Below, piece by piece: positions 1 through 64,000 of a stretch of DNA of 64,000 nt; the stretch's first letter is position 1, and each line of letters opens with the position of its first letter. The translations under genes were made by a program, and so were the position numbers. The notes under the pieces are model-generated. The model searched no databases. It saw only the letters and a list, made by a program, of their open reading frames with translations, and had not been told where the DNA came from. Origin of the DNA: Tribonema minus (taxonomy: Eukaryota; Sar; Xanthophyceae; Tribonematales; Tribonemataceae); assembly GCA_017506865.1 (NCBI GenBank), contig JAFCMP010000501.1, positions 496,001 through 560,000 on the forward strand. The letters run 5' to 3'.

Positions 1-715
1 CACTCGTGTGCGGCGTAGGCGGTTGTGCGGTGGTTGTCCCGCTAGTGTTCTTTGCTCGGGCTGGGGCGCGCAGCAGCTCTCGTTTTGTGCGTATCAATAT
101 ATGTATGACTGCAATGCTCGATGAGTGTAGCACCTGAGCAACAGCGCGCAAACGCTGCCCCGGCCCCTCAGTCATGCTGACGCCACACTACTTCCTGTAG
201 CATCCAGACACGTGTCATGTAGCGCTGGCGCCTACTCTGATATTACCCCTGACACTGGGACCAAACACAAACCTCAGCGTACGTGCAGCAAAATGGTGAA
301 TGGAATGGCTCCTTCAGCGTTGTTTTTGCGTCGGGTGGGCATCAAATGAAAGTAGTGGCTGTTCCCCCATGCGGGACATACGGCCTTTTGACAATTTTTT
401 TTGTCGTCTGTGACGCTCCATGGAATTCACTGTGCCTTATGGCCACACCCTGCCGAAACCAACACACAAAAGCCTCCTGCATCTTGGTTTCATGAAACCC
501 GCTACCAGTACCATCCGATTCTCCCTTTCAACGGCTATTCTGTGCAATTACTGGCCCTTTCCCGCATGTGATACTAATTGGGATACAGTGATGCCAAGTT
601 CATTCTATCACCCTGTGCCTTTGCCGACTGCAGTCCACTTGTGCCGCTGGTATGCAGACAACATTAACCCTATCTCTCTTTGTACTGCTGATACTGAGCA
701 CTGATACATGCTGAG
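1..715. other. No gene resolved at left edge (probable ABCG intron)
   Basis: No convincing exon was found here. The first recognisable coding exon begins at about 716 in mid-gene. This stretch is therefore most simply intron sequence of the ABCG transporter, whose ATP-binding half must lie left of the window. The short open frames here have no family resemblance and no good flanking splice sites. Confidence 0.4.
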
Positions 716-3700
716 CCGTGTTGCCGCTGCCTGGTCTCCTGCGCGCCCTCCGCAGCTCCGTGGTCTTCTACTGGCGCAACCCGACCGTGTACTGGCTGCG
801 CCTCATTGAGCTCATCATGGTGGCGGTCTACGGTACGTATGCTGTGTTCTGTGTTCACAGTAGTTCTCGGGTGCCTTACACACAATTACTGGTGTGCCGC
901 GCACTGCGCTGCTTCAGCACTATCAGCTCGGTATCGTTTTGCTGGTGGTGTTGAAGCATGCCCCCCTCCCCTTGCGAGCGGAGATCATCATTTGCGTGAG
1001 CGGGTGGAGTTGAGTAGCAAAAGCACAGAGTGACATTTGTGACAGCCTTGCAAGCTGCAGCTTACAAGCTTGTCGCTGTGCAGAGTCAGAGGTAGTCATC
1101 GAGGTGAATACAGCAGCAAAAGATTAATGCAAGTCAAGGGGTGAACCCACCAAGCATGTAACTTTCATCCTGCTCCAACATCGTTGCTGAGTGAATGCGT
1201 TGATTGATCCGGCTGTTGATTCAGCGCTGTCAATGGGTACGTGTGATCATTGGAGGTTTCTGATTGCATTATGGCTGCTGTTCACACCCTGCCTTCCCTG
1301 ATTGAAGCTGACCACCCCCCCCCCCCCCCCCCCCCCTCGCCCACCGCCAAAATCTCAGGGGCTTTGCCCCCTGGGCTTTGATTGCCAGCACACAAATGTA
1401 TACCTGCTCATGCACTTCTGCCCCCCATGAATGCCCCACATTGCACATTGTGCAGTTGGAACGATCTACCCGCGCCTGGACACCACAACGGACAACATCA
1501 GCCAGATCTCCGGCGCCGCATTCTTCAACACATGGTGAGCGTCCCAAGTGCATACTTCAACTGTTTCAAGTGAAGTATCTGCAATTCTTGGGGCAAATCC
1601 GCATGTGTTGATGGACTTGTTGAGCGTACAAGCTTGAGGGAGGGCAAGTCACATAAATCCGTCGCGATGTGTGGGGCCTGTTTCATGCAGCGACGCACAT
1701 AACAACACCCAGCAACATGTCGCTCTCGTGGCGGCGGCAAGTTTCACACAGAAGACTTCAACTGGGGCCTTCACAGTGCAGAGATGTGCGCATGAGTATG
1801 TAGAGTACACGTTTGTACTCATACGTCACATGATACTGAAGTACCATCCACCTTGAAGCAGGTGGTGTTTACACTGCGAAACATTTTGTCCATTCTTTTT
1901 GCCTGCAGGTGCGTGCTCTTTGCGGTGGTGGCGGCCACGTCGTCCTTTGACCTATTTTTTGAGGCATGTGGTATTTACACTGCGATGCGTTTTGACAATG
2001 TCTTCTCGCTTGCAGGTGCGTGCTGTTTGCAGTGGTGGCGGCCACGCCGTCGTTTGTGGTGGAGCGCCGCACGGCCCTGCAGGAGATGCTCAACGGAGCG
2101 TACACGGCGCCCATGTACTGCCTGAGTGAGTACCTTGCACCAAAGTCTTACTCTTGCTGCTGTTGTTTGTGCTGAAGTGGACATGCAGCATTGCTCAACG
2201 GCTATTTGCGGTGTGCCTTGCTGAAGGGGGTGTGGTGACGAAGGTGGTCTGCTGGTGCAGGTAGCACCGCTGCTTCGTATTGCAGACGGCTTGCTGGGAG
2301 GGTTGCCGAAGTACCTGCTGTCTTGGCTGCATGTACGGCAGCACATGTGCTGAGCAGCGTTGTGTACAGCTTGATGAAACTCGATACATGTCTGTACTGG
2401 GGAGTGCTCGATAGTGTGACAACGCAAGCGGTCGCGGCAGGTATACTGCTAGTCACATCATGCTCTCTTGCGGCCAGTGCACTTCTGGGTAGGCTACATT
2501 CTGAAAGCACTGCCAGATTGGGCGTGACCTTGGGATCTCAAGTAAGTATAGACGTACAATTTGAGCCCCTCCAACTATGCGGATGACCGCCACTTTCTGC
2601 ATGGGCAGTTGCGGGCACCACACCTCAATAAAGGGAATTTATCAGCTCACCCTCTGTTGTACTGCAAGCTCTTGCGCTGTGAATCTCTGAAACCCTAGGT
2701 ACGGGCAGTCCGGCTCTGTGCATCGCTGACTGACAATAGCAACATCCTCATTGTTGTCAGGAACTTCTTGCGCAAGGCTGTGGGCCTCAGCATTGTGCAT
2801 CGGCACTCGCTCAATTTATGGACCACGCATCGAAGAGCATGGGCAGCGAGCTCACGATTTACGTCGCGACTGTTGAGCGTGCAGGCCAGTTCTGCGCATC
2901 GCTGCCCTACACGGCCGTCACAGCGATCATCTACCAGGCCATCTTCCACTGGATCGTGGGCTTCAACCCGGCGTTCGGCTCGTACGTGTACGCAGTGCTC
3001 ATCACCGTGGCCCTGCTCCTCATGATGGAGGGCATCATGCTGACAGTGGTGGAGGTGCTGAAGAATGCCATGATGGCCACGACGTTCAGTATGGTGATCC
3101 TCGGCATGCTCTTCCTCTTCCCAGGTGAGTTTTTGCTCAGAGACTCTCCCGTCATGTTACTTCAAGGTGTTTAGCATTTAGAGTTGTGCACCAAATACTC
3201 TCTGATCAGATTTGACCAGCTGTCGTTGTAGTCAGTCCGAAGCCTGATGGCACTGCAAAGAGGGGGCGTTGACATCCATTCTTTGCTGATAGCTATAAAC
3301 CCGTCTTGACATCTGCACAGTACGCTGCGAGCAAGCAAGGCACCTACTTCAACTTCAACAGCATATGGGTCCGTATGTCTTCTTCTTCAAGTCATCAATA
3401 CTTACAGTGGAGCCACGTGTAGTTACCACAACTGCTCAGCTCGCAACTTTGTGCTCTCATCTCAATGACACTACTACTGGCGTTGTATCTGTGCCGCTTT
3501 TTGCAGGCTTCTTTGTGAAGACGGAGGACCTGATTCCAGTTGTGCGGGTGAGAAAAGTGTGCAAGAGATACGTTTGCGTACGCTGATCTGGAGTCAGCCC
3601 GATTTTGAGCATGCATACTAGTCAACAACCGGTCGAGACAGCAACTCAGAGCATGGCACTTTGCACTGCACTTGATGACTGGCCATTGGTCTTGCTAGCT

Positions 3701-4681
3701 ACTTCTATGTGCTTTTCCCAGCCTGCCATTCCGCCTGTCCTAGAAGTTTAGAGTTGGGGACTCTGTCCCGCACATCACAAAATGGTTTGATTTTCCAACG
3801 CAAATGATTCGAGTTCTGCTACATATATAGCGTCAGCTGGGTTGGATGCATATTCGCACAAGCGCGCCCGACTGCGCGTGGCAGCACACATGGATGACTC
3901 AAAACGCCACCACAAACTATTGAACTTCACTGTTCTGTCTTTTCTGCCCGCCGCAGTGGATCAGTTACATCATGCCCACGCGCTACAGCTTTGGTGGGTA
4001 TTTGTACAATATATTCCACGGTCAAAATTTCGAAGTCTCTGGCGCCCCCCCCGGCTTTCCCCCCGTGAGCGGCGATTTCATACTGCAGAACGCATTCGGC
4101 CAGTCGCCCAACAGGGACAAGTGGGCTGATTTTGGGGCAGTGCTCGGCTACGTGGCGCTCTTCAGGTATGCGAAATCAACCGCTGGCTGTCTCATACGGT
4201 GTGAATGCAGATAGCGCTGGGGCGCAATTCCACAGCAAGGGTTAGAGTTAGCTGATTCCAGCCCAACTGTTGCACAGGAACTGAGCCAATGCAGAATGGA
4301 GATGGTTCAAACATTTGGCGCCTCTGCTCGTAGGACGCACTGCACTGTACGAGTAACTGCCGTCGAATCAAGGTAAATTTCAGGCTGTTGGCGCTGCAGA
4401 TGATTTTCATGCAGCAGTTCAGCAACCACTGCTTGCTCTTCCAGATACTCTGCACTCGTTCTCAAAGATTACTTCTGTTGACGTCTACTTGGGACAAATG
4501 CTCATGGCGGGTGCCAGCAGCAAAAATTCTGTCAAGTCTGATCATTCTCCATGTGTGTGCCCTGCGAATCAATGCCCCTTGCAGGCTGTGTCACCTGGCC
4601 ATCGTCATGGTCACCGTGCACCCGTACACCAAGAAAACAATCGCAACCGGGAGCACCATTGCCCCGGCCGGCGCTGCTTAG
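716..4681 (+). CDS. ABCG (White/PDR-type) transporter, C-terminal membrane domain (5' partial)
   Basis: This is the membrane-domain half of an ABC subfamily G exporter, which normally moves lipids, sterols or hydrophobic compounds across a membrane. Exons read in one consistent phase: 716-832, 1456-1534, 2016-2125, 2885-3124, 3507-3547, 3957-4165 and 4585-4681 (TAG). Family landmarks appear in order: the WRNP motif before the first helix, GAAFF in the second exon, VVERRTALQEM as the ER...E element, ASLPYTAVTAIIY for the LP...Y motif, then several hydrophobic helices, GFFV with a short lumenal stretch, and WISYIMPTRYSFGGY near the end. About 297 codons are visible. The nucleotide-binding domain is outside the window, so half versus full transporter cannot be told. 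The intron before the third exon carries a decoy copy of that exon's 5' edge. The start of the first listed exon is the least certain border. Confidence 0.88.
1313..1336. repeat. Poly-C tract in ABCG intron
   Basis: An almost uninterrupted run of more than 20 C follows ACCA and precedes TCGCCC. It lies in the intron before the exon at 1456. Similar C or G runs occur at 10907-10933, 23797-23818 and 26369-26390. Confidence 0.85.
1864..2060 (+). repeat. Tandem copy of ABCG exon 5' edge (2 units, ~107 bp)
   Basis: The intron end and first ~40 nt of the exon starting at 2016 are preceded by a diverged copy with a second polypyrimidine-CTGCAG acceptor at 1908/1909. Both units begin with a TTTACACTGCGA-like string and run through the acceptor into GTGCGTGCT and the GGCGGCCACG segment. 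The offset between acceptors is 107 bp, so use of the upstream acceptor would shift the frame. Confidence 0.85.
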
Positions 4682-5958
4682 GCCAACAGGCCTCTGACTG
4701 AAATGCGCCCACACACCAACGGACCAGTCAGCTGCAGCCGCGTTGCTCAGCACAGCGGAGCAGCTTGGCTGAGCATGCCGTTATTGCGGCTCCAATGCGC
4801 CTGTTGCACTACGTTCAGCGACGCTGTCACAAGCGTATACCTATGTAGAGGTTGTGCCGCAAAAGAAGGCGTGATGCACGGCCTCAGTAATTGGTAGCTG
4901 TGGGACGCGGGTTTCGATGGGACGCGTATCCATTGTGGTGGTTTCTCCGTTTCTGGCAGGCAAATGGTGCCTTCGTTTCAAGTGTGTTTCACACTAGCCG
5001 CGGGCAGGGTTACAAAGTCAATGGCCACTGGCACGTGCACCATTTTACTTGCGGGGTGCTTTCTGCAGTGCCCCCTTTTCCACTGTTGGATACATGTGGG
5101 AAAAATGCGATGCTGCTTGCATCGTCAATGGGCCTCAGGTAGTTGGTTTGCCACAGATGAAGCGGTCATCAGTTGAGAACGTAAGTCATGGCAACCACTG
5201 GATGGCTACTGGTGACAGCATGCAAGCAAAATGCGACCCATAGCACCGCAATCCACAAATCACTGTCCAACGATGTGCATTTCATGCCTTCACGAAGCCG
5301 TTGTCAACCGACATTTTCAAACTGTGGCTGTTGCCAGACGTTGGCTCAGCCTTCAGTGGCAAGGTTCAGCGGGCGCACTATAACTGTACTCCTTCGGGTC
5401 ACGAAGAATATGACACTGAGGAAAATGATGCATTGGATCAGGCTGACATGCAGTGCAAACATCATGTTCAGTTGATTCAAGAGGTGTTGCTCAGACAGCT
5501 CATCGCGCAAAGGGGAGGATCTAATGCACAGCATGACAAAGAGCGGCACGTATTACAGCGAGTACGATCTCAGATGCAAAGTGGCATCTTCAGAACTACC
5601 ATCAACTGCCTATTTGAGAAATTTTTCATGAGACAATCGCCTGCTGTTGCGAACAGGGGGGGGGGGGAGCTCGAACTTTGCTCTGCACCAAGCGGGCGTC
5701 AGGGCCGGTGATTGCACCGGTACACCCTCAGCTAGCCCGGGGTCAATTGGCCATGGGGGTACGCGCAGTGCTTGGGGCGCGCTCTCCAGGCACACAGGGC
5801 ACTAAGTGGGCGCCAAAACACAGCCAAACAGCACACACCATCAACGGCGGCGCGTCAACTTCTAAGGCGCTGTCAGACAGGATCACTCTAGCGCTGCACT
5901 GCGAAGCACATCATGTTGCGATAGCACACAGGCTATAGGCGGACTGCGCTAGGTCAAG
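4682..5958. other. Intergenic, ABCG 3' end to PLP-enzyme start
   Basis: About 1.3 kb between the ABCG stop and the next start. It contains a G-run near 5657-5667 and several short open frames without family resemblance. It presumably holds the ABCG 3' UTR and the promoter of the next gene. No recognisable TATA box or other clear element was found. Confidence 0.5.
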
Positions 5959-8461
5959 ATGCCAGGGCACACCATGCACACCACTGTGCTGGCGGTCCTG
6001 GTGCTGGCATATGTTTGCTGTGCAGCGCTGTTCCCCCAGCAGCAGCAATGCTTGCCAAGCAGCACGTTGCTCAAGATGCTACTGAAGAGTTCCATGGCGT
6101 CTGATACCGCCAAGCAACATGAGTACGGCAGACTAACGGTGGCTGCGAAAGCTGTAGCCTCCAGCGTACAAGATCAGATGGTCACACAGTCCCCGGTTGA
6201 CACTTTTACCATTAGGGGACGCACTGTCCTGGTGAAGAGGGACGATAAGATGCGGCTGAAGGGCAGCGGCATCAGCGGCAATAAGGCTCGTAAGCTCTAC
6301 ACTTTCAATGCCACCCCTGCGGATCAGCTTCCTGATTTGGTCGTCAGCCACGGTGGCGCCCAGAGCAATGCGATGCTGGCTCTGGCAGCAGTGGCCACCA
6401 GCAAGGGGAAGCGGTTTAGGTACTACACCAAGGCGGTGGGGCGCTGGCTGCGCCGCACACCGAGGTGAGCATCATGCGCATTCACAGTGGCAATCAAGCT
6501 CCGCTTCTACTTGGCGACACCACCAGTCTACGCCACACTGCAACTTACTATGCTGGCACTTCTGTGTGCACTCGCTGATTCACTCACTGACCGATGCTGC
6601 CATGTACCACTCTCTTTGCATGCAGCGGCAACTTTGCACGCGCAATGGCGCTCAACACAGAGATCATCGAGGTACACGCAGAAGACTACGCCTCCGCATT
6701 TGGGGGGTCAGATGGACCCCCCCGAGCACCCTCCCCAGACATCTGTCCAGAGGGGGCCATGTGGGTACCGCAGGGGGGGGCTTGCGCCGATGCGGAGGCG
6801 GGATTGAAGATGCTCGCTGACGAGATCGCTGAGTACTGGGGGCAGCACTCGGGGGAGCGGGAGGGGCGCGAGAAAGAGCTGGTGGTAGTGGTGCCGGCGG
6901 GAACAGGCAAGTGAAGACTTGAATCGTGCTAGCGCGCGCATGATCACTGCGTTCAAAATGTGTTGTTGTGGTGGTGGTGGCGGTGGTGGTGGTGGTGGTG
7001 GTGCCCGCGGGCACAGGCAAGTTGTGCTTGCGCGCGCATGATTGCAGGTTTCAAAAAGTGTCGTGGTGGTGGTGGTGTGTGGTACTGCCTGCGAGAAGAG
7101 GCGAGTGTATTGCGCGCATGAGCGCTGCTCAAAGTGCGGCTGCGTGAGGAAGTTGTTGTCGCTGTGGTGACCAGCAGCAATGAGTGACTCACAATTTACA
7201 GCGGCAGTGAGTGACTCATGAGTTGCCCGTGGTCATGAGACCATCAGTTGCACTCATGAGGCTGTGCCTTTTCACCGCTGTGACAATGAGGCATGCATAT
7301 AGCATGTGTCACACGTGGAATGAGGCGTACGTGCACAACACGGCACTCCTTGAACTCCCCTACTTGTCTGCGTGTGGAGCGTTGCACTGGTACGTACTGC
7401 AACAGACCTTGCTCTTGTACGTGATTCCGACCATACTGCGTCAGCGACAAAGTTCTGAGAAAAGCGTCCGCAAGTGCCTCCATGCGTGTAAAGTTTGAGT
7501 CAGCATGCACCCGGCTGCAAGCAGCCATCCCTGCACACATCACAGCTCGTGTGCCAAAGCTCGCAAGCAAGAGTTTTGCGGGCGCACCTTGCTCCATGCC
7601 TACGTTACTTTGGCAAGAATGTTCTTCGCAAATGAGGCCATCAAGCCCGTTTGCATACATGTGGAGCACTGTGCGAGGCATGCCTCAGGCTCAACACATG
7701 ACCATTGACTACACTGCACAAGGCATGAGTTGCGCTCCAACAAACGCTGCGCAGCGTGCAATGCACACGCAGCCAGTGCAGCCAGAGCCTCCGAGGCCCA
7801 CCTGACTGCACCACGCAACGCTACAAGAAAACGCGACACTGCATCACCCCCTACCTACAACTTCTCACGCCCTGCCCTCCCCCCGATCCCTCGCCCCGCA
7901 GGCACGACGGCGGCGTTCCTCAACCGCCACCTGCGCCCGCACGGCAACATCTCCGTTGCCACCGTGCCCTGCGTCGGCGGCGCGGACTACCTCTCGCGGC
8001 AGATGCGCAGAGTCCTAGGGGCGCCGCTCGAGCCGCTGCCGGAGATCCTCGACGGCGCGTCAGCGCTCAGTAGCAGCACTGCAGCAGCGCTCAACACCGG
8101 CAAGCGCGGTGCGCCATCATCGCTCAGGAAGCGCAGCGGCACGCCCGTGTTCGGCGCGCCGCGCGCAGAGCTCCTGGCCGTGTGGCAGGAGCTCAAGGAC
8201 CTGGGCCTGTTTGTAGACTTGCTCTATGCGGCACGCGCGTGGGAGGTCCTGTTTGAGACGTGGGCTGCGGACACCAGCCCTAGCGCGGGGGCTGACGCGG
8301 AGGGTGGGGGGGAGGGGGGGGACGAGGGGGCCCCCCGGGGGGCGCGGTTATTGGAGGGGCGGACCCTCATGTATGTGCACTGCGGGGGGCTGGAGGGGGT
8401 CAGCAGCCAACTCACAAGGTACCGGCACCTGGGGCTGCTGGAGGCGGACGCGGTGCAATGA
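5959..8461 (+). CDS. PLP-dependent ACC deaminase / D-cysteine desulfhydrase family protein
   Basis: Fold-type II pyridoxal-phosphate enzyme. Relatives deaminate 1-aminocyclopropane-1-carboxylate or desulfhydrate D-cysteine, giving ammonia plus a keto acid. Exons are 5959-6464, 6626-6906 and 7902-8461 (TGA), for 448 residues. The PLP lysine sits in SGNKARKLY, followed by SHGGAQSNAMLALA and, across the first junction, SGNFARAM. The phosphate-binding turn is PAGTGTTAAF at the second junction, then VGGADYLSRQM. The N-terminus (MHTTVLAVLVLAYVCCAALF) is hydrophobic and looks like a signal or transit peptide, so the protein probably enters the secretory pathway or an organelle. It is longer than typical relatives because of Gly/Pro- and acid-rich inserts in exons 2 and 3. 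Intron 2 has a GC donor (ACAG|GCAAGT). Substrate cannot be decided from sequence. Confidence 0.88.
6881..7135 (+). repeat. Three-unit tandem array of exon 2 3' edge with GC donor
   Basis: The last ~25 nt of exon 2, its GC donor and ~55 nt of intron are repeated about 110 bp apart. Unit 1 (6881-6962) contains the real junction at 6906/6907. Unit 2 (about 6991-7060) repeats a GTGCC..GGG.ACAG|GCAAGT junction at 7016/7017. Unit 3 (about 7079-7135) is more degraded. Each unit shares a GCGCGCATGA segment downstream. A (GGT)n microsatellite at 6966-7001 separates units 1 and 2. Confidence 0.85.
6966..7001. repeat. (GGT)n trinucleotide microsatellite
   Basis: About twelve GGT triplets with one GGC interruption lie inside intron 2 of the PLP-enzyme gene, between two copies of the duplicated splice junction. 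Confidence 0.9.
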
Positions 8462-9837
8462 CGAGCAATTATGAGGTTGCAGTTGAAGTTGAAGGACACG
8501 GGAAGAAGCACGCTTATTGCGCGCAGAACAAGCCGCACGATGCGCCAGGAGCATTGGCGAAGGCTGCTGTGACACCCTCGTCGAGCAGCAGTGCTGTTGC
8601 AGCCAGTGGCAGCGGCTTGTGACAAAGTCTGCTTGCTTACATCCAAGTCTGACGTGGTCAGCTGATTCAAGTCGATGTGGCCAGCATTTCATGGCCAGCG
8701 CAGATGGCTGGTGCACACGATGGGCTCATGCGCAATTTGCAGCCAAGTTCCACACCCGCCGTGGCTGATGTAAAAATTGAACCTGGCGTCTCTTGTGCAT
8801 ATGCACAAGTGATAGGGGTACAATGTGTTGCTCCCCTCTCTCATGTGCCATTACCGGCACATAGCTGGTGCACATACAAAAGTCATCAGATGCATGCCAT
8901 TGCCTGTCGCGCATGCCAAGTGTGTGATCACGCACGCTGCAAATAATAACTTTGTTTATCGGGTACGCTGCAAGCCTTGCTGCTACGCCCTTGTTTTATG
9001 CTGATGGCTTGTGTGCTCAAGGGCGAAGGCGCTAATAAATGTTGCATGCGCAGTGTCATACCTAAGTAGAGTGCAAGGTATTCTGAGCGCATGCCAGCGT
9101 TAATGCTACTGGTTGTGCAATGCAGTGCACTTAACCCGCGACTTGAGAGGACACTGGTGTTGCCTCCAATATGTTGCCCACGGCCTTCGCAAGCTAGAGT
9201 CTTCAGCTTTTGGCCAAGCTATCCCCTGCATTATCTGTTCCACTGCATCTTCAAATGCCAGCCAGTGTGCTATGCTGAGCTAGAACTAGTCACTGCACAA
9301 GGTGCTGAGACATATAGCATGCGCTGCGCTTGCTTCACTGCTGATATGCTCCAGCCAACCCCAAACCTCAAAGTACAGCATGAGAATCGTTAGCAGCTGA
9401 TCGACACAGGAAAAGACAAGCCATGTGAACATTATGACACGTCAGCGACATGTGGCGCTGCGTTGAGCTTCGTGCATTTGTAGGCATGTACCGCAAGTCA
9501 TTTCCTCATGTGCACACATTGGCAGTGAGTGCACTCATATGTACTACTTCTGACAATGTCACACAGCAGCATGACTGTGTCTGCCTCATTGAAGCAACTG
9601 ACGCTGTGGACCGGGCATAGTCCTGAATCGTGGCTGCTGGGGCAAGTCATACTACCAGTTTGAAGTGAAGTACGCAATGCGTGATGTGAACAGCTTGCAA
9701 CTGCAGCACCATCTGACTGAAGCCACGTGCCACCGCCGCTACAGCGCCACTGCCGTCAACAACTTCAAAACCCTGTTTTCACCCTCTGTGCGCCCTCTCC
9801 GAGCAGCCGCACCACACAGCAGCACCCAGCGCACTGC
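8462..9837. other. Convergent intergenic region
   Basis: About 1.4 kb between the stop codons of two converging genes. It should contain both 3' UTRs. No extra gene, tRNA or clear repeat was recognised. A TTGAAGTTGAAGG string at about 8484-8496 belongs to the widespread ACTTCAA motif family. Confidence 0.5.
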
Positions 9838-12800
9838 TCAGTAGCCATTGCGGCGGCGGTGGTATGAATTGTACGTGCTGGTGTCGCGCTGCATGGACAG
9901 CCCCGCAACAGCGGCTATGTTGGTGTAGCCCTCCTCTCCAATGCGCGCCGCTGCGCTGCCCGCTGCGTCCTGCCAAGGCTGCCTGCACGCGTACAACAAG
10001 AGGTCGCAGCACAACTTCAACATTCAACTGCAGGCATCGTTGAGGCGTGCCAGGTCCGCACCAATCCGCATGAAACTTGCAGGCGGGGTGAGGTCCTGTG
10101 CAGAAGGTATGCATTGTATGTGCAGGTAGTGTACCTTTCTAGTCAACTTTCGTGATCTGCACCATGACGCCTCAAGCAGCAAATGTTTGGGCTCGCTGCA
10201 GCCAAGGCCACCGGGGCTCCACCTGTGCTCATCGCCACTGGATGCGCCCGCTGTGCAACGGCCGCTTTGCTTCATAACACATTACAAAACTCAAGCAAGC
10301 AACCTTTGAGCAGGTGAACCGAGCACTCCGCGCCACGAGGCATGACACATGCACCACAGGCACTTCAACAACAGCGGCGTGCAGATTCACAACACAAAAC
10401 ATCTGACAGTGCCCAAGAGACTCTCGCCGTAACTTGCCTGCAGTAGGGGCACGAGATCTGGCGTCCCATGCGCGACTCCGCCATCGCCCAGGCACCCTGA
10501 CACTCCTTGTGCAGGCTCTTGCCACAGCCGCCGTTGCAGCAGACCAGCGGGCGGCCCGGAACGGCGCTGCCAGGCTCCGGCAGCAGGCCCTCAAAGCAGA
10601 TGGGGCCTGCAGGGGCGGTTGCGGAGGGCGTGAATGGGAGCAAAGAGGCACGAGGCAGCGCTCGTATGAAAATACCGTAAAACGGGACAGAGGGGAACGC
10701 CAGTCATCGTGCTCGTGTCCTGCCAGCAGCGAGTTGTTGGCGCTCACCGCAGGCAGTTGCCATGCATACATTTCCATATGCATAGACTACGAGCCATGGG
10801 CCGGTGCAAGCTTAGGCCCAGCAGCAGGGCGCGAATGCAATCCAGTAAGTCCCAGTCCAGTAAAGCCGAAAACAACTCTGCCAGCACCCGTTTCGCCGTC
10901 ACATACCCCCCCCCCCCGCCCCCCCCCCCCCCCTCTTCTGCATGAGTCAGCGCTCATAGAAACAAACAATAATCATCGATGTGCTAACATTATCGCTGCG
11001 ACAAACCGGCCAGCGGCCCGTGCTGAATGCAACAGGATCAGTCGATTGTGATATTTGTGCTCCAGGCGGCCAGGCACGACCCCTGAGGTTTGTCATCAAG
11101 CAAGCAAAATGTGTAATCTCCACGGGCACTGCAGCATGCAACATCGCGCCATGAGTCTTGTCTTGAGTTGTGCCAACACACCGCCATAAGTACTCAATGC
11201 GACAGTTGCAGATGTGAATGTGGACCCACATTCATCATCGGCTTCAATAGCGCGCCCGCCCTTCTGCTCCTCCTCTGCGGCTTCGCCGTCTGCCACCTTG
11301 CCGCTCAGCTTTTCAAACTCCTTGCGCACCTACGCGTCGCCATGCAGATGACAGTAAGATGCTTGTTGACGCTAAAACTTGGTAAAGTGTGATGATAATT
11401 TGTGCGCAGTGCGCAGGCGCAAGCGTGCAGAGAAATGAATGGCATGAAATTGTAATGACTATGCGTGCACCTTGGCCTACTCCTACTCGCTGTGATGACC
11501 AGCTTGTATGCAATGCTTACATCGAGGGGGGGGGCAGCACGAGGAGCATGAGCCCCTGAACGTGGGACATGGTCACAATATTCACGATCATACGGACTCC
11601 TTACATACATGACTGCAGACTCGAACATCGGCATCCTTGGGGGAATGAGCACAGGAATATCTTTAACGCACAAGCTACGACAAGACAGTTGCCGCAGGCA
11701 GGCATACAACTACTTTTCAACTGCCATTGGGCAGGCCCTGGCAATCTGCTGTTCTGAGGCTGGCAGTTGGGCACTGTTCAGTGCGGTGGAATGAGCACAC
11801 GTGGGAGGTGTAGACCAAACTCTAGGGTTGCTGAATGTGGAGGCTAACTACTGTACTGAGAATCGGGGTATATAGACTTTCACTCGGTCGTGCGACAGCC
11901 GATGCAGAGGTCCATGCTGAAAGGCAAATGGCAGAATGACGCATCACCTGGAGCCATCTCATGTACTACGCGCAGTTGCCATGGACACACCATGCACGCA
12001 TGACGTTTACATACGCTTCAGATACCTAAAGCAAAAAGGCGTCACACACGCAACGCCGACAACATTGCACAGGCTCATGGTCCCACAACAACTGGAACAA
12101 ATTATGAACCACCTCAAATTGCTGAATTGATGTATCAAAAACGCACCCTTTGGTTGGCCAGGACGTCAGCAGCGGAAGGCGGCGCGTTTTCGAATATCTG
12201 CATGGACACAAACAAGCAGCAGTCAATTTGAGACTCAGCACCCATCCTTTCCGGTGAGTCTCGGGGACAGGCAGCAGAATGAGCTCTATAATCCTTTAAT
12301 TAGTTTCCAGCATCCTCAACAGCAACTGCTTCTGATGGCTTCATAAATTGCCTCAACGTCTGCATAACGTATGGACGGTCCTGGCGTGTATTTCAGAGTA
12401 AAGCACTGATGCAGACCTGCAGGCGAATACAATTCTTTGCACAGGCACGAAACATCAAATTACATTACATTCACTGCAGGTTGTATAAGATCTGCTTGCG
12501 TGCAGGTCACAGGAGCCTGCAGCAGCACCTCGCTGACATCTCTTGGAGTAACAGCGGTAGAGACGGCGGTTGAGCATGCAAGCAGCGCAGCCATAACTGC
12601 TAACTGCTGAGTCGTGAAAACATGATATGAGACGTTTCTAAGAGAGTACTTCAAGGCCATTGAGCGGTTGCATGTACGCACAGCATGTATGTGTGCGCAA
12701 CGGCAGAGTGCGAGTTTCATCTGCGCTGTCACAGAACAGACTCTTCTGACCGACGCTCACATGCGTCTTGACCTTCTCATGGCTGACTGCTTTGGCTGCA

Positions 12801-15800
12801 GCTTTCAACGCAGGTACATACTTCGAAGCATTGTTGAATGAAATCATTCAAAGATTTGCAACACATCGTATTGAGCGCCCACCTACCACAGTTTTGCTTG
12901 CACAAAACCCCTCTGACAAGGGTGCTTGGCAGCTCATAGGCATCCACCACCAGCAGCATTGCACATCTTGCATCAAGCTTTGATGATCAAAGCAGTGAGT
13001 CAAACTTGGTGCCATACTGCGAATATCATGTACTTCCGGCAACTACAAGGTGCTGCGCATGGCGCAGCGCACGCGTCTCACCTCCTGCAGCTCGGACTGC
13101 AGCAGCGCGGCCTGGTAGATGTGGGGGCTGTCGAGGGGCTGCTTGAGCACCTTGAGGTACACAAACAGGATGTGCTTGCACAGGGGGTTGCGGTCGGGGC
13201 AGTCACACGACGGCACACTCGCAATCTGCACGCGGTACACGTTGCCGGTGGATCTGTCCGCGCATGCACAATTGCAAAACGAAGAATAGGTTACTTCAAG
13301 GTGAAGTTCGAGTATCCTGGGCACACACACTCGCAATCTGCACGCGGTACACGTTGCCGGTGGACCTGTGCGCGTGTGCGCAATAGCAGGGATCAGGGAA
13401 GATCCAGTGGTCACTTCGAGGTGAAGTTCAAGTATCCTGGGCACGCAGAGGGGAAAAAATACATGTACCCAACCAATACTGCAGAGCACGCAGCTGTGAA
13501 AGGAACATGCACGTCAAGGTGTGGTGTGTACAGGTGTACGCCAGCACATCTGGGCACTGAGACGGTGAATTAACATGCTTCTAATCATAAGCGATCGATC
13601 GCTTGTCACAAGAGCACGGCAAGCACAGATGACAAGGAGTTTAAAACTTTGAGCAGCAAAGCTGGTCATCCATGTGATATGTCCGTCATTTTGGCATAAC
13701 TTACCGCGTTCAACATGAATTTACGGGTGACTCTGCAGCATGTGCCGTGTTGGCAGCCGTGTGCATAAACTCAACACAGGAACCACGGGGCATTGGCAAC
13801 CACGACGTACTGTCTAGGCAGCCATGCAGAGGGCTGCATGACATCGTCACAAGAAGGCTCTCTAACATCAATGAGTAACTGTTGACATAACTCACCCGAT
13901 GACGCCAAACTCGTGGTGGATGTTGTCTGGCTGGCTGAGGTCACGCCTGCAGAACAAATGCCAAGTCAATGCTTAGAGAAAAATGGTACTGAATAGTTTG
14001 AAGTGTATGCCACAGCTGTTCAAATGCTTTGCACAAGTGTTAGCAAAATGCAATCTTGAGCGGCACCGCAATGCATTATATATATACACACCATATATCG
14101 GGCATGCTGTACAGCTACTTTGCATGAGAAATGCACGCGAGAAACGTGACATCATTTTGTTTATTGACTGCAAATTCAATGCGTACAAAAGGTGCTCGGC
14201 TTTTGCACCAGTGCCTGATGCTAGGTTCAAGCCCAGATAGATGCAACAACGCGGCAGAACCATGGGAGGATGGCATGATCGTTGCTGATGAACCGTCACA
14301 AAAACATGATTTCTGATGAACCGTCACGAAAACAACGTCTTTTTTGTCAGTGAATGTAGCGTCTAATCTTGTTCACCAGCATCACTTACTTCCCTGATTT
14401 GAAGTTGACCGTATGAGCTGCGTCCAATGCAGTCTTCGTGCTCCACACACAGGACCTTTGCCTTGAACACGTGAAGTTAATGGCAGCGACAGCGCTCAAG
14501 TACTTCAACTGGAATGCATAGCCTACTTACCTTTCCATTCCTACTTCAACAAGTTCACACACTGTGCATACCTTTCCAGCAAGAACATCCGCTGCGTTGC
14601 CGCCCTCTGTATGCGCTGCATGATGGGCATGGGGCAGCTGCTGCGGAACCGGGCCTGGCGCTTCTCAGCCTGCAAGATGACGAGTGCATGCGAGAATGAG
14701 TCAATGCGCGACGCGCACTCGCAGACTCTGTACTGTACTCATATTTCAAGTGACACTCTGATCACGACTGTGCATTTCATATCCGCGTCCAGTCTAGAAA
14801 TGTGGTCGCAGCGACTGACTTGCAGTTCCGCCACTTCAACATGTTGCCTTGTCACCTATATATGAGTAGAGAGAGACACTTTGCAAACCACAAAACCTAC
14901 AGTAGCCTGCTACCTTCCGTGACGTACGGTGCCTGCCCTAAGAGCCCGACAAAGTGATCATTTTCAAACATGCCATTTTGCAATTTTGGAGGCCATCGCA
15001 GACACAGACCTTTTGGATACTGCAGTCGACTGATAAGTGCCGTGAACATCTCACACAAAGGCTGGCATGACTGAGCTCTCGCCGTGTTTCCTGCGGTTTG
15101 TGTCAACCATCCCTCTCCAAGCTACATATACCCCTCGGTTTAGGTGAGTCACTGACCGATGCCTTCTTCTTGGAACTGCTGCCTCCCTCCGCCGCTGCAC
15201 GCCGCCGCTTTCGTGGCGTCGTCTCCGCCGCTGCTGCTGCCGCTGCGCCCGCCGCCATCGCCCCTGCCGCCGCAGCAGCAGCACCACCACCAGCGGCAGC
15301 AGCAGCAGCGCCACTGGCGGCAGCAGCTTGCGCCACATACGGCATTGGCGGCGCTGCAGCAGCAGCTGCAACGGCTGGGGCAGTGCGCAGCACTGCGCCG
15401 CTGTCGCCGTCGCTGTCGTGAGAGAGGTCAATGTTTGCGCCGCCAGGCGCCGCCCTGCGCAGCGGAGGGGGGGTGGAGGTGCAGCAGTGATATGAGGCTG
15501 TTGAACTTACTCAGAGCAACCTCAACTTTATCAGGTGACGCACAAGGGCAGCAAAAGCAGTGTGAATTGCTGCAGCGGCAGGAATGGATTGCACAACTGC
15601 ACAACAACTTCAAGCGTGGATGTGACCGGCACCGCACAGTGTGATCTCTGAAAGCAACAGCAGAGCGCCTCAATGCCAGAATATGAAAGCCAAAGACAGC
15701 TACTGGCCACTTTGACTATGCTGCTGTCAATGAGTGAGTCATGTGCGAAAACCAAAGCAGAAGCACATTACTCACCCGCTTGCATCCGCTGAGAGGTCAA

Positions 15801-17002
15801 CCACATCAGCTTTTCGCTTCCCGTTGGCCTTTCCGTCCGGCGTCGCTGCCGCCGGGCGCTGCACCATGTGGATGAACATGATGCCATTGTGTCCCTGCAG
15901 CCAGATGCATACAATAAGTGTCGCCAACTGTGAGCTTGCTTTGCTCGCAAGTCTGCAACTATCAAGAGGCAACCTTCCCAACTATATATTGATACATCAG
16001 GGCTCATTGACCAGTTTGTGTGATGTAGAGTGGAACGCTGTTGAGGGTTAAATGAGAGAAGAGGTGGTGCCCAGCCTGTGATTGATGACAGCCATCAAAA
16101 AGCTGACAAAAACCCATATGCTCCAAGTGCAAACTGATTGCTTGAGCTGTTGCGATTGCCGGCAATAGAAATACGAGCAGGAAACCACACATGTTGGTGG
16201 CCAGAGTCCATCTACAGGGTCAGCAAGCCAATTGTGAGAATTACAGGTTTGGTCGAGCACGTGGAGAGGAGTTGCTGCCTTGTCTGATGCTTTTCTCCCT
16301 ATACCTGGTGCGCCCCACTCCATGACTAGAGTTTGTGAACAATTAAGCAGTGTGCACAGTGTTCACAACAGCTTACGAAGCGATTATCTCACTGAGAATT
16401 TTCTCAGCAGCCTGCATTCGGGCTCAGACAGTTCCCACAATGTGGCGCGGGCAGCATATGCTAAAGATGCCACCAATCTCGTCAATAACAGGTCTGCATG
16501 CACCAGTAGTACCACGTGGCTGCCTCTGATGCCAACAGCGCCAGCAACCGCTTGTTCTGCATTACTGCAGATCTGCAACTGGTGTGCAAACGGGTTCATG
16601 CACCTCCTTGCATACGAAATGCTGCCCATTGGCAAGGCTTCGCTTGTCAACGCAAAATGGCGACTAGTGAGATCGCAGTGGGCCCAGACTCGCCGCTCAA
16701 AGATGCTCAAAGATGATCAAGGAATAAATATCCCGATCTGGATTCCTCACACGCAGAAACACACGCACGCTTACCACGCCCATGCTTTGTATGGTGACAC
16801 TGTCGCCACGCAGCTCCTTGCCACTGAAGATCAGCCTTTGCAGCTCGGCGGCTACGTTGGTCCGACTTGATATTTCTCGCCGAAGCTGCGCCAAGGTCAT
16901 TTGAGGGGCCGAAGGAATCTGCACTCTAGAACCATCCCCAAGTCCGATGGTGATAACTGGCATCGCCTCGCCTGAAGGCACTGCCGCATCAGTGCTGGCC
17001 AT
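9838..17002 (-). CDS. Ubiquitin-like / SWIM / RING finger E3-like protein
   Basis: Probable nuclear E3 ubiquitin ligase. Nine minus-strand exons in transcription order: 17002-16775, 15894-15776, 15454-15157, 14669-14572, 13946-13896, 13253-13082, 11329-11230, 10606-10438, 9982-9838. They give 459 residues with every phase matching. Residues ~15-95 form a ubiquitin-like domain (LRREISSRTNVAAELQRLIF, then SGKELRGD). Next come an acid patch, a long Ala tract and TPRKRRR/SSSKKK nuclear-localisation-type clusters. QRIQRAATQRMFLLER precedes the SWIM finger, where CDCPDRNPLCKH supplies the CxCxnCxH ligands. The RING starts DDECPICFE and ends SCPYCR. The C-terminus (EGYTNIAAVAGLSMQRDTST) matches the conserved tail I associate with SWIM-RING proteins. 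The RING-to-tail intron has a GC donor. The ubiquitin-like domain joined to SWIM-RING is unusual. Target unknown. Confidence 0.87.
10907..10933. repeat. Poly-C tract in E3 gene intron
   Basis: A C run broken by one G lies in the intron between the RING exon and the preceding exon. On the transcribed strand it reads as poly-G, so it is not a polypyrimidine tract for this gene. Confidence 0.85.
13213..13445 (-). repeat. Tandem copy of SWIM exon 5' edge (2 units, ~112 bp)
   Basis: The first ~45 nt of the SWIM exon (encoding STGNVYRVQI), the preceding acceptor and about 60 nt of intron are repeated 112 bp upstream in the transcript. The decoy unit keeps a usable acceptor (GCGCACAG before GTCCACCGG). 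Both units end in a near-identical stretch containing ACTTCAAGGTGAAGTTC or a one-base variant, then GAGTATCCTGGGCAC or AAGTATCCTGGGCAC. Confidence 0.88.
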
Positions 17003-17140
17003 CGCGCCGTGTCAATTCGCTCAAGCCAAAAATAATAGGGTTTGGCAAAACCCTGTGACGTCGTTTTAGGTCTTGCTCTGAAACGAAACCGTTTATTCCT
17101 CGCGTTGGTGTGTGTGTAGTGTGTGCGCGACAAGAGGACA
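17003..17140. promoter_or_regulatory. 138 bp divergent promoter with CRE-like site
   Basis: The only DNA between the start codons of the minus-strand E3 gene and the plus-strand LRR gene, so it must hold both 5' UTRs and both promoters. It contains an AGGGTTT / AAACCCT inverted repeat (17037-17043 and 17048-17054). Immediately after it comes TGACGTCG (17056-17063), which carries the palindromic GACGTC core bound by bZIP factors. The site assignment is by motif only. Confidence 0.5.
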
Positions 17141-20100
17141 ATGGCTGCGGAGGAGCAAGAGGCCTGCTCTTGCAGCCAGTATCTCGAAGCTAGCGAGGAC
17201 TCCTTCTTTGATTGGAGTAGCACGGGCTTGAAATCATTCTGTGCGCTGAGCTTAGGAGCGACTGCGGATGACCTCAACATGCACCTAGAAACAATCGACG
17301 ATGCCTCAGCCATCACTGGCTATACGGCCATGAATTTTCAAGGATGCAACATGGGCAAATCCAATGAGAGCATGGAACCGCTACAACAGCTGCTGGAGGT
17401 GAATTGTGGGACGCTCACGGCTCTCAATTTCAGCAGGCAAGCGCTCGGAATCATCGTTCATGCCTCGCTGCTGACCTGCCATTGCATTGTTTCAAAAGAT
17501 ATCACCCCGTTTGGGGCAAAGTTACCAAAAGAGCGGTTCAAGCAATTACACTGCCGCTTTGACATTATGTTCGGTCCCGCACAGAGGGCAGTGCAGCAGA
17601 GTCGTTTGCAAGGTGTTGGACCAGGGCCGACCAGGCCGTGCGTGCAATTGATGATGTCCCAGCGCCTTCATATCATGCTGTCATCGTTTCAAATTCATGC
17701 TACATCTTGATGCAGCGACCATCTGACATTCTGCGGGTGTTGCATTCTTGCCTATTCGACACCCCAGAAATCAGATGTGTGCCAAGCAGCAGACACCCCT
17801 CATCGCCCTCTCCCGATCGATTGGGGCACTACCCCATCTAGCGGTGCTGGACGTATCCGCCTGCCAGCTGCTGGGGCCCAAGGGCATGCGCTACCAGAGC
17901 CTGATCTGCTTGTGTGAAGCCCTAGCGGCGGCAGGAGGGGCGCTGACAAGGTTTCGAGCGTGTTCCAATGGACTACACGCCGAGGGCTTGATGATCTTGG
18001 CGTCGTGGATGCACCAACTGCCAAACTTGCAGGTGCTGGACCTTTCCAGGTTAGCAGCGGCTAGAGCAGCCTCACACACCATATGGTTCTGGTGTATGAT
18101 TGTGAACAGTGTCTCTCAGCATTTGTGCAGTGCCACTGAACAACATGCAACAGCTGTCCTTGTACATCGTGGCTTACGCGGACCCGAGTTGGGAAAATCA
18201 CCAGCACCAAAGCCTTGTACCCAAGTGTCACTTCACGAATCCTATACATTTTTACAGTGCCACAGCTACTGGCACCATGCTATACCCTGCCTTTACGTCA
18301 CGCTATCAGAGTGCTGGGCAGAGTGCCTGCTGACAACACTACCAGGAACCTCAGCATCTAGGCCTGAGTGCCACCCACCAAGCTCATTTAGACCATGTGA
18401 TGCTGCGGTCCGCAGCAACCCCCTCATGGAAGACCCCCTTGGCAGGAGGACACCCACGGGGTTCACAACGTTCACCACCGCACTTACCACTCTACCCAAG
18501 ATTTCTGTGCTCAGGTGAGTGACCCCAGCCCTGGCAGCTGATGCAGTTGCTGGCACGTAATGCAGCATTGCACGCCGTAATGTGCTACACACAAGGAGCC
18601 TTGCCAAGGGGGGTCAGGATACGGAGTCACCAGAGTTGTGAGATGCGTAAATGCTGTTTGCCAGAGGGTCTGGGCATCTATGACTTCAAGTAGGCCATCG
18701 CGAGGAAGTAGGCCATCGCGAGGGTCAAGTGACAGAATCTTCGATCACATGATATCGTGCCACATGGCCAGCAGAGATAACACGAACGGGTACAGTGTTT
18801 GCACCCACTGAATAATGACCCCACTGTGCCTGTTAACAGGGAAGTATGATTGTGGCCGCATCACGACTCAATGAGCGACATATGAAGTTGCGCAAGGTGA
18901 AGTTGTGCAAGGTGATCTCACTTGCTGAGCACGGCAACACTATGTATCTGCACCAGCCACATTCCTGGAGGCTGGTCTGAGTTTACGTTGCCGTGACCTA
19001 CCCACTACAATGCAGTTGCGCAACAGCACTCGAGGATCAAGCTGAATGCTGTTGACTGCCCAACAACACCTTGCCCTGTCCCAATGCTGTACAGGCTGGC
19101 GGACACCTCTTTGCAAGATGATGAGGCGCATAGTCTAGCTGCATCAGCGCTCAACAGCTGCCCGCATCTCGTTGAACTAGATCTGAGAGGCAACCGAATA
19201 GGACCAGTAGGCGCGGCGGCACTAGCTTCCGCGCTGAGAGGAGGGTCGACTCTTGAAGTGCTGAAGCTCAGCGGAAACTGCGTAGGAAGCGAGGGAGCTC
19301 AGGCGTTGGCTGATGTCATGTGGCAGGCGGAATGCCTTGCGGAGTTGGAGTGAGTGATGAACAGAAATTGAAGTTGTCATTCTTTGTGTGGTGTGGTTTG
19401 GCTTGCTAGCACAAGCGCTGGGTGTACGTGGCAGTTGTTGGGAAATTCTGCCCTTTTCTGGACAGGCCTTTTTGTTTGTGATGCATTTTCTGCACCACAA
19501 AGTGCGTCAGAACAGCGCGAGAAGACACGGTGGCATGGTCCATATCATACAAACTCAACACTGTCGCCAGAATCACAGGCACCCGTACTATCATCAGTAG
19601 CATGTACGCGGCACTGCCTGTAACCATGTAGCATGACATGGCATAATAAGTGTCCCACTGCAGATTGCCCCTCCAAAGCATCAGCGCTGAGTCGATGGCA
19701 GCATGCACAACGTTGCGCCAGCTCGGCATTTGGTCATTGTCCAACTTGCGCGACAACTTTGTCAGGCATCTGTGGCGACACCTACCACGGTCATTCCAAG
19801 TACATTTGCCTTTCAGACATGTCAAGCTTGAGCAGAGGAGTTGGCTGTGCAAGGCGTTGACAGCTATCAACCATCACCATTGTGTCGATGCTGTCATTTT
19901 GCCAACATCCCTGACCTGACACAGCGCTTGCCAACCATCGATGCTGCCCTCCTCTCTGCAGTCTTGGCGCGAATAACATCGGTGCGGATGCCAAGGACAG
20001 CCTCATTGAGGGCGCCTTACGCACATTGTCGCTCATGCGCATGCCATTACAAGCCAATGCTCTCAGCGAAGCTGACGAGCAGCTAATTCAAGGTGAGATG

Positions 20101-20753
20101 CAAACCTTTTCTACGAACTAAAGCACTTCTTTTGCACAACAAAGCCCGGTGCTGAACACCATGTTCATGTTGCGGGGGCTATATTTTGGCACAAGTGTTT
20201 CAGCATGGTGTGCAACCAGGAAATTGGTTCATCCGTCGTTTATTCCAGCGCTTCACAGCAGACACTGTTGTTGATACCCGTGTGTTCTACAAAATAGAAG
20301 TGTGCACATGCCTGCCTTCAATGTTGCATGCCACATACGAGGCATATTCATCTCACACGACTGAGCGAACCTGGAACCCTGCAACGCTCGCGCCTTCATT
20401 GCTTCTGCACAGAGTACATGCAAGCGAACGCAGAGCTCGCCAAGCTCATCGCCGACCCCGAGCACTACGACATGCTCTCGCAGAGCGACGCCGTCTACGA
20501 ATCCGTGGTCTGCAAGTTCAACTTCATACCCGTGGCAGCGCTCACCCCCATGAAGCGCAACCCCTCCATCATGGGCACTCCCGGAGCGTTGCGAGAGGCC
20601 CTGCTGCAAGCGGCGCCGCCTAGCAAGCGGGAGCTGCTGCTGGCTAGTGAGGGCGCAAAGCGGAAGGCCGCCATGGTGAAGCGCACGAGCAGCAGATGGG
20701 CCAAGAACGCGCTCAGGAGCGTAGGCAGTTCCGGTTTCTTGGGAAAGTTCTGA
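17141..20753 (+). CDS. Leucine-rich repeat (ribonuclease-inhibitor type) protein
   Basis: Seven exons: 17141-17436, 17768-18049, 18416-18514, 19095-19349, 19664-~19732, 19962-20092, 20413-20753 (TGA), for about 490 residues. Repeats follow the RNI-type LxxLxLxxNxIG pattern, for example LTALNFSRN across the first junction, LQVLDLSSNPL, LVELDLRGNRIGPVGAAALA and LEVLKLSGNCVGSEGAQALA. The C-terminal ~110 residues after the repeats are basic and repeat-free (FNFIPVAALTPMKRNPS, then KRELLLASEG and GFLGKF). No signal peptide or transmembrane helix is visible, so it is probably a cytosolic or cytoskeletal scaffold. Intron 1 has a GC donor (GCAG|GCAAGC). The donor of the fifth exon is a guess: GTCATT at 19733 keeps phase but gives an irregular repeat. 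Partner unknown. Confidence 0.8.
18686..18724. repeat. Short tandem repeat in LRR intron
   Basis: GTAGGCCATCGCGAG occurs twice in direct succession with a small spacer, in the intron after the exon at 18416-18514. Nothing suggests function. Confidence 0.7.
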
Positions 20754-21516
20754 ATGAACGAAATGATGATCTGCTGGTGGCGTTGCCTAGGCCTTTGACC
20801 GTTTCACCAAGAGCATTAATTTATAAAACACAGCAGCCATGTCGTCTCTGCACCTCACCTGAGTAGCTCACAAGTGACCCACCATCGATGGCGGCGCTTG
20901 CTGCTTTTGTGCGTCTGATTTGCTGTGAGCGTCGTTAACTGGAGCAAGGCATGATTTGCAGCTCAAAAACAACACATTGTACACACAGCACCAACAGGCA
21001 ATGCCGCGCACTCATTTCCTTCAAGTGTAATTCTGTGTATTCGACGATGCAACGACAGCCAGGGGGTGTCCTTCCCCAGACACACAATGCCGCGGCCAAC
21101 GCCGCTGCTGCAAGCGCAGCAGCCACCACAATCGCCGCTGCAACGGCTCTAAGCGGAGCACTGCAACACGTGCCCGAGCAATGTGCGGCATCGCTGCTGC
21201 AGCAGTATTGCGACTTGTACCACCGCACACCTGTGCTGCCCAGACCACGGCATTTGCACGCAGGGACAGCCTGTAGAAATGTGTGAGGCGCGCCATTCCA
21301 CTGAACTGCAACCTGAAGTTGTACAGACATGAGGGCGGGCCGATTCAAAACCACAGTCGCCAGCGGGCGGGCACCACAGAGCCCCCTTGTAGCTGCCACT
21401 GCCGCAGAATTCGATCCTAAACCTAAACTGAGCCCTGCCTGTGTACGGAGCCATGATCTTGTGTGCTGCACATGAACGGACTCTGAACTTTGAATCTGGA
21501 CTGAGGCGGGGATTGT
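20754..21516. other. Convergent intergenic region
   Basis: About 760 bp between the stops of the LRR gene (+) and the karyopherin gene (-). It should hold both 3' UTRs. It contains a GCC/GCA-rich low-complexity patch near 21088-21150 that encodes poly-Ala in one frame but lacks gene structure. Confidence 0.5.
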
Positions 21517-24500
21517 TCATGCCGGGGCTGCGCCTGCTGCGGCTGCTGCTGCCTGAGCATCTGATGCTGCTGCTGCAGCGGCTGCGACTAGCAGCTCCTG
21601 ACATGCAGCCTGGGCGGCAGGGGGCATGCTCCGCTGTGGGGCGCAATTGCAGACGGAATGTACAGTCAGCGATGGTGCATTGAGCTCAAAATTGTTGCAG
21701 CTGTTGCTGCTTGAGCACATCCTCGCGGGGACAACCAAGTATAAGCGCACACATTGCAAGAATTTCATGAAGTGCCTGAAAGACCTTTGATGCGAGCCGG
21801 GGCGCACACAGAACGCGGATGCAAGCACACTTAAGCACATCACCAGACTCACAACATAGAGCGGAACAGCCCACAGCACCTGCTGAGCATCACCAACAAC
21901 CAGCACCCAAACAAGCTCCATCTGTAAGACACAACAGTCACCTGTATGAGCGCGTAGGCCTCCGCCTCGCGCGCGTGCGCAGCGCGGTACGCATCGTAGA
22001 AGAACGCCACGGCGTTGACGGAGTCGATGGCGCTCTCAAAGTCATCGTCATCGTCCTCCTCCTCATCGCCGTCATCGTACCACTCGTCGAAAGGGCTTGA
22101 CACGTTGTCGCCGTTGATCTGTGACAGTGTTGAAGTTTGTGGTGGGGTTTTGATGGTGCACTGATGGTCGGAGCGTTGACGCCATGTGCTGCGTGGCTGT
22201 GTGAAAGCGCGCTTAGCACTCAGCATGTCACCATCTTTGTCATTGACTGCCTACGACAGCTTACTGGGTATCGCGCAAATATGTGTCATTGTTGTGTCGT
22301 TCATTCTCATCACGACTGTGCCCCCTGATCAAGCAGACAAGAACAGGGCGCCACTACTCCTGCGACAGAGTACCACAACACAAACGATTCTCACCGTCTA
22401 TGGCTGCCTGAAGTTCATGGGTTGAAGTTCATGGGTTGTGCTCTTGCCCCACTTGCAACAGCAACATCAAGCAACAACCGCGTCGCTCACCTTGCGCATT
22501 TCATATGCCGTCTGCACGGCGGGCACATCCTGCTCCTCCGCAAACCCCTCCTCATCGTCAAACTCGTCACCCCCCGCCCCCCCGCCCCCCGTCCCCCCCC
22601 CCTCCCCCTCCCCCTCGCTGTCCTCCCCCTCATCGCCCGCGTCCCCCTCTCGCTGAGCCGCCGCACTCGCGTCAGCGCTCACCCGCGCCAGCAGCGCTAC
22701 TAGTTGCGAGAGGATGAGCGGCATGTGGTTCTGGACTATCGGCGGCAGCGACGCCAGAGGGATGTTGAGGAGGCTAGAGAGGCCCAGGCAGATGGCTTTC
22801 CGGGGCCCTCCCACGATGGCGCCCGCGCCCTCTGTGGTCATGGCCTTGAGCACCTGGCAGGCGAGTGCGACGATGCGACGATTGTCGTCGTTAGCACGTT
22901 TACCTTGCAGTAGTTTGCCATGTGCGTATGATGTGGTGGCAGCCGTCAGCGTACGCAGGACTACCTCAACTAGCAAGATGTGGCCTTCAACGCCGATGCA
23001 TAACTACCACAACGTACAGGATGCAGACTTGACGCCTGCACAAACTCTAGTACCTCAAAGTGACGCTGCCTTCATTTGCACCAATGCAACACTACCTCAA
23101 CTTGAAGTTGAACATGCTGGAGACTCTTACACAATAGCAGCAGCCGCTCCATGGCGCCCTGTGCCTCCCATGAGAAGCAGTGCTTGTCGCACGGCAAAAG
23201 TACTTCAACTTGAAGAGGAGAGACTCAGTCACCACCGCCAGCAGCCGCTGCGTTGTCCCCTGCGCCTCCACAAGGCGCAGCATCGTGAAACAACCTCAAG
23301 TTCAAGTATAACCGCAAAGGGGGACTCACCACCGCCAGCAGACGCTCCGTGGTGCCCTGCGCCTCCATGAGCCTCAGCGCGAGCGCGGCGTCGTAGTGCA
23401 GCGCCGCGCACAGCGCCTCGCACAGCGCCGTGAGCAGGCCGTGCGTGTTGGCCATGCCGAGCATGCGCGCGGCGACTATGTCGAGCACTGCTGGCACATG
23501 TGCGTCCACGAGGCCGCGGCAGTTGTGTAGCGTCGACGACAGGAGCTGCGCGACGGCCTTGCCCTCGGCCTCCGTCTGGCGCTGGTCGGCCAGCACGGCG
23601 TGCGCCATGTTGACCACCAGGGTCACGTAGGGGACGCCCTGCAGAAAGGGGGGGCGCGGTTGCGGTTGTTTATGAGTCAGGCAACACAGTGCCTCAAACT
23701 TCAAGTATCAGGAACATCAAGTTTGGCCCTGGTCGGCCAGCACGGCGCGCGCCATGTTGACAACGAGGGTCACGTAGGGGACGCCCTGCGGCGCGGGGGG
23801 GGGGGGGGGGGGGGGGGGTCGCATTTGTGCGTGTGTCACATGATGCAGTGCATCATATTTCAAGTATACTTTGAAGTATAGGACATTCAAATTTGGCGCT
23901 GGTCAGCCAGCATGGCGCGCGCCATGTTGACCATTAGGAAAGCTCTGAAGCGAGCGCGGTTGCGTCAAGCAGGGACCAACGCAGTGCACCATGGTATTTA
24001 TTTGCACCATAGTGCTGGTGTGCGAAGTACCCTGTTTGCAGTAACTATACACGCGCTGTTTACTTTGTGTGTGTGTATAGATGCCCTGTCCATCGCATAT
24101 TTTCAAGTATGGGCTACTGGACACTACGTCGACTACGTCGCAGAGATTTCGCGGCAGCCAGCTTTGAATGAGAGGAGCCTTAGGGTTCGGGTTAGGGTTA
24201 GCAAAAGTGCCAGGTCTGCCCTCGGCGCAGGTGACCGTGGCAAAAGTCACCGATGGACCAAGGCCACAGGCGGGCGCTCCTGCATATTACATGTATTATA
24301 CATACCGGGCATTCCTGTGTCGCCGGTGACTGTAACTGCACATGGTGAACCTGCAATCCACTACTTGAACGTGCTGTTGTGAAAAGCCGCAGCCATGCGC
24401 ATCATATCGTGTTAAGGCCACGTATGGAGTGCGCTGAGTTGCTAGTTCGGCTCGCATGCGCACATCAGGTCATTCAAATACTTCTATTCAACCCTGCGCA

Positions 24501-26371
24501 TCGGCAACGCAAGAGTGCTACATGAGTGAGCGACCGACTGTGGACCAAACAACTAGTAATGATCAGCGCAGCTGGCCTCTGTCGAGTGCTGGTGGCGCAC
24601 GACGCACCAGCCACTGACATGACTAGAAAACGCCTTGTGGACATCAAAAAGCAAGGCATCTGAAGCTTAGCAGGCAATGCAGCTGCGCGTGAGCCTTTGC
24701 TGTTACTGTGGAGCGCCTTGAGCCGCAATGTCTTCGGCGTAAGTTGGGTGCGTTCTGCTTCGTCAGCGCTTCACAGCCGGTGGGCCCTTTTCACCTAGAG
24801 TGAACACTGGCAGAGTGCATCTTGTTTACACAATTTTGGTGAACCCCGAAATGCAAAACTTCAAGATCTGACAAAACACATGTGCGCTCAGGACGACAAG
24901 TTCATGACCTGACAACTTCACAATCCAACTGAAACAGTCGTGCGAGCACTGCGCTCGGTTGCGGTCAAGTCCACAGGTGTGATGCTGAAGGCACACATCC
25001 TGCTATCCTGCATCACCCAAGTTCCGGACATAACCACATGGTCTTTCACTTGTTCCAGGTTTTCGCGCTTGCTGCCTGCCGCGCATTGGTAACTTTATTG
25101 TCAAAAAGAAGTTTGAACACCATATGCATACGTACCTGAGGCGTGGCGCCGCATGCATACGTCTTGCTGTCCCGCGAGATGAAGTTCTCAATGGGAGTGC
25201 GAATGTTGGTGACGTAGTCTGCGGCCCACTTGTCAAACGCGTCAAAGAGCAGCGGAAACGTGCTCCACAGGGTCGGGCTGACGTGCGCGCTGCATGTGTG
25301 AGAGAGGTGAACAAGTGGCGCTGTTTGTGAGGAAAACAGCTACATAATGGTAAAATCAAAGGTGGACAGACACTGTCATTGTTGACAAAACTTGTCGCTC
25401 GAATGCCAAGAGAGACAAACAAGTAAAGCCGTTGTTGAAACAGAAGAGATGATGCACGATTAAATCAGCGGGGACTACAGTACCCAGTGTGCAACCGTGT
25501 CTGCCATCATTGGACAACGCAACACGTTGATACTGCCACATGTTTCTTGCCTCTATTGCAATGACACAATAAATTTCTGTGACACAAGATCGTCTTGTGT
25601 GCCTGTCGGAACATACATACTTCAAAAAAACATGTACTTCAAAAGTACTCTAGTATATCTATTGCAGCACAGCATGCGCATCTTTCAAAATCACTTGCCT
25701 GTAATAGGAGAGGTACGCAATGACCTCCACGGCGTTCTCAAAGTACTCAATGTACTCGCCGTCGTTGGACAGTATGGTGCGCAGCATGGGCATCAGACAC
25801 TCCTCCATCGCAGGGTAGAGGTTTGGCGTCTGCACAGCGACAGCACATAACACAATCATTAGGTTTTGGGTAAAACATCGAGGGTTACCATATGGCAACA
25901 CCATCGCAGGGTAGAGGTTTGGCGTCTGCAGAGCGACAGCACGTCAACATGGCAGCAAACGGCAGTTTAGTGAAGACATGGAGGAGTTCCTTATGGCGAA
26001 TAAGACAAGACCAAGCAAAATCATCGTTTGCAGGCACAATCAACACTAATTGCGTCAGGGCCTCGGCCAACAGCTGTTTGATGTTTGAGGCTCTGAAGTG
26101 ATAGCATTTTCCTACAGCACCCAACAACAATAAACATCAAGAAGCACTGCGATGTGTCCTCGTGAGCGACAAAGACCATGACAGCATGACAGCAAGCACT
26201 CACGTTTTCAAGTACTTCAAGACACAATTTTGACTGGAATCAAACCCCCCCCTCTCGGCTCTTGTGCCAAGGCCGCCCAACTGTGGGTGTAATTGCACCG
26301 GGTGGCCTGCGGTGGTGCCGGCATTTGCAGTTCGGGCGTTTGCAAACAAGAGCTCCAATGCCCAAGCCCCC

Positions 26372-26402
<31 letters not shown>

Positions 26403-29400
26403 CACACAAGAAACCACACAAAACACCCACCCTGTGCGCGCTGTGTAGCACTGTGGTAGCCGCCTCCATGCACTGCCCCGCAGCACCCCAAGACTTGCAG
26501 TTTGGACATGACAACATTGCACAACACCACTTCCCCCACCAAAAACACACAAAACACTGAAAATCACCCACCCTGTGCGCGCTGTGGAGCACTGTTGTAA
26601 CCGCCTCCATGCACTGCCCCCCGCCTAACCCTATTTCATGCAGAACGAAGATGACGCAGGTAGTAAATGACTCCTTCCCCCACTCAAAACAAGCAAATCA
26701 CCCACCCTGTGCGCGCTGTGGAGCACTGTTGTAACCGCCTCCATGCACTGCCCCGCAGCCATGGCGGCGTCATCGTCCTCGTAGCCCTCCTTGGCGTACT
26801 CCATGAAGCAGTCGCTGAGCTTCTGAATGAGCGTCAGCGCGTGCGGCCCAATGTGGTCGCCAAACTTGTCGATGATCGTCTCCAGACCCTGACCACATTG
26901 AAGGGGGGGGGGGTTCAGCAAGAGACAGCGTCAGCGTTCAGGGTCGCCAGTGTTTGTCCATAAGTTTGGGGTGATGTCAGCATAAGAAGCGCAAGCCCTG
27001 GGTGTGTAGGGCTGCGAACAGTCAGCGAGTGCTGGCGGTCACGTGCATCGTTTTGTCATGCTGTAAACGATCAGAGAGAGATGGCGGTGACCTGCATGTT
27101 TTCAGCCCTCAGGATCACCAGATAAGGCGGATTGTCTTCATCTGTTTTAAGCATACAGACCAGAAGGCCTGTAGGGTAGTATTATTAGCAACCTACCAGA
27201 CAGTGATGACAATGATGGATCAGGCACCGTCTGCACGATCGAATGGCGTCATGTGGGCAATGTTCAGCGATGAGCAGATATGGCGGCAGCCATGTGCAGA
27301 GGGCATGCAGGTAAGCCAGTAAGTTGCAGGGAGCTCATGAAAGACGATCATGTGCATAGCTATGCTCCTTTTCAAACGGAAAATTACAGTCAACAGGTGG
27401 TGTCATTGCGTAGCAAAGTTGATCATAATCATGTACTGCCTGCCTGCAGCTCCCCTGGCGGTCAGCCGCAAAGAGCTTCAACAAGCTGGTGGGAGCACCT
27501 TGAAATCAGTGACTCAGAGGCTGACTGTTGTGACAACAGGCTTGAAATGGGTTGGCAGGTCGCAGCAGACGCGCTGCTTCCAGCACTCTCTCATCAGCCC
27601 AGCCGGGGCAGTGCATGCACTTCCACCGCGTCCATGCAACTATCGACTGCGTCACCATCGTCACGCATGTACCCGTTGTTTTTCATGTTGCAGATAATGC
27701 TACAAAGGCGTGCCATGCCGCTGCGCGTCTTCTTTCCCTTCTGATGCCGTGGATCGTCCTGGCCCTCGCCGGCATTGCACGGGCCGGCCACAAAATGTAC
27801 AATGCATCTTGTGTTGCGCAGTGGTACCCTGTCCCTCGTTTGGACCTCGCTGCCAAAAAGGAGGAAAAGGACCAACTTCAACTTCCCCTCCTTCCTCAAG
27901 GGAGATCAGTTCCTCCTCCTTCTTCGCGGCCCCAAATCTGGGACAGCGTACCACTGCGCAAGCACATGCATTGTGCCTCGATGGCCACTCGTGCAATGCC
28001 AACAAGGGCCAGGACGACCCACAGCATCAGAAAGGATAGGAGACGCGCAGCGGCACGCCTTCTGCGCCATTTTCTTACTCTAGGCCATTAGAGCAGACTC
28101 TCACAGTATACCGATTATTGCAAAATTCAAGTTAAACTCTGGCAAAGCCCCCGTGTAGCATACTGGACAGCAGCGGCCGCGCAGCTGTGAAAAGTTCAAG
28201 TTCAAGTTCAGTTTTTTTGGTCCTCAAAAGAATGGCGCCAGCTGGCGCGTCTGACCTTTGTTGGAGCTGTCCTTTATGTGCCCTCCATGCTTACCATCAG
28301 GGTCCTTCTGGAGGACTTTCGCATCAGGACAGCTGTTTGGCTTATTACGCACAAGGGTATTACATGTGTGTCCCACAGACGATCAAGGACACTTTGTTGT
28401 TTACTGCAGGTTGTCAGCTGATTTTGGACATCATCTGTGAAATGCTACTACTTCAAGTACATCAAATTAAACCCCGAAGATAGGGTTCCGGCCAGGGCAG
28501 CCTGACCTGCACCACAAGGTCATTGCCGATCTGCTGCATGATGGCAAAATACTGGTCCAGCATCGCGGGCAGTATCGGCAGCAGCGCCGTCTCCGCAGCG
28601 TCTGTGGACTCTATCAGGAACTTGAGCGAGTTGGCTGCTTCGATCTGCACCGGCAGAGCTGCAGAGCGGCAGAATGCAATGGCGGAATGACAGAACTCAG
28701 TGCGGTGATTATGGGAACCAGTCATCGGCCACAAATGAAGGGCATGAGTGATGGCAGAAGCTGCACGCATGTCGACAATGCATACAAGCACGGATCCAAC
28801 GCCCTTGCGCCTTCCAACGCACTACACACACTGCTCAGAGAACAGGTGTCGACGCATGTACTATCGCGCGCGCTCTGTGGACACACGTGTTGATGCCATA
28901 TGGTTTGCAGCAGTGCTCAGGACCTCTGGCATGAGTAGGTTGTGAGGACATAAGCTGACAGAGAGCCTGTGCTTGCACTTGCATCTGCAGCCTCTTTGAT
29001 CCCTGATTGTCACAACATCAAACAAGGCGCACGGGCAAGGCAGAGGCAAGCGCGTTCACACAGCGACACGGTGCACCACCAACGAATGCTTTCGCGTCGC
29101 GTGCGCTCACATTTATCTTGCAGCGCGTTGACCGTCAGCATGAGGCACTGCAGCTGGTTGGCCTCGTTGCTGAAGCTGCAAGCGGAGCGGCAGACACAGA
29201 CAGACAGACAGCACAGGCACCAGTCAGTGCTCAGTAGTGTACCTGGCTGCTGATACAGCGCACAGAATCGTTGAAGCTTCAAGCGGTCTGCTTGCCGCCA
29301 CAACCTGTGGGAGCCTCCCCAATGGCTTGATATATGAAGCGCACCGTGCTTACAGCAGTGAGGCACCTACTGGCGGTGTACGCCCCCAAGAGGGCTCATA

Positions 29401-32400
29401 GAATGCGATTAACAGGGCAAGTGTGCTGGAAACACCGTGTCCAGAAGGCCTGGCCTCCATCAACGGTCGCGATTTGTACCGCATTCACGTTGCCAGCGCG
29501 AGTACTCAAGAGCGGCATTGCCGAGATTGACGTAAGATAATGCAGCTCGCAGCAGAGGGCAGCTGTCCCTAGGAGGATTGATGCAGGGTTGGCAGTGGCT
29601 CGGTGCTTGCACGCTGCAAGGCGTTGCAGCAGCTACCACACGGACTTGAACTCAACACACAGCAGCTTGTATAGCGTGTCCTCCCCTGCGTGCCATGACC
29701 CAGCCACAGCCTGCAATTTAAACACATCGTCCCAGCCCCCAACTTGCATTAACAAAACCCACCCAGGGGGGGTAGTTGGGTTCAGATACCTAGGGTTAGG
29801 ATAAGGGTTACCTGATGTCTGCAAAGTGCTGCATCATCCAGCACGCGCGGCTGCGCATGAAGCCCAGGGGCGAGTGGAACTCTGGCAGCACGTGTGCCAC
29901 CAGCAGACCCTCCAGAGACCCCGCGTACTGCTTCTTCTTCTTGAGGAACTCGTGCATGGACCTGCAGCGCACGCGCGTCGCAAGGCAGTGATCAGGAAAC
30001 ACACTATGTCCGCGGTGCGCTGGAGGAAGTTTCTCATAACTGGTGACTGATAGTTGTAGGAGAGAAATGATGGGGGCAAGGCACGACGCTGACTACTACA
30101 TTAAAAGGTCATAACTGTACGTGATCGGGGAGCGCAGCAAGAGTCAGATGATCTTTTCGAATCAAGTCCACAGAAACTTGTCAGCTGCTGCTTTTGGGCA
30201 GTGGGCAGCACAGATGATATGACCTTGACCAGGCCAACACAATGTGGTCAATGCCGCTTCAACTCGTGCACTCACTGTGAGCACCTCGTGCGTTCATCAG
30301 ATTCAAATTTACTGTGACACAGTGCGCAATGTGCAAACCCAAACGTGCCATAAGCGTTTGATCCTACATGGCACTGCGAGCATCGATCTGCTGATGAGCA
30401 AGTAGAATGGTCAGTTGTATTGCTCGCACAGAAAGTTAAAAAACGCTGGAAAGTCGTATATGCATACATGCATGTCTTGACGATGTAGATCCCAGGACGA
30501 CAAATGCAGTGTGATAAATTGCAAAAACCTTCAGACGTCATTGCAGACGACCGTGGCCAGCCTCCTAAGCAGCACTGCCTTCACCGCCGATGCCAACAGG
30601 CGCCTCCACTAAGTAGTGTAGACCCACGACACTTCTTGTGTGCATGCCAATCTTGACATCACCAACATTCAACCACGTTGTGAAAATTCACAGCGGTAGG
30701 TATCAGCATGTGCATATACACGTACCCCAGTGCCACCAGCGCCCCGTCCTTCTGGCGGTAATCTCTTTGCTCCGGGGGCGCTGCTGCGTATCGGTTCAGC
30801 ACCTGCAGCACCGCAAGGCATGACAGTAGGTCATGGTCCAGTTTAGTACTTGCAAAAGTATTCTATTGTCGGTACTGCAGTCACACGGTGCAACTGTCAC
30901 GCTGGGACCACCTAGAACTTTCAGCGCACATGGGCTACCTGCAAAGACTCATGCACGTCACAACATCCCATTTGCCGAGAAAAGGCTTGAGCGCCAGAGC
31001 TCGAGCACATCCAGACAGGTCGGTCGTCGCTGCGTCAAAAACCTAGTGAGGCCCAGCACTTGGCCTGACCTACCTGAGCACTGACTTGTGCGATGAACAG
31101 TCCTACGGACCCGCGCAATCTATCTGAGAGCTGGTGTAATAATCCAGCTGCGCGCTAACACGATTGATGACCCAGCTGAGCACTGACTGCGTGACGTATC
31201 CGAGCACTGACTTGATGTTCTACTCGAGCGCTAACCAAGGTAATGACCCACTTGAGCACTGACCAGCGGAGCGCGTCTGCGCGCTGACGGGAAGATCCAC
31301 CTGAACGCTGAGAGGATCGATAATTTATCTGGGCCCTGACCTGTGTGGACAAACCTGAGAACTGACGTTATGATCTACTCGAGCGCTGATATACGTTGAT
31401 GTTGATGATGTTGATGTCGATGATCCATCCACCTCAGCACTGCGTGACGCATCTGAGCGCTGACGTGATCATACTTCAACTGAGCGCTGAGACAATCTGA
31501 AGCGCCACCGCCTGAGCACTGACCTGCGTGATGAACGTCAGCAGGCTGTGCAGGCTGTCCTTTGGCCGGTACTTGACCATATCCAGAATGAGGTTGATCG
31601 CGGGCAGCTTGGGATCCAAAAAGTCCTGCATTGGGTCGTTGGCCCTGTGAACAAACTCGTGGGGGTCGCTCTCAAACAGATCCAGGTCATCGTCCCGTAG
31701 GCACAGGAGCGGGAAGACCACTTGGAAGAGGAGGAAGTCCTGAAGGGAGACAGGTGCGCAGATGGGGAGTGATGGAGGGCCATCAAGTGGACCAATCTGA
31801 CATGACTCGATGCAGCATTGACAGTTCTCAGTGCTGGTGTCCGCAATGCACTCCTGAATGCCCCATGATTGCTGAAAGGAGGTGTGCCGTCCTTGTTCAT
31901 AGCATCATCATTCATGGCCGCAAACTGGTTACGTGGCTTATGACAACACCCAGCCTCACATCACAAAATCTTCCAGGGGCCTCTAAGTGCCTGGAATTCA
32001 TAACTTCAACAGCACAGCAAGCCTAACCTAACCCTAACCCTAACCCTAAGGGAGGTGGCGTACGCTCTTGATCATCCGCACGCTGACAGCATCCTGCAAC
32101 CTAATGAGAGCGGTTCAACACTCATGAGTACAATGCCGAATGCCCTGATGTCACAGCCTCCTTCCTTGTGTAGAATCAGTTGACGATGGCCTGTGTTAGA
32201 GCAACAATGCCGTCACGATGATACATTTCAAGGCATCTGCCCAACTCACCAAGTGCGGCTTGAGCAGCTTGTACGTGTGGCTCAGCTCGATGGAGCTGTT
32301 GACGTACGTGATGCAGCAGTGCACAACGCGGTCCGTGCAGTACTCCCCTCTTGGCCGCAGGGCCAGCAGGTGCATCACCTGAGCAATGCCACGTAAGCGA

Positions 32401-35400
32401 TGACACATAAGCAATGACACGCAAGCGATGACACATGAGCAATGGATGACACGTGAGCGATGATACGTGAGCGATGATACATGAGCAGTGACATGCATGG
32501 CACTAGCAGCAAAACCGCAAAGTGGTCAGGCAGGAGCACGCAGTCTCCGGACACATTGATACGTTTCGACTGAGGCGTGAGAAGACAAAGTCAGGCAAAT
32601 GGAAGTCCCCTCCACTGCTGCCGTTTGCCGGAAGTGCTGGGGATGCACAGGATGCAGTGGTGCAGTGCTCAAAGTGGCAAGCAATCGGGTCGCCGTCGTT
32701 GCGCAGTTGCGTCACCGCCTGTACTTCAACTCTGTTGACGACAGTCAGCATGGCTCAGCACGGCTGTGCTCAGAGGAGCAGCCACCTCACAACGGGCTGC
32801 CAGCACAGAATTCAGCATTCAACACTGTAACTGCTGCTTGAGAGGTTGGTTCAAGCGGCTAGAGTTGCCATGCTCCTCTCTAAGCACGATCTGCAGGCCA
32901 GCACGCATTGCTGTGCAAGTGCCGCTTGATGGCGCAGCCGCAGCACGCAGTGCTAAGGAAGTATTGCGAGCTTGCAGGCCCAGAAAGTGACATGTACAGC
33001 TCTTTGGATATCCGCATTCACAGCAGTTACCCCTGGGTGTGCGTATACAAGCATACAAATATAACTCGAACGCTGCTCGCTGTTGCAGGACATATGCTTA
33101 CCTTTTCCAGCAAGCGTGGCGCCATGGTCTTGCTGAACGCTGCTGCAAACTCTGGATGTTCCTCGCCAGCGAAGTGGGGGTTGCCGTATCGTGAGAAGAT
33201 CCTGCAATGGAGCATGTGTGAAAGGCGAGTGAGACACATAATGGTTGTAGATTTAGTTGAAGATCCCGTGTCCCACATCGCTTGAACAAAAATTGAAGAT
33301 GACCAGCCTGACTGCGAGAATGCTCTAACCTTGTGTACTTTAAACGCGGTTACCGCAACATTTTGTAAGGACTGTGCGGCCAGCTACATTCGTCTTTGCG
33401 CCGCTGCACAAAAAACGTGCAGCACATGCAGTGATTTAATGATGCAGTGATTGCCCTCGTCCACCGATCACGCTTAAAACTGCACTCATGCCTGCAACAA
33501 CCGCCATTTCTTGGCTGAATGGCACTGCGTCATTTCCCAAGCATTCGCTCATCTTCAACTTCAACATGCCCTGCTCTGTTGAGAGTCATTGCTACACATG
33601 GTGCTCTGGAGTGTCACTCCTTTGTCAAGATGAAGGCTGCCTTCTGATGCGTCAATGATCAGGCTTTGGCTAACTCCAGGATTTGAAGCACTGCCGTTTT
33701 TGTTTTGGTGCCTTGACTGAGTGCACCTGATGCAAATGCGACCTCATCCCAAGACGCGACCTCTGCATCAATCCTTGCTTGAAAGTAGCGCTTGTATCAG
33801 CATTACACTGCACAATAGCCCCCTACCCTACCCTCAAACTCAAAAAGGCGTTGAATTGTGATGTTGACAGGGGATACCAACGAAGCGCGCTCGTTCTCCA
33901 ACAAAACACGTGTGTACAGTAAACAGCCTCGATCGGCGCATGCGATGATTCGAAAATGTCGCAGGACATGATACTTCTGCGCTCCATAGCAGCAACTGAT
34001 GCGAGAGGCGCAACTGGCTGTGGCCGTCACCCGATCAAAACAAGCTGAAATGGTACACAACAGAGACTACAGTACAACATGAGAAAGGCACAACAGGCAC
34101 GACTTGTTGTGACCTTCACCTTAACTGCGTCAACCAGGTGGTGACCAAGCGGAAATGACACACAACCTGCTACATTATCAGTTGTGCAGTTTTGTGCTTC
34201 AACAGGCACGAGTTTGTCCAACAAGACTGTTTCAAAAACGGTTTCCACAGCGGCCGCTGAACGCTGCTGCTTCCTGTACAGTAGAGCTGGATGACACTGC
34301 CTCAAACTTGCAGTGATACCTTCCTTTTCACTGTGTTTCTGGCGTCAGCACCGGTGGCACATTGTGGCACGGACGAGGTCATGTACATGCCCACTCTGTG
34401 TGTGTACATGACCTTCATGAACGTCGGTAGGCCAGTGCCAACGGAAGCAGCGCTGCCATGTCGCGGCCTGATTGTTACATTTGTTTTTGGCCCAGAAGTC
34501 AACATCATGATAGAAGCCATTGCCGCCTCACTTCACACTATATCATGAAGCTCAATGCAATCAGCGTACTGCCCAGCACGAGCCGTCCAGGAACCTTCCA
34601 AGCGCAAATGTGGGTATGTGAGCGCCACCACCAGCCACACCAGAGGTTGAGCTCACAATGTTCAAACACTTGAAGTTGTTAACTTCATATTCATATATCT
34701 GACTATGCACCACCAGCCACGTTACATGTGTCTGCTGAAAAAGGGCTGCGTTCTGAAGATTTTGATCACTTCATGCATCTGGCAACAGCTGCAGGTAACG
34801 CTTTGAAGGTCATCACTTCAACTTCAACCTGACTGCTAAAGGTTATTTTACGGCTCAGCAAGTGCATCCCTCCGGCAACACCTTACACCGCTTCAAGCGT
34901 GTCGCGGTCATTTACAAAGCTAATTCCTTGATGTTGGGTGTTGTAATTTGAAGCCGCACAGAATGCACAGTGCTGCATACGAACTGCAAACATGTCCAGG
35001 CACTATTGCCACTGCAGTGCTCAGCCAACTGGTTTTCCTTCCTGTGATCACCGTGTCGCAGAATATGCTCAAGCTCTCAAGTATTCGCAACTTGTCGAGG
35101 CAGCTGACAGTCCACCTCTGCTAGCAGGCCTCTGCTAGCAGGCAAGGCCCGCCACAATCTCTGGCACGCTCAAGTGGCGCCAAAGTCATATTGAGTCGCG
35201 AAGTCGCGCTCCAGCACCTGGAGCTTTTTGGAGGCTGGCCACTGCTCTACAGAACTGCCCTGGAACTGCTGCCATCGTGCCACCCGAAACTACCATTATA
35301 CTGAGCACACCTACCACGCAAATCGCAAGCAAGTCTCAAGTGCGCACCTGCTCGCAATCTGGCACGCCCACTTCTTGACCTTCCAACCCGGCCAATGCGG

Positions 35401-37083
35401 CCTCTGCGACAGATCCTCAGGCTGCCCCTGCACCGGCCGCTCCAGTGCTGCCCCCACCATCTCCAGCCACGCATTCAGGTCCAGGGCCTCCGGGCCCACC
35501 GCCGGCAGCGCAAACTGCGTGGTGCTCCAGAAGATCTGGAGGCCGTATGCGAGTAGTGACTCGGGAATGTGAATTGCTGGGGGTGTGGTGATGCTCTACC
35601 TGCACGAACGATCGCTGCTGAGGTACTGGGCAGACACAGATGAAGTGCAAAGCCTCTTAGAACTAAGTTAAAAGGTGGGAGGACAACACATGAAGTGCCG
35701 GCGCCCATGCGCGTCAGACGAGCACACGCAGCTTTGTTGCACATGAAAAGCTGCAGCTGTACAACAGGCTGCTCATGCCGACACTTCGTTGGCATTTGAA
35801 TTTCTACAGCATGGCGCACGCAGCACCATCAGCGCAAACTTCCATATTCATCAATTGAAACAGTGGCAGCTTTGCGCTCTGGGCTCCTGCATCTTGCCTT
35901 GAGGATCAGGTGCAGCACTGCCGACGCGTCGTCGGAAGGGTTGGGCAGCAGCGACGCAAACATGCGCTGCAGCAGGGGGAAGGTCGCAATGATGATCTCG
36001 TGCAGGGGCTGGCGCTGGTCCGCCGCCCTGTACTCATAGCGCTTGACCACCTTGCGCACCGCCAGCAGCGAGTTGCGCACCCTGCACATCAATCAGCAAA
36101 CATAGATTTTACATAAGAGATTAACATCTGAGTCGAGAATGGTGTGCTAGTGAGCATAGCAGCGCTGCTGCCACGGCCCGCGATTAGCAAACAATTATGA
36201 CTTGCGAGCTGGCAAAGTGCTGTGCGCTTCTCAAGTGCTGTTCAGAGTAGTGCTACAGATACACGTAAAACAGAGGTGAGGGGAAAGAGCAAGTGTAGAG
36301 GTTCAGCAGGCTGCAACTACCTTGTGGCAATTTAGTTGGTTGTTGCGTAGAGAATGAGGCTGCAGCTGAAGCAGTGCTCACACACTGTTCAACGATCGTG
36401 TTCGCGTTTAGTGGCAGTCTGCATTGCACAACGAGCGGGCAAGGCTTGCGTATATTCGAGTGCAGCTCTTGTTGCTGAAAACCTCTCTGATGCTCACCAA
36501 ACCTTTTGTCGACAGATGATGCAACCTGGTGCCCACAGGCACACAGCAAACATGACTGCTCAGACAGAAAATAGTTTGCAAAGTGAGCACTGTACCTTGT
36601 GACATCCCCCGTCTGTATATGTCCCACCAGCACTGGCAGGAACTGCGGCCAGTGATCAGGGAAGTCCACTGCTGCCACCTCCTTGACAGCCTCCGCCAGC
36701 AGGTCTCGCAACGAGGTATCCTGCTCTACCGCCAGCGTTTCCACCAGCTGCGCCCGCGTCTGCTCTCGCTCAGCGGCACTGAACAGGCTCTGCTGATGAG
36801 CATCCTGGTTCTCCGGCACTCTGTAGTCCCACTTTTCTCGCAATACATTCTTGATGGTGATGCAGGCGGCCTGCCTGACATCGCGAGGGGCGCTGGGCTC
36901 TGCCACTATCTGCAGCAGTGGGAGCATGGCGCCACTGGGGCGGATCTTGATGGCGGCGACATGCTGCTCCGCCAGTTTCCTCAAACGTGGATCCGAGCTG
37001 AAGGTGCTCTGCAGCACCTGATACAGCGACTGCACGTCGAGCTGCGGCTGTTGCTGGTGCTGTGGCGTTGGGGATGTTGACAT
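21517..37083 (-). CDS. Importin-7/8-like karyopherin (importin-beta family)
   Basis: Nuclear transport receptor that binds RanGTP and ferries cargo through the nuclear pore. Seventeen exons in transcription order: 37083-36596, 36081-35898, 35535-35348, 33201-33102, 32378-32250, 31739-31524, 30802-30726, 29961-29812, 29169-29111, 28658-28507, 26888-26706, 25829-25699, 25289-25136, 23638-23330, 22853-22491, 22118-21942, 21633-21517. They give about 1,058 residues, close to the family's usual ~1,040, with all phases consistent. Landmarks are the N-terminal importin helix pair (LYQVLQSTFSSDP, then VLREKWDYR), FPDHWPQFLP, LHLILKIFWSTTQF, WKVKKWACQI, SPLGFMRSRACWMMQHF, LPVQIEAANSLKFLI, GLETIIDKFGDHIGP and the acidic loop DEEEDDDDDF near the C-terminus. 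The extreme C-terminus is Ala-rich. Introns 2 and 12 have GC donors. Several exons have duplicated edges. Confidence 0.92.
23119..23395 (-). repeat. Three-unit array of karyopherin exon 14 3' edge
   Basis: The final ~60 nt of the exon ending at 23330, with its donor, recurs at about 23216-23280 and 23119-23170, roughly 105 bp apart. All share a GCCAGCAGMCGCT..G-like core and a CCCTG.GCCTCC string in plus orientation. Each spacer carries a TCAACTTGAAG or CTCAAGTTCAAGTATA string. Confidence 0.85.
23584..23940 (-). repeat. Three-unit array of karyopherin exon 14 5' edge
   Basis: The first ~55 nt of the exon starting at 23638 is repeated upstream in the transcript at 23731-23790 and 23901-23935. 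Shared plus-strand text includes GGTC.GCCAGCA.GGCG.GCGCCATGTTGAC. Units 1 and 2 continue through GGTCACGTAGGGGACGCC to the acceptor. A poly-G run (23797-23818) expands the spacer to unit 2. Each spacer contains a TTTCAAGTAT- or CTTCAAGTAT-type string. Confidence 0.87.
24181..24202. repeat. Interstitial telomere-like (TTAGGG) tract
   Basis: TTAGGGTTCGGGTTAGGG followed by TTAGC lies in a karyopherin intron. It is three telomere-like units with one mismatch. Confidence 0.75.
25806..25935 (-). repeat. Two-unit copy of karyopherin exon 12 5' edge
   Basis: The plus-strand string CATCGCAGGGTAGAGGTTTG followed by GCGTCTGCA occurs at 25806 (exon 12 start and its acceptor) and again at 25902, 96 bp away. 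About 24 nt of exon and 20 nt of intron are shared, including the CTGCAG-type acceptor. The upstream copy is a decoy inside the intron. Confidence 0.85.
26369..26402. repeat. Poly-C plus (CA)n tract
   Basis: A run of about 20 C is followed directly by (CA)n inside the intron after karyopherin exon 11, just beyond the third copy of that exon's edge. Confidence 0.88.
26424..26760 (-). repeat. Three-unit array of karyopherin exon 11 3' edge
   Basis: The last ~55 nt of exon 11 with its GTGGGT donor is present three times, at 26700-26757 (real), 26566-26612 and 26425-26484, with periods near 134 and 141 bp. Shared plus-strand text is CCCACCCTGTGCGCGCTGTG and CCGCCTCCATGCACTGCCCC. All three donors are intact, so the intron begins with two decoy donors. 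Confidence 0.9.
29784..29812. repeat. Telomere-like repeats overlapping a splice donor
   Basis: CTAGGGTTAGGATAAGGGTT abuts exon 8 of the karyopherin. On the transcript the intron therefore begins GTAACCCTTATCCTAACCC, so the donor itself is formed by a degenerate telomere-type repeat. Confidence 0.7.
32022..32050. repeat. Interstitial telomere repeat (CCTAAC)n
   Basis: CCTAACCTAACCCTAACCCT continues into AACCCTAAGGG, about four to five units of the C-rich telomere strand within the intron between karyopherin exons 5 and 6. It is the cleanest telomeric tract in the window. Confidence 0.88.
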
Positions 37084-37374
37084 CGTGAGCGGTCTCACCG
37101 ACAAAGGCGGCACCCACTAACACCACACCAACTGCAGTGGTGCGGCACAGCGGCGCGCTCTGTGTGTGTGTCAATGCGGCACCCCGATCTGCAACACTGG
37201 TAGCCCACGCTTATTCGCCTCCCTTAACAATTGCGGGCAGTAGCCGGCTCTCTGGCTCGGGCGCCGCCTGTCCACCTTCACACACACACACACACACCCG
37301 GAAATTTTTGGCGATGATGCTCAGCTTTTTGAGGTTGCAGTTTTGCAAATTGAGACGGGAGGTTGCTAGAGGCG
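37084..37374. promoter_or_regulatory. 291 bp divergent promoter
   Basis: Separates the start codons of the karyopherin (-) and the acyltransferase (+), so it must hold both 5' UTRs and promoters. It contains a (CA)n run at about 37277-37298 followed by GGAAATTTTTGG. No TATA-like element is evident for either gene. Confidence 0.45.
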
Positions 37375-39570
37375 ATGGCGAGCATCCGGGACACCTACCA
37401 CCTCGTGGACTTTCTGATCTGCGGGTCATGCCTGCGAGAGACGCTCGGTGAGGCCCTCGTCTGGCAAGGTTGACCTCGACTTAAACATATTCGTTGTGTT
37501 TGAGGGAGATTGAGCTCACCTCTCGCTGCCATGTCGCTCCTCTGTTGCAGGCGTGCTGCTGATGCTGGCTCTTCCCTCCGTCAGCTGTGCATTCGCGCCA
37601 ACGACGACCATCATCCTAGGTGAGCTTTCTGTTCCGCCAGAGCGCCAATGCCAACTTCAACCACATCGTCGTTGCTGAGATCCCTCCGCCTCGCTGTGCT
37701 TGCTCTCCCGGTGCAGTCACTGGCGTCTATCTGTTGCTGCCGGTGATGCTGGGCTGCTTCTGGAGCGTCCTGCTGTGGGGGGTCTGCTCCGTTCTTGTAT
37801 TCCTTCGCCTGCTCCAGGCTTCGGCCGAGATATCTCGCTACCGAGGACGGGGACTATGGTTCAGAGCCCTGCAGCTGCTCTCCATGCACGACCTCACAGC
37901 GGTATGGTCCATAAACGAGGCGGATGACACACCTGTTCCACTTCTCAAAAAACCCGCACCGCAGTCCCCCTCCTTCCTGTCCTCCGCCACCCCTGTTGGG
38001 CCGGCCCTCGGCGCCGACACTCGCAGCGCCGGCGCGTCGATGGTGGCTGCTCGTAGGCTCAAGCGGCGCTTCGGCGCGCACCTGTGCTCGCGGCTGGGCG
38101 TGCTGGGCTCCATGACCCTGGAGAGCCTGGCGTTCTTCGGCGTGGGGCTGGCGATGTGGGTCAGCATCCCGCTCCTCTCGGGGAGCCTGCCGGAGCCCGC
38201 GGCGCTGGCGGTCAGGACGGCGATGGCGGCGTGCTGCATGATCGTGTGGCTCGACGCCATAGACGCGTTCCTGGCTTCGGCCGTGATGCTCGCAGGCAGC
38301 ATAGACACCCCCCTGCGCCGCACGCAGCTCGACCCCCTGCAGTCCCTCTCCCTGGGAGAGTTCTGGAGCAGGCGCTGGAATACGGAGATGTCCACGCTGC
38401 TGCGCACGGCGGTGTTCAGGCCGGCGCTGGCGGGGATGCGGCGCGCGCGGTGGCTGGGGTGGCTGCCGGACTCTGTGAAGCGGCAGGCGGCGACGATGAT
38501 GACGTTTGGCATGTCGGGGCTGCTGCACGCGTACGTGCACGCGCTCATGGGCAACGCGTCGCAGTTCGGCTTCACCATGGCCTTCTTTCTGGTGCAGGTA
38601 CGCGTCTGCGCGGAAGTAGCTCATGAACGAGGCGCAGATAGACAACAAATGGCTGTGGTTCACGAGAAGGTGATGGAGTTGAAGTAGGTCAGGCAGAGGC
38701 GGCAGTTGTTGCATTCAGCTTACATCTGCAAGATGCAAGCGCTTGCTGCTGCAGCAACTCGTTGGGATGCTGTATGCCTGGAGTGCGCCCATGGCTCATT
38801 CACACCTCTGAGGTCAATGTGGTCCTGAGCTCATCCACAATATGTCGTTTTGCGTTGAGGTGTACAAGGCTAGGTCGCTGTACTGCAGGCCAGTTGCTGC
38901 AAGCCGACACTTGCTGCACTTGCACCTAATGCTGCGACGTATTTGAGGCGGCATCATGTGACACCACAGACGTATGGCGCTGCATATGTGTTGCATTTTG
39001 TCAAAAATGACATGCTGAGTGTGGCGAAACAAGTGTTTCCAGCAGGATCCACACGGCGTCTCTGATGTATGCAACACACAGTATAAACCTTGCTGGCTGG
39101 CGTACTTCTGTGTCTGCAGCCTTGCAGCGTGTGGTCTCAAAAGCTTTGCGCGCTATGGTATCAGCAGCGATTGCATCTTCTGCTGCCCCGCAGCCCACAG
39201 CACTGCAGTGTTGGTACGCATGGCATTGGTAAACTCATTTCTCGCCGTATGCTTTACTGCGTTGTTGTCTATTGCCGCCAGTGTGACGTGGCGAGCACCC
39301 ACAACTGCCGTCCTCCCGCATTGAAGCCTCGCTGATACCCTATTGCCCACCTGTTGCTGACATCCTGTCGCCTGTTGCCTACCCGTCGCTCACGCGCAGC
39401 CCTGCGGCATCTGGGTGGAGCAGCAACTGAGCATTGCGCGCTGGCCCAAAGCGGCGCAGCGCACCTGGACCATCTGCTTCCTGCTGCTCACCTTCCCGCT
39501 GCTCTCGGAGCCCATGCAGCACCTGCTGCCACCCGACATCAGCTGCATCGTCGGCGGCGTGTTCACGTGA
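37375..39570 (+). CDS. Wax-synthase-like membrane-bound O-acyltransferase (MBOAT)
   Basis: Predicted integral-membrane acyltransferase of the wax synthase type, which esterifies a long-chain alcohol with a fatty acyl-CoA, probably at the ER. Exons are 37375-37447, 37551-37619, 37717-38597 and 39400-39570 (TGA), for 397 residues with all phases matching. The family signature is in exon 3: SLGEFWSRRWNTEMSTLLRT (the FW.RRW motif), then a tract ending TFGMSGLLHAYVHAL, which carries the conserved catalytic-type His. Several hydrophobic segments flank it (VYLLLPVMLGCFWSVLLWGV, MAACCMIVWLDAIDAFLASA, TICFLLLTFPLL). Between the first helices and the signature lies a Ser/Pro-rich loop. A CAFAP string near residue 43 recalls stramenopile plastid signals but sits in a hydrophobic helix. 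Substrate specificity cannot be read from sequence. Confidence 0.87.
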
Positions 39571-41361
39571 ACTGCCTGATGCCGCCACTGCCGCAATCGC
39601 AGCTGCTCAGCAGCAACGGTGCGCGGCAAGCTGCTGTTGCGGCGAGCGCCCTGTGGCCGCCTGACGGCAACGGCCGCGGCGCCAGTGTGTCATGATGGCC
39701 AAGCCGCTGCGGCGGCGGCAACGGCATGGGGCACGCAGCTCTGCAGCAGCGACCAAGGCCACGGCAGCTGCTGCGTTGAACGCACAATACCCCGCGGCAT
39801 CAAGGTCATTACAGCGCAACTAGTCGCGCTACACACCCGTCACATTTCGGCAGCAGCAGCGCCGGTGATCCGCTGCCGAGCACACTGGTGTGCCGCAGGC
39901 GCGCCCCAGAGTACCATATGCATGTACAGCGAAACGCGCGGCCGTCACGGGAACGCGCGCCAAGTGTTCAACATTGAAGTCTGCAGCAGTCAGCGCAGGC
40001 GCGCACGCGCCACAGGTAACCGCCCCACCCTAGTACTACTCCTTTTACACCGCCAAGTAGTACTAGTGCAGTGCGTCCCGCGTCCCGCGTGGCCCGCGCG
40101 GCGGAGCGTTATGTCAGTGTCGTCAAGACGTGTTTCGTAGCGCAGCCGTAGTGAGCCGCGGCGCGTATCAGGTGGCAGTGTAGTAGTGGTCCAATAGAAC
40201 AACACAGAAACGAAAAAAGGGGTTGTTTGTGGGGGGCGGGGGGAGGGTTGTTGTCAGATCGTCATACTCAGGGTGGTCATGCTCTGAAGTCACAGCCGTT
40301 TACAGGGAGGCTCAGGGCGCAGAACAAGCCTCTATTTCGGAGGTGGGCGCTCGGTCCGCTCTGCGCGCTCTGCTCCGTGCAGCAGCGCTGTTGTCCCAGT
40401 GCTCAGCAGTAGCCTGGCCCCTCAACAAGCGGCACGGCCCAGTGCGTGAGCCTCCTTTATCACCACATGTTCACCAAATTCCGGCTTGTGATGGTGCCTC
40501 TTGCGCATGCCCTGTGCTGCACGTGTTCTTGACATTGATGTGCACTTTGTCACCGCTGTTCTTGATGTGCACCTGCAAAGCAGAAATGTCTCTCTCAAAG
40601 TCTACAGAATGACCCTGTGCTTGCCTATGACGATCAGCAGTCACTCATGTAGTAGCATACAACAACTTCAATGCGCCTTCAATTCTGGCATAGCATGTAA
40701 TGTCAAAATTGACCATTGTTGACCGTTTATGGCATCCTGCTTTCTTGACAAGTGGTGTGTTGGCCACACTTTACTTGCAGTGCCTCGCTACAAAATGATT
40801 TATGCTCTGAGACCATGCGGATCAGCTTGGCACCTTGCTCTTTCAATGGGGGGGGGCAGCGCTGCAGGGTGTGCAGTCCCTTTGTCAATGCGCTGCTGCT
40901 GCCGAAAAGATGACTTGCTTGCTGTTTGATGTGGCTACAGTACCTTGCTGTCATGTCCGTCAGCAAAGCTCAAGCCTGTTCTTCCTGCAGGGATCAAAAA
41001 CAACTGGATTTGCAATGCTTAGAATAGGGTACATCTGTTGTAAATATGGTTTGCCGAGACTGCACTCCAGCACAGCTTGAAGCTGTGGAGTTGATGCAAC
41101 TTGATGGCATGGTAATGTCGGCATTCAAGTTGATCTGGTCACGCAATTCTACTGTAGTTCCTGTTTGCACTGGCTGCCGTGGAAGTCATGTGTTACTGTT
41201 CTTCATTCAGCATGTTGTGCAGCGCGGGTGCAGCAGGCTAAGCAAATGATGGCACACAGTGTGAAGCAGTGACGAAACGGCTCATCAATACGCCCAACAA
41301 TAACAATACATTCAAGGTAGAAGGGAAATGCCATTCAATGCAGTCTGTGGCTAGTATGCCA
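39571..41361. other. Convergent intergenic region with a perfect hairpin
   Basis: About 1.8 kb between converging stops. The first 500 bp is GCN/CAG-rich and keeps an open frame but lacks splice or family evidence, so I read it as 3' UTR. It includes the 11-bp inverted repeat described separately and a G-rich run near 40231-40245. No other gene was recognised. Confidence 0.45.
40030..40066. repeat. Perfect 11-bp inverted repeat (hairpin)
   Basis: CTAGTACTACT at 40030-40040 and its exact complement AGTAGTACTAG at 40056-40066 are separated by 15 nt. It could form a stable stem downstream of the acyltransferase gene. Its role is unknown. It might be a 3'-end element or the remnant of a small inverted-repeat transposon. 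Confidence 0.7.
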
Positions 41362-44300
41362 CTACAAGAAATCTTTTGCCGCGCATGAAATGAGCCACGC
41401 CTTCTCGTACCCTGCCATTGCCGAGCTCCTGATGCCATTGGCTGTGTCACTAATGCTCAATGATGTCGACTGCACCGGCGTTGTATGTCTCAAAGTCTCT
41501 TCTCTCACGCTGGGCTCTTCTGACACCGCACTACTGCTCCCTTCGCCACTGCCGCCCGCAGCCACGCCGTTGCCCTCACTCTCCAAAGAGCAACCATTGC
41601 GATCTTCACTGACAGTGCACAGTTCGCTGTCGTGTTGAGCCCTGCTGCAGCTGGCGTGCGCGCGGCGCGCCCCCTCAATCACCCCCCTGGGGCCCAGAAT
41701 GCGCATGCACACGCCAGCGCTCAAGCTGCGTTCAACCTGCGCCCTGTCGCGTGCGGCGCACACCTCAACTTGCGTCTCGTAGATGCGCCTGAGCGCCTTG
41801 TCGCGGCGCGTCCAACCTACATGTTGATCGCTGCTGCACTCAATGGGGGGCGCCTCGTCCCCTGCGCCTGCATCGTTGCTGCGGCGCGCCGCCGCGTGCT
41901 CTGCACTGTCTGTCTGCTTACCCACGATTGACGGTAAAGCTGCAGCGGTCGATGAGCTGTCATCGCGCCAGGTGGTGGCTGCTGATTGGCCGCTCTCCCG
42001 CTGCCGCAGTGCAACCCTGCTGCCCATCTGCTGAGCCGCAGGCAAAACCTCGCTTGATGAGCTGTCATCACGCCAGGTGGCGAACGCTGATTGGCTGCCG
42101 TCCGCCGCCGCGACGCTGCCCTCCCGCTGCCACAGTACGTCCCTGCTGTCCAGGTGGAAGCTGGGCGCGATGGGCAGCTTGCCGCCAAACCACGCGTCCC
42201 CAAACCGCGCCAGCAGGGCGTACTTGTCCCGGTACCACCCCCACCCGCAGTTGATGTAGTGGAGGATGCAGGGGCAGTGCTCAGGGAGGGGTAGGTACGC
42301 CCCCATGTCCATGTTGCGGGGGTCTGCCAGGGCCGTTCGGCTCCGCGGCGCGCTGCCTGAGGAACTGTCTGATGGGAGGGGGGGGGGTAGTCGCCAGGCG
42401 TGCACGTTGCGTGGCAACGCTCCGCAGCCGACGCGTACCACGCTCTTGCCGCAATCTGCACAGAATGTTCCACGGAGAACAAGGTAAGTAAGTATCTGAG
42501 TTTGCGAGGCAGATAGTCATGATGCTGGCAAGAGCGGTGCTGCCCTGAGTCAGTGCACACAGTGGCTTGTCACTACATGGCTTGTGGAAACACTGTTGAA
42601 TGTGCAATGCAAGGCACGATGGTGCACTATTGCCGGAGGCCTGTGCATCGGGCAGATTTGTGCACGGGACTCACACATTCATGCGAAGCTACAGCTATGT
42701 GGGCACTGTAGATACAAGTGGTATACAGCATCTCCCGTGCGGAGCTTTGAACACTTAAAGTGTTCACTTTGTACATAGCACTAATGTCATTGTGGAAGTG
42801 TGTATGGGCTGCCGTGGTGGTAATCATGCAAGGTCGTTGAGGAATGTCTTGAAAGTATCATCAATCACACCATCTGGAAGCCGGCTATGCAGCGCTTGGT
42901 TCTGCATAGCCTATCACAACTTGTAGCCCGTCGGCTATTGCTCGAGGTTGGTCCGCAGTTGCCACCAGTCCATCACTGGCACAGCAACGCCCATCAACGG
43001 CCGCAGGTCGGGGGCTATTGTGATGCTACACTTTGTCCAACAACGACTGACACTCACACAGATACTGCACGTCTCCCCTTCCACATTGCAGTCAATGTAG
43101 TGTCAAGCCTATGCTGCCCCCCCCCACACTAGCCAAGCCTATACCGCCCCCTCCTGTGTCTGCTGGCTGCACCGCCCAACGCAAACCCCGCCTCAGGGCT
43201 CCGCGGCAGCGACAGGCCATCAAAGCCTCATGAGCGTGCCATGCAACTACCACACAACGAGCTGCCGACGCCGGTGCTGACAAGTACGCCGCATAACGCC
43301 GCTTCCGTCTCCATCGCGCTCACCATAGCCGAGCATGTACTGGCCGTGATACGTGCGCCGCCGCCACCAGTCCATGGCGCCCCTCGCATCGCCGCTCAGC
43401 GGCAGCGACATGAAGTGCCGCTTGAACAGCGTCACGGCCGTGAAGCAGTCGGCATAGTCCCGCAGCGGGGCCTCAGGGACCCCCTCATGGTTGGTGTACG
43501 TCATCTGGTAGACGTCGCAGCGCCTTAGCATGGCAAAGTGGGACTGGATAGAATCGTCTGGGGTCCAGAAGAGCTCGTCGATGTCGATGTGCAGTAGCCA
43601 GTGGAGGCCGGCGCGCGCGGCGAGTTGAAGCGCGAGTTCGGCGTTGAGCGTCTGACGCGCTTGAACTTCGGTGCTGCGCTCAGAGCGGGGAGGAGGCCAC
43701 AGAGAGCGTGGAAACTGCAGGTTAATTGCATGCAACCGTCTCATGTGGCCTTGAGTTCAGTGCGGCCATGCAGCGGCCAATGAGTGCGCGGTGGCCATGA
43801 CGAAAAAACAAACAAGGATGGTGTGCCCAAAAACTAGGCGCTCGCTCACATGCGCTAGCCTGAGAAGTACACCATGATATGCAGGGCAGTTCAAAAGCGC
43901 AGTTGTGCAGAGGACATGTAAATCAGAGACACAATAACGGCAGTGCTTGAGTCCAAGGCAACAGCTGCCCGACTATGGTGCATCTAGACTGTCTTCTCTC
44001 CGTACTTGTAGAATTCGCCGACAGTGGCCCAGGTGCTGCAAGCCTGCAGTTGTGTCCGCAGCCGCTCGTCCCTCGAAGTAACAGTAACCGCCTCGCCAAA
44101 TCTCGCTGCTGTCTCTTGCGCCAATGCAGCGTGCCCGGGATCAGTGCCGTCGAAAAAGAGGTATAGACGGGCAAATCCTGCAAACCGGGTCGAGGAGCGG
44201 TCAATTGAATCAATTCTCAGAGAAGCGATTCGCAAGTTTGCGTCAGTAAGATTGTTACTACCTAATGTGTGCGCGGAGCGTCCTACCAACATTAGAGCTT

Positions 44301-44421
44301 AGGCTCACTTACCCTTAGCTAGATGATACAGCACAAAGCTCTCGAGGGTCCGTCCACAATCGCTACAGCACTGAGCAAATGCAAGCGTGGTGACGATGCC
44401 CACTTTTTCTTCCTGCAGCAT
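41362..44421 (-). CDS. GT2-type (Glyco_tranf_2_4-like) glycosyltransferase with low-complexity tail
   Basis: Probable glycosyltransferase of the large GT2-related family. Exons in transcription order: 44421-44313, 44177-43990, 43678-43324, 42455-41362 (TAG), for about 581 residues. The first exon reads EEKVGIVTTLAFAQCCSD, the next FARLYLFFDGTDPGH (nucleotide-sugar entry region), then HIDIDELFWTPDD with the DxD metal-binding motif, YTNHEGVPEA, VTLFKRHFMSLP and VVRVGCGALPRNVHAWRLP, and finally ILHYINCGWGWYRDKYA and SFHLDSRDVL. The last ~240 residues are Ser/Arg-rich low complexity with a diverged internal repeat (two ATWRDDSSS or TTWRDDSSS blocks). No signal anchor is visible with the chosen ATG, so an unrecognised upstream exon is possible. 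The donor at 43989 (GTCTAG) and the acceptor at 43679 are weak. Sugar and acceptor are unknown. Confidence 0.75.
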
Positions 44422-46263
44422 AGTCACAGACGTCTCACCACAACACAGTCTCACACAAGGGAGAGTTGCAGTTGGTGACTCTCCCCGTTGTGAAGTTGGT
44501 GGCCTCGATTGCTGTCTGGCTTTCAGGCGGCGTTGCCACTGCGGCTGCTGTCGCGCATCAGCACTGCGCGTGGCTGTTGTGCAGCTCGGCTCGCTCCTCC
44601 AGAGCGCCGCCTGGTGTGAGAGTCGGTGACCACGACAGAAAGCGGTGGAGGTGTTGCGCGCTGCCGAGCCGAGCGCCCCGCCGCCCGCGCCGCTGCCTGA
44701 ACCCTGCCGTCAATGCTGCCACTCTGCCCAGTTGTGGATTCTTTTAGGCTCTTCACTTCACTCTCCACTCCACTCTTCTGGTCCCGCTGCTTCAGCAGCG
44801 GGTACACTGGCCTCTCCCATAGTATACCCGTGCGTCATGTCGCGGCGCGACTTGCGCAGCTTCAAAAACGGTCGCATCACGTAAGTGTCCCGCTGCATCT
44901 TGAGACTTGCAGCAGACATTGCCATTGACGAATCACTGCCGACAACTGGTGTTGGTGATACACTATGGCACACTTGCGCTTCATTACCAGCCGCTTCCCT
45001 GTGCCATCAGCCGCCACTAATACTTTTTATTTCAAATTCTCGCTTGGGGCGCGAATACGCCCAAGATGGATGTCTAGCTTGCACCAGAATCTACATGTGC
45101 CTTGAGAACACTTTGAAAGCGTCTAAATTCGCATTGCCAATCATATCAACTGACATCGCCAAGTGCCCCCCCTCCCCCATGAAGTCGTCAATCTGCCCCC
45201 CTACACTGCGTCATGCGCGTCATAATAGTATGATAACACGCAAAGAGTACGCCATGTGGATTGCTGCCGACATAGCTGATCCGATGCGCGCTAGTGCTAT
45301 GCCTTTTAGGGCTGGTTTTGGCTGCTCCGGGCATCAATATCCTGGTCGCATACTCCTTGGCGACAGCCTCCAGCAGCTTCCGCCCCTGCACCCCGATGCT
45401 GCCAAATGACCCGAATCACAAGTGGCAGGCTTGTACTTCGAACGAAGTAGCATTCTGGCCTTAGTGACCAGGAAAGCGGGTCTTTTTGTCCGCCTCTTGG
45501 TGGCGGCAGCCCCTCTAGAGATCCTCCGTAGTCTTCGCCGCCCCGCGACTGCGCCTGTTCCTGGAAGCTAGTGACGTCCACCCTGAGCGGCAGCTGATGC
45601 GTCACGTCGTGCGTCACGTCGTCGTAGCCGGTGGCCGGAAGGGTGTTCGGCAGGCAGCACAACTGCGTTCCCCTGGAGATGCCAGGAATGGCGTGCAATC
45701 CTCGTTGACTAGCCGCGTCTTGAGGTACTGCCGCAGGATGCGCTGCGTGGCCCGCTTGACGCTGTTGTGACGAGGGTGTCATGTGCCTTGATGCGCAGTG
45801 TCCTTGACAGCGCCGTGCGTGCAAACTGCCGCCCGGCGACTGCCTGCACAGCTTGCTGCGCGCTGCCTGCTGCTCTGCTCCGATGGACCGCTTAGCGCCA
45901 GCTGCCAAGGCATATCATTAAACGCAGCTGTTGTAGGGTACATAGCTTGACAACAGGCTGCGGGCCAACCTCAGAAACAGAAGATCAAGCTCTGTATTGG
46001 TGTTGGCGCAGCGCTGTGCCGGCACAGTGTGAGAGGTGTTTGAGCAGTACGGTGATGCACCTGCATGTCATTTTGAGATCACAGCGTCCATTGCATATGT
46101 GCAAGCTGCTGGCTTGCCGCACCAAAAATGCACAATACATGGCTGCGTTCAGGGCAACCACACAACAGCAGTTGAAGAACGCCAGAGGTGCAAAGAGCGT
46201 GAGTCGCAATCTCTCAACTTGTCGCAACTTGATGATATCCAAGGAATGGGCTTCCCACCAGCT
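44422..46263. other. Unresolved region with coding-like segments
   Basis: Between the glycosyltransferase start and the BTB stop several stretches look coding, but I cannot join them. On the minus strand, 45665-45760 reads VKRATQRILRQYLKTRLVNE in one frame and 45420-45660 reads VTHQLPLRVDVTSFQEQ and SLEGLPPPRGG in another. A further segment at about 45290-45398 reads GRKLLEAVAKEYATRILMPG. On the plus strand, ATG at 44837 opens a short exon (MSRRDLRSFKNGRIT) that ends at a perfect GTAAGT donor at 44881. These may be one small gene with a frameshift, or parts of both neighbours. No family was recognised. Confidence 0.35.
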
Positions 46264-48378
46264 TTAAAGAAGGCGCGCCTTGGCCTGAAATGACATGTGA
46301 CCCGCCTCCTTCAAGCAGTGCTTGTATCCCATGTGGTCACTTGTATCCCATGTGGTCACTAGGACTTTGAAGAAGTCATGGTCACCAACCATGGTGCTCG
46401 CGTTGGCGAAGAATGACTCCGTCCGATGCACATACTGCCGCCCATTGGCAGCGATGCAGGTGATCGCAATAGAGCGATTGGAGAAACAAGGTGCCGCTCT
46501 GTATTGCGCTGGCCCTTCAATTGCGACATGGTGGGCGACATATACGCCCAATGTATACCCGACGATCTTGTGAGCGCGCGTCTTAGGATACGCCCCAATA
46601 ACCAGAACCCACTGGTAGCCTCCGCAATATTGCCCGCCATCCACCGCAGCGATGTGGCGATGGCGCCTTTCTTCGGCTGTGCGGAAAGCGGCCGCTATAA
46701 AGTCCATTGAAACGGAGACCTCAAAGTCGACCCCGGGGAGCGAAGATGGGGGACGTGGGACACTGCTGGCCTGTCTGATCAGCTCAGGACAGCTGCTGGT
46801 GGCCTGCACAGTGTGCCATTTGCTGTCATCCGCTTGGCACATCGACAGCAAAGCCATTGTAGCGGGAGTCCACTGCGGAAAGAATTGGGCAACCCCCGCC
46901 ATAAAGCCAGCTTCGACATACGCTATCCTGATGCACGCGGCGATTGGATTGGGCACCGTCGTCATGCCTGCATTGGAAGACACACAGGGGCGCACGGGCT
47001 ATTCATTGTTGACAGGCAATGATCACCTACTGTTGGGACGAGGACCCGAATCAGGGAGCAAATGTGTTCGAGTGACTCATGCAGCAAGCGGAGTTATCAG
47101 GCCCAGACCTTGGCGAGATTCACTTCTAGACGCATGCTTCAAAGTGCATCGAAAAAGGTAGATGCTTCAAATGCGCAAGATACTGCACCGGCTGTGAGCG
47201 GGGAGCACTTCTTGACAGCGCAGCCCATGAGCATACCACACTGAAACATCTAGGAGAACACGAGATTTTGAGATGGGCAGATTTGACAGCTGCATGCTTC
47301 AGCGGTGGGCCTCAAAAAAGAATACTTCAAGTATGTATAGAAGTATATATATATTTACAACCACTACTCACTCTATGGGAGGCAATGAGATTTCAAGCAA
47401 ACGTTGGTCCATGAGTATGATGAAGATACACTATGTACCACATCACAACAGCTTCGGAACTGCATGCACAAACAAGATTTTGTACCAGGCAAGAAGCCCT
47501 GCTTTGCAACCACATGCTGCAACGAGAAGTTGGACTTAACTGACTGCGGATCACGTGGCTGCTCGGAGGTGCATCAAACTCTGAGAGATGACCGGGCAGG
47601 CGATGAGGGACAGGAAGAGTTTTTAAAGACCGTCACTTGCCTCGGTGCAGTGCCCAGCCCAGCGCGACAACCGCCACAGTGCTCTCTGCCGCAACGGCAA
47701 GCGCATCGCTGCGCAGCAGGGTGAAAAGAGCAGGCTGAGGCAGCGCCAGCAGCTCCTTCTTTTGCTCCGGTGCGATCATGGAAAGCTCTAGATCTCCCAG
47801 CTGCTCCACGAGCGTGCTCATCACACGCTCCTGCACTGTGACCGGATAGCGTTCACGAATGCCAAACGGTGCTGAGCATACTGCCAGCATCTCGTCCCAG
47901 CTGAATCCGCCCTGCTCACCGAGCCACGCGGCACACATAGACATGACCCTTTCCACGACATACTTGTCGGCTGTCTGCGCTATTGACAGCGCCCGAACAA
48001 CGGTCATCTTCTCTGCGTCAGGAAGTCTGTTGTGATACGTGGCCCACAAGACGTCTTCGAATGCTGCTGTTTCTTGATCGTCCTCCATCTTGAGGTAAAT
48101 GCGGACGGGCCTCTCTGGGCTTGTCCAGCGGCGCAATCTCGCTTGCAGGACACCACTGCTGCTCATGAGGATAGCAGCGTGAGCATGCAGCTGCTTGCCA
48201 GATGGTGTTACTGCGCCTGGCTCTGTACTGCCGGCGCTTCATCCGAGAGTTTCCGCTTGCTGCCTGACAGCGATTCCTCATCGCCTTCGCGGGTGCCAAA
48301 CGTGATGATGACGTCAGAACAAGCAGGATCATCCCACAAGGACTCGCTATTGGTGACAGTGCCAGGCCTGTCCGCCAT
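46264..48378 (-). CDS. BTB/BACK domain protein (LRB/POB1-like architecture)
   Basis: Likely substrate adaptor for a cullin-3 ubiquitin ligase. Proposed exons: 48378-48269, 48227-47641, 46967-46264 (TAA), for about 466 residues. The BTB fold starts at LWDDPACSDVIITF and continues GKQLHAHAAILMSSSGVLQA, then ETAAFEDVLWATYHNRLP. A BACK-like helical region follows (ALSIAQTADKYVVERVMSMC), ending ALGWALHR at the junction. Exon 3 continues with IRIAYVEAGF and a beta-rich domain (YQWVLVIGAYPKTR, VGYTLGVYVAHHVAIEG) like the C-terminal part of plant LRB/POB1 proteins. The second intron has a GC donor (CGAG|GCAAGT). The first proposed intron is only 41 nt. Without it the frame breaks, so it is either a micro-intron or a one-base sequence error. 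The family assignment is fairly firm; the C-terminal domain identity is not. Confidence 0.72.
46316..46360. repeat. 19-bp direct tandem repeat
   Basis: CTTGTATCCCATGTGGTCAC occurs twice in direct tandem within the last BTB exon. On the protein it gives a short repetition near the C-terminus if that stretch is translated. Translation there is uncertain. Confidence 0.8.
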
Positions 48379-48566
48379 ATGGCCTCTCTCTGCTTTGTGT
48401 GCATGCAGCAGAAGATACGAGATTTGAAACTTAGGGCGCCAAAACAGTTGAAGTTCGAAGGCAGATGGTAACAGTTGAGGAGAAGATAATGAGATGAGGC
48501 TGGCTGACCAGCAGGCAGCAAGGGATCGTAGTGCTGCCTTCCAGCAGCTGCCACGCTCGCTGGTGC
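48379..48566. promoter_or_regulatory. ~190 bp divergent promoter
   Basis: Separates the start codons of the BTB gene (-) and the EEP-FN3 gene (+). No clear TATA box was seen. A TTGAAGTTCGAAGG string at about 48448-48461 belongs to the ACTTCAA-type motif family. Confidence 0.4.
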
Positions 48567-51500
48567 ATGCCACGGTTGTGGACACTTGGCCGAAAGTGCT
48601 TGCTGGAAGTGCCTGGGCATGCAGCTGATACTTTCGATGGTAATGGCGCTGAACTCCGAGTTTTGAGCTACAATTTGCTTGCCAGCTGTAATGCAGTGGG
48701 CGCTTATGCACCGCCGGCACTGCTGACCTGGCCCGCTCGCAGAGCGCAGCTGCTCAACGATATAACAGAGCTGGCCCCTCATGTGCTGGCGCTACAAGAT
48801 GTTGATGACTACAACGACTGGTGGAGGCCGCAGCTCAGCAATGCGGGCTATGACACCTTTTTCAGGAAACGGACTGCGGCGGTGAGGATGATTTAAGTTG
48901 TCGTGCTTGGCAAGCTGCAAGGGTGTCTATTTGCGAGTGAAGCAACTCTGTGGCCTGTGCTACATGTCACCTGCTGACAGATCGTGATTATCTTCTTGCT
49001 GATACAGCTTGCAGCTGACATGGAGCAGGCAAACGTTTCGTCGGTTTGTCAATTCCTTGGTTGTTTGACCAGGATGTAAGAGAGCCACACACATCAAAAG
49101 CATAATGCCACTGGCATCGCAGGTGTCGGTGCATCCGGAAGGAGTGCTAGCGGGCTGGCGCAGGAGCCACTTCAAGCTAGTGCACAGGTATACCCAAATA
49201 GAAGTAATTGAGATGAGGAACTATTGGAGGTGTACAACTGGCCAATTGTTCATATGGATTCAAGTCATGGCGGTTCTGGTCCAGCCAAATCTCGCAGGTC
49301 TTGCCTCGTGAACTTTGGGACGGCATTCGCCATGACCCGGTGAAGCTAACGGTATCTCATTGCCACGCTGCTGCACACATATGCTCACAACTGTGCTACG
49401 CACGCATATGCATGCGAGCATGTCCAGCCTGACACTCTCAATTGCACCACTCGGTTGCAAACAGCTAGAACTAATTTCACATACTTGTGTTGCGTATTCA
49501 AAGTACTGATTCTGCAATTGCTAAATTATGAGGCATCAGCACAGCATTTCCCCTCGCTCACCGAGCGTCTTCTGCTTAATGTCGCAGTGAGTCACTGGAG
49601 CTAAATCGACTGGCAGAAGATGATGCCATGCCATCGTTGCTCAAGGGACGTGCTGCATCTGCTGACAATGTCGCCGTAATGGTCATCCTTCAGCCTACAC
49701 AAGTGAGCGACTGCCACCAATTGCTGTATTCTGTCCATGGCTTCTTGCTACACTGTTGTTGCCACTTTGTTTTGCTCCAGTACCCACAGGTTTCTCCTTT
49801 ATTGTTACATCAGAGGTGTACTATCATGTGGCGTGCAGTCCAGCACTGCTTGTTTCTACTGTTTCACCCATGTGGCCGCCGCTTGCAACGTAGGGCACAA
49901 TGTCTAAGTGCACACCGACAGCCTCCAGCTATGACAATGCAGCTGCTGATGATGTCGCATCGCTGCCGCAGAGGTCTGCACCTGCTGTTTCGGTCCTCAA
50001 CATGCTCAGCAGTCTGCAGCTCCAAGTAGCTGCATGCTCTTCGGATGTACTTCTATGCGCCAAGCACTGGCTAGATTGAAGGCACCATTGCATGAGCACA
50101 TGCTATCGACGCTGCTTCCCACTACAAATTGCTGCTGACAGCATCAGCATGCAGAGTCGATGCTTACACAACAGGACATAGCTAGCGGCATGTGAAATCA
50201 GCTTTGTCAATACATTGTAGCGCACGAGCAGCATACCAGTGCCACATGTGTGCCGCACTTCACATAAGCACGTGCTCAAACTGCCAACACGCTTGGTGCT
50301 TTGCCGCTGTGTCACTGTAGGGTGCGCGTTTGCCAACAGGCCTGTGTGCAGTCAGTGCTCAGCTCTGCGATGATGCACTCAGGTAAGACACCCCAACGTC
50401 CACTTTCAGTGCAAGCTGGCGGGAGCACACGCGGCATGCAGGTCTGCATGATTTTCAGCCGGATGGCTTCTGTTGCTGCTGCTGACTCCCTTGGCCTGCT
50501 GATGACTGACTTGGCTTCTTCAAGATGGCTTGCAGCTACTTGTTGCACTTTTGCTTCAGTGGATCTCCTGACTCCTTATTCACATCACCGCCCCTGCATC
50601 TTTCACCAGACACCATGTACCTGTAGGGTAATACGTTCGTGTACTTTGAAGTACTTGTTTTGCTGCTTGTTGGACCAGGGCTAAGGACAGCCAACATGCT
50701 GTGCAGCGCTCTAGTGATGAGTACTCTCTTTTGACTTTGATGTCATCATGTTCATGATGACGGAACTGTGACGCGCTCTGCAATGGCACTCGCGCTTGTG
50801 CTGCAGAGGCACACCTGATGGTGAGGATGCGCTGCTGATGCTGCAGACCAAGGGCCTTCTACGCACAGTAGAAGGTGGGCTTCTTACAGCTGCCAATTTT
50901 TTGTTTTCCACAAGCACAATGGCTCACTGAACTGCTTGCTAGAATGCTTTTATTAGTGCCTATAATGAGGTGCTCTGATTCAAAAGTATGAATATTACAG
51001 GTACCTCACGAAAGGAATAGCAGAAAGCATGCTTCAAGTACTTCTAGGAGTTCTACACTGTTTCACGACCTCTGTACTGCCCTATTCGAGCATTAATGGC
51101 TGCATGGCGCAGGTTCACGTACGGCCAGCGGCCAGTGGTATTGGAACTCTATGTGTAGACATCCACCACGATCTGGCGGCTGATGTTGTGGTCGAGCACC
51201 TCAGGAAGCCAACAGTACGTGTCGCGTTGCTCTGCTGCCGACATATGTTATGCCGCAGACCGTGTGGTCTGGAATCATTGCTGCTTGAAATTGCTGCAGA
51301 GTGCGAGTGCACCTGCTTCGAAGTATCTTTTCGTCGCACACACGCATGGGTGTCATGCCGCTGCTGCTGCTGCTGCTGCCGCCACTGGTTGCTGCTGCTG
51401 CAGCATTCAACAGGGACTTCTGCATGCCAGTGGTGCTGTGCGGCACCCTTGGCTGCCAGCCAGGCACCGCACCGCATTTGGCGCTCACCAGGTGGGTGAT

Positions 51501-54500
51501 GATCAGCAGGTGCTGTTGGTGCCACTTGGGTGTGTCACCGATTGCAGCTGTCTGTTTCTTTAAGTTTGGGACTGTTCTGCTCAGTCGCGGACAGTTCTTG
51601 GCATGGCAGTTGCAGATAGTTGAGCTATTGACAGAATTGACAGCACACTGGAAATGCACAACAGCACTAAAGTGCGTCTTAAGGCTGTCACTCACGCTGC
51701 CCTGCTCACCCGTAGCACAAACCCATTTGACTGATACCACTGCAAACAGACGCAGTAAAGTGTTGACCCGGCATTGAATCCTTACGACGTACCTCAACAC
51801 CGAGCTTGTAATTGAAATTGTTGGCGGCACACAACTAGTCATGCGGATTGCATGATTGTCCTGCTTGCGGTGGTGTTACACTAAACAAGGTATATGGCGG
51901 TCAACTCCCGCATACCATGGCTCTGCTTTTGACACAGATGTTGGCTGAGGCCGTCAACATCAGGCAGCAGCACATCCTTCTTTGCCAGCAGCAAATTCAC
52001 CAGAGCAGTCATGATTGCTGTGTTTTTGGGAGCAGGAATAGCTTACTTGGTGCTTCTAACTTTGTCATGATCATGTACATAAAGCCGTACATGCAAGCTT
52101 TGTCCACCCCACACTCCTATCAAAACGACTGTTTTGCTAAAATAAGCAGCACTCCGTCTGCTAGCCCTACTCACAATCTGTATGTATGTACGCTGCTGTC
52201 AACGTCATATTTATATACGTGCGACATGGTATGTACGCATTCATCAACACGTGCTGACAATGAAGGATGCCCTGACTTGACACAGCATTAGCCTTTGGTT
52301 TGGTTTTCTAATGTGATGCGGCAATCCTGCTTGTATATCACAGGGGCGGACGCGACGAACAGAAGGATCCTCCAGTGCCACCGCCTGACCCCCCCAAAGT
52401 GACCTCCTTGGGACCCACCATGGTTATGCTGGAATGGACCGCTGTCAAGGGCACCAAGCGCTATCCCGTCACTGCTTACAGAGTGAGCTGGTGCCAGGGT
52501 GGCAATCCGTCACTGGGCTTCTCTCAAGGGAGGGTGTTCACAGATGCGGAGTGCTTGGAAAGGACCCTCAAGGCTGAAGCGGAAGCAGCGGGCGGCCCCC
52601 CCCGCTCCACACAGAAGGGGGGGAGGGGGGTTGGCTGGGGCAGCAACGAAGGCAAATCCGGGGGCGAGGATGCCGCGCTAACCACAACAACTCAACGCCA
52701 AGCTGTGAGCCCTGATATATGACGATGCAACATTTGGTGAAACAGCTTATTACATGATGGTGCGCGAGCTAGAAGAAGCATGCAGTTTGAGGATGGCCAA
52801 TGTGCTTGGTAGACCGCGTAGGCTGATTTGTAGAAGTAGAATTTACCACGTATACTTTCTTGTCATCTTGTCCAATCATGCGTGCCTGGCTGAGCTGTGT
52901 GACGTCTGCATCCTCACGTGTCAGATATGAGGCCCTGTTGTCATGTCTTGCGTGCAATTCATGTGCAGCACCATCACGTTGCGAAGTGCAACACTGCTCT
53001 GCTGTTCATGTAGCAAACACCGTGTAGCAGTCTGAAACCATTTACACTGATGCCGGCTGCGCTGTCAATCTGTTTTGCTGCTCCTGCAGATTATTGCAGG
53101 CTTGAGCAGCGGTGTGGTGCACGAGTTCAAGGTAGCATCGCTCAACTCCGTGGGGGTTGGCCAGCCTGGGCCGGTAAGAGCGCATGCAGCTCGTGATAAA
53201 CCTCCACCTGACTTGGCAAGTGACTCTTTATGGCACTGATACCTTAGCGCATAGGCTTGGTAACCAAGTGCTGTCGAGTGCTCAAGTCTTGCGAAAGCGT
53301 ACTCGTTCACATTGCACTGCCTGTACTCAGCAGCTCAAGGAGCGTTTAGTGCCACCATTGAAGGTATGACCGGCATAGCAAGCATCACGGCAAAAGTCTG
53401 GCATAATGTTTCCGCCCCTGCCGCAGGTGCCCTTTTCTGTGAAACAGCAGACTGCCGTAGCAGGCGCTCGCCACAACTCAGAGCGAGTGCACTGCTGTCA
53501 ATCCAACAGGGCACAAGCCAGCTGCTAGCTCACGGTCACACGCCTAACGCACTGCAGGGCTATCACAATGGCCTGCGAACACCTGCTTCTGTAGGCGTGT
53601 GAACACGCATGGTTCCCTCTCCAGCCGCCACGCCACCGCAACACTGACACCGTGAAACAGTGTCGCGTTGAGCGTTAAGACATTTTCAAGTACATCTTCA
53701 TGCGCTTCAGTCCACAAACCACAAGAGCAGGGTCTCATACTTTGTGTACCGGTGCAGGCCTCGCCTCCTGTTCGACTGCCGCGATACCGCGACAACGAGC
53801 CAGACGACAGACTTCTACTGAGCGCGGAGACAGTGCAGCGACTAAGGGCAAGGCAGGCGGCGGAAGCGGAGGCTGCTTTGGAGAAGACGTGCCGGGTCGT
53901 GCGCAGGCTTGAGATAACGTGAGTACGGGGTGTTTAAAAAGCGAGGCGCTTCAGTCTTGAAGTTGAAGTACATAAGCCCAACGAGCCGGGCATGGTGACT
54001 TGACATACAAGCGAATGCTTTATGGAGTTGTGCGGCGTGCAGTGTGACATGGCTGTAACTGGTTTGCGCCAAGCTTTTGGAGTCTAAAGCGTCTAGACTA
54101 TGTGCCATGTACTTTTTTGCTTTTGAATGTGCTCACCATGCAGGACCCGGGCGCGCAAAAGCGCTGTTGTCACCGGTCTAGTAGACAGAAATCATTTCTG
54201 TGTTGAAGTGCACGTTGGGACACTTGCTACGTTGCCTGCTCTGCATGCTTGCAGCAACCTCGCCGCAGCAGTATACATCTCGAAATTGCAAAATGTGGCG
54301 CTGATGCCCCTGTGCCCTATTTCCTTGTGTCTCCACAGCAAACATGTCAAGGTTCGCGGGCTTGGCGATGAGACAGAGGAGCAGGTGCGCCGTCATGCCG
54401 AGCGCTGTTGATCGACCGCAGGCCCAGTCCTGATGCCACACCCCCATCTAGTTATGTGCATCGGTTGTCATGTCACAAGTTGTTGCAGTATGCCCATTCC

Positions 54501-57500
54501 TCTGTCAGTCATCAGTAGGCTCCCTTGTTGCACAAGGCCTTCACTACAATGAGGCCCGTGGACATAGCGCCAACGCTGCAGCGATGGAAACTTCTAGGCA
54601 TGTTGTGCTTGGCCATTCACCCCCAGCTGCGCTTGGGATTACAAACTATGTGGCTGAAGTTGTTTCTCTTTGTTGTGCTGCAAATCTCTTATGTCAGGGA
54701 CAGCAGCTGGGCACCCTGTCTGGCTACACCCCTCGTCTTGTGGATGGGACACTCAACACAGAGCAAGCTACACACAGAACCTCAAGGTAAAGTTCACATT
54801 TGAAGTTACACACTGATTCTCACATTAAAGTGCACTCTAGAGATGAAGAAAGTGTCGCAGACTTGTCCCTGGCTGATGAGAAAAGAGTTGCACCTGCGCA
54901 TTGGAGCGGAGTTTGCTGGCATGGAGGAGCCTGTCTTTGAGTCTTTGTGGGTGTCAATGGCTCCCTGGAAAACTTGGTGAAGTTGTGATTTGATAATGGT
55001 CATGTATGAGAGTCAACGGGGCGTCATTTTACAACAAGGAGCCTGTTACACTTTTGATGTTGAGACTCACCTCAGGAGCATGAACACGTTGTGGCTCACG
55101 TCGCAAGTTTGTACTGTGCGTTGCTTGTGTCACCCTGGCGCACACCAAACCCACTCAGGCCAATGCTAAGCTGACAGTTGTTCAGTACTTGATTTTTTTT
55201 TGTCCAGCACTTGAAGTTAAATGGTCCTCTGTAATGTGTTCTGTGTGCAGCGAGCTCTTCGAAGGTGCAGCTGCCAACACTGGCGCTGACGCTACAACTG
55301 CATCACCATCCACAGACGTTGCGGTGAGTGCCATACGTTGGCTTGTCAAGCGACAAGTATCATCGGGTTCCTCTGTGTGAGCGCCTGTATATCATCACAG
55401 TACCGTGCTTATTGCCTGAAGCGCGTGCTTGATGATCATTAATTCATCTCGGCATGCCCACATCTGGCGGCTTGTATCCCTTGCGCACTCATGCCTGCTG
55501 TTTTTGCTGCGGGCATTTCGCGCCGATGTAGCAATGGATCATTATCTTGCTGTGCAAGTGCTTGTAATGCTACCCATGAGACAGCCAGTTTCTGTGCCAG
55601 TTGCCATCGCCGCGCAGTTTAGTGGTGTGGCACATGTGCCTTGCAGGGATGACGTTGCGCATTCCATTTGTACTGCATGACATCAGCTGCATGCACCAAA
55701 TGTTTGCATGGCGCTATCCGTATGCTAGCGTACAATATATGGTGGCTCGAGCGGGTGATTTTAAACATCTGCGTCTCTGCTCTGTCGCTGCAGACTGGGC
55801 CTGCCAAGTTGCCACCAGCCATTGGCGCACCTGCAAAGACGACACCAGCAGTGACTGGGCTTAGATCCAAGTTTCATGATCACAGGTGAGAGTCGATGAT
55901 AGTTTCGCAGTGGTACTCAAGATTTGACAGCTAGGAGCACTGAGAAGGAGCTTGCTTTAATGCAGTAAAGTGCGCCGCCAAGTTGCAGGCAGCGCCCACA
56001 ATACATACCTGGTGCATGCTGCCTCTGTCACTCCGCCCGCTTACAGTCAGTGCTAGTGGAGGGTCGCATCAGCACGTCATGCCAGTTTTTGAACGCTTTC
56101 AGCCTGTGCAACTCAAATGGCCACTCCCACCTCAGAGGGCGACTCATACTTCGCGCCTCCTCGCTGTACTTGCCACCGCTCTCAATGCACGTGATACAAG
56201 TCACTGCATCTCAAGCAATCTCCACAGCAGACAGCCCCCTTTCTTCGCCTTCGCTTTCACCATTCCAGATGCACCAGGCCTTATCTTAAACTTCTGAATG
56301 TTGTGTTGATTCCATGCAGCTTGGGACTTGTCAGCGCGTACCGTGCTTATCGCCGCGGCGGCGAACCGGCATTTACCACTGCAACACCGGCCTTCATGGG
56401 CACTGTGGACTACATACTGCACAGCGCGCACGCACTTCAGACAACGCGTGTGCTGTCGCTGCCGGAGCTGCACGAGATTGAGGGGCGTGATATGCAGGCA
56501 AGGGACCACCAAAAGTGTCACTTTGGTGCTTGTTCTGTGGTGCACAGTGTGCTGTGCTGTTGTGCTCGATGGCCCACATGCATGTAAATGTTGATACAAC
56601 CCATGTGCGCGTCTGAATCAGGACTACTTCGGCGCTGGAGCGGAGTCGGAAAATCCAGGTGGCAGGCTACTGACAGGGCGACTGTATCCAGTGGTCAATG
56701 TCCTGCCCAATAGGAATAGCTGGTGGGAGCGGGGCTTCCGTTAACTAATCCCTCTCATAAGCCCCCCTCATGTTGAGTTTTGGATGCTCAGAGGCTTGTG
56801 TGTTTAACGCAGGGGCTGCGTTGAAAAGCTTGAGTGTGTGTGGGGGGGGGGGTTCAAGCACGCCCCCGTCACATACTTTGGCCACCTCAATACACTTGAT
56901 TGCTTGAATACCAATGCTGGCACGACAAGTGCCAACCTTGGTATGTACCATTGTCCTGGCCTCATGGAACCACCGTGCATATTCGGCCACAACAATCATC
57001 CTGCACTTCAGTGTCACCCTTGCGAGAGCCCTGGCATGACCATGGCTTTGCCTTTATGTTAATAGGGGGCAACTTCACTTTGAGGGCATATGATGGAATG
57101 ATGAACAATTCCCCCCCCTCGCTATGGCCGCGTGCTCTCGGCACCCAAATGGTCAAGTGCAGGGGGCAATGTCTACAGGAGAATACGGCATCCCATTCCT
57201 CCAGGTCTCTTCCTTGCCTGCCGGTAGGAAGAGGGACAGGCTCTTCGCCACCTCTTTCTGCAGCTTGACAACTTGACCTGTGATGATTGATGCATGCCTC
57301 CTGTGGGTGGCTCAGATGTTTCGCAAACATGTGGAATGCTGTCAACACGGCATTGTCAACCAAATATGTAAATCTCTGCTTGCACTGTGTGCTATGCTGC
57401 TGGCATTACCCGCACTGCCTCGCTCAGGCTGTGCTCGTGCGCCCACTGAGCTGAGGGCGAGCAGCGCCGTGATTGTGCTGCCTCCTCTTTTTGTGCTTTT

Positions 57501-57752
57501 CAGGAGCTGAAAATGGTCCCAGAAAGTGGAGACACGGCACCACCCGCCTCCTGGTGTGACGACCCTACTAATAGTGATTATTATCAGGGAGAATGGGCCC
57601 CATTCCTGGTCTCGAATGACAGGACGTTGCGGCATTGGCTGCCCGACAAGTACCATCCCAGTGACCACCTGTTGCTGGCTGCTGACCTGCGGTTTGATGC
57701 GCAAGAGTGCGCAGCGACTGTGCCGCTGGTCAGCACAGAAGGACGCAAATGA
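48567..57752 (+). CDS. CCR4-like exonuclease-endonuclease-phosphatase fold protein with inserted fibronectin III domain
   Basis: Exons: 48567-48881, 49123-49187, 49588-49702, 51113-51214, ~51404-51491, 52344-52704, 53090-53173, 53758-53918, ~54144-54170, ~54339-54410, 55251-55323, 55794-55885, 56320-56497, 56622-~56740, 57504-57752 (TGA). The N-terminal EEP half reads LRVLSYNLLAS, LALQDVDDYNDWWRP, GVLAGWRRSHFKLV, ADNVAVMVILQPT and VVLCGTLGCQPGTAP. An FN3 domain follows (VTSLGPTMVMLEWTAVKG, then GLSSGVVHEFKVASLNSVGV), then a charged helix and a linker. The EEP fold then finishes with SAYRAYRRGGEPAFTTATPA, FMGTVDYILHSAHAL, VLSLPELHEIEG and KYHPSDHLLLAADLRF. The usual LQE is LQD and the usual GDFN is GTLG, so catalysis is doubtful. 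Exon 13 uses a GC donor. The exon 4-5, 9-11 and 14-15 junctions are uncertain. Confidence 0.78.
51362..51382. repeat. (CTG)n trinucleotide run
   Basis: Seven near-perfect CTG triplets precede a second CTG-rich run and the CTGCAG acceptor of the EEP gene's fifth exon. The triplets may double as part of the acceptor tract or may encode poly-Leu if the exon begins further upstream. Confidence 0.75.
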
Positions 57753-59352
57753 ATGCACAATGTCACAGATGAATGCACAATGTGCGTGTGTGTGTCCTAC
57801 CAGCTGTGCGGTGCTGTGTGCTGTCGGAGTTTTGCATGGCTGGCTCTTGAGGCGTTGAGCACATCATGATGACTGAAAGGTGATGGCGACCCTATCGATG
57901 GTGATCACTGGTGCGATCAGCTGCCCCTTGATTCCTGCTAAATGAAGTGCTTGACATACTATAGTGATGCCACACTCGGGCTGCAGAAATGGGAGCAGTG
58001 ACTCCCCGAGAACCCGTGCCACAAAGTTTGCATTGCAGGTGAATACTGTCATTAACAAGCCTTGGCGTAGCGGCCATCGGGTACCTCACATTCATCAGCA
58101 GCAGTGCTCAATCACATTTGACTCAGCGCTCATCACGGACAACATGGCTCCGCGATTTCTGTACGCCGCCACTCCCCGTTTGCGTCAGGTTTTGCAATGC
58201 GCAAAACACAGGTGAATGAGGTCATGCTCAACAGCTGTCCTCAAATTGGCACAACCATAGCATAAAAGTTGGTGGCGATTGATGACCTCAACAGCTGTCC
58301 TCAAATTGGCACAACCATAGCATAAAAGTTGGTGGCGATTGGCCGCTTACCCAGCATGTGAGTGCATCAGGTGCTCCAACTGCATGCCAGCTGCAACGAG
58401 AGCAATGGATCATGAGCATCACCGTGCCGTGCTTCACATACTCGGCAGCTCGCCGCAGCAATGCAGGGTGTGATGCAAGAGCCAACCATTGGCATCCCAA
58501 GCCTCACAGTCCATGAGACAGCCGTCATTGAAGGCTTCATTACGCGAACAAAGGTGGGTTCGCGTCAGAGCATAAATGACACAGATGCGCCAGCACTCTT
58601 GAAAACATGGACGTCAATCGTTTGAATTCATCACATCTTCCCTATTTTGAAAACAAGCAAAATCGCGGACACACAACGAACCAACTGTACTGCTCAGAAT
58701 TTTCAGTGGTGCCTGTGCCAGGAGAAGGTCTAGTGTGCATGGCATGGCACAAAAGTTCGCTATAGCGCTTGTGTGACAACGGTGCTTCTTGTGGCAGTCT
58801 ACAACGTCTGTGAGGATGTCAGTGACACAGCGCCTGCACTCTCTCTAGCTTCCAAGCAGCAATCAGCGCTATCGCTTGCGTCTGTGTCACTTGCATGTTC
58901 TGTGCCATATGGAATATTCCTTCTCGCACTGCTCTTCAATCTTGCACACGCTCCAACTGTGGCCTAGTGCGCCTTTACACTCTCTGTGCAGATTGCCAGG
59001 CCACTATACCACCTGCCTGTGTTTCATGCAACCGCACATTGAGGTGCAAAAAAAACACCACCACCTCCCCCATCTGCCTTGACTGTTAACCTGCAGTTGT
59101 TGTCAAACGGCCAAGGCCACTGCAGCACCGCTCTGAAATCTTTCTTGCCACTCTGTGAAACAGGCAGTGCCACCTGGTCGCGGGCGCCAGCGTGTAGTCT
59201 CAACGATCGCCCATTCCAGGTGCGCAAGTGACGCGTACTGGCTGTGAGCGCTGCCGCTGAGACAAACCTCTTTCAAGTGCGTGCATCAAGGGCGTGGAAG
59301 CGGCCAGCGCCAACTTCAACAGTGCCAACTTCAACAGCGCCGCTCAGCTCTC
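57753..59352. other. Convergent intergenic region
   Basis: About 1.6 kb between the EEP-FN3 stop (+) and the stop of the next minus-strand gene. It contains a perfect 60-bp-period tandem duplication (listed separately) and a paired GCCAACTTCAACAG string near 59308-59336. Open frames at 57964-58215 and elsewhere have no family resemblance. Confidence 0.45.
58227..58341. repeat. Perfect 60-bp-period tandem duplication
   Basis: A 55-bp block beginning CTCAACAGCTGTCCTCAAAT is followed exactly 60 bp later by an identical copy. The copies differ only in the 5-bp spacer. Complete identity marks it as the youngest duplication in the window. Confidence 0.95.
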
Positions 59353-60222
59353 TCAGGCAAAGACGTCGCTCCACACGAGCTCGTACTCGTTGCCGAGCAC
59401 GTGCCTGACCGCCACCAGCTGCTGCGTGCCGCCATGCCCGTAGCGGCCGTTGTAGTGCGCCGCAAGCTGCGCCAGCTGCGCCGCCGTCAGCGCCGCCGTG
59501 GGGTCGGGCCGCAGGTCCAGCAACGGCGCTTGCTTGCTCGTGAAGAAAGTCTCAATGTCGAAATCCCGCATGAGCTCTTGCCAGCGCTCGGCGCTGAGGA
59601 GGTACTCGCGCGCGCGCACCTGCGGGAAGCGCGGCAGCCAGTCCCACTCATCCCCCGTGTGACAGCCCAGGATGGGGTCCTCCGAGGCGTCGACGGCGCG
59701 CGCCAGCATCGCCTCCAGCAGCAGCTTGCGCAGCACTTCGTGGCGGATCTTGTTGGCGACGGCCTGGATGACTGCGCGTGCGGGCAGCGGGCCCGCCAGC
59801 TCCAGCATCATGCTGCGGTGGCGGTAGAAGGCATAGCTGCCCTGCGCCTGCACCGGCCTGCAGTCGCAGTCAGGTGAGCCCAGGGCGATCAGGATGGCCC
59901 TCCCCTCGGCAAGCACTGTGGGGCCGGCCGGCACTGCGCCCCTGCGGCGTTTGCTGTGCTTGGCGCCGAAGGCATGGCCGTGGATGGTCGCCACCTCGTC
60001 ATGCTCGCTGCTGCACTGCCAGATGTAAGCACTGAGATGGGCGGCAATGTCGTCCGCATCTATCTCATAAAAAATCAGGTCTTCCTCCAAACTCTCGTCC
60101 TTGGCGTCCTGGACTTTGGAGCCCGCGGCGAAAACTGGGAGGGTCGTCGTCCCATCTCTCCACCTCACTTTCCTGGGGCTGTGCACAGTGATACACTGTA
60201 GCCGGCATGACAGGGCAAGCAT
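59353..60222 (-). CDS. Unrecognised 289-residue protein, single exon
   Basis: An uninterrupted GC-rich minus-strand frame from ATG at 60222 to a stop at 59353. I do not recognise the family. Visible text includes LEEDLIFYEIDADDIAAHLS, a basic patch KHSKRRRG, ALGSPDCDCRPVQAQG, a helix-rich stretch (VIQAVANKIRHEVLRKLLLE), GCHTGDEWDWLPRFPQVRAR and a C-terminal QLVAVRHVLGNEYELVWSDV. It is soluble, with no signal peptide or membrane helix. A second ATG at 60334, in another frame, opens MSSNPAPVAG and could join this frame through a 34-nt GT-AG segment (60151-60118), adding an Ala/Pro-rich N-terminus. The single-exon start is simpler and is chosen here. The frame is too long, and its codon bias too strong, to be chance. 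Confidence 0.6.
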   Translation of the reverse strand: MLALSCRLQCITVHSPRKVRWRDGTTTLPVFAAGSKVQDAKDESLEEDLIFYEIDADDIAAHLSAYIWQCSSEHDEVATIHGHAFGAKHSKRRRGAVPAGPTVLAEGRAILIALGSPDCDCRPVQAQGSYAFYRHRSMMLELAGPLPARAVIQAVANKIRHEVLRKLLLEAMLARAVDASEDPILGCHTGDEWDWLPRFPQVRAREYLLSAERWQELMRDFDIETFFTSKQAPLLDLRPDPTAALTAAQLAQLAAHYNGRYGHGGTQQLVAVRHVLGNEYELVWSDVFA

Positions 60223-60855
60223 CCCGCGCTCTCGCTTCAGGGGCTGCAGTAGGTGCAGCTTTGAGTGGTGCAGCTGTCTCGGTCGTCTGCCGCAGCAGAT
60301 CCGTGCCGGCCACAGGTGCAGGATTGCTGCTCATGCTGGACTTGCCTTCCCTGCCCCCCCGTGCTGCTGCACACCGCCACCCTGCTGCACACCACCTTTT
60401 TCAAAATTTTTGTTGCTCGGCAATTGAACTTAACCTTGAAGTTGTCGTCGTCGGGTGACATTTAGTTCCGAGACCGAGTGCGTGCCAGAGCGCGCCGAGC
60501 ACATCAGCGGACTGCGGCATTGACTATGAACTAGATATACGCTGCGACAATCGAGGCATCGTGCAAGCTGGCACCAATATGCTGGTAGAAGAAAAAGTGT
60601 GTTGTTCATTCCGTCGGGCAGGCGATAGATGGAGCACGCGACCGATTGCGACTTGACTTGCGCTAGGCTTCGGCCTCCCGCTCTGATGCAGAAATCCTCC
60701 GCCTTGGTCGCTCGGTGCCACGAGTCGGTGGGCAAGAACCATAAGAGTTTTGTTGTTGCAGCGGTGGCGGGTGTTTGGCGGCAGGCGAAGAACACGGAGG
60801 AGAACACACACTGCTGCCATGTGTGATCATTTACTGACACGCAACAACTGCAAAC
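60223..60855. other. Divergent intergenic region
   Basis: About 630 bp between the start codons of the unrecognised minus-strand gene and the secreted-protein gene, so it should contain two promoters. Paired TTGAACTTAACCTTGAAGTT motifs lie at 60424-60443. No TATA element is obvious. Confidence 0.4.
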
Positions 60856-62065
60856 ATGGCTTTCCTGCGTACCGCTTCCCTGCTTGCGCTCGCGGCATGT
60901 GCCGTGACTGCTACCTACCAAGGAGAGCCAACTGTCGTGGTAAGTGTTTCGTGACAAAGGTGATGTGCGCGTAATTCCTACTGTGTGTGCGCAGACGTGC
61001 TCTCACAGCAAGAGCACAACCCGTGCATTGCGTACAATAGCTTCACACCTGGCGGGTGCGGCTCAGTGCGCAGTGTGCAGGACATCAGAACCGACATTGC
61101 GCCAAGATAGACTCGTCATCATCCAGTGTTGTGAAGTCTGGTGCTGCTACTGCGTGCACAATTGCCCAACGCGATCAGCTTGAGAAAGAGTCAACGCTCA
61201 CACTCACAGCAAGGCTCACCGTCTCCTGCGTCCGTTGCCCTGATCTCCCTCGACGCAGGCCGGCACACCTTTTCCCAACATCGGCGTTTACGTGGACGGC
61301 GCATTCAGCTTGGCGGGCTACACTGTGCAGTTCCTCCAAGATGACGGCACCCCGGGCGCGGAGACTGGGCACTACCTCACCCACACGTGAGTGCGACAAA
61401 TTGGCGTTTTTGATGCCCTCTGTCTGTAGACCAAGAAGTCGCTGCTTAGGGCAGTAAAAAAAAAAATGCTGCTTTAAGGCTGCCTCATGTCATTGATCCT
61501 GTTTGGGGGACGTGTAATAATGCACAAGCCATCTTGTTAGCAAGTCCCATGTTCACACAAAGCTGTATTCAAACTTGCTCTTGCCCTTGTGTCCATGTCT
61601 GCTGAAGCAACAAAACTTGTTCCACTTGACTCTTTCGTGGTCTACTAGCAGTGCGTTGGTCAGCGCAAGCCGACATGAATGTTTCAAACTGATCTGACAC
61701 AACCGCAGCAAAAGCAAAGAAAATCACACCAACCCCACACCCTCCTCCTTCTCTGTAACTGCCACAGCTGCGACCCATCGGCCCCCGGCGCGTACTACGC
61801 CGTCTACGAGAGCGTCTTCACGGCGCTGTCGGCGGACGGCCTCAGCGTCGTGTCTACGAGCCCAACTACGCTCTACTGCGAGCACGGCCACTTCAGCTAC
61901 GCGGCCGACAGCAGCCTGCAGGTCACCTTTGCCGCCATCCCCGCGGATGTCACCACGTATTGCCCCAGCGTCGAGATGGACCCCACCGCCTTCAAGACAA
62001 GCACCAGGCTGGCGGCCCTTCCCGGGACCCCTACGGGCGAGTTCTGCGGCCTGGTCGTCTCCTAG
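60856..62065 (+). CDS. Small secreted protein of unknown function
   Basis: Exon 1 (60856-60939) encodes a classical signal peptide: MAFLRTASLLALAACAVTAT, then YQGEPTVV. Exon 3 (61259-61386) reads TPFPNIGVYVDGAFSLAGYT and VQFLQDDGTPG. Exon 4 (61768-62065, TAG) reads CDPSAPGAYYAVYESVFTAL, TLYCEHGHFSYAADSSLQV and TTYCPSVEMDP. The exon 3-4 junction is phase-consistent. A middle exon starts at 60995 or, more plausibly, at 61009, where it encodes EHNPCIAYNSFTPGGCGS. Its donor near 61070 is unclear. The mature protein would be roughly 170-190 residues with several cysteines and Ser/Thr/Gly-rich beta-like text, suggesting an extracellular or cell-wall protein. No family was recognised. Confidence 0.6.
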
Positions 62066-64000
62066 ACGTGAGATGAGACGCGGCACGGCTCAGGTGTCGG
62101 TGGGACCTCATTCGCCACTTCAACGGCGCGCTCCATCAACTTCAAGCAACGCGCACCGTGCGCTGACGCCGAGCGCTGCTGCGCGCACAAAGTTGTGCGG
62201 TGTGCCAGCGCTGTCCGCGTAGAGCTGAGTTGAGGGAATTATGCCGCCTAGGGGTGCTCGCGAGAGCTGCGTCTTGGCCTTTTGTAGATGCTAGATGCAA
62301 TTTTATTGGATTGACACATGGGGGGAACACCACCTCGCTGTCATCTTTTATGGGTCGTTCAAATGACAGCATTCGGAGTTTATGAAAGCAAGTGTAGATG
62401 GCGTGCTTGGCCAGTTGCAGTGAAGCGAACAGGGCCCAGATATCACAATGCACATGTGCTTTATGAAACCACTGGCTTCCAGAAATGCTGCTTTGCTGCT
62501 ACTGTGATATGCACCACTGGCGTGTACCCATGTTGGCTGGCTGGCACATTGCCTTCAGGGTATCAGTGCTACATGACGTAAATTGTGAGCAGGAGCTCTT
62601 ACGAGGCAATGTGAGACCAATCGTGCTACATGCACACAACACATAAGGTGCTGCTGAGTATTTGGCATGCCTTAGTGCAGAATTGTGAATGCGTGCACAA
62701 AAACCATTGGATGCCATGCGCATACACCTGAACGAGACATGCGTCAGGTAGCCCGTTGCCGGCAGGGATGACTCTTGACTCCATGGGCGCAGTTCTCGAG
62801 TCATCTGGCTGCAGGGGTCCTGCTGCCTCAGGATGCACTGCCATGCATGACAGCATGTGGCGGCTTCGTCGGAGACTTAGTCGGTTTGAGGCCTGTCTTG
62901 ATGCTCCTTAATACCGTCTCACATGTCTCATTCAAACACAGCCACCAGACGTGTCGGTGCTGTCATATCCCATTTGTGGCTGAAATAGCACTCGGTGCCG
63001 TACAAGATGCGTACAGCAGCCTCCATATGGTTGTGTCAGTTGAGCCTAGGCATAACCAGTTGGCAATTGCTTTTGGGTCACATCCCATGTTATTTACGAC
63101 TATACAGCGCGCTGAAGCTGTTGAGAGTACTCGCTACATAGCCCTGGCGCATGCATTTGTCGTGTCTGACAATTTTGGCGCATGATTGAGACTCTGTTGT
63201 AAAACATGGAAGACCTGCATACTTCAATCATGATTCTTGTCACATCCCTACCTGGTTGACTGCATAGCCGCAGCTGGCCATCACAATCGCATCAGTGACC
63301 AGCCTGTGCAAGAACGATTTCACTCCTCCCTGCTTTGCCCGTTAACAATTCTATCATAGCATAATGTCAATGAACGCCGTTGTGCCGTTTCAGCTGTTGT
63401 ATGTCCAGAGACAGACGCATCGCAAGTTTATCTCTAGCAGCTCACAACTCTGCGACAATTCCTATTGCTCCAGGTCACCTTGATGTGCACCTGTTATTGT
63501 AGACAGGCACTTAAAACATAGAACTCTTGCTGCTTTTGTCGCCTGTATGTTGTTCCTGCAAAGCACGACTGTACAGGCCACAACACATTACTGCATTGTC
63601 AACATCATGCCAAAGTGGAGTAATGTTCGCATCAGATGATGACGGCCCTTGAACGATGTACTTCTAATGCATTATGATGCAATGCACAGGTGATGCCTGT
63701 TTCATGCGCATGACCACAACGTCTCTGCACTGTATTCCACCAGAGCGCACCACACCACCTGCCATGGCAGCCTGTGTCGCCGAAAGATGGCACCTTCAAG
63801 CAGTTTGTTCTGTACGATGTACATTGAAAGGCACATACATGGGTGGTGCGCAGAAACAGTTGTCAGGAAAAGTCAACCATTGCATACTCGAGGGCTCCCA
63901 TACTTCGATGTGACGTACAATCAATTGTACTTCCAGTTGCGCTACCTTGCCTCAGGCAACAAAGAAACTGCGCTACAGGCTTCAAGTCTGCCATGTCATG
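62066..64000. other. No gene recognised at right edge
   Basis: After the secreted-protein stop the sequence becomes AT-richer and its frames are short. A 136-codon plus-strand frame (62775-63185) has no recognisable domain, no GC-rich coding bias and no good start context, so I do not call it. The region may hold the 3' UTR and intergenic DNA, or an intron of a gene beyond the edge. Confidence 0.45.

Follow-up and report, generated by a model that had tools for sequence, protein, structure and literature searches.

Why do the edges of exons in Tribonema minus reappear, together with their splice sites, inside the neighbouring introns? In the window, a stretch of 64,000 nt, a sequence-only reading had described such copies (hereafter decoys, as opposed to the live edge beside the exon body) at seven exon borders, and the analysis reported here bears on whether they are real, how common they are in this genome, and whether they owe their position at junctions to the way they are born or to the way they survive.

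Exon borders with copies in the window

All seven borders were recovered by an ungapped self-diagonal scan, direct reading and junction-anchored alignment, and they lie, as described, in four genes on both strands. The exon said to be copied at both edges is 23330-23638 of an importin-7/8-like gene on the minus strand, and the additional copies said to follow in series along the same intron are present as second decoys at both edges of this exon and at the donor 26705/26706. The scan also yielded an eighth, weaker case that had gone unnoticed, a donor at 42073/42074. The features are as follows.

2016..2125, plus strand: live exon of an ABCG-type transporter gene (ABC2_membrane), from the gene HMM and Pfam PF01061 (E 4e-35); acceptor at 2015/2016
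1909..1949, plus strand: decoy of the 5'-terminal 41 nt of exon 2016-2125, with decoy acceptor CTGCAG, 107 nt upstream; 37/41 identical
6990..7016, plus strand: decoy of the 3'-terminal 27 nt of predicted exon 6774-6906 in the next plus-strand gene (donor at 6906/6907), with decoy donor GCAAGT, 110 nt downstream; 24/27 identical
13326..13365, minus strand: decoy of the 5'-terminal 40 nt of exon 13082-13253 in a SWIM-zinc-finger gene (Pfam PF04434; acceptor at 13253/13254), with decoy acceptor GCACAG, 112 nt gene-upstream; 39/40 identical
23330..23638, minus strand: live exon of the importin-7/8-like gene with both edges copied (donor at 23329/23330, acceptor at 23638/23639), from reading, gene HMM, protein check and alignment
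23721..23785, minus strand: decoy of the 5'-terminal 65 nt of exon 23330-23638, lying 147 nt gene-upstream behind decoy acceptor CCGCAG; 60/65 identical
23887..23931, minus strand: second, more worn acceptor-edge copy of the same exon, about 170 nt past the first decoy; 41/45 identical to that decoy
23233..23281, minus strand: decoy of the 3'-terminal 49 nt of exon 23330-23638, lying 97 nt gene-downstream and followed by decoy donor GTGACT; 41/49 identical
23132..23180 (extent approximate), minus strand: second, worn donor-edge copy of the same exon, offset 198; alignment score 46
25901..25925, minus strand: decoy of the 5'-terminal 25 nt of exon 25699-25829 in the importin-7/8-like gene (acceptor at 25829/25830), with decoy acceptor CTGCAG, 96 nt gene-upstream; 25/25 identical
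26572..26620, minus strand: decoy of the 3'-terminal 49 nt of exon 26706-26888 in the importin-7/8-like gene (donor at 26705/26706), with decoy donor GTGGGT, 134 nt gene-downstream; 49/49 identical
26431..26479, minus strand: second donor-edge copy of exon 26706-26888, offset 275, from the self-diagonal scan and reading
41969..42006, minus strand: decoy of the 3'-terminal 38 nt of predicted exon 42074-42368 (the eighth case), 105 nt gene-downstream; 30/38 identical

At the transporter acceptor the repeat aligns about 1853-1949 to 1959-2056. In the two decoys whose exon parts are perfect, 25901..25925 and 26572..26620, the intron parts past +12 are 31% non-identical over 59 nt and 38% non-identical over 73 nt, respectively.

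Frequency and anatomy in the sampled genome

An alignment of exon ends against their own introns, akin to the one that the sequence-only reading had proposed, was run on 331 kb of T. minus, comparing the last 50 nt of each exon with its own intron-side flank at a score of at least 44; 475 junctions were tested, 13 of which were dropped as low complexity. A copy in the exon's own intron was found at 38/462 (about 8%) of the exon edges predicted by a gene HMM built for the analysis, in which some genes were checked against proteins and families and some borders are misplaced. In the control, with up to 60 foreign flanks for each junction, only 2/462 reached the same score. Donors (20/230) and acceptors (18/232) are equally affected, in keeping with the claim that both kinds of edge are copied. 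The edge copies are thus confirmed as real and as spread through the sampled genome, more widely than had been claimed. In one sugar-dehydrogenase-like gene (L028) copies stand at 12 of the 13 internal junctions, and one and the same exon has acceptor copies in three paralogues.

An artefact of assembly or annotation might be suspected from a few copies that are perfect or nearly so (L004:7685, L024:1127) and from the HMM-derived borders, some of which place the splice site wrongly. This is the least probable of the explanations considered here, given that in most copies the exon part diverges by about 10% and the intron part by more, which is not the picture of duplicated reads, and that the genes checked were confirmed by proteins and Pfam.

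A blastn survey, from which 23/203 hits were discarded as low complexity, gave 76 repeat loci in the 331 kb, labelled as 44 junction, 15 intron, 7 exon, 6 intergenic and 4 edge; repeats thus also occur away from junctions. Three loci labelled exon (L028:9366 and window positions 23229 and 23574) were reassigned by hand, bringing the junction total to 47. The set of junction hits numbered 49, and nine were left out of later counts, leaving 40: two L004 hits where the exon is doubtful, both within a perfect 104-bp repeat, L026:4133 (it stops short of the junction), L008:1137 (an exonic repeat), and L028:6563 and 6484 together with L027:64, 590 and 485 (HMM exons that are doubtful or copies themselves).

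The units are tandem, mostly 80-265 bp long, and consist of 18-80 nt of exon plus intron, with the live exon outermost; arrays, as in L028, are one unit repeated. Junction-anchored alignment extends to the junction in 48/49 hits, and the similarity goes on into the intron, with an identity of 0.68-0.72 at +12 to +60 as compared with 0.50 for random sequence, while in some units it falls off near the junction. Aligned length minus spacing, which describes the unit ends, ranges from -11 to +7 bp over only eight young repeats, four of which fall at 1 to 3 bp. The copies penetrate less far into the exon than uniform placement would give (the mean is 47 nt and the maximum 80 nt, with a query of at most 80 nt; P<5e-5), which counts against the account favoured below. 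As a sign of mechanism this narrowness was set aside for spacings below 150 bp, where it disappears once at least 30-40 nt of intron is required (with one row corrected by hand, as P0121 places the HMM donor L028:2399 about 22 nt off).

It is very unlikely that the edges were copied through RNA or cDNA from splicing intermediates, or spread by transposable elements in the manner of introners. The drop in similarity near some junctions would suit such copying, but the copies match their own exon, with a foreign-flank match at only 2/462 junctions, and 48/49 hits touch the junction with the intron similarity carrying on past it. Nor are telomere-like motifs enriched at unit ends, where they occur in 2/40 as against 3.8% of random intron positions, and insertion of telomere repeats was rejected on this count; near-match clusters in introns number 60 for the telomere unit and 1 to 60 for control units. 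The proposal that the repeats may represent a lineage-specific mode of intron growth stands in part: in the T. minus DNA sampled the copies do lengthen introns, but nothing points specifically to R-loops, reverse transcription or slippage.

Several known systems resemble this one. In the potato RdRp gene, a tandem duplication crosses an intron-exon boundary (Ma, Lan and Niu 2016, PMC4974935), and the T. minus copies resemble it in being direct tandem copies that keep the genomic order of exon, splice site and intron. However, the potato case as described there is one young event that gave a new spliced intron and an inserted piece of exon, whereas T. minus has dozens of mostly older donor and acceptor copies, often in arrays and seemingly skipped by splicing as a rule. 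The AGGT model of intron gain likewise involves short tandem duplications that reuse splice-like signals in genes, but there an exonic segment is duplicated and an intron created; in T. minus the duplication takes in a junction that already exists, its copy ending up buried in an existing intron, and intron gain by the AGGT route was rejected for these copies for that reason. Introners, as portrayed in PMC9860276, have also changed the intron content of particular lineages, there driven by elements that insert copies of themselves in numerous genes and so create introns, whereas a T. minus copy stays local and has no match beyond its own exon. Introners are recognised as sequence families scattered over many introns, and the exon-edge copies do not form one (2/462 foreign as against 38/462 own intron), and an origin from introners or other dispersed elements was rejected. 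Break repair with fill-in (the CST/Pol alpha type), according to PMC8355091, produces short tandem duplications independently of sequence and is a plausible source of the T. minus units, which are mostly 80-265 bp long. Units of that type would have little or no homology at their ends, a feature to set beside the end values of the eight young repeats given above. Single junction-crossing tandem duplications are already published; a literature search listed no genome with about 1/12 of predicted exon edges echoed and no gene echoed at nearly every junction.

Birth and survival of junction copies

Junction loci outnumber intron-interior loci by 47 to 15 in the 331 kb. Leaving aside the discovery window and the extreme gene L028, the count is 27 to 15, with the doubtful loci L004:7685 and L027:1 still included; this amounts to about 3-fold expectation after a 2-fold detection correction (P=4e-4) and to 2 times expectation under a 3-fold detection bias (P=0.02). 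An overlap with junctions no greater than repeat density predicts had been set in advance as the result that would count against the original observation, and in the DNA sampled the excess of about 3-fold after correction is the opposite outcome. The stronger claim that the repeats centre on junctions is upheld as far as overlap beyond uniform placement goes, but targeting of the duplication process is not established, because junction pairs with one constrained exon copy stay recognisable for longer. As to whether the excess stems from birth or from survival, the evidence points both ways.

The decay of the copies is neutral-like. In samples of 70 and 67 pairs from 40 junctions, exon parts diverge by 0.106 between live edge and decoy and by 0.154 between decoys, and their ratio of 0.69 is the expectation when only the live copy is constrained; the corresponding intron parts diverge by 0.199 and 0.193. 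The exon part makes 38/40 units detectable, the intron part alone 21/40. The two parts also differ in apparent age: against a model with age only, the dispersion has P=8e-4 in 38 units (L024:1633 and L015:3514 were also left out), as judged from indel-rich intron alignments with 11-13% gaps, where random 45-mers align with 31% mismatch. At most one exon mismatch is seen in 10/38 units, where 4.9 are expected.

Because of this mismatch in age we favour ordinary tandem duplication combined with better survival of the junction copies, in which some decoys may have been re-copied from the live edge, and put its probability at roughly 0.55. Short tandem duplications, mostly of 80-265 bp and perhaps products of break repair, would arise in the T. 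minus genome. One that crosses a junction need not alter the mRNA, provided that splicing still uses the site beside the exon body; duplications within exons would mostly be purged. The decoy and the intron parts would then decay about neutrally and the constrained live edge would keep the pair recognisable for longer than a pair in the intron interior, which may account for the remaining junction excess. The difference in age between exon and intron parts suggests occasional re-copying of decoys from the constrained exon, perhaps by gene conversion from the live edge, and repeated rounds could build the arrays that fill introns.

Conversion would leave patches of recent identity inside older copies, and besides the dispersion a tract in the paralogue array C154:55400 favours it. 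There, with positions numbered from a point that lies at most about 3 nt from the donor, identity between the live edge and the first decoy is 92-100% over -64 to +28 and 60-69% beyond. This tract of identity could also be a re-duplication; four-way site patterns among the C154 paralogues, read by eye, are few and conflicting. A further-reaching version, in which the exon acts as a master copy and conversion keeps refreshing its intron echo, so that decoys outlast other intron DNA, build arrays and come to make up a substantial share of introns, is possible but should be regarded as tentative.

Clearly less probable than the favoured account, though the strongest of its rivals, is that the duplications start preferentially in exons or at junctions, through GC-rich exon DNA, nucleosomes, transcription or R-loops, with the exon-internal ones being purged. 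Several observations argue for such a birth bias, and some of them at the same time count against the favoured survival account. Loci per start position are about equal in intron interiors (15/168 kb) and intergenic DNA (6/68 kb) and roughly tenfold higher for junction-spanning positions (47/50.5 kb) before any detection correction, and uniform birth with a 2-fold detection bias still leaves the excess of about 3 times expectation given above. The youngest class by exon divergence alone holds 11 junction to 3 interior repeats, so that a birth bias stays a candidate unless those exon parts have been refreshed. Copies at 12/13 junctions of L028, where no interior-only locus is listed (overlapping loci were merged, which could hide some), are hard to obtain under random placement, and the acceptor copies at one exon in three paralogues fit a bias as well, as does the GC content of exons (0.69) relative to introns (0.55).

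By whole-unit age, on the other hand, the youngest class (K below 0.02) holds 1 junction to 3 interior repeats, as against 39 to 12 above that age. Of the eight truly young repeats, three lie in junction-labelled loci, two in introns and three in intergenic DNA, and among the three junction-labelled ones there is one with a doubtful exon and one intron repeat within an array. Strong GC dependence is also absent from the 15 interior loci, whose GC content of 0.43-0.62 (13 at 0.49-0.62) is similar to the intron mean of 0.55. Finally, intron windows 0-50 nt from the edge are repeated at 3.8% and interior windows at about 4%, a comparison that is not decisive, as the interior hits include exon-edge copies.

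Splicing and annotation

The favoured account would have the decoys without general function and normally skipped by splicing. Use of the live sites is seen in one transcript and one deposited model: in the transcript-derived P0121, from a near relative, the L028 exons are spliced together at the live sites of four introns, and the deposited ribonucleotide reductase P0127 equals the query sequence minus the decoys, none of which it contains. P0121 also runs into a decoy copy and, by our reading, ends at a stop inside it.

The suggestion that decoys could drive alternative splicing is accordingly borne out only in that intact-looking sites are left, the decoy donor dinucleotide being kept in 21/24 and the acceptor AG in 14/16 (35/40 in total); their use rests on the single transcript P0121. 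It is improbable that selection maintains the copies to serve as alternative exon ends or regulated alternative splice sites. The 35 intact-looking sites, the entry of P0121 into a decoy and the deposited models that code through some decoys could be read in favour of such selection, but about 34 sites are reckoned to be retained under neutral decay, the divergence between decoys (0.154) is near that of introns (0.193), P0121 stops inside the decoy and P0127 has none. Selection for in-frame use was rejected, the spacings showing no frame preference: 11/40 are divisible by 3, as measured to the best-matching copy, which is not always the nearest.

The echoes nevertheless constitute a natural experiment on how the spliceosome chooses between near-identical sites some 80-265 nt apart, and a concrete route to intron growth and possibly to intron gain. 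They also call for caution with T. minus annotation, in which deposited proteins carry decoys as coding sequence. Both P0001 and P0122 do so; the importin model P0001 includes parts of the two decoys 23721..23785 and 23233..23281, the latter appearing in the protein as AQGTTQRLLAV.

Copied exon edges in the window and across the genome sample

Tribonema minus is a xanthophyte of the PX clade with a genome assembly of 158 Mb in 554 contigs. Over its full length the importin-7/8-like protein of the window shares 95% identity with the deposited 'armadillo-type protein [Tribonema minus]', and a ribonucleotide reductase on the same contig is a 100% match to a T. minus deposit. A further ribonucleotide reductase, deposited under Cocos nucifera (P0128), has the next-best score after T. 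minus, ahead of Chrysoparadoxa and Ectocarpus but at a lower identity than theirs, and is possibly a contaminant.

All seven borders at which the sequence-only reading had seen an exon edge repeated with its splice site inside the adjoining intron are confirmed as described, and there is a weaker eighth border at 42073. The affected genes include an ABCG-type transporter and a SWIM-zinc-finger gene (both by Pfam) and the importin-7/8-like gene; a second plus-strand gene, also affected, is without a Pfam match and presumably resembles D-cysteine desulfhydrase/ACC deaminase.

The sample comprised the window and 28 further stretches, 331 kb in total, to which the window's contig contributed 200 kb and eight other contigs 67 kb; exon borders were predicted by a simple gene HMM trained for this analysis. 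Of 462 junctions, 38 (20/230 donors, 18/232 acceptors) have a copy of the final 50 exon nucleotides in their own intron-side flank, while a foreign flank attains an equal score for only 2/462. The richest case is a sugar-dehydrogenase-like gene on contig 210 (stretch L028), whose seven joined exons form one open reading frame, with copies at 12 of its 13 internal junctions by our tally and up to nine units, counting the live one, at one acceptor. This alga has a sizeable family of glucose/sorbosone dehydrogenase-like genes (73 exon-level matches on contigs C154, C210, C58, C268, C290, C35 and others), at least three members of which have copied exon edges. GC-AG introns seem frequent: among the 175 HMM introns flanked by exons of 60 nt or more, 40 begin with GC. 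At least one HMM GC donor (L028:2399) is wrong.

The closest published case is a single event in potato RdRp (PMC4974935). No genome-wide account of exon-edge copies was found in the literature searched, most subscription papers being outside its reach. The 2009 survey of internal gene duplications by Gao and Lynch may be relevant.

Size and age course of the junction excess

A blastn self-comparison yielded 76 repeat loci, of which 44 span a splice junction (47 once three were reassigned by hand), 15 lie wholly inside introns and 6 are intergenic, the remainder being exonic or at edges. Among intergenic sequence, window 58227-58341 is a perfect 60-bp tandem repeat of 1.9 copies. With uniform placement on these gene structures the expected junction share is 0.23, rising to 0.37 if junction pairs are detected twice as readily; observed are 47/62 overall and 27/42 once the discovery window and L028 are set aside. 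In simulations the detection bias amounts to 1.2-1.5-fold overall and rises with age, and about 2 is suggested empirically, the exon part being detectable in 38/40 units and the intron part alone in 21/40. The excess thus persists, since 27/42 exceeds expectation under a 2-fold (P=4e-4) and even a 3-fold bias (P=0.02).

The age course of this excess is ambiguous. By whole-unit divergence the junction:interior ratio is 1:3 in the youngest class, which is no excess, and a strong 39:12 later; judged on exon divergence only, the youngest units stand at 11:3. The two measures conflict because the exon and intron parts of the units conflict. Eight repeats are near-perfect, two in introns, three intergenic and three in loci labelled as junction:

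Near-perfect repeats in junction-labelled loci of the sampled stretches
L004: exon doubtful
L019:3661: intron repeat within an array
L024:1127: junction-labelled locus

Targeted birth of the duplications is the main rival explanation, which we consider less likely; we favour, with a probability of roughly 0.55, ordinary short tandem duplication: such duplications would arise, those crossing a junction would be tolerated, and junction pairs would stay recognisable for longer through their one constrained copy, with conversion from the live edge probably extending that time. The R-loop and reverse-transcription origins put forward in the sequence-only reading find no support in this analysis.

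Decay of the copies and proposed conversion from the live edge

Copies penetrate the exon by 18-80 nt (mean 47, n=40; the query was limited to 80 nt, and ungapped extension to 400 nt reached at most 77), independently of spacing and equally at donors and acceptors. These values reject a uniform-breakpoint null (P<5e-5); the deviation disappears for spacings below 150 bp if at least 30-40 nt of intron are required. It persists when the spacing is longer (P 4e-5 to 3e-4), and there copies in between may have been lost. In arrays, exon parts diverge by 0.106 in live-decoy pairs and 0.154 in decoy-decoy pairs, and intron parts by 0.199 and 0.193 (gaps 11-13%), which is the expectation for neutrally decaying decoys and a constrained live exon. 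Live-decoy spacing is not biased toward multiples of three (11/40), splice dinucleotides are kept at 35/40 decoys (34 expected from neutral decay by our own reckoning), and by these two measures the 40 units give no sign of decoys being used or weeded out.

The exon and intron parts of a unit should be of one age, and they do not fit one age. Their non-identities are weakly correlated (rho 0.31, P=0.05; without L028 rho 0.22, P=0.24). Intron-part non-identity is 0.31 in the 11 units with less than 3% exon non-identity, one of which is truly young throughout, and so nearly reaches the 0.36 of the others. An age-only model leaves dispersion too high (P=8e-4) and expects 4.9 units with at most one exon mismatch, where 10 are found (P=0.01). 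The clearest mismatch is in three donor units of a tandem paralogue of the L028 gene, where the first decoy shares 92-100% identity with the live edge between -64 and +28, against 60-69% further out, and the second decoy is 75-84% identical in its exon part. Because the match extends some 28 nt past the junction into the intron, coding selection is insufficient, and conversion or re-duplication is required. One exon has acceptor copies at 179, 179 and 181 nt in three paralogues; two of these genes, on C154, have common sequence beyond the decoy in an alignment judged by eye, so this decoy is probably older than their split.

Transcripts, deposited gene models and other intron sequence

P0121, a Trinity-assembled ORF in EukProt, differs from the L028 gene by 3 residues over 280 aligned and is taken to come from a near relative or another strain because its intron sequence differs. 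It joins live sites across four introns, and its tail, in our reading, crosses the donor of exon 6849-7089 into the frame-shifted decoy version and ends at the decoy's own TAG. Decoys are absent from the deposited ribonucleotide reductase, despite four repeat loci across its gene's junctions. The deposited importin includes two decoys as coding, GVPYVTLVVNMARAGVPYVTLVVNM and TTERLLAVAQGTTQRLLAV, both missing from the Chrysoparadoxa and Pylaiella proteins, and database protein P0122 has similar doublings. The importin GC-AG intron after ...YLSYY (window 25699-25829) agrees with brown-algal orthologues; the deposited model omits the stretch.

Telomere-like CCCTAA/TTAGGG runs, counted as exact 12-mers with overlaps, number 25 in introns, 1 in intergenic sequence and 0 in exons (examples at window 24180-24202 and 32025-32050), one control unit being equally common when one mismatch is allowed. 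The octamer ACTTCAAG/CTTGAAGT is enriched outside exons in the 331-kb sample, with 69 occurrences in introns (about 5 expected from composition), 24 in intergenic sequence and 5 in exons.
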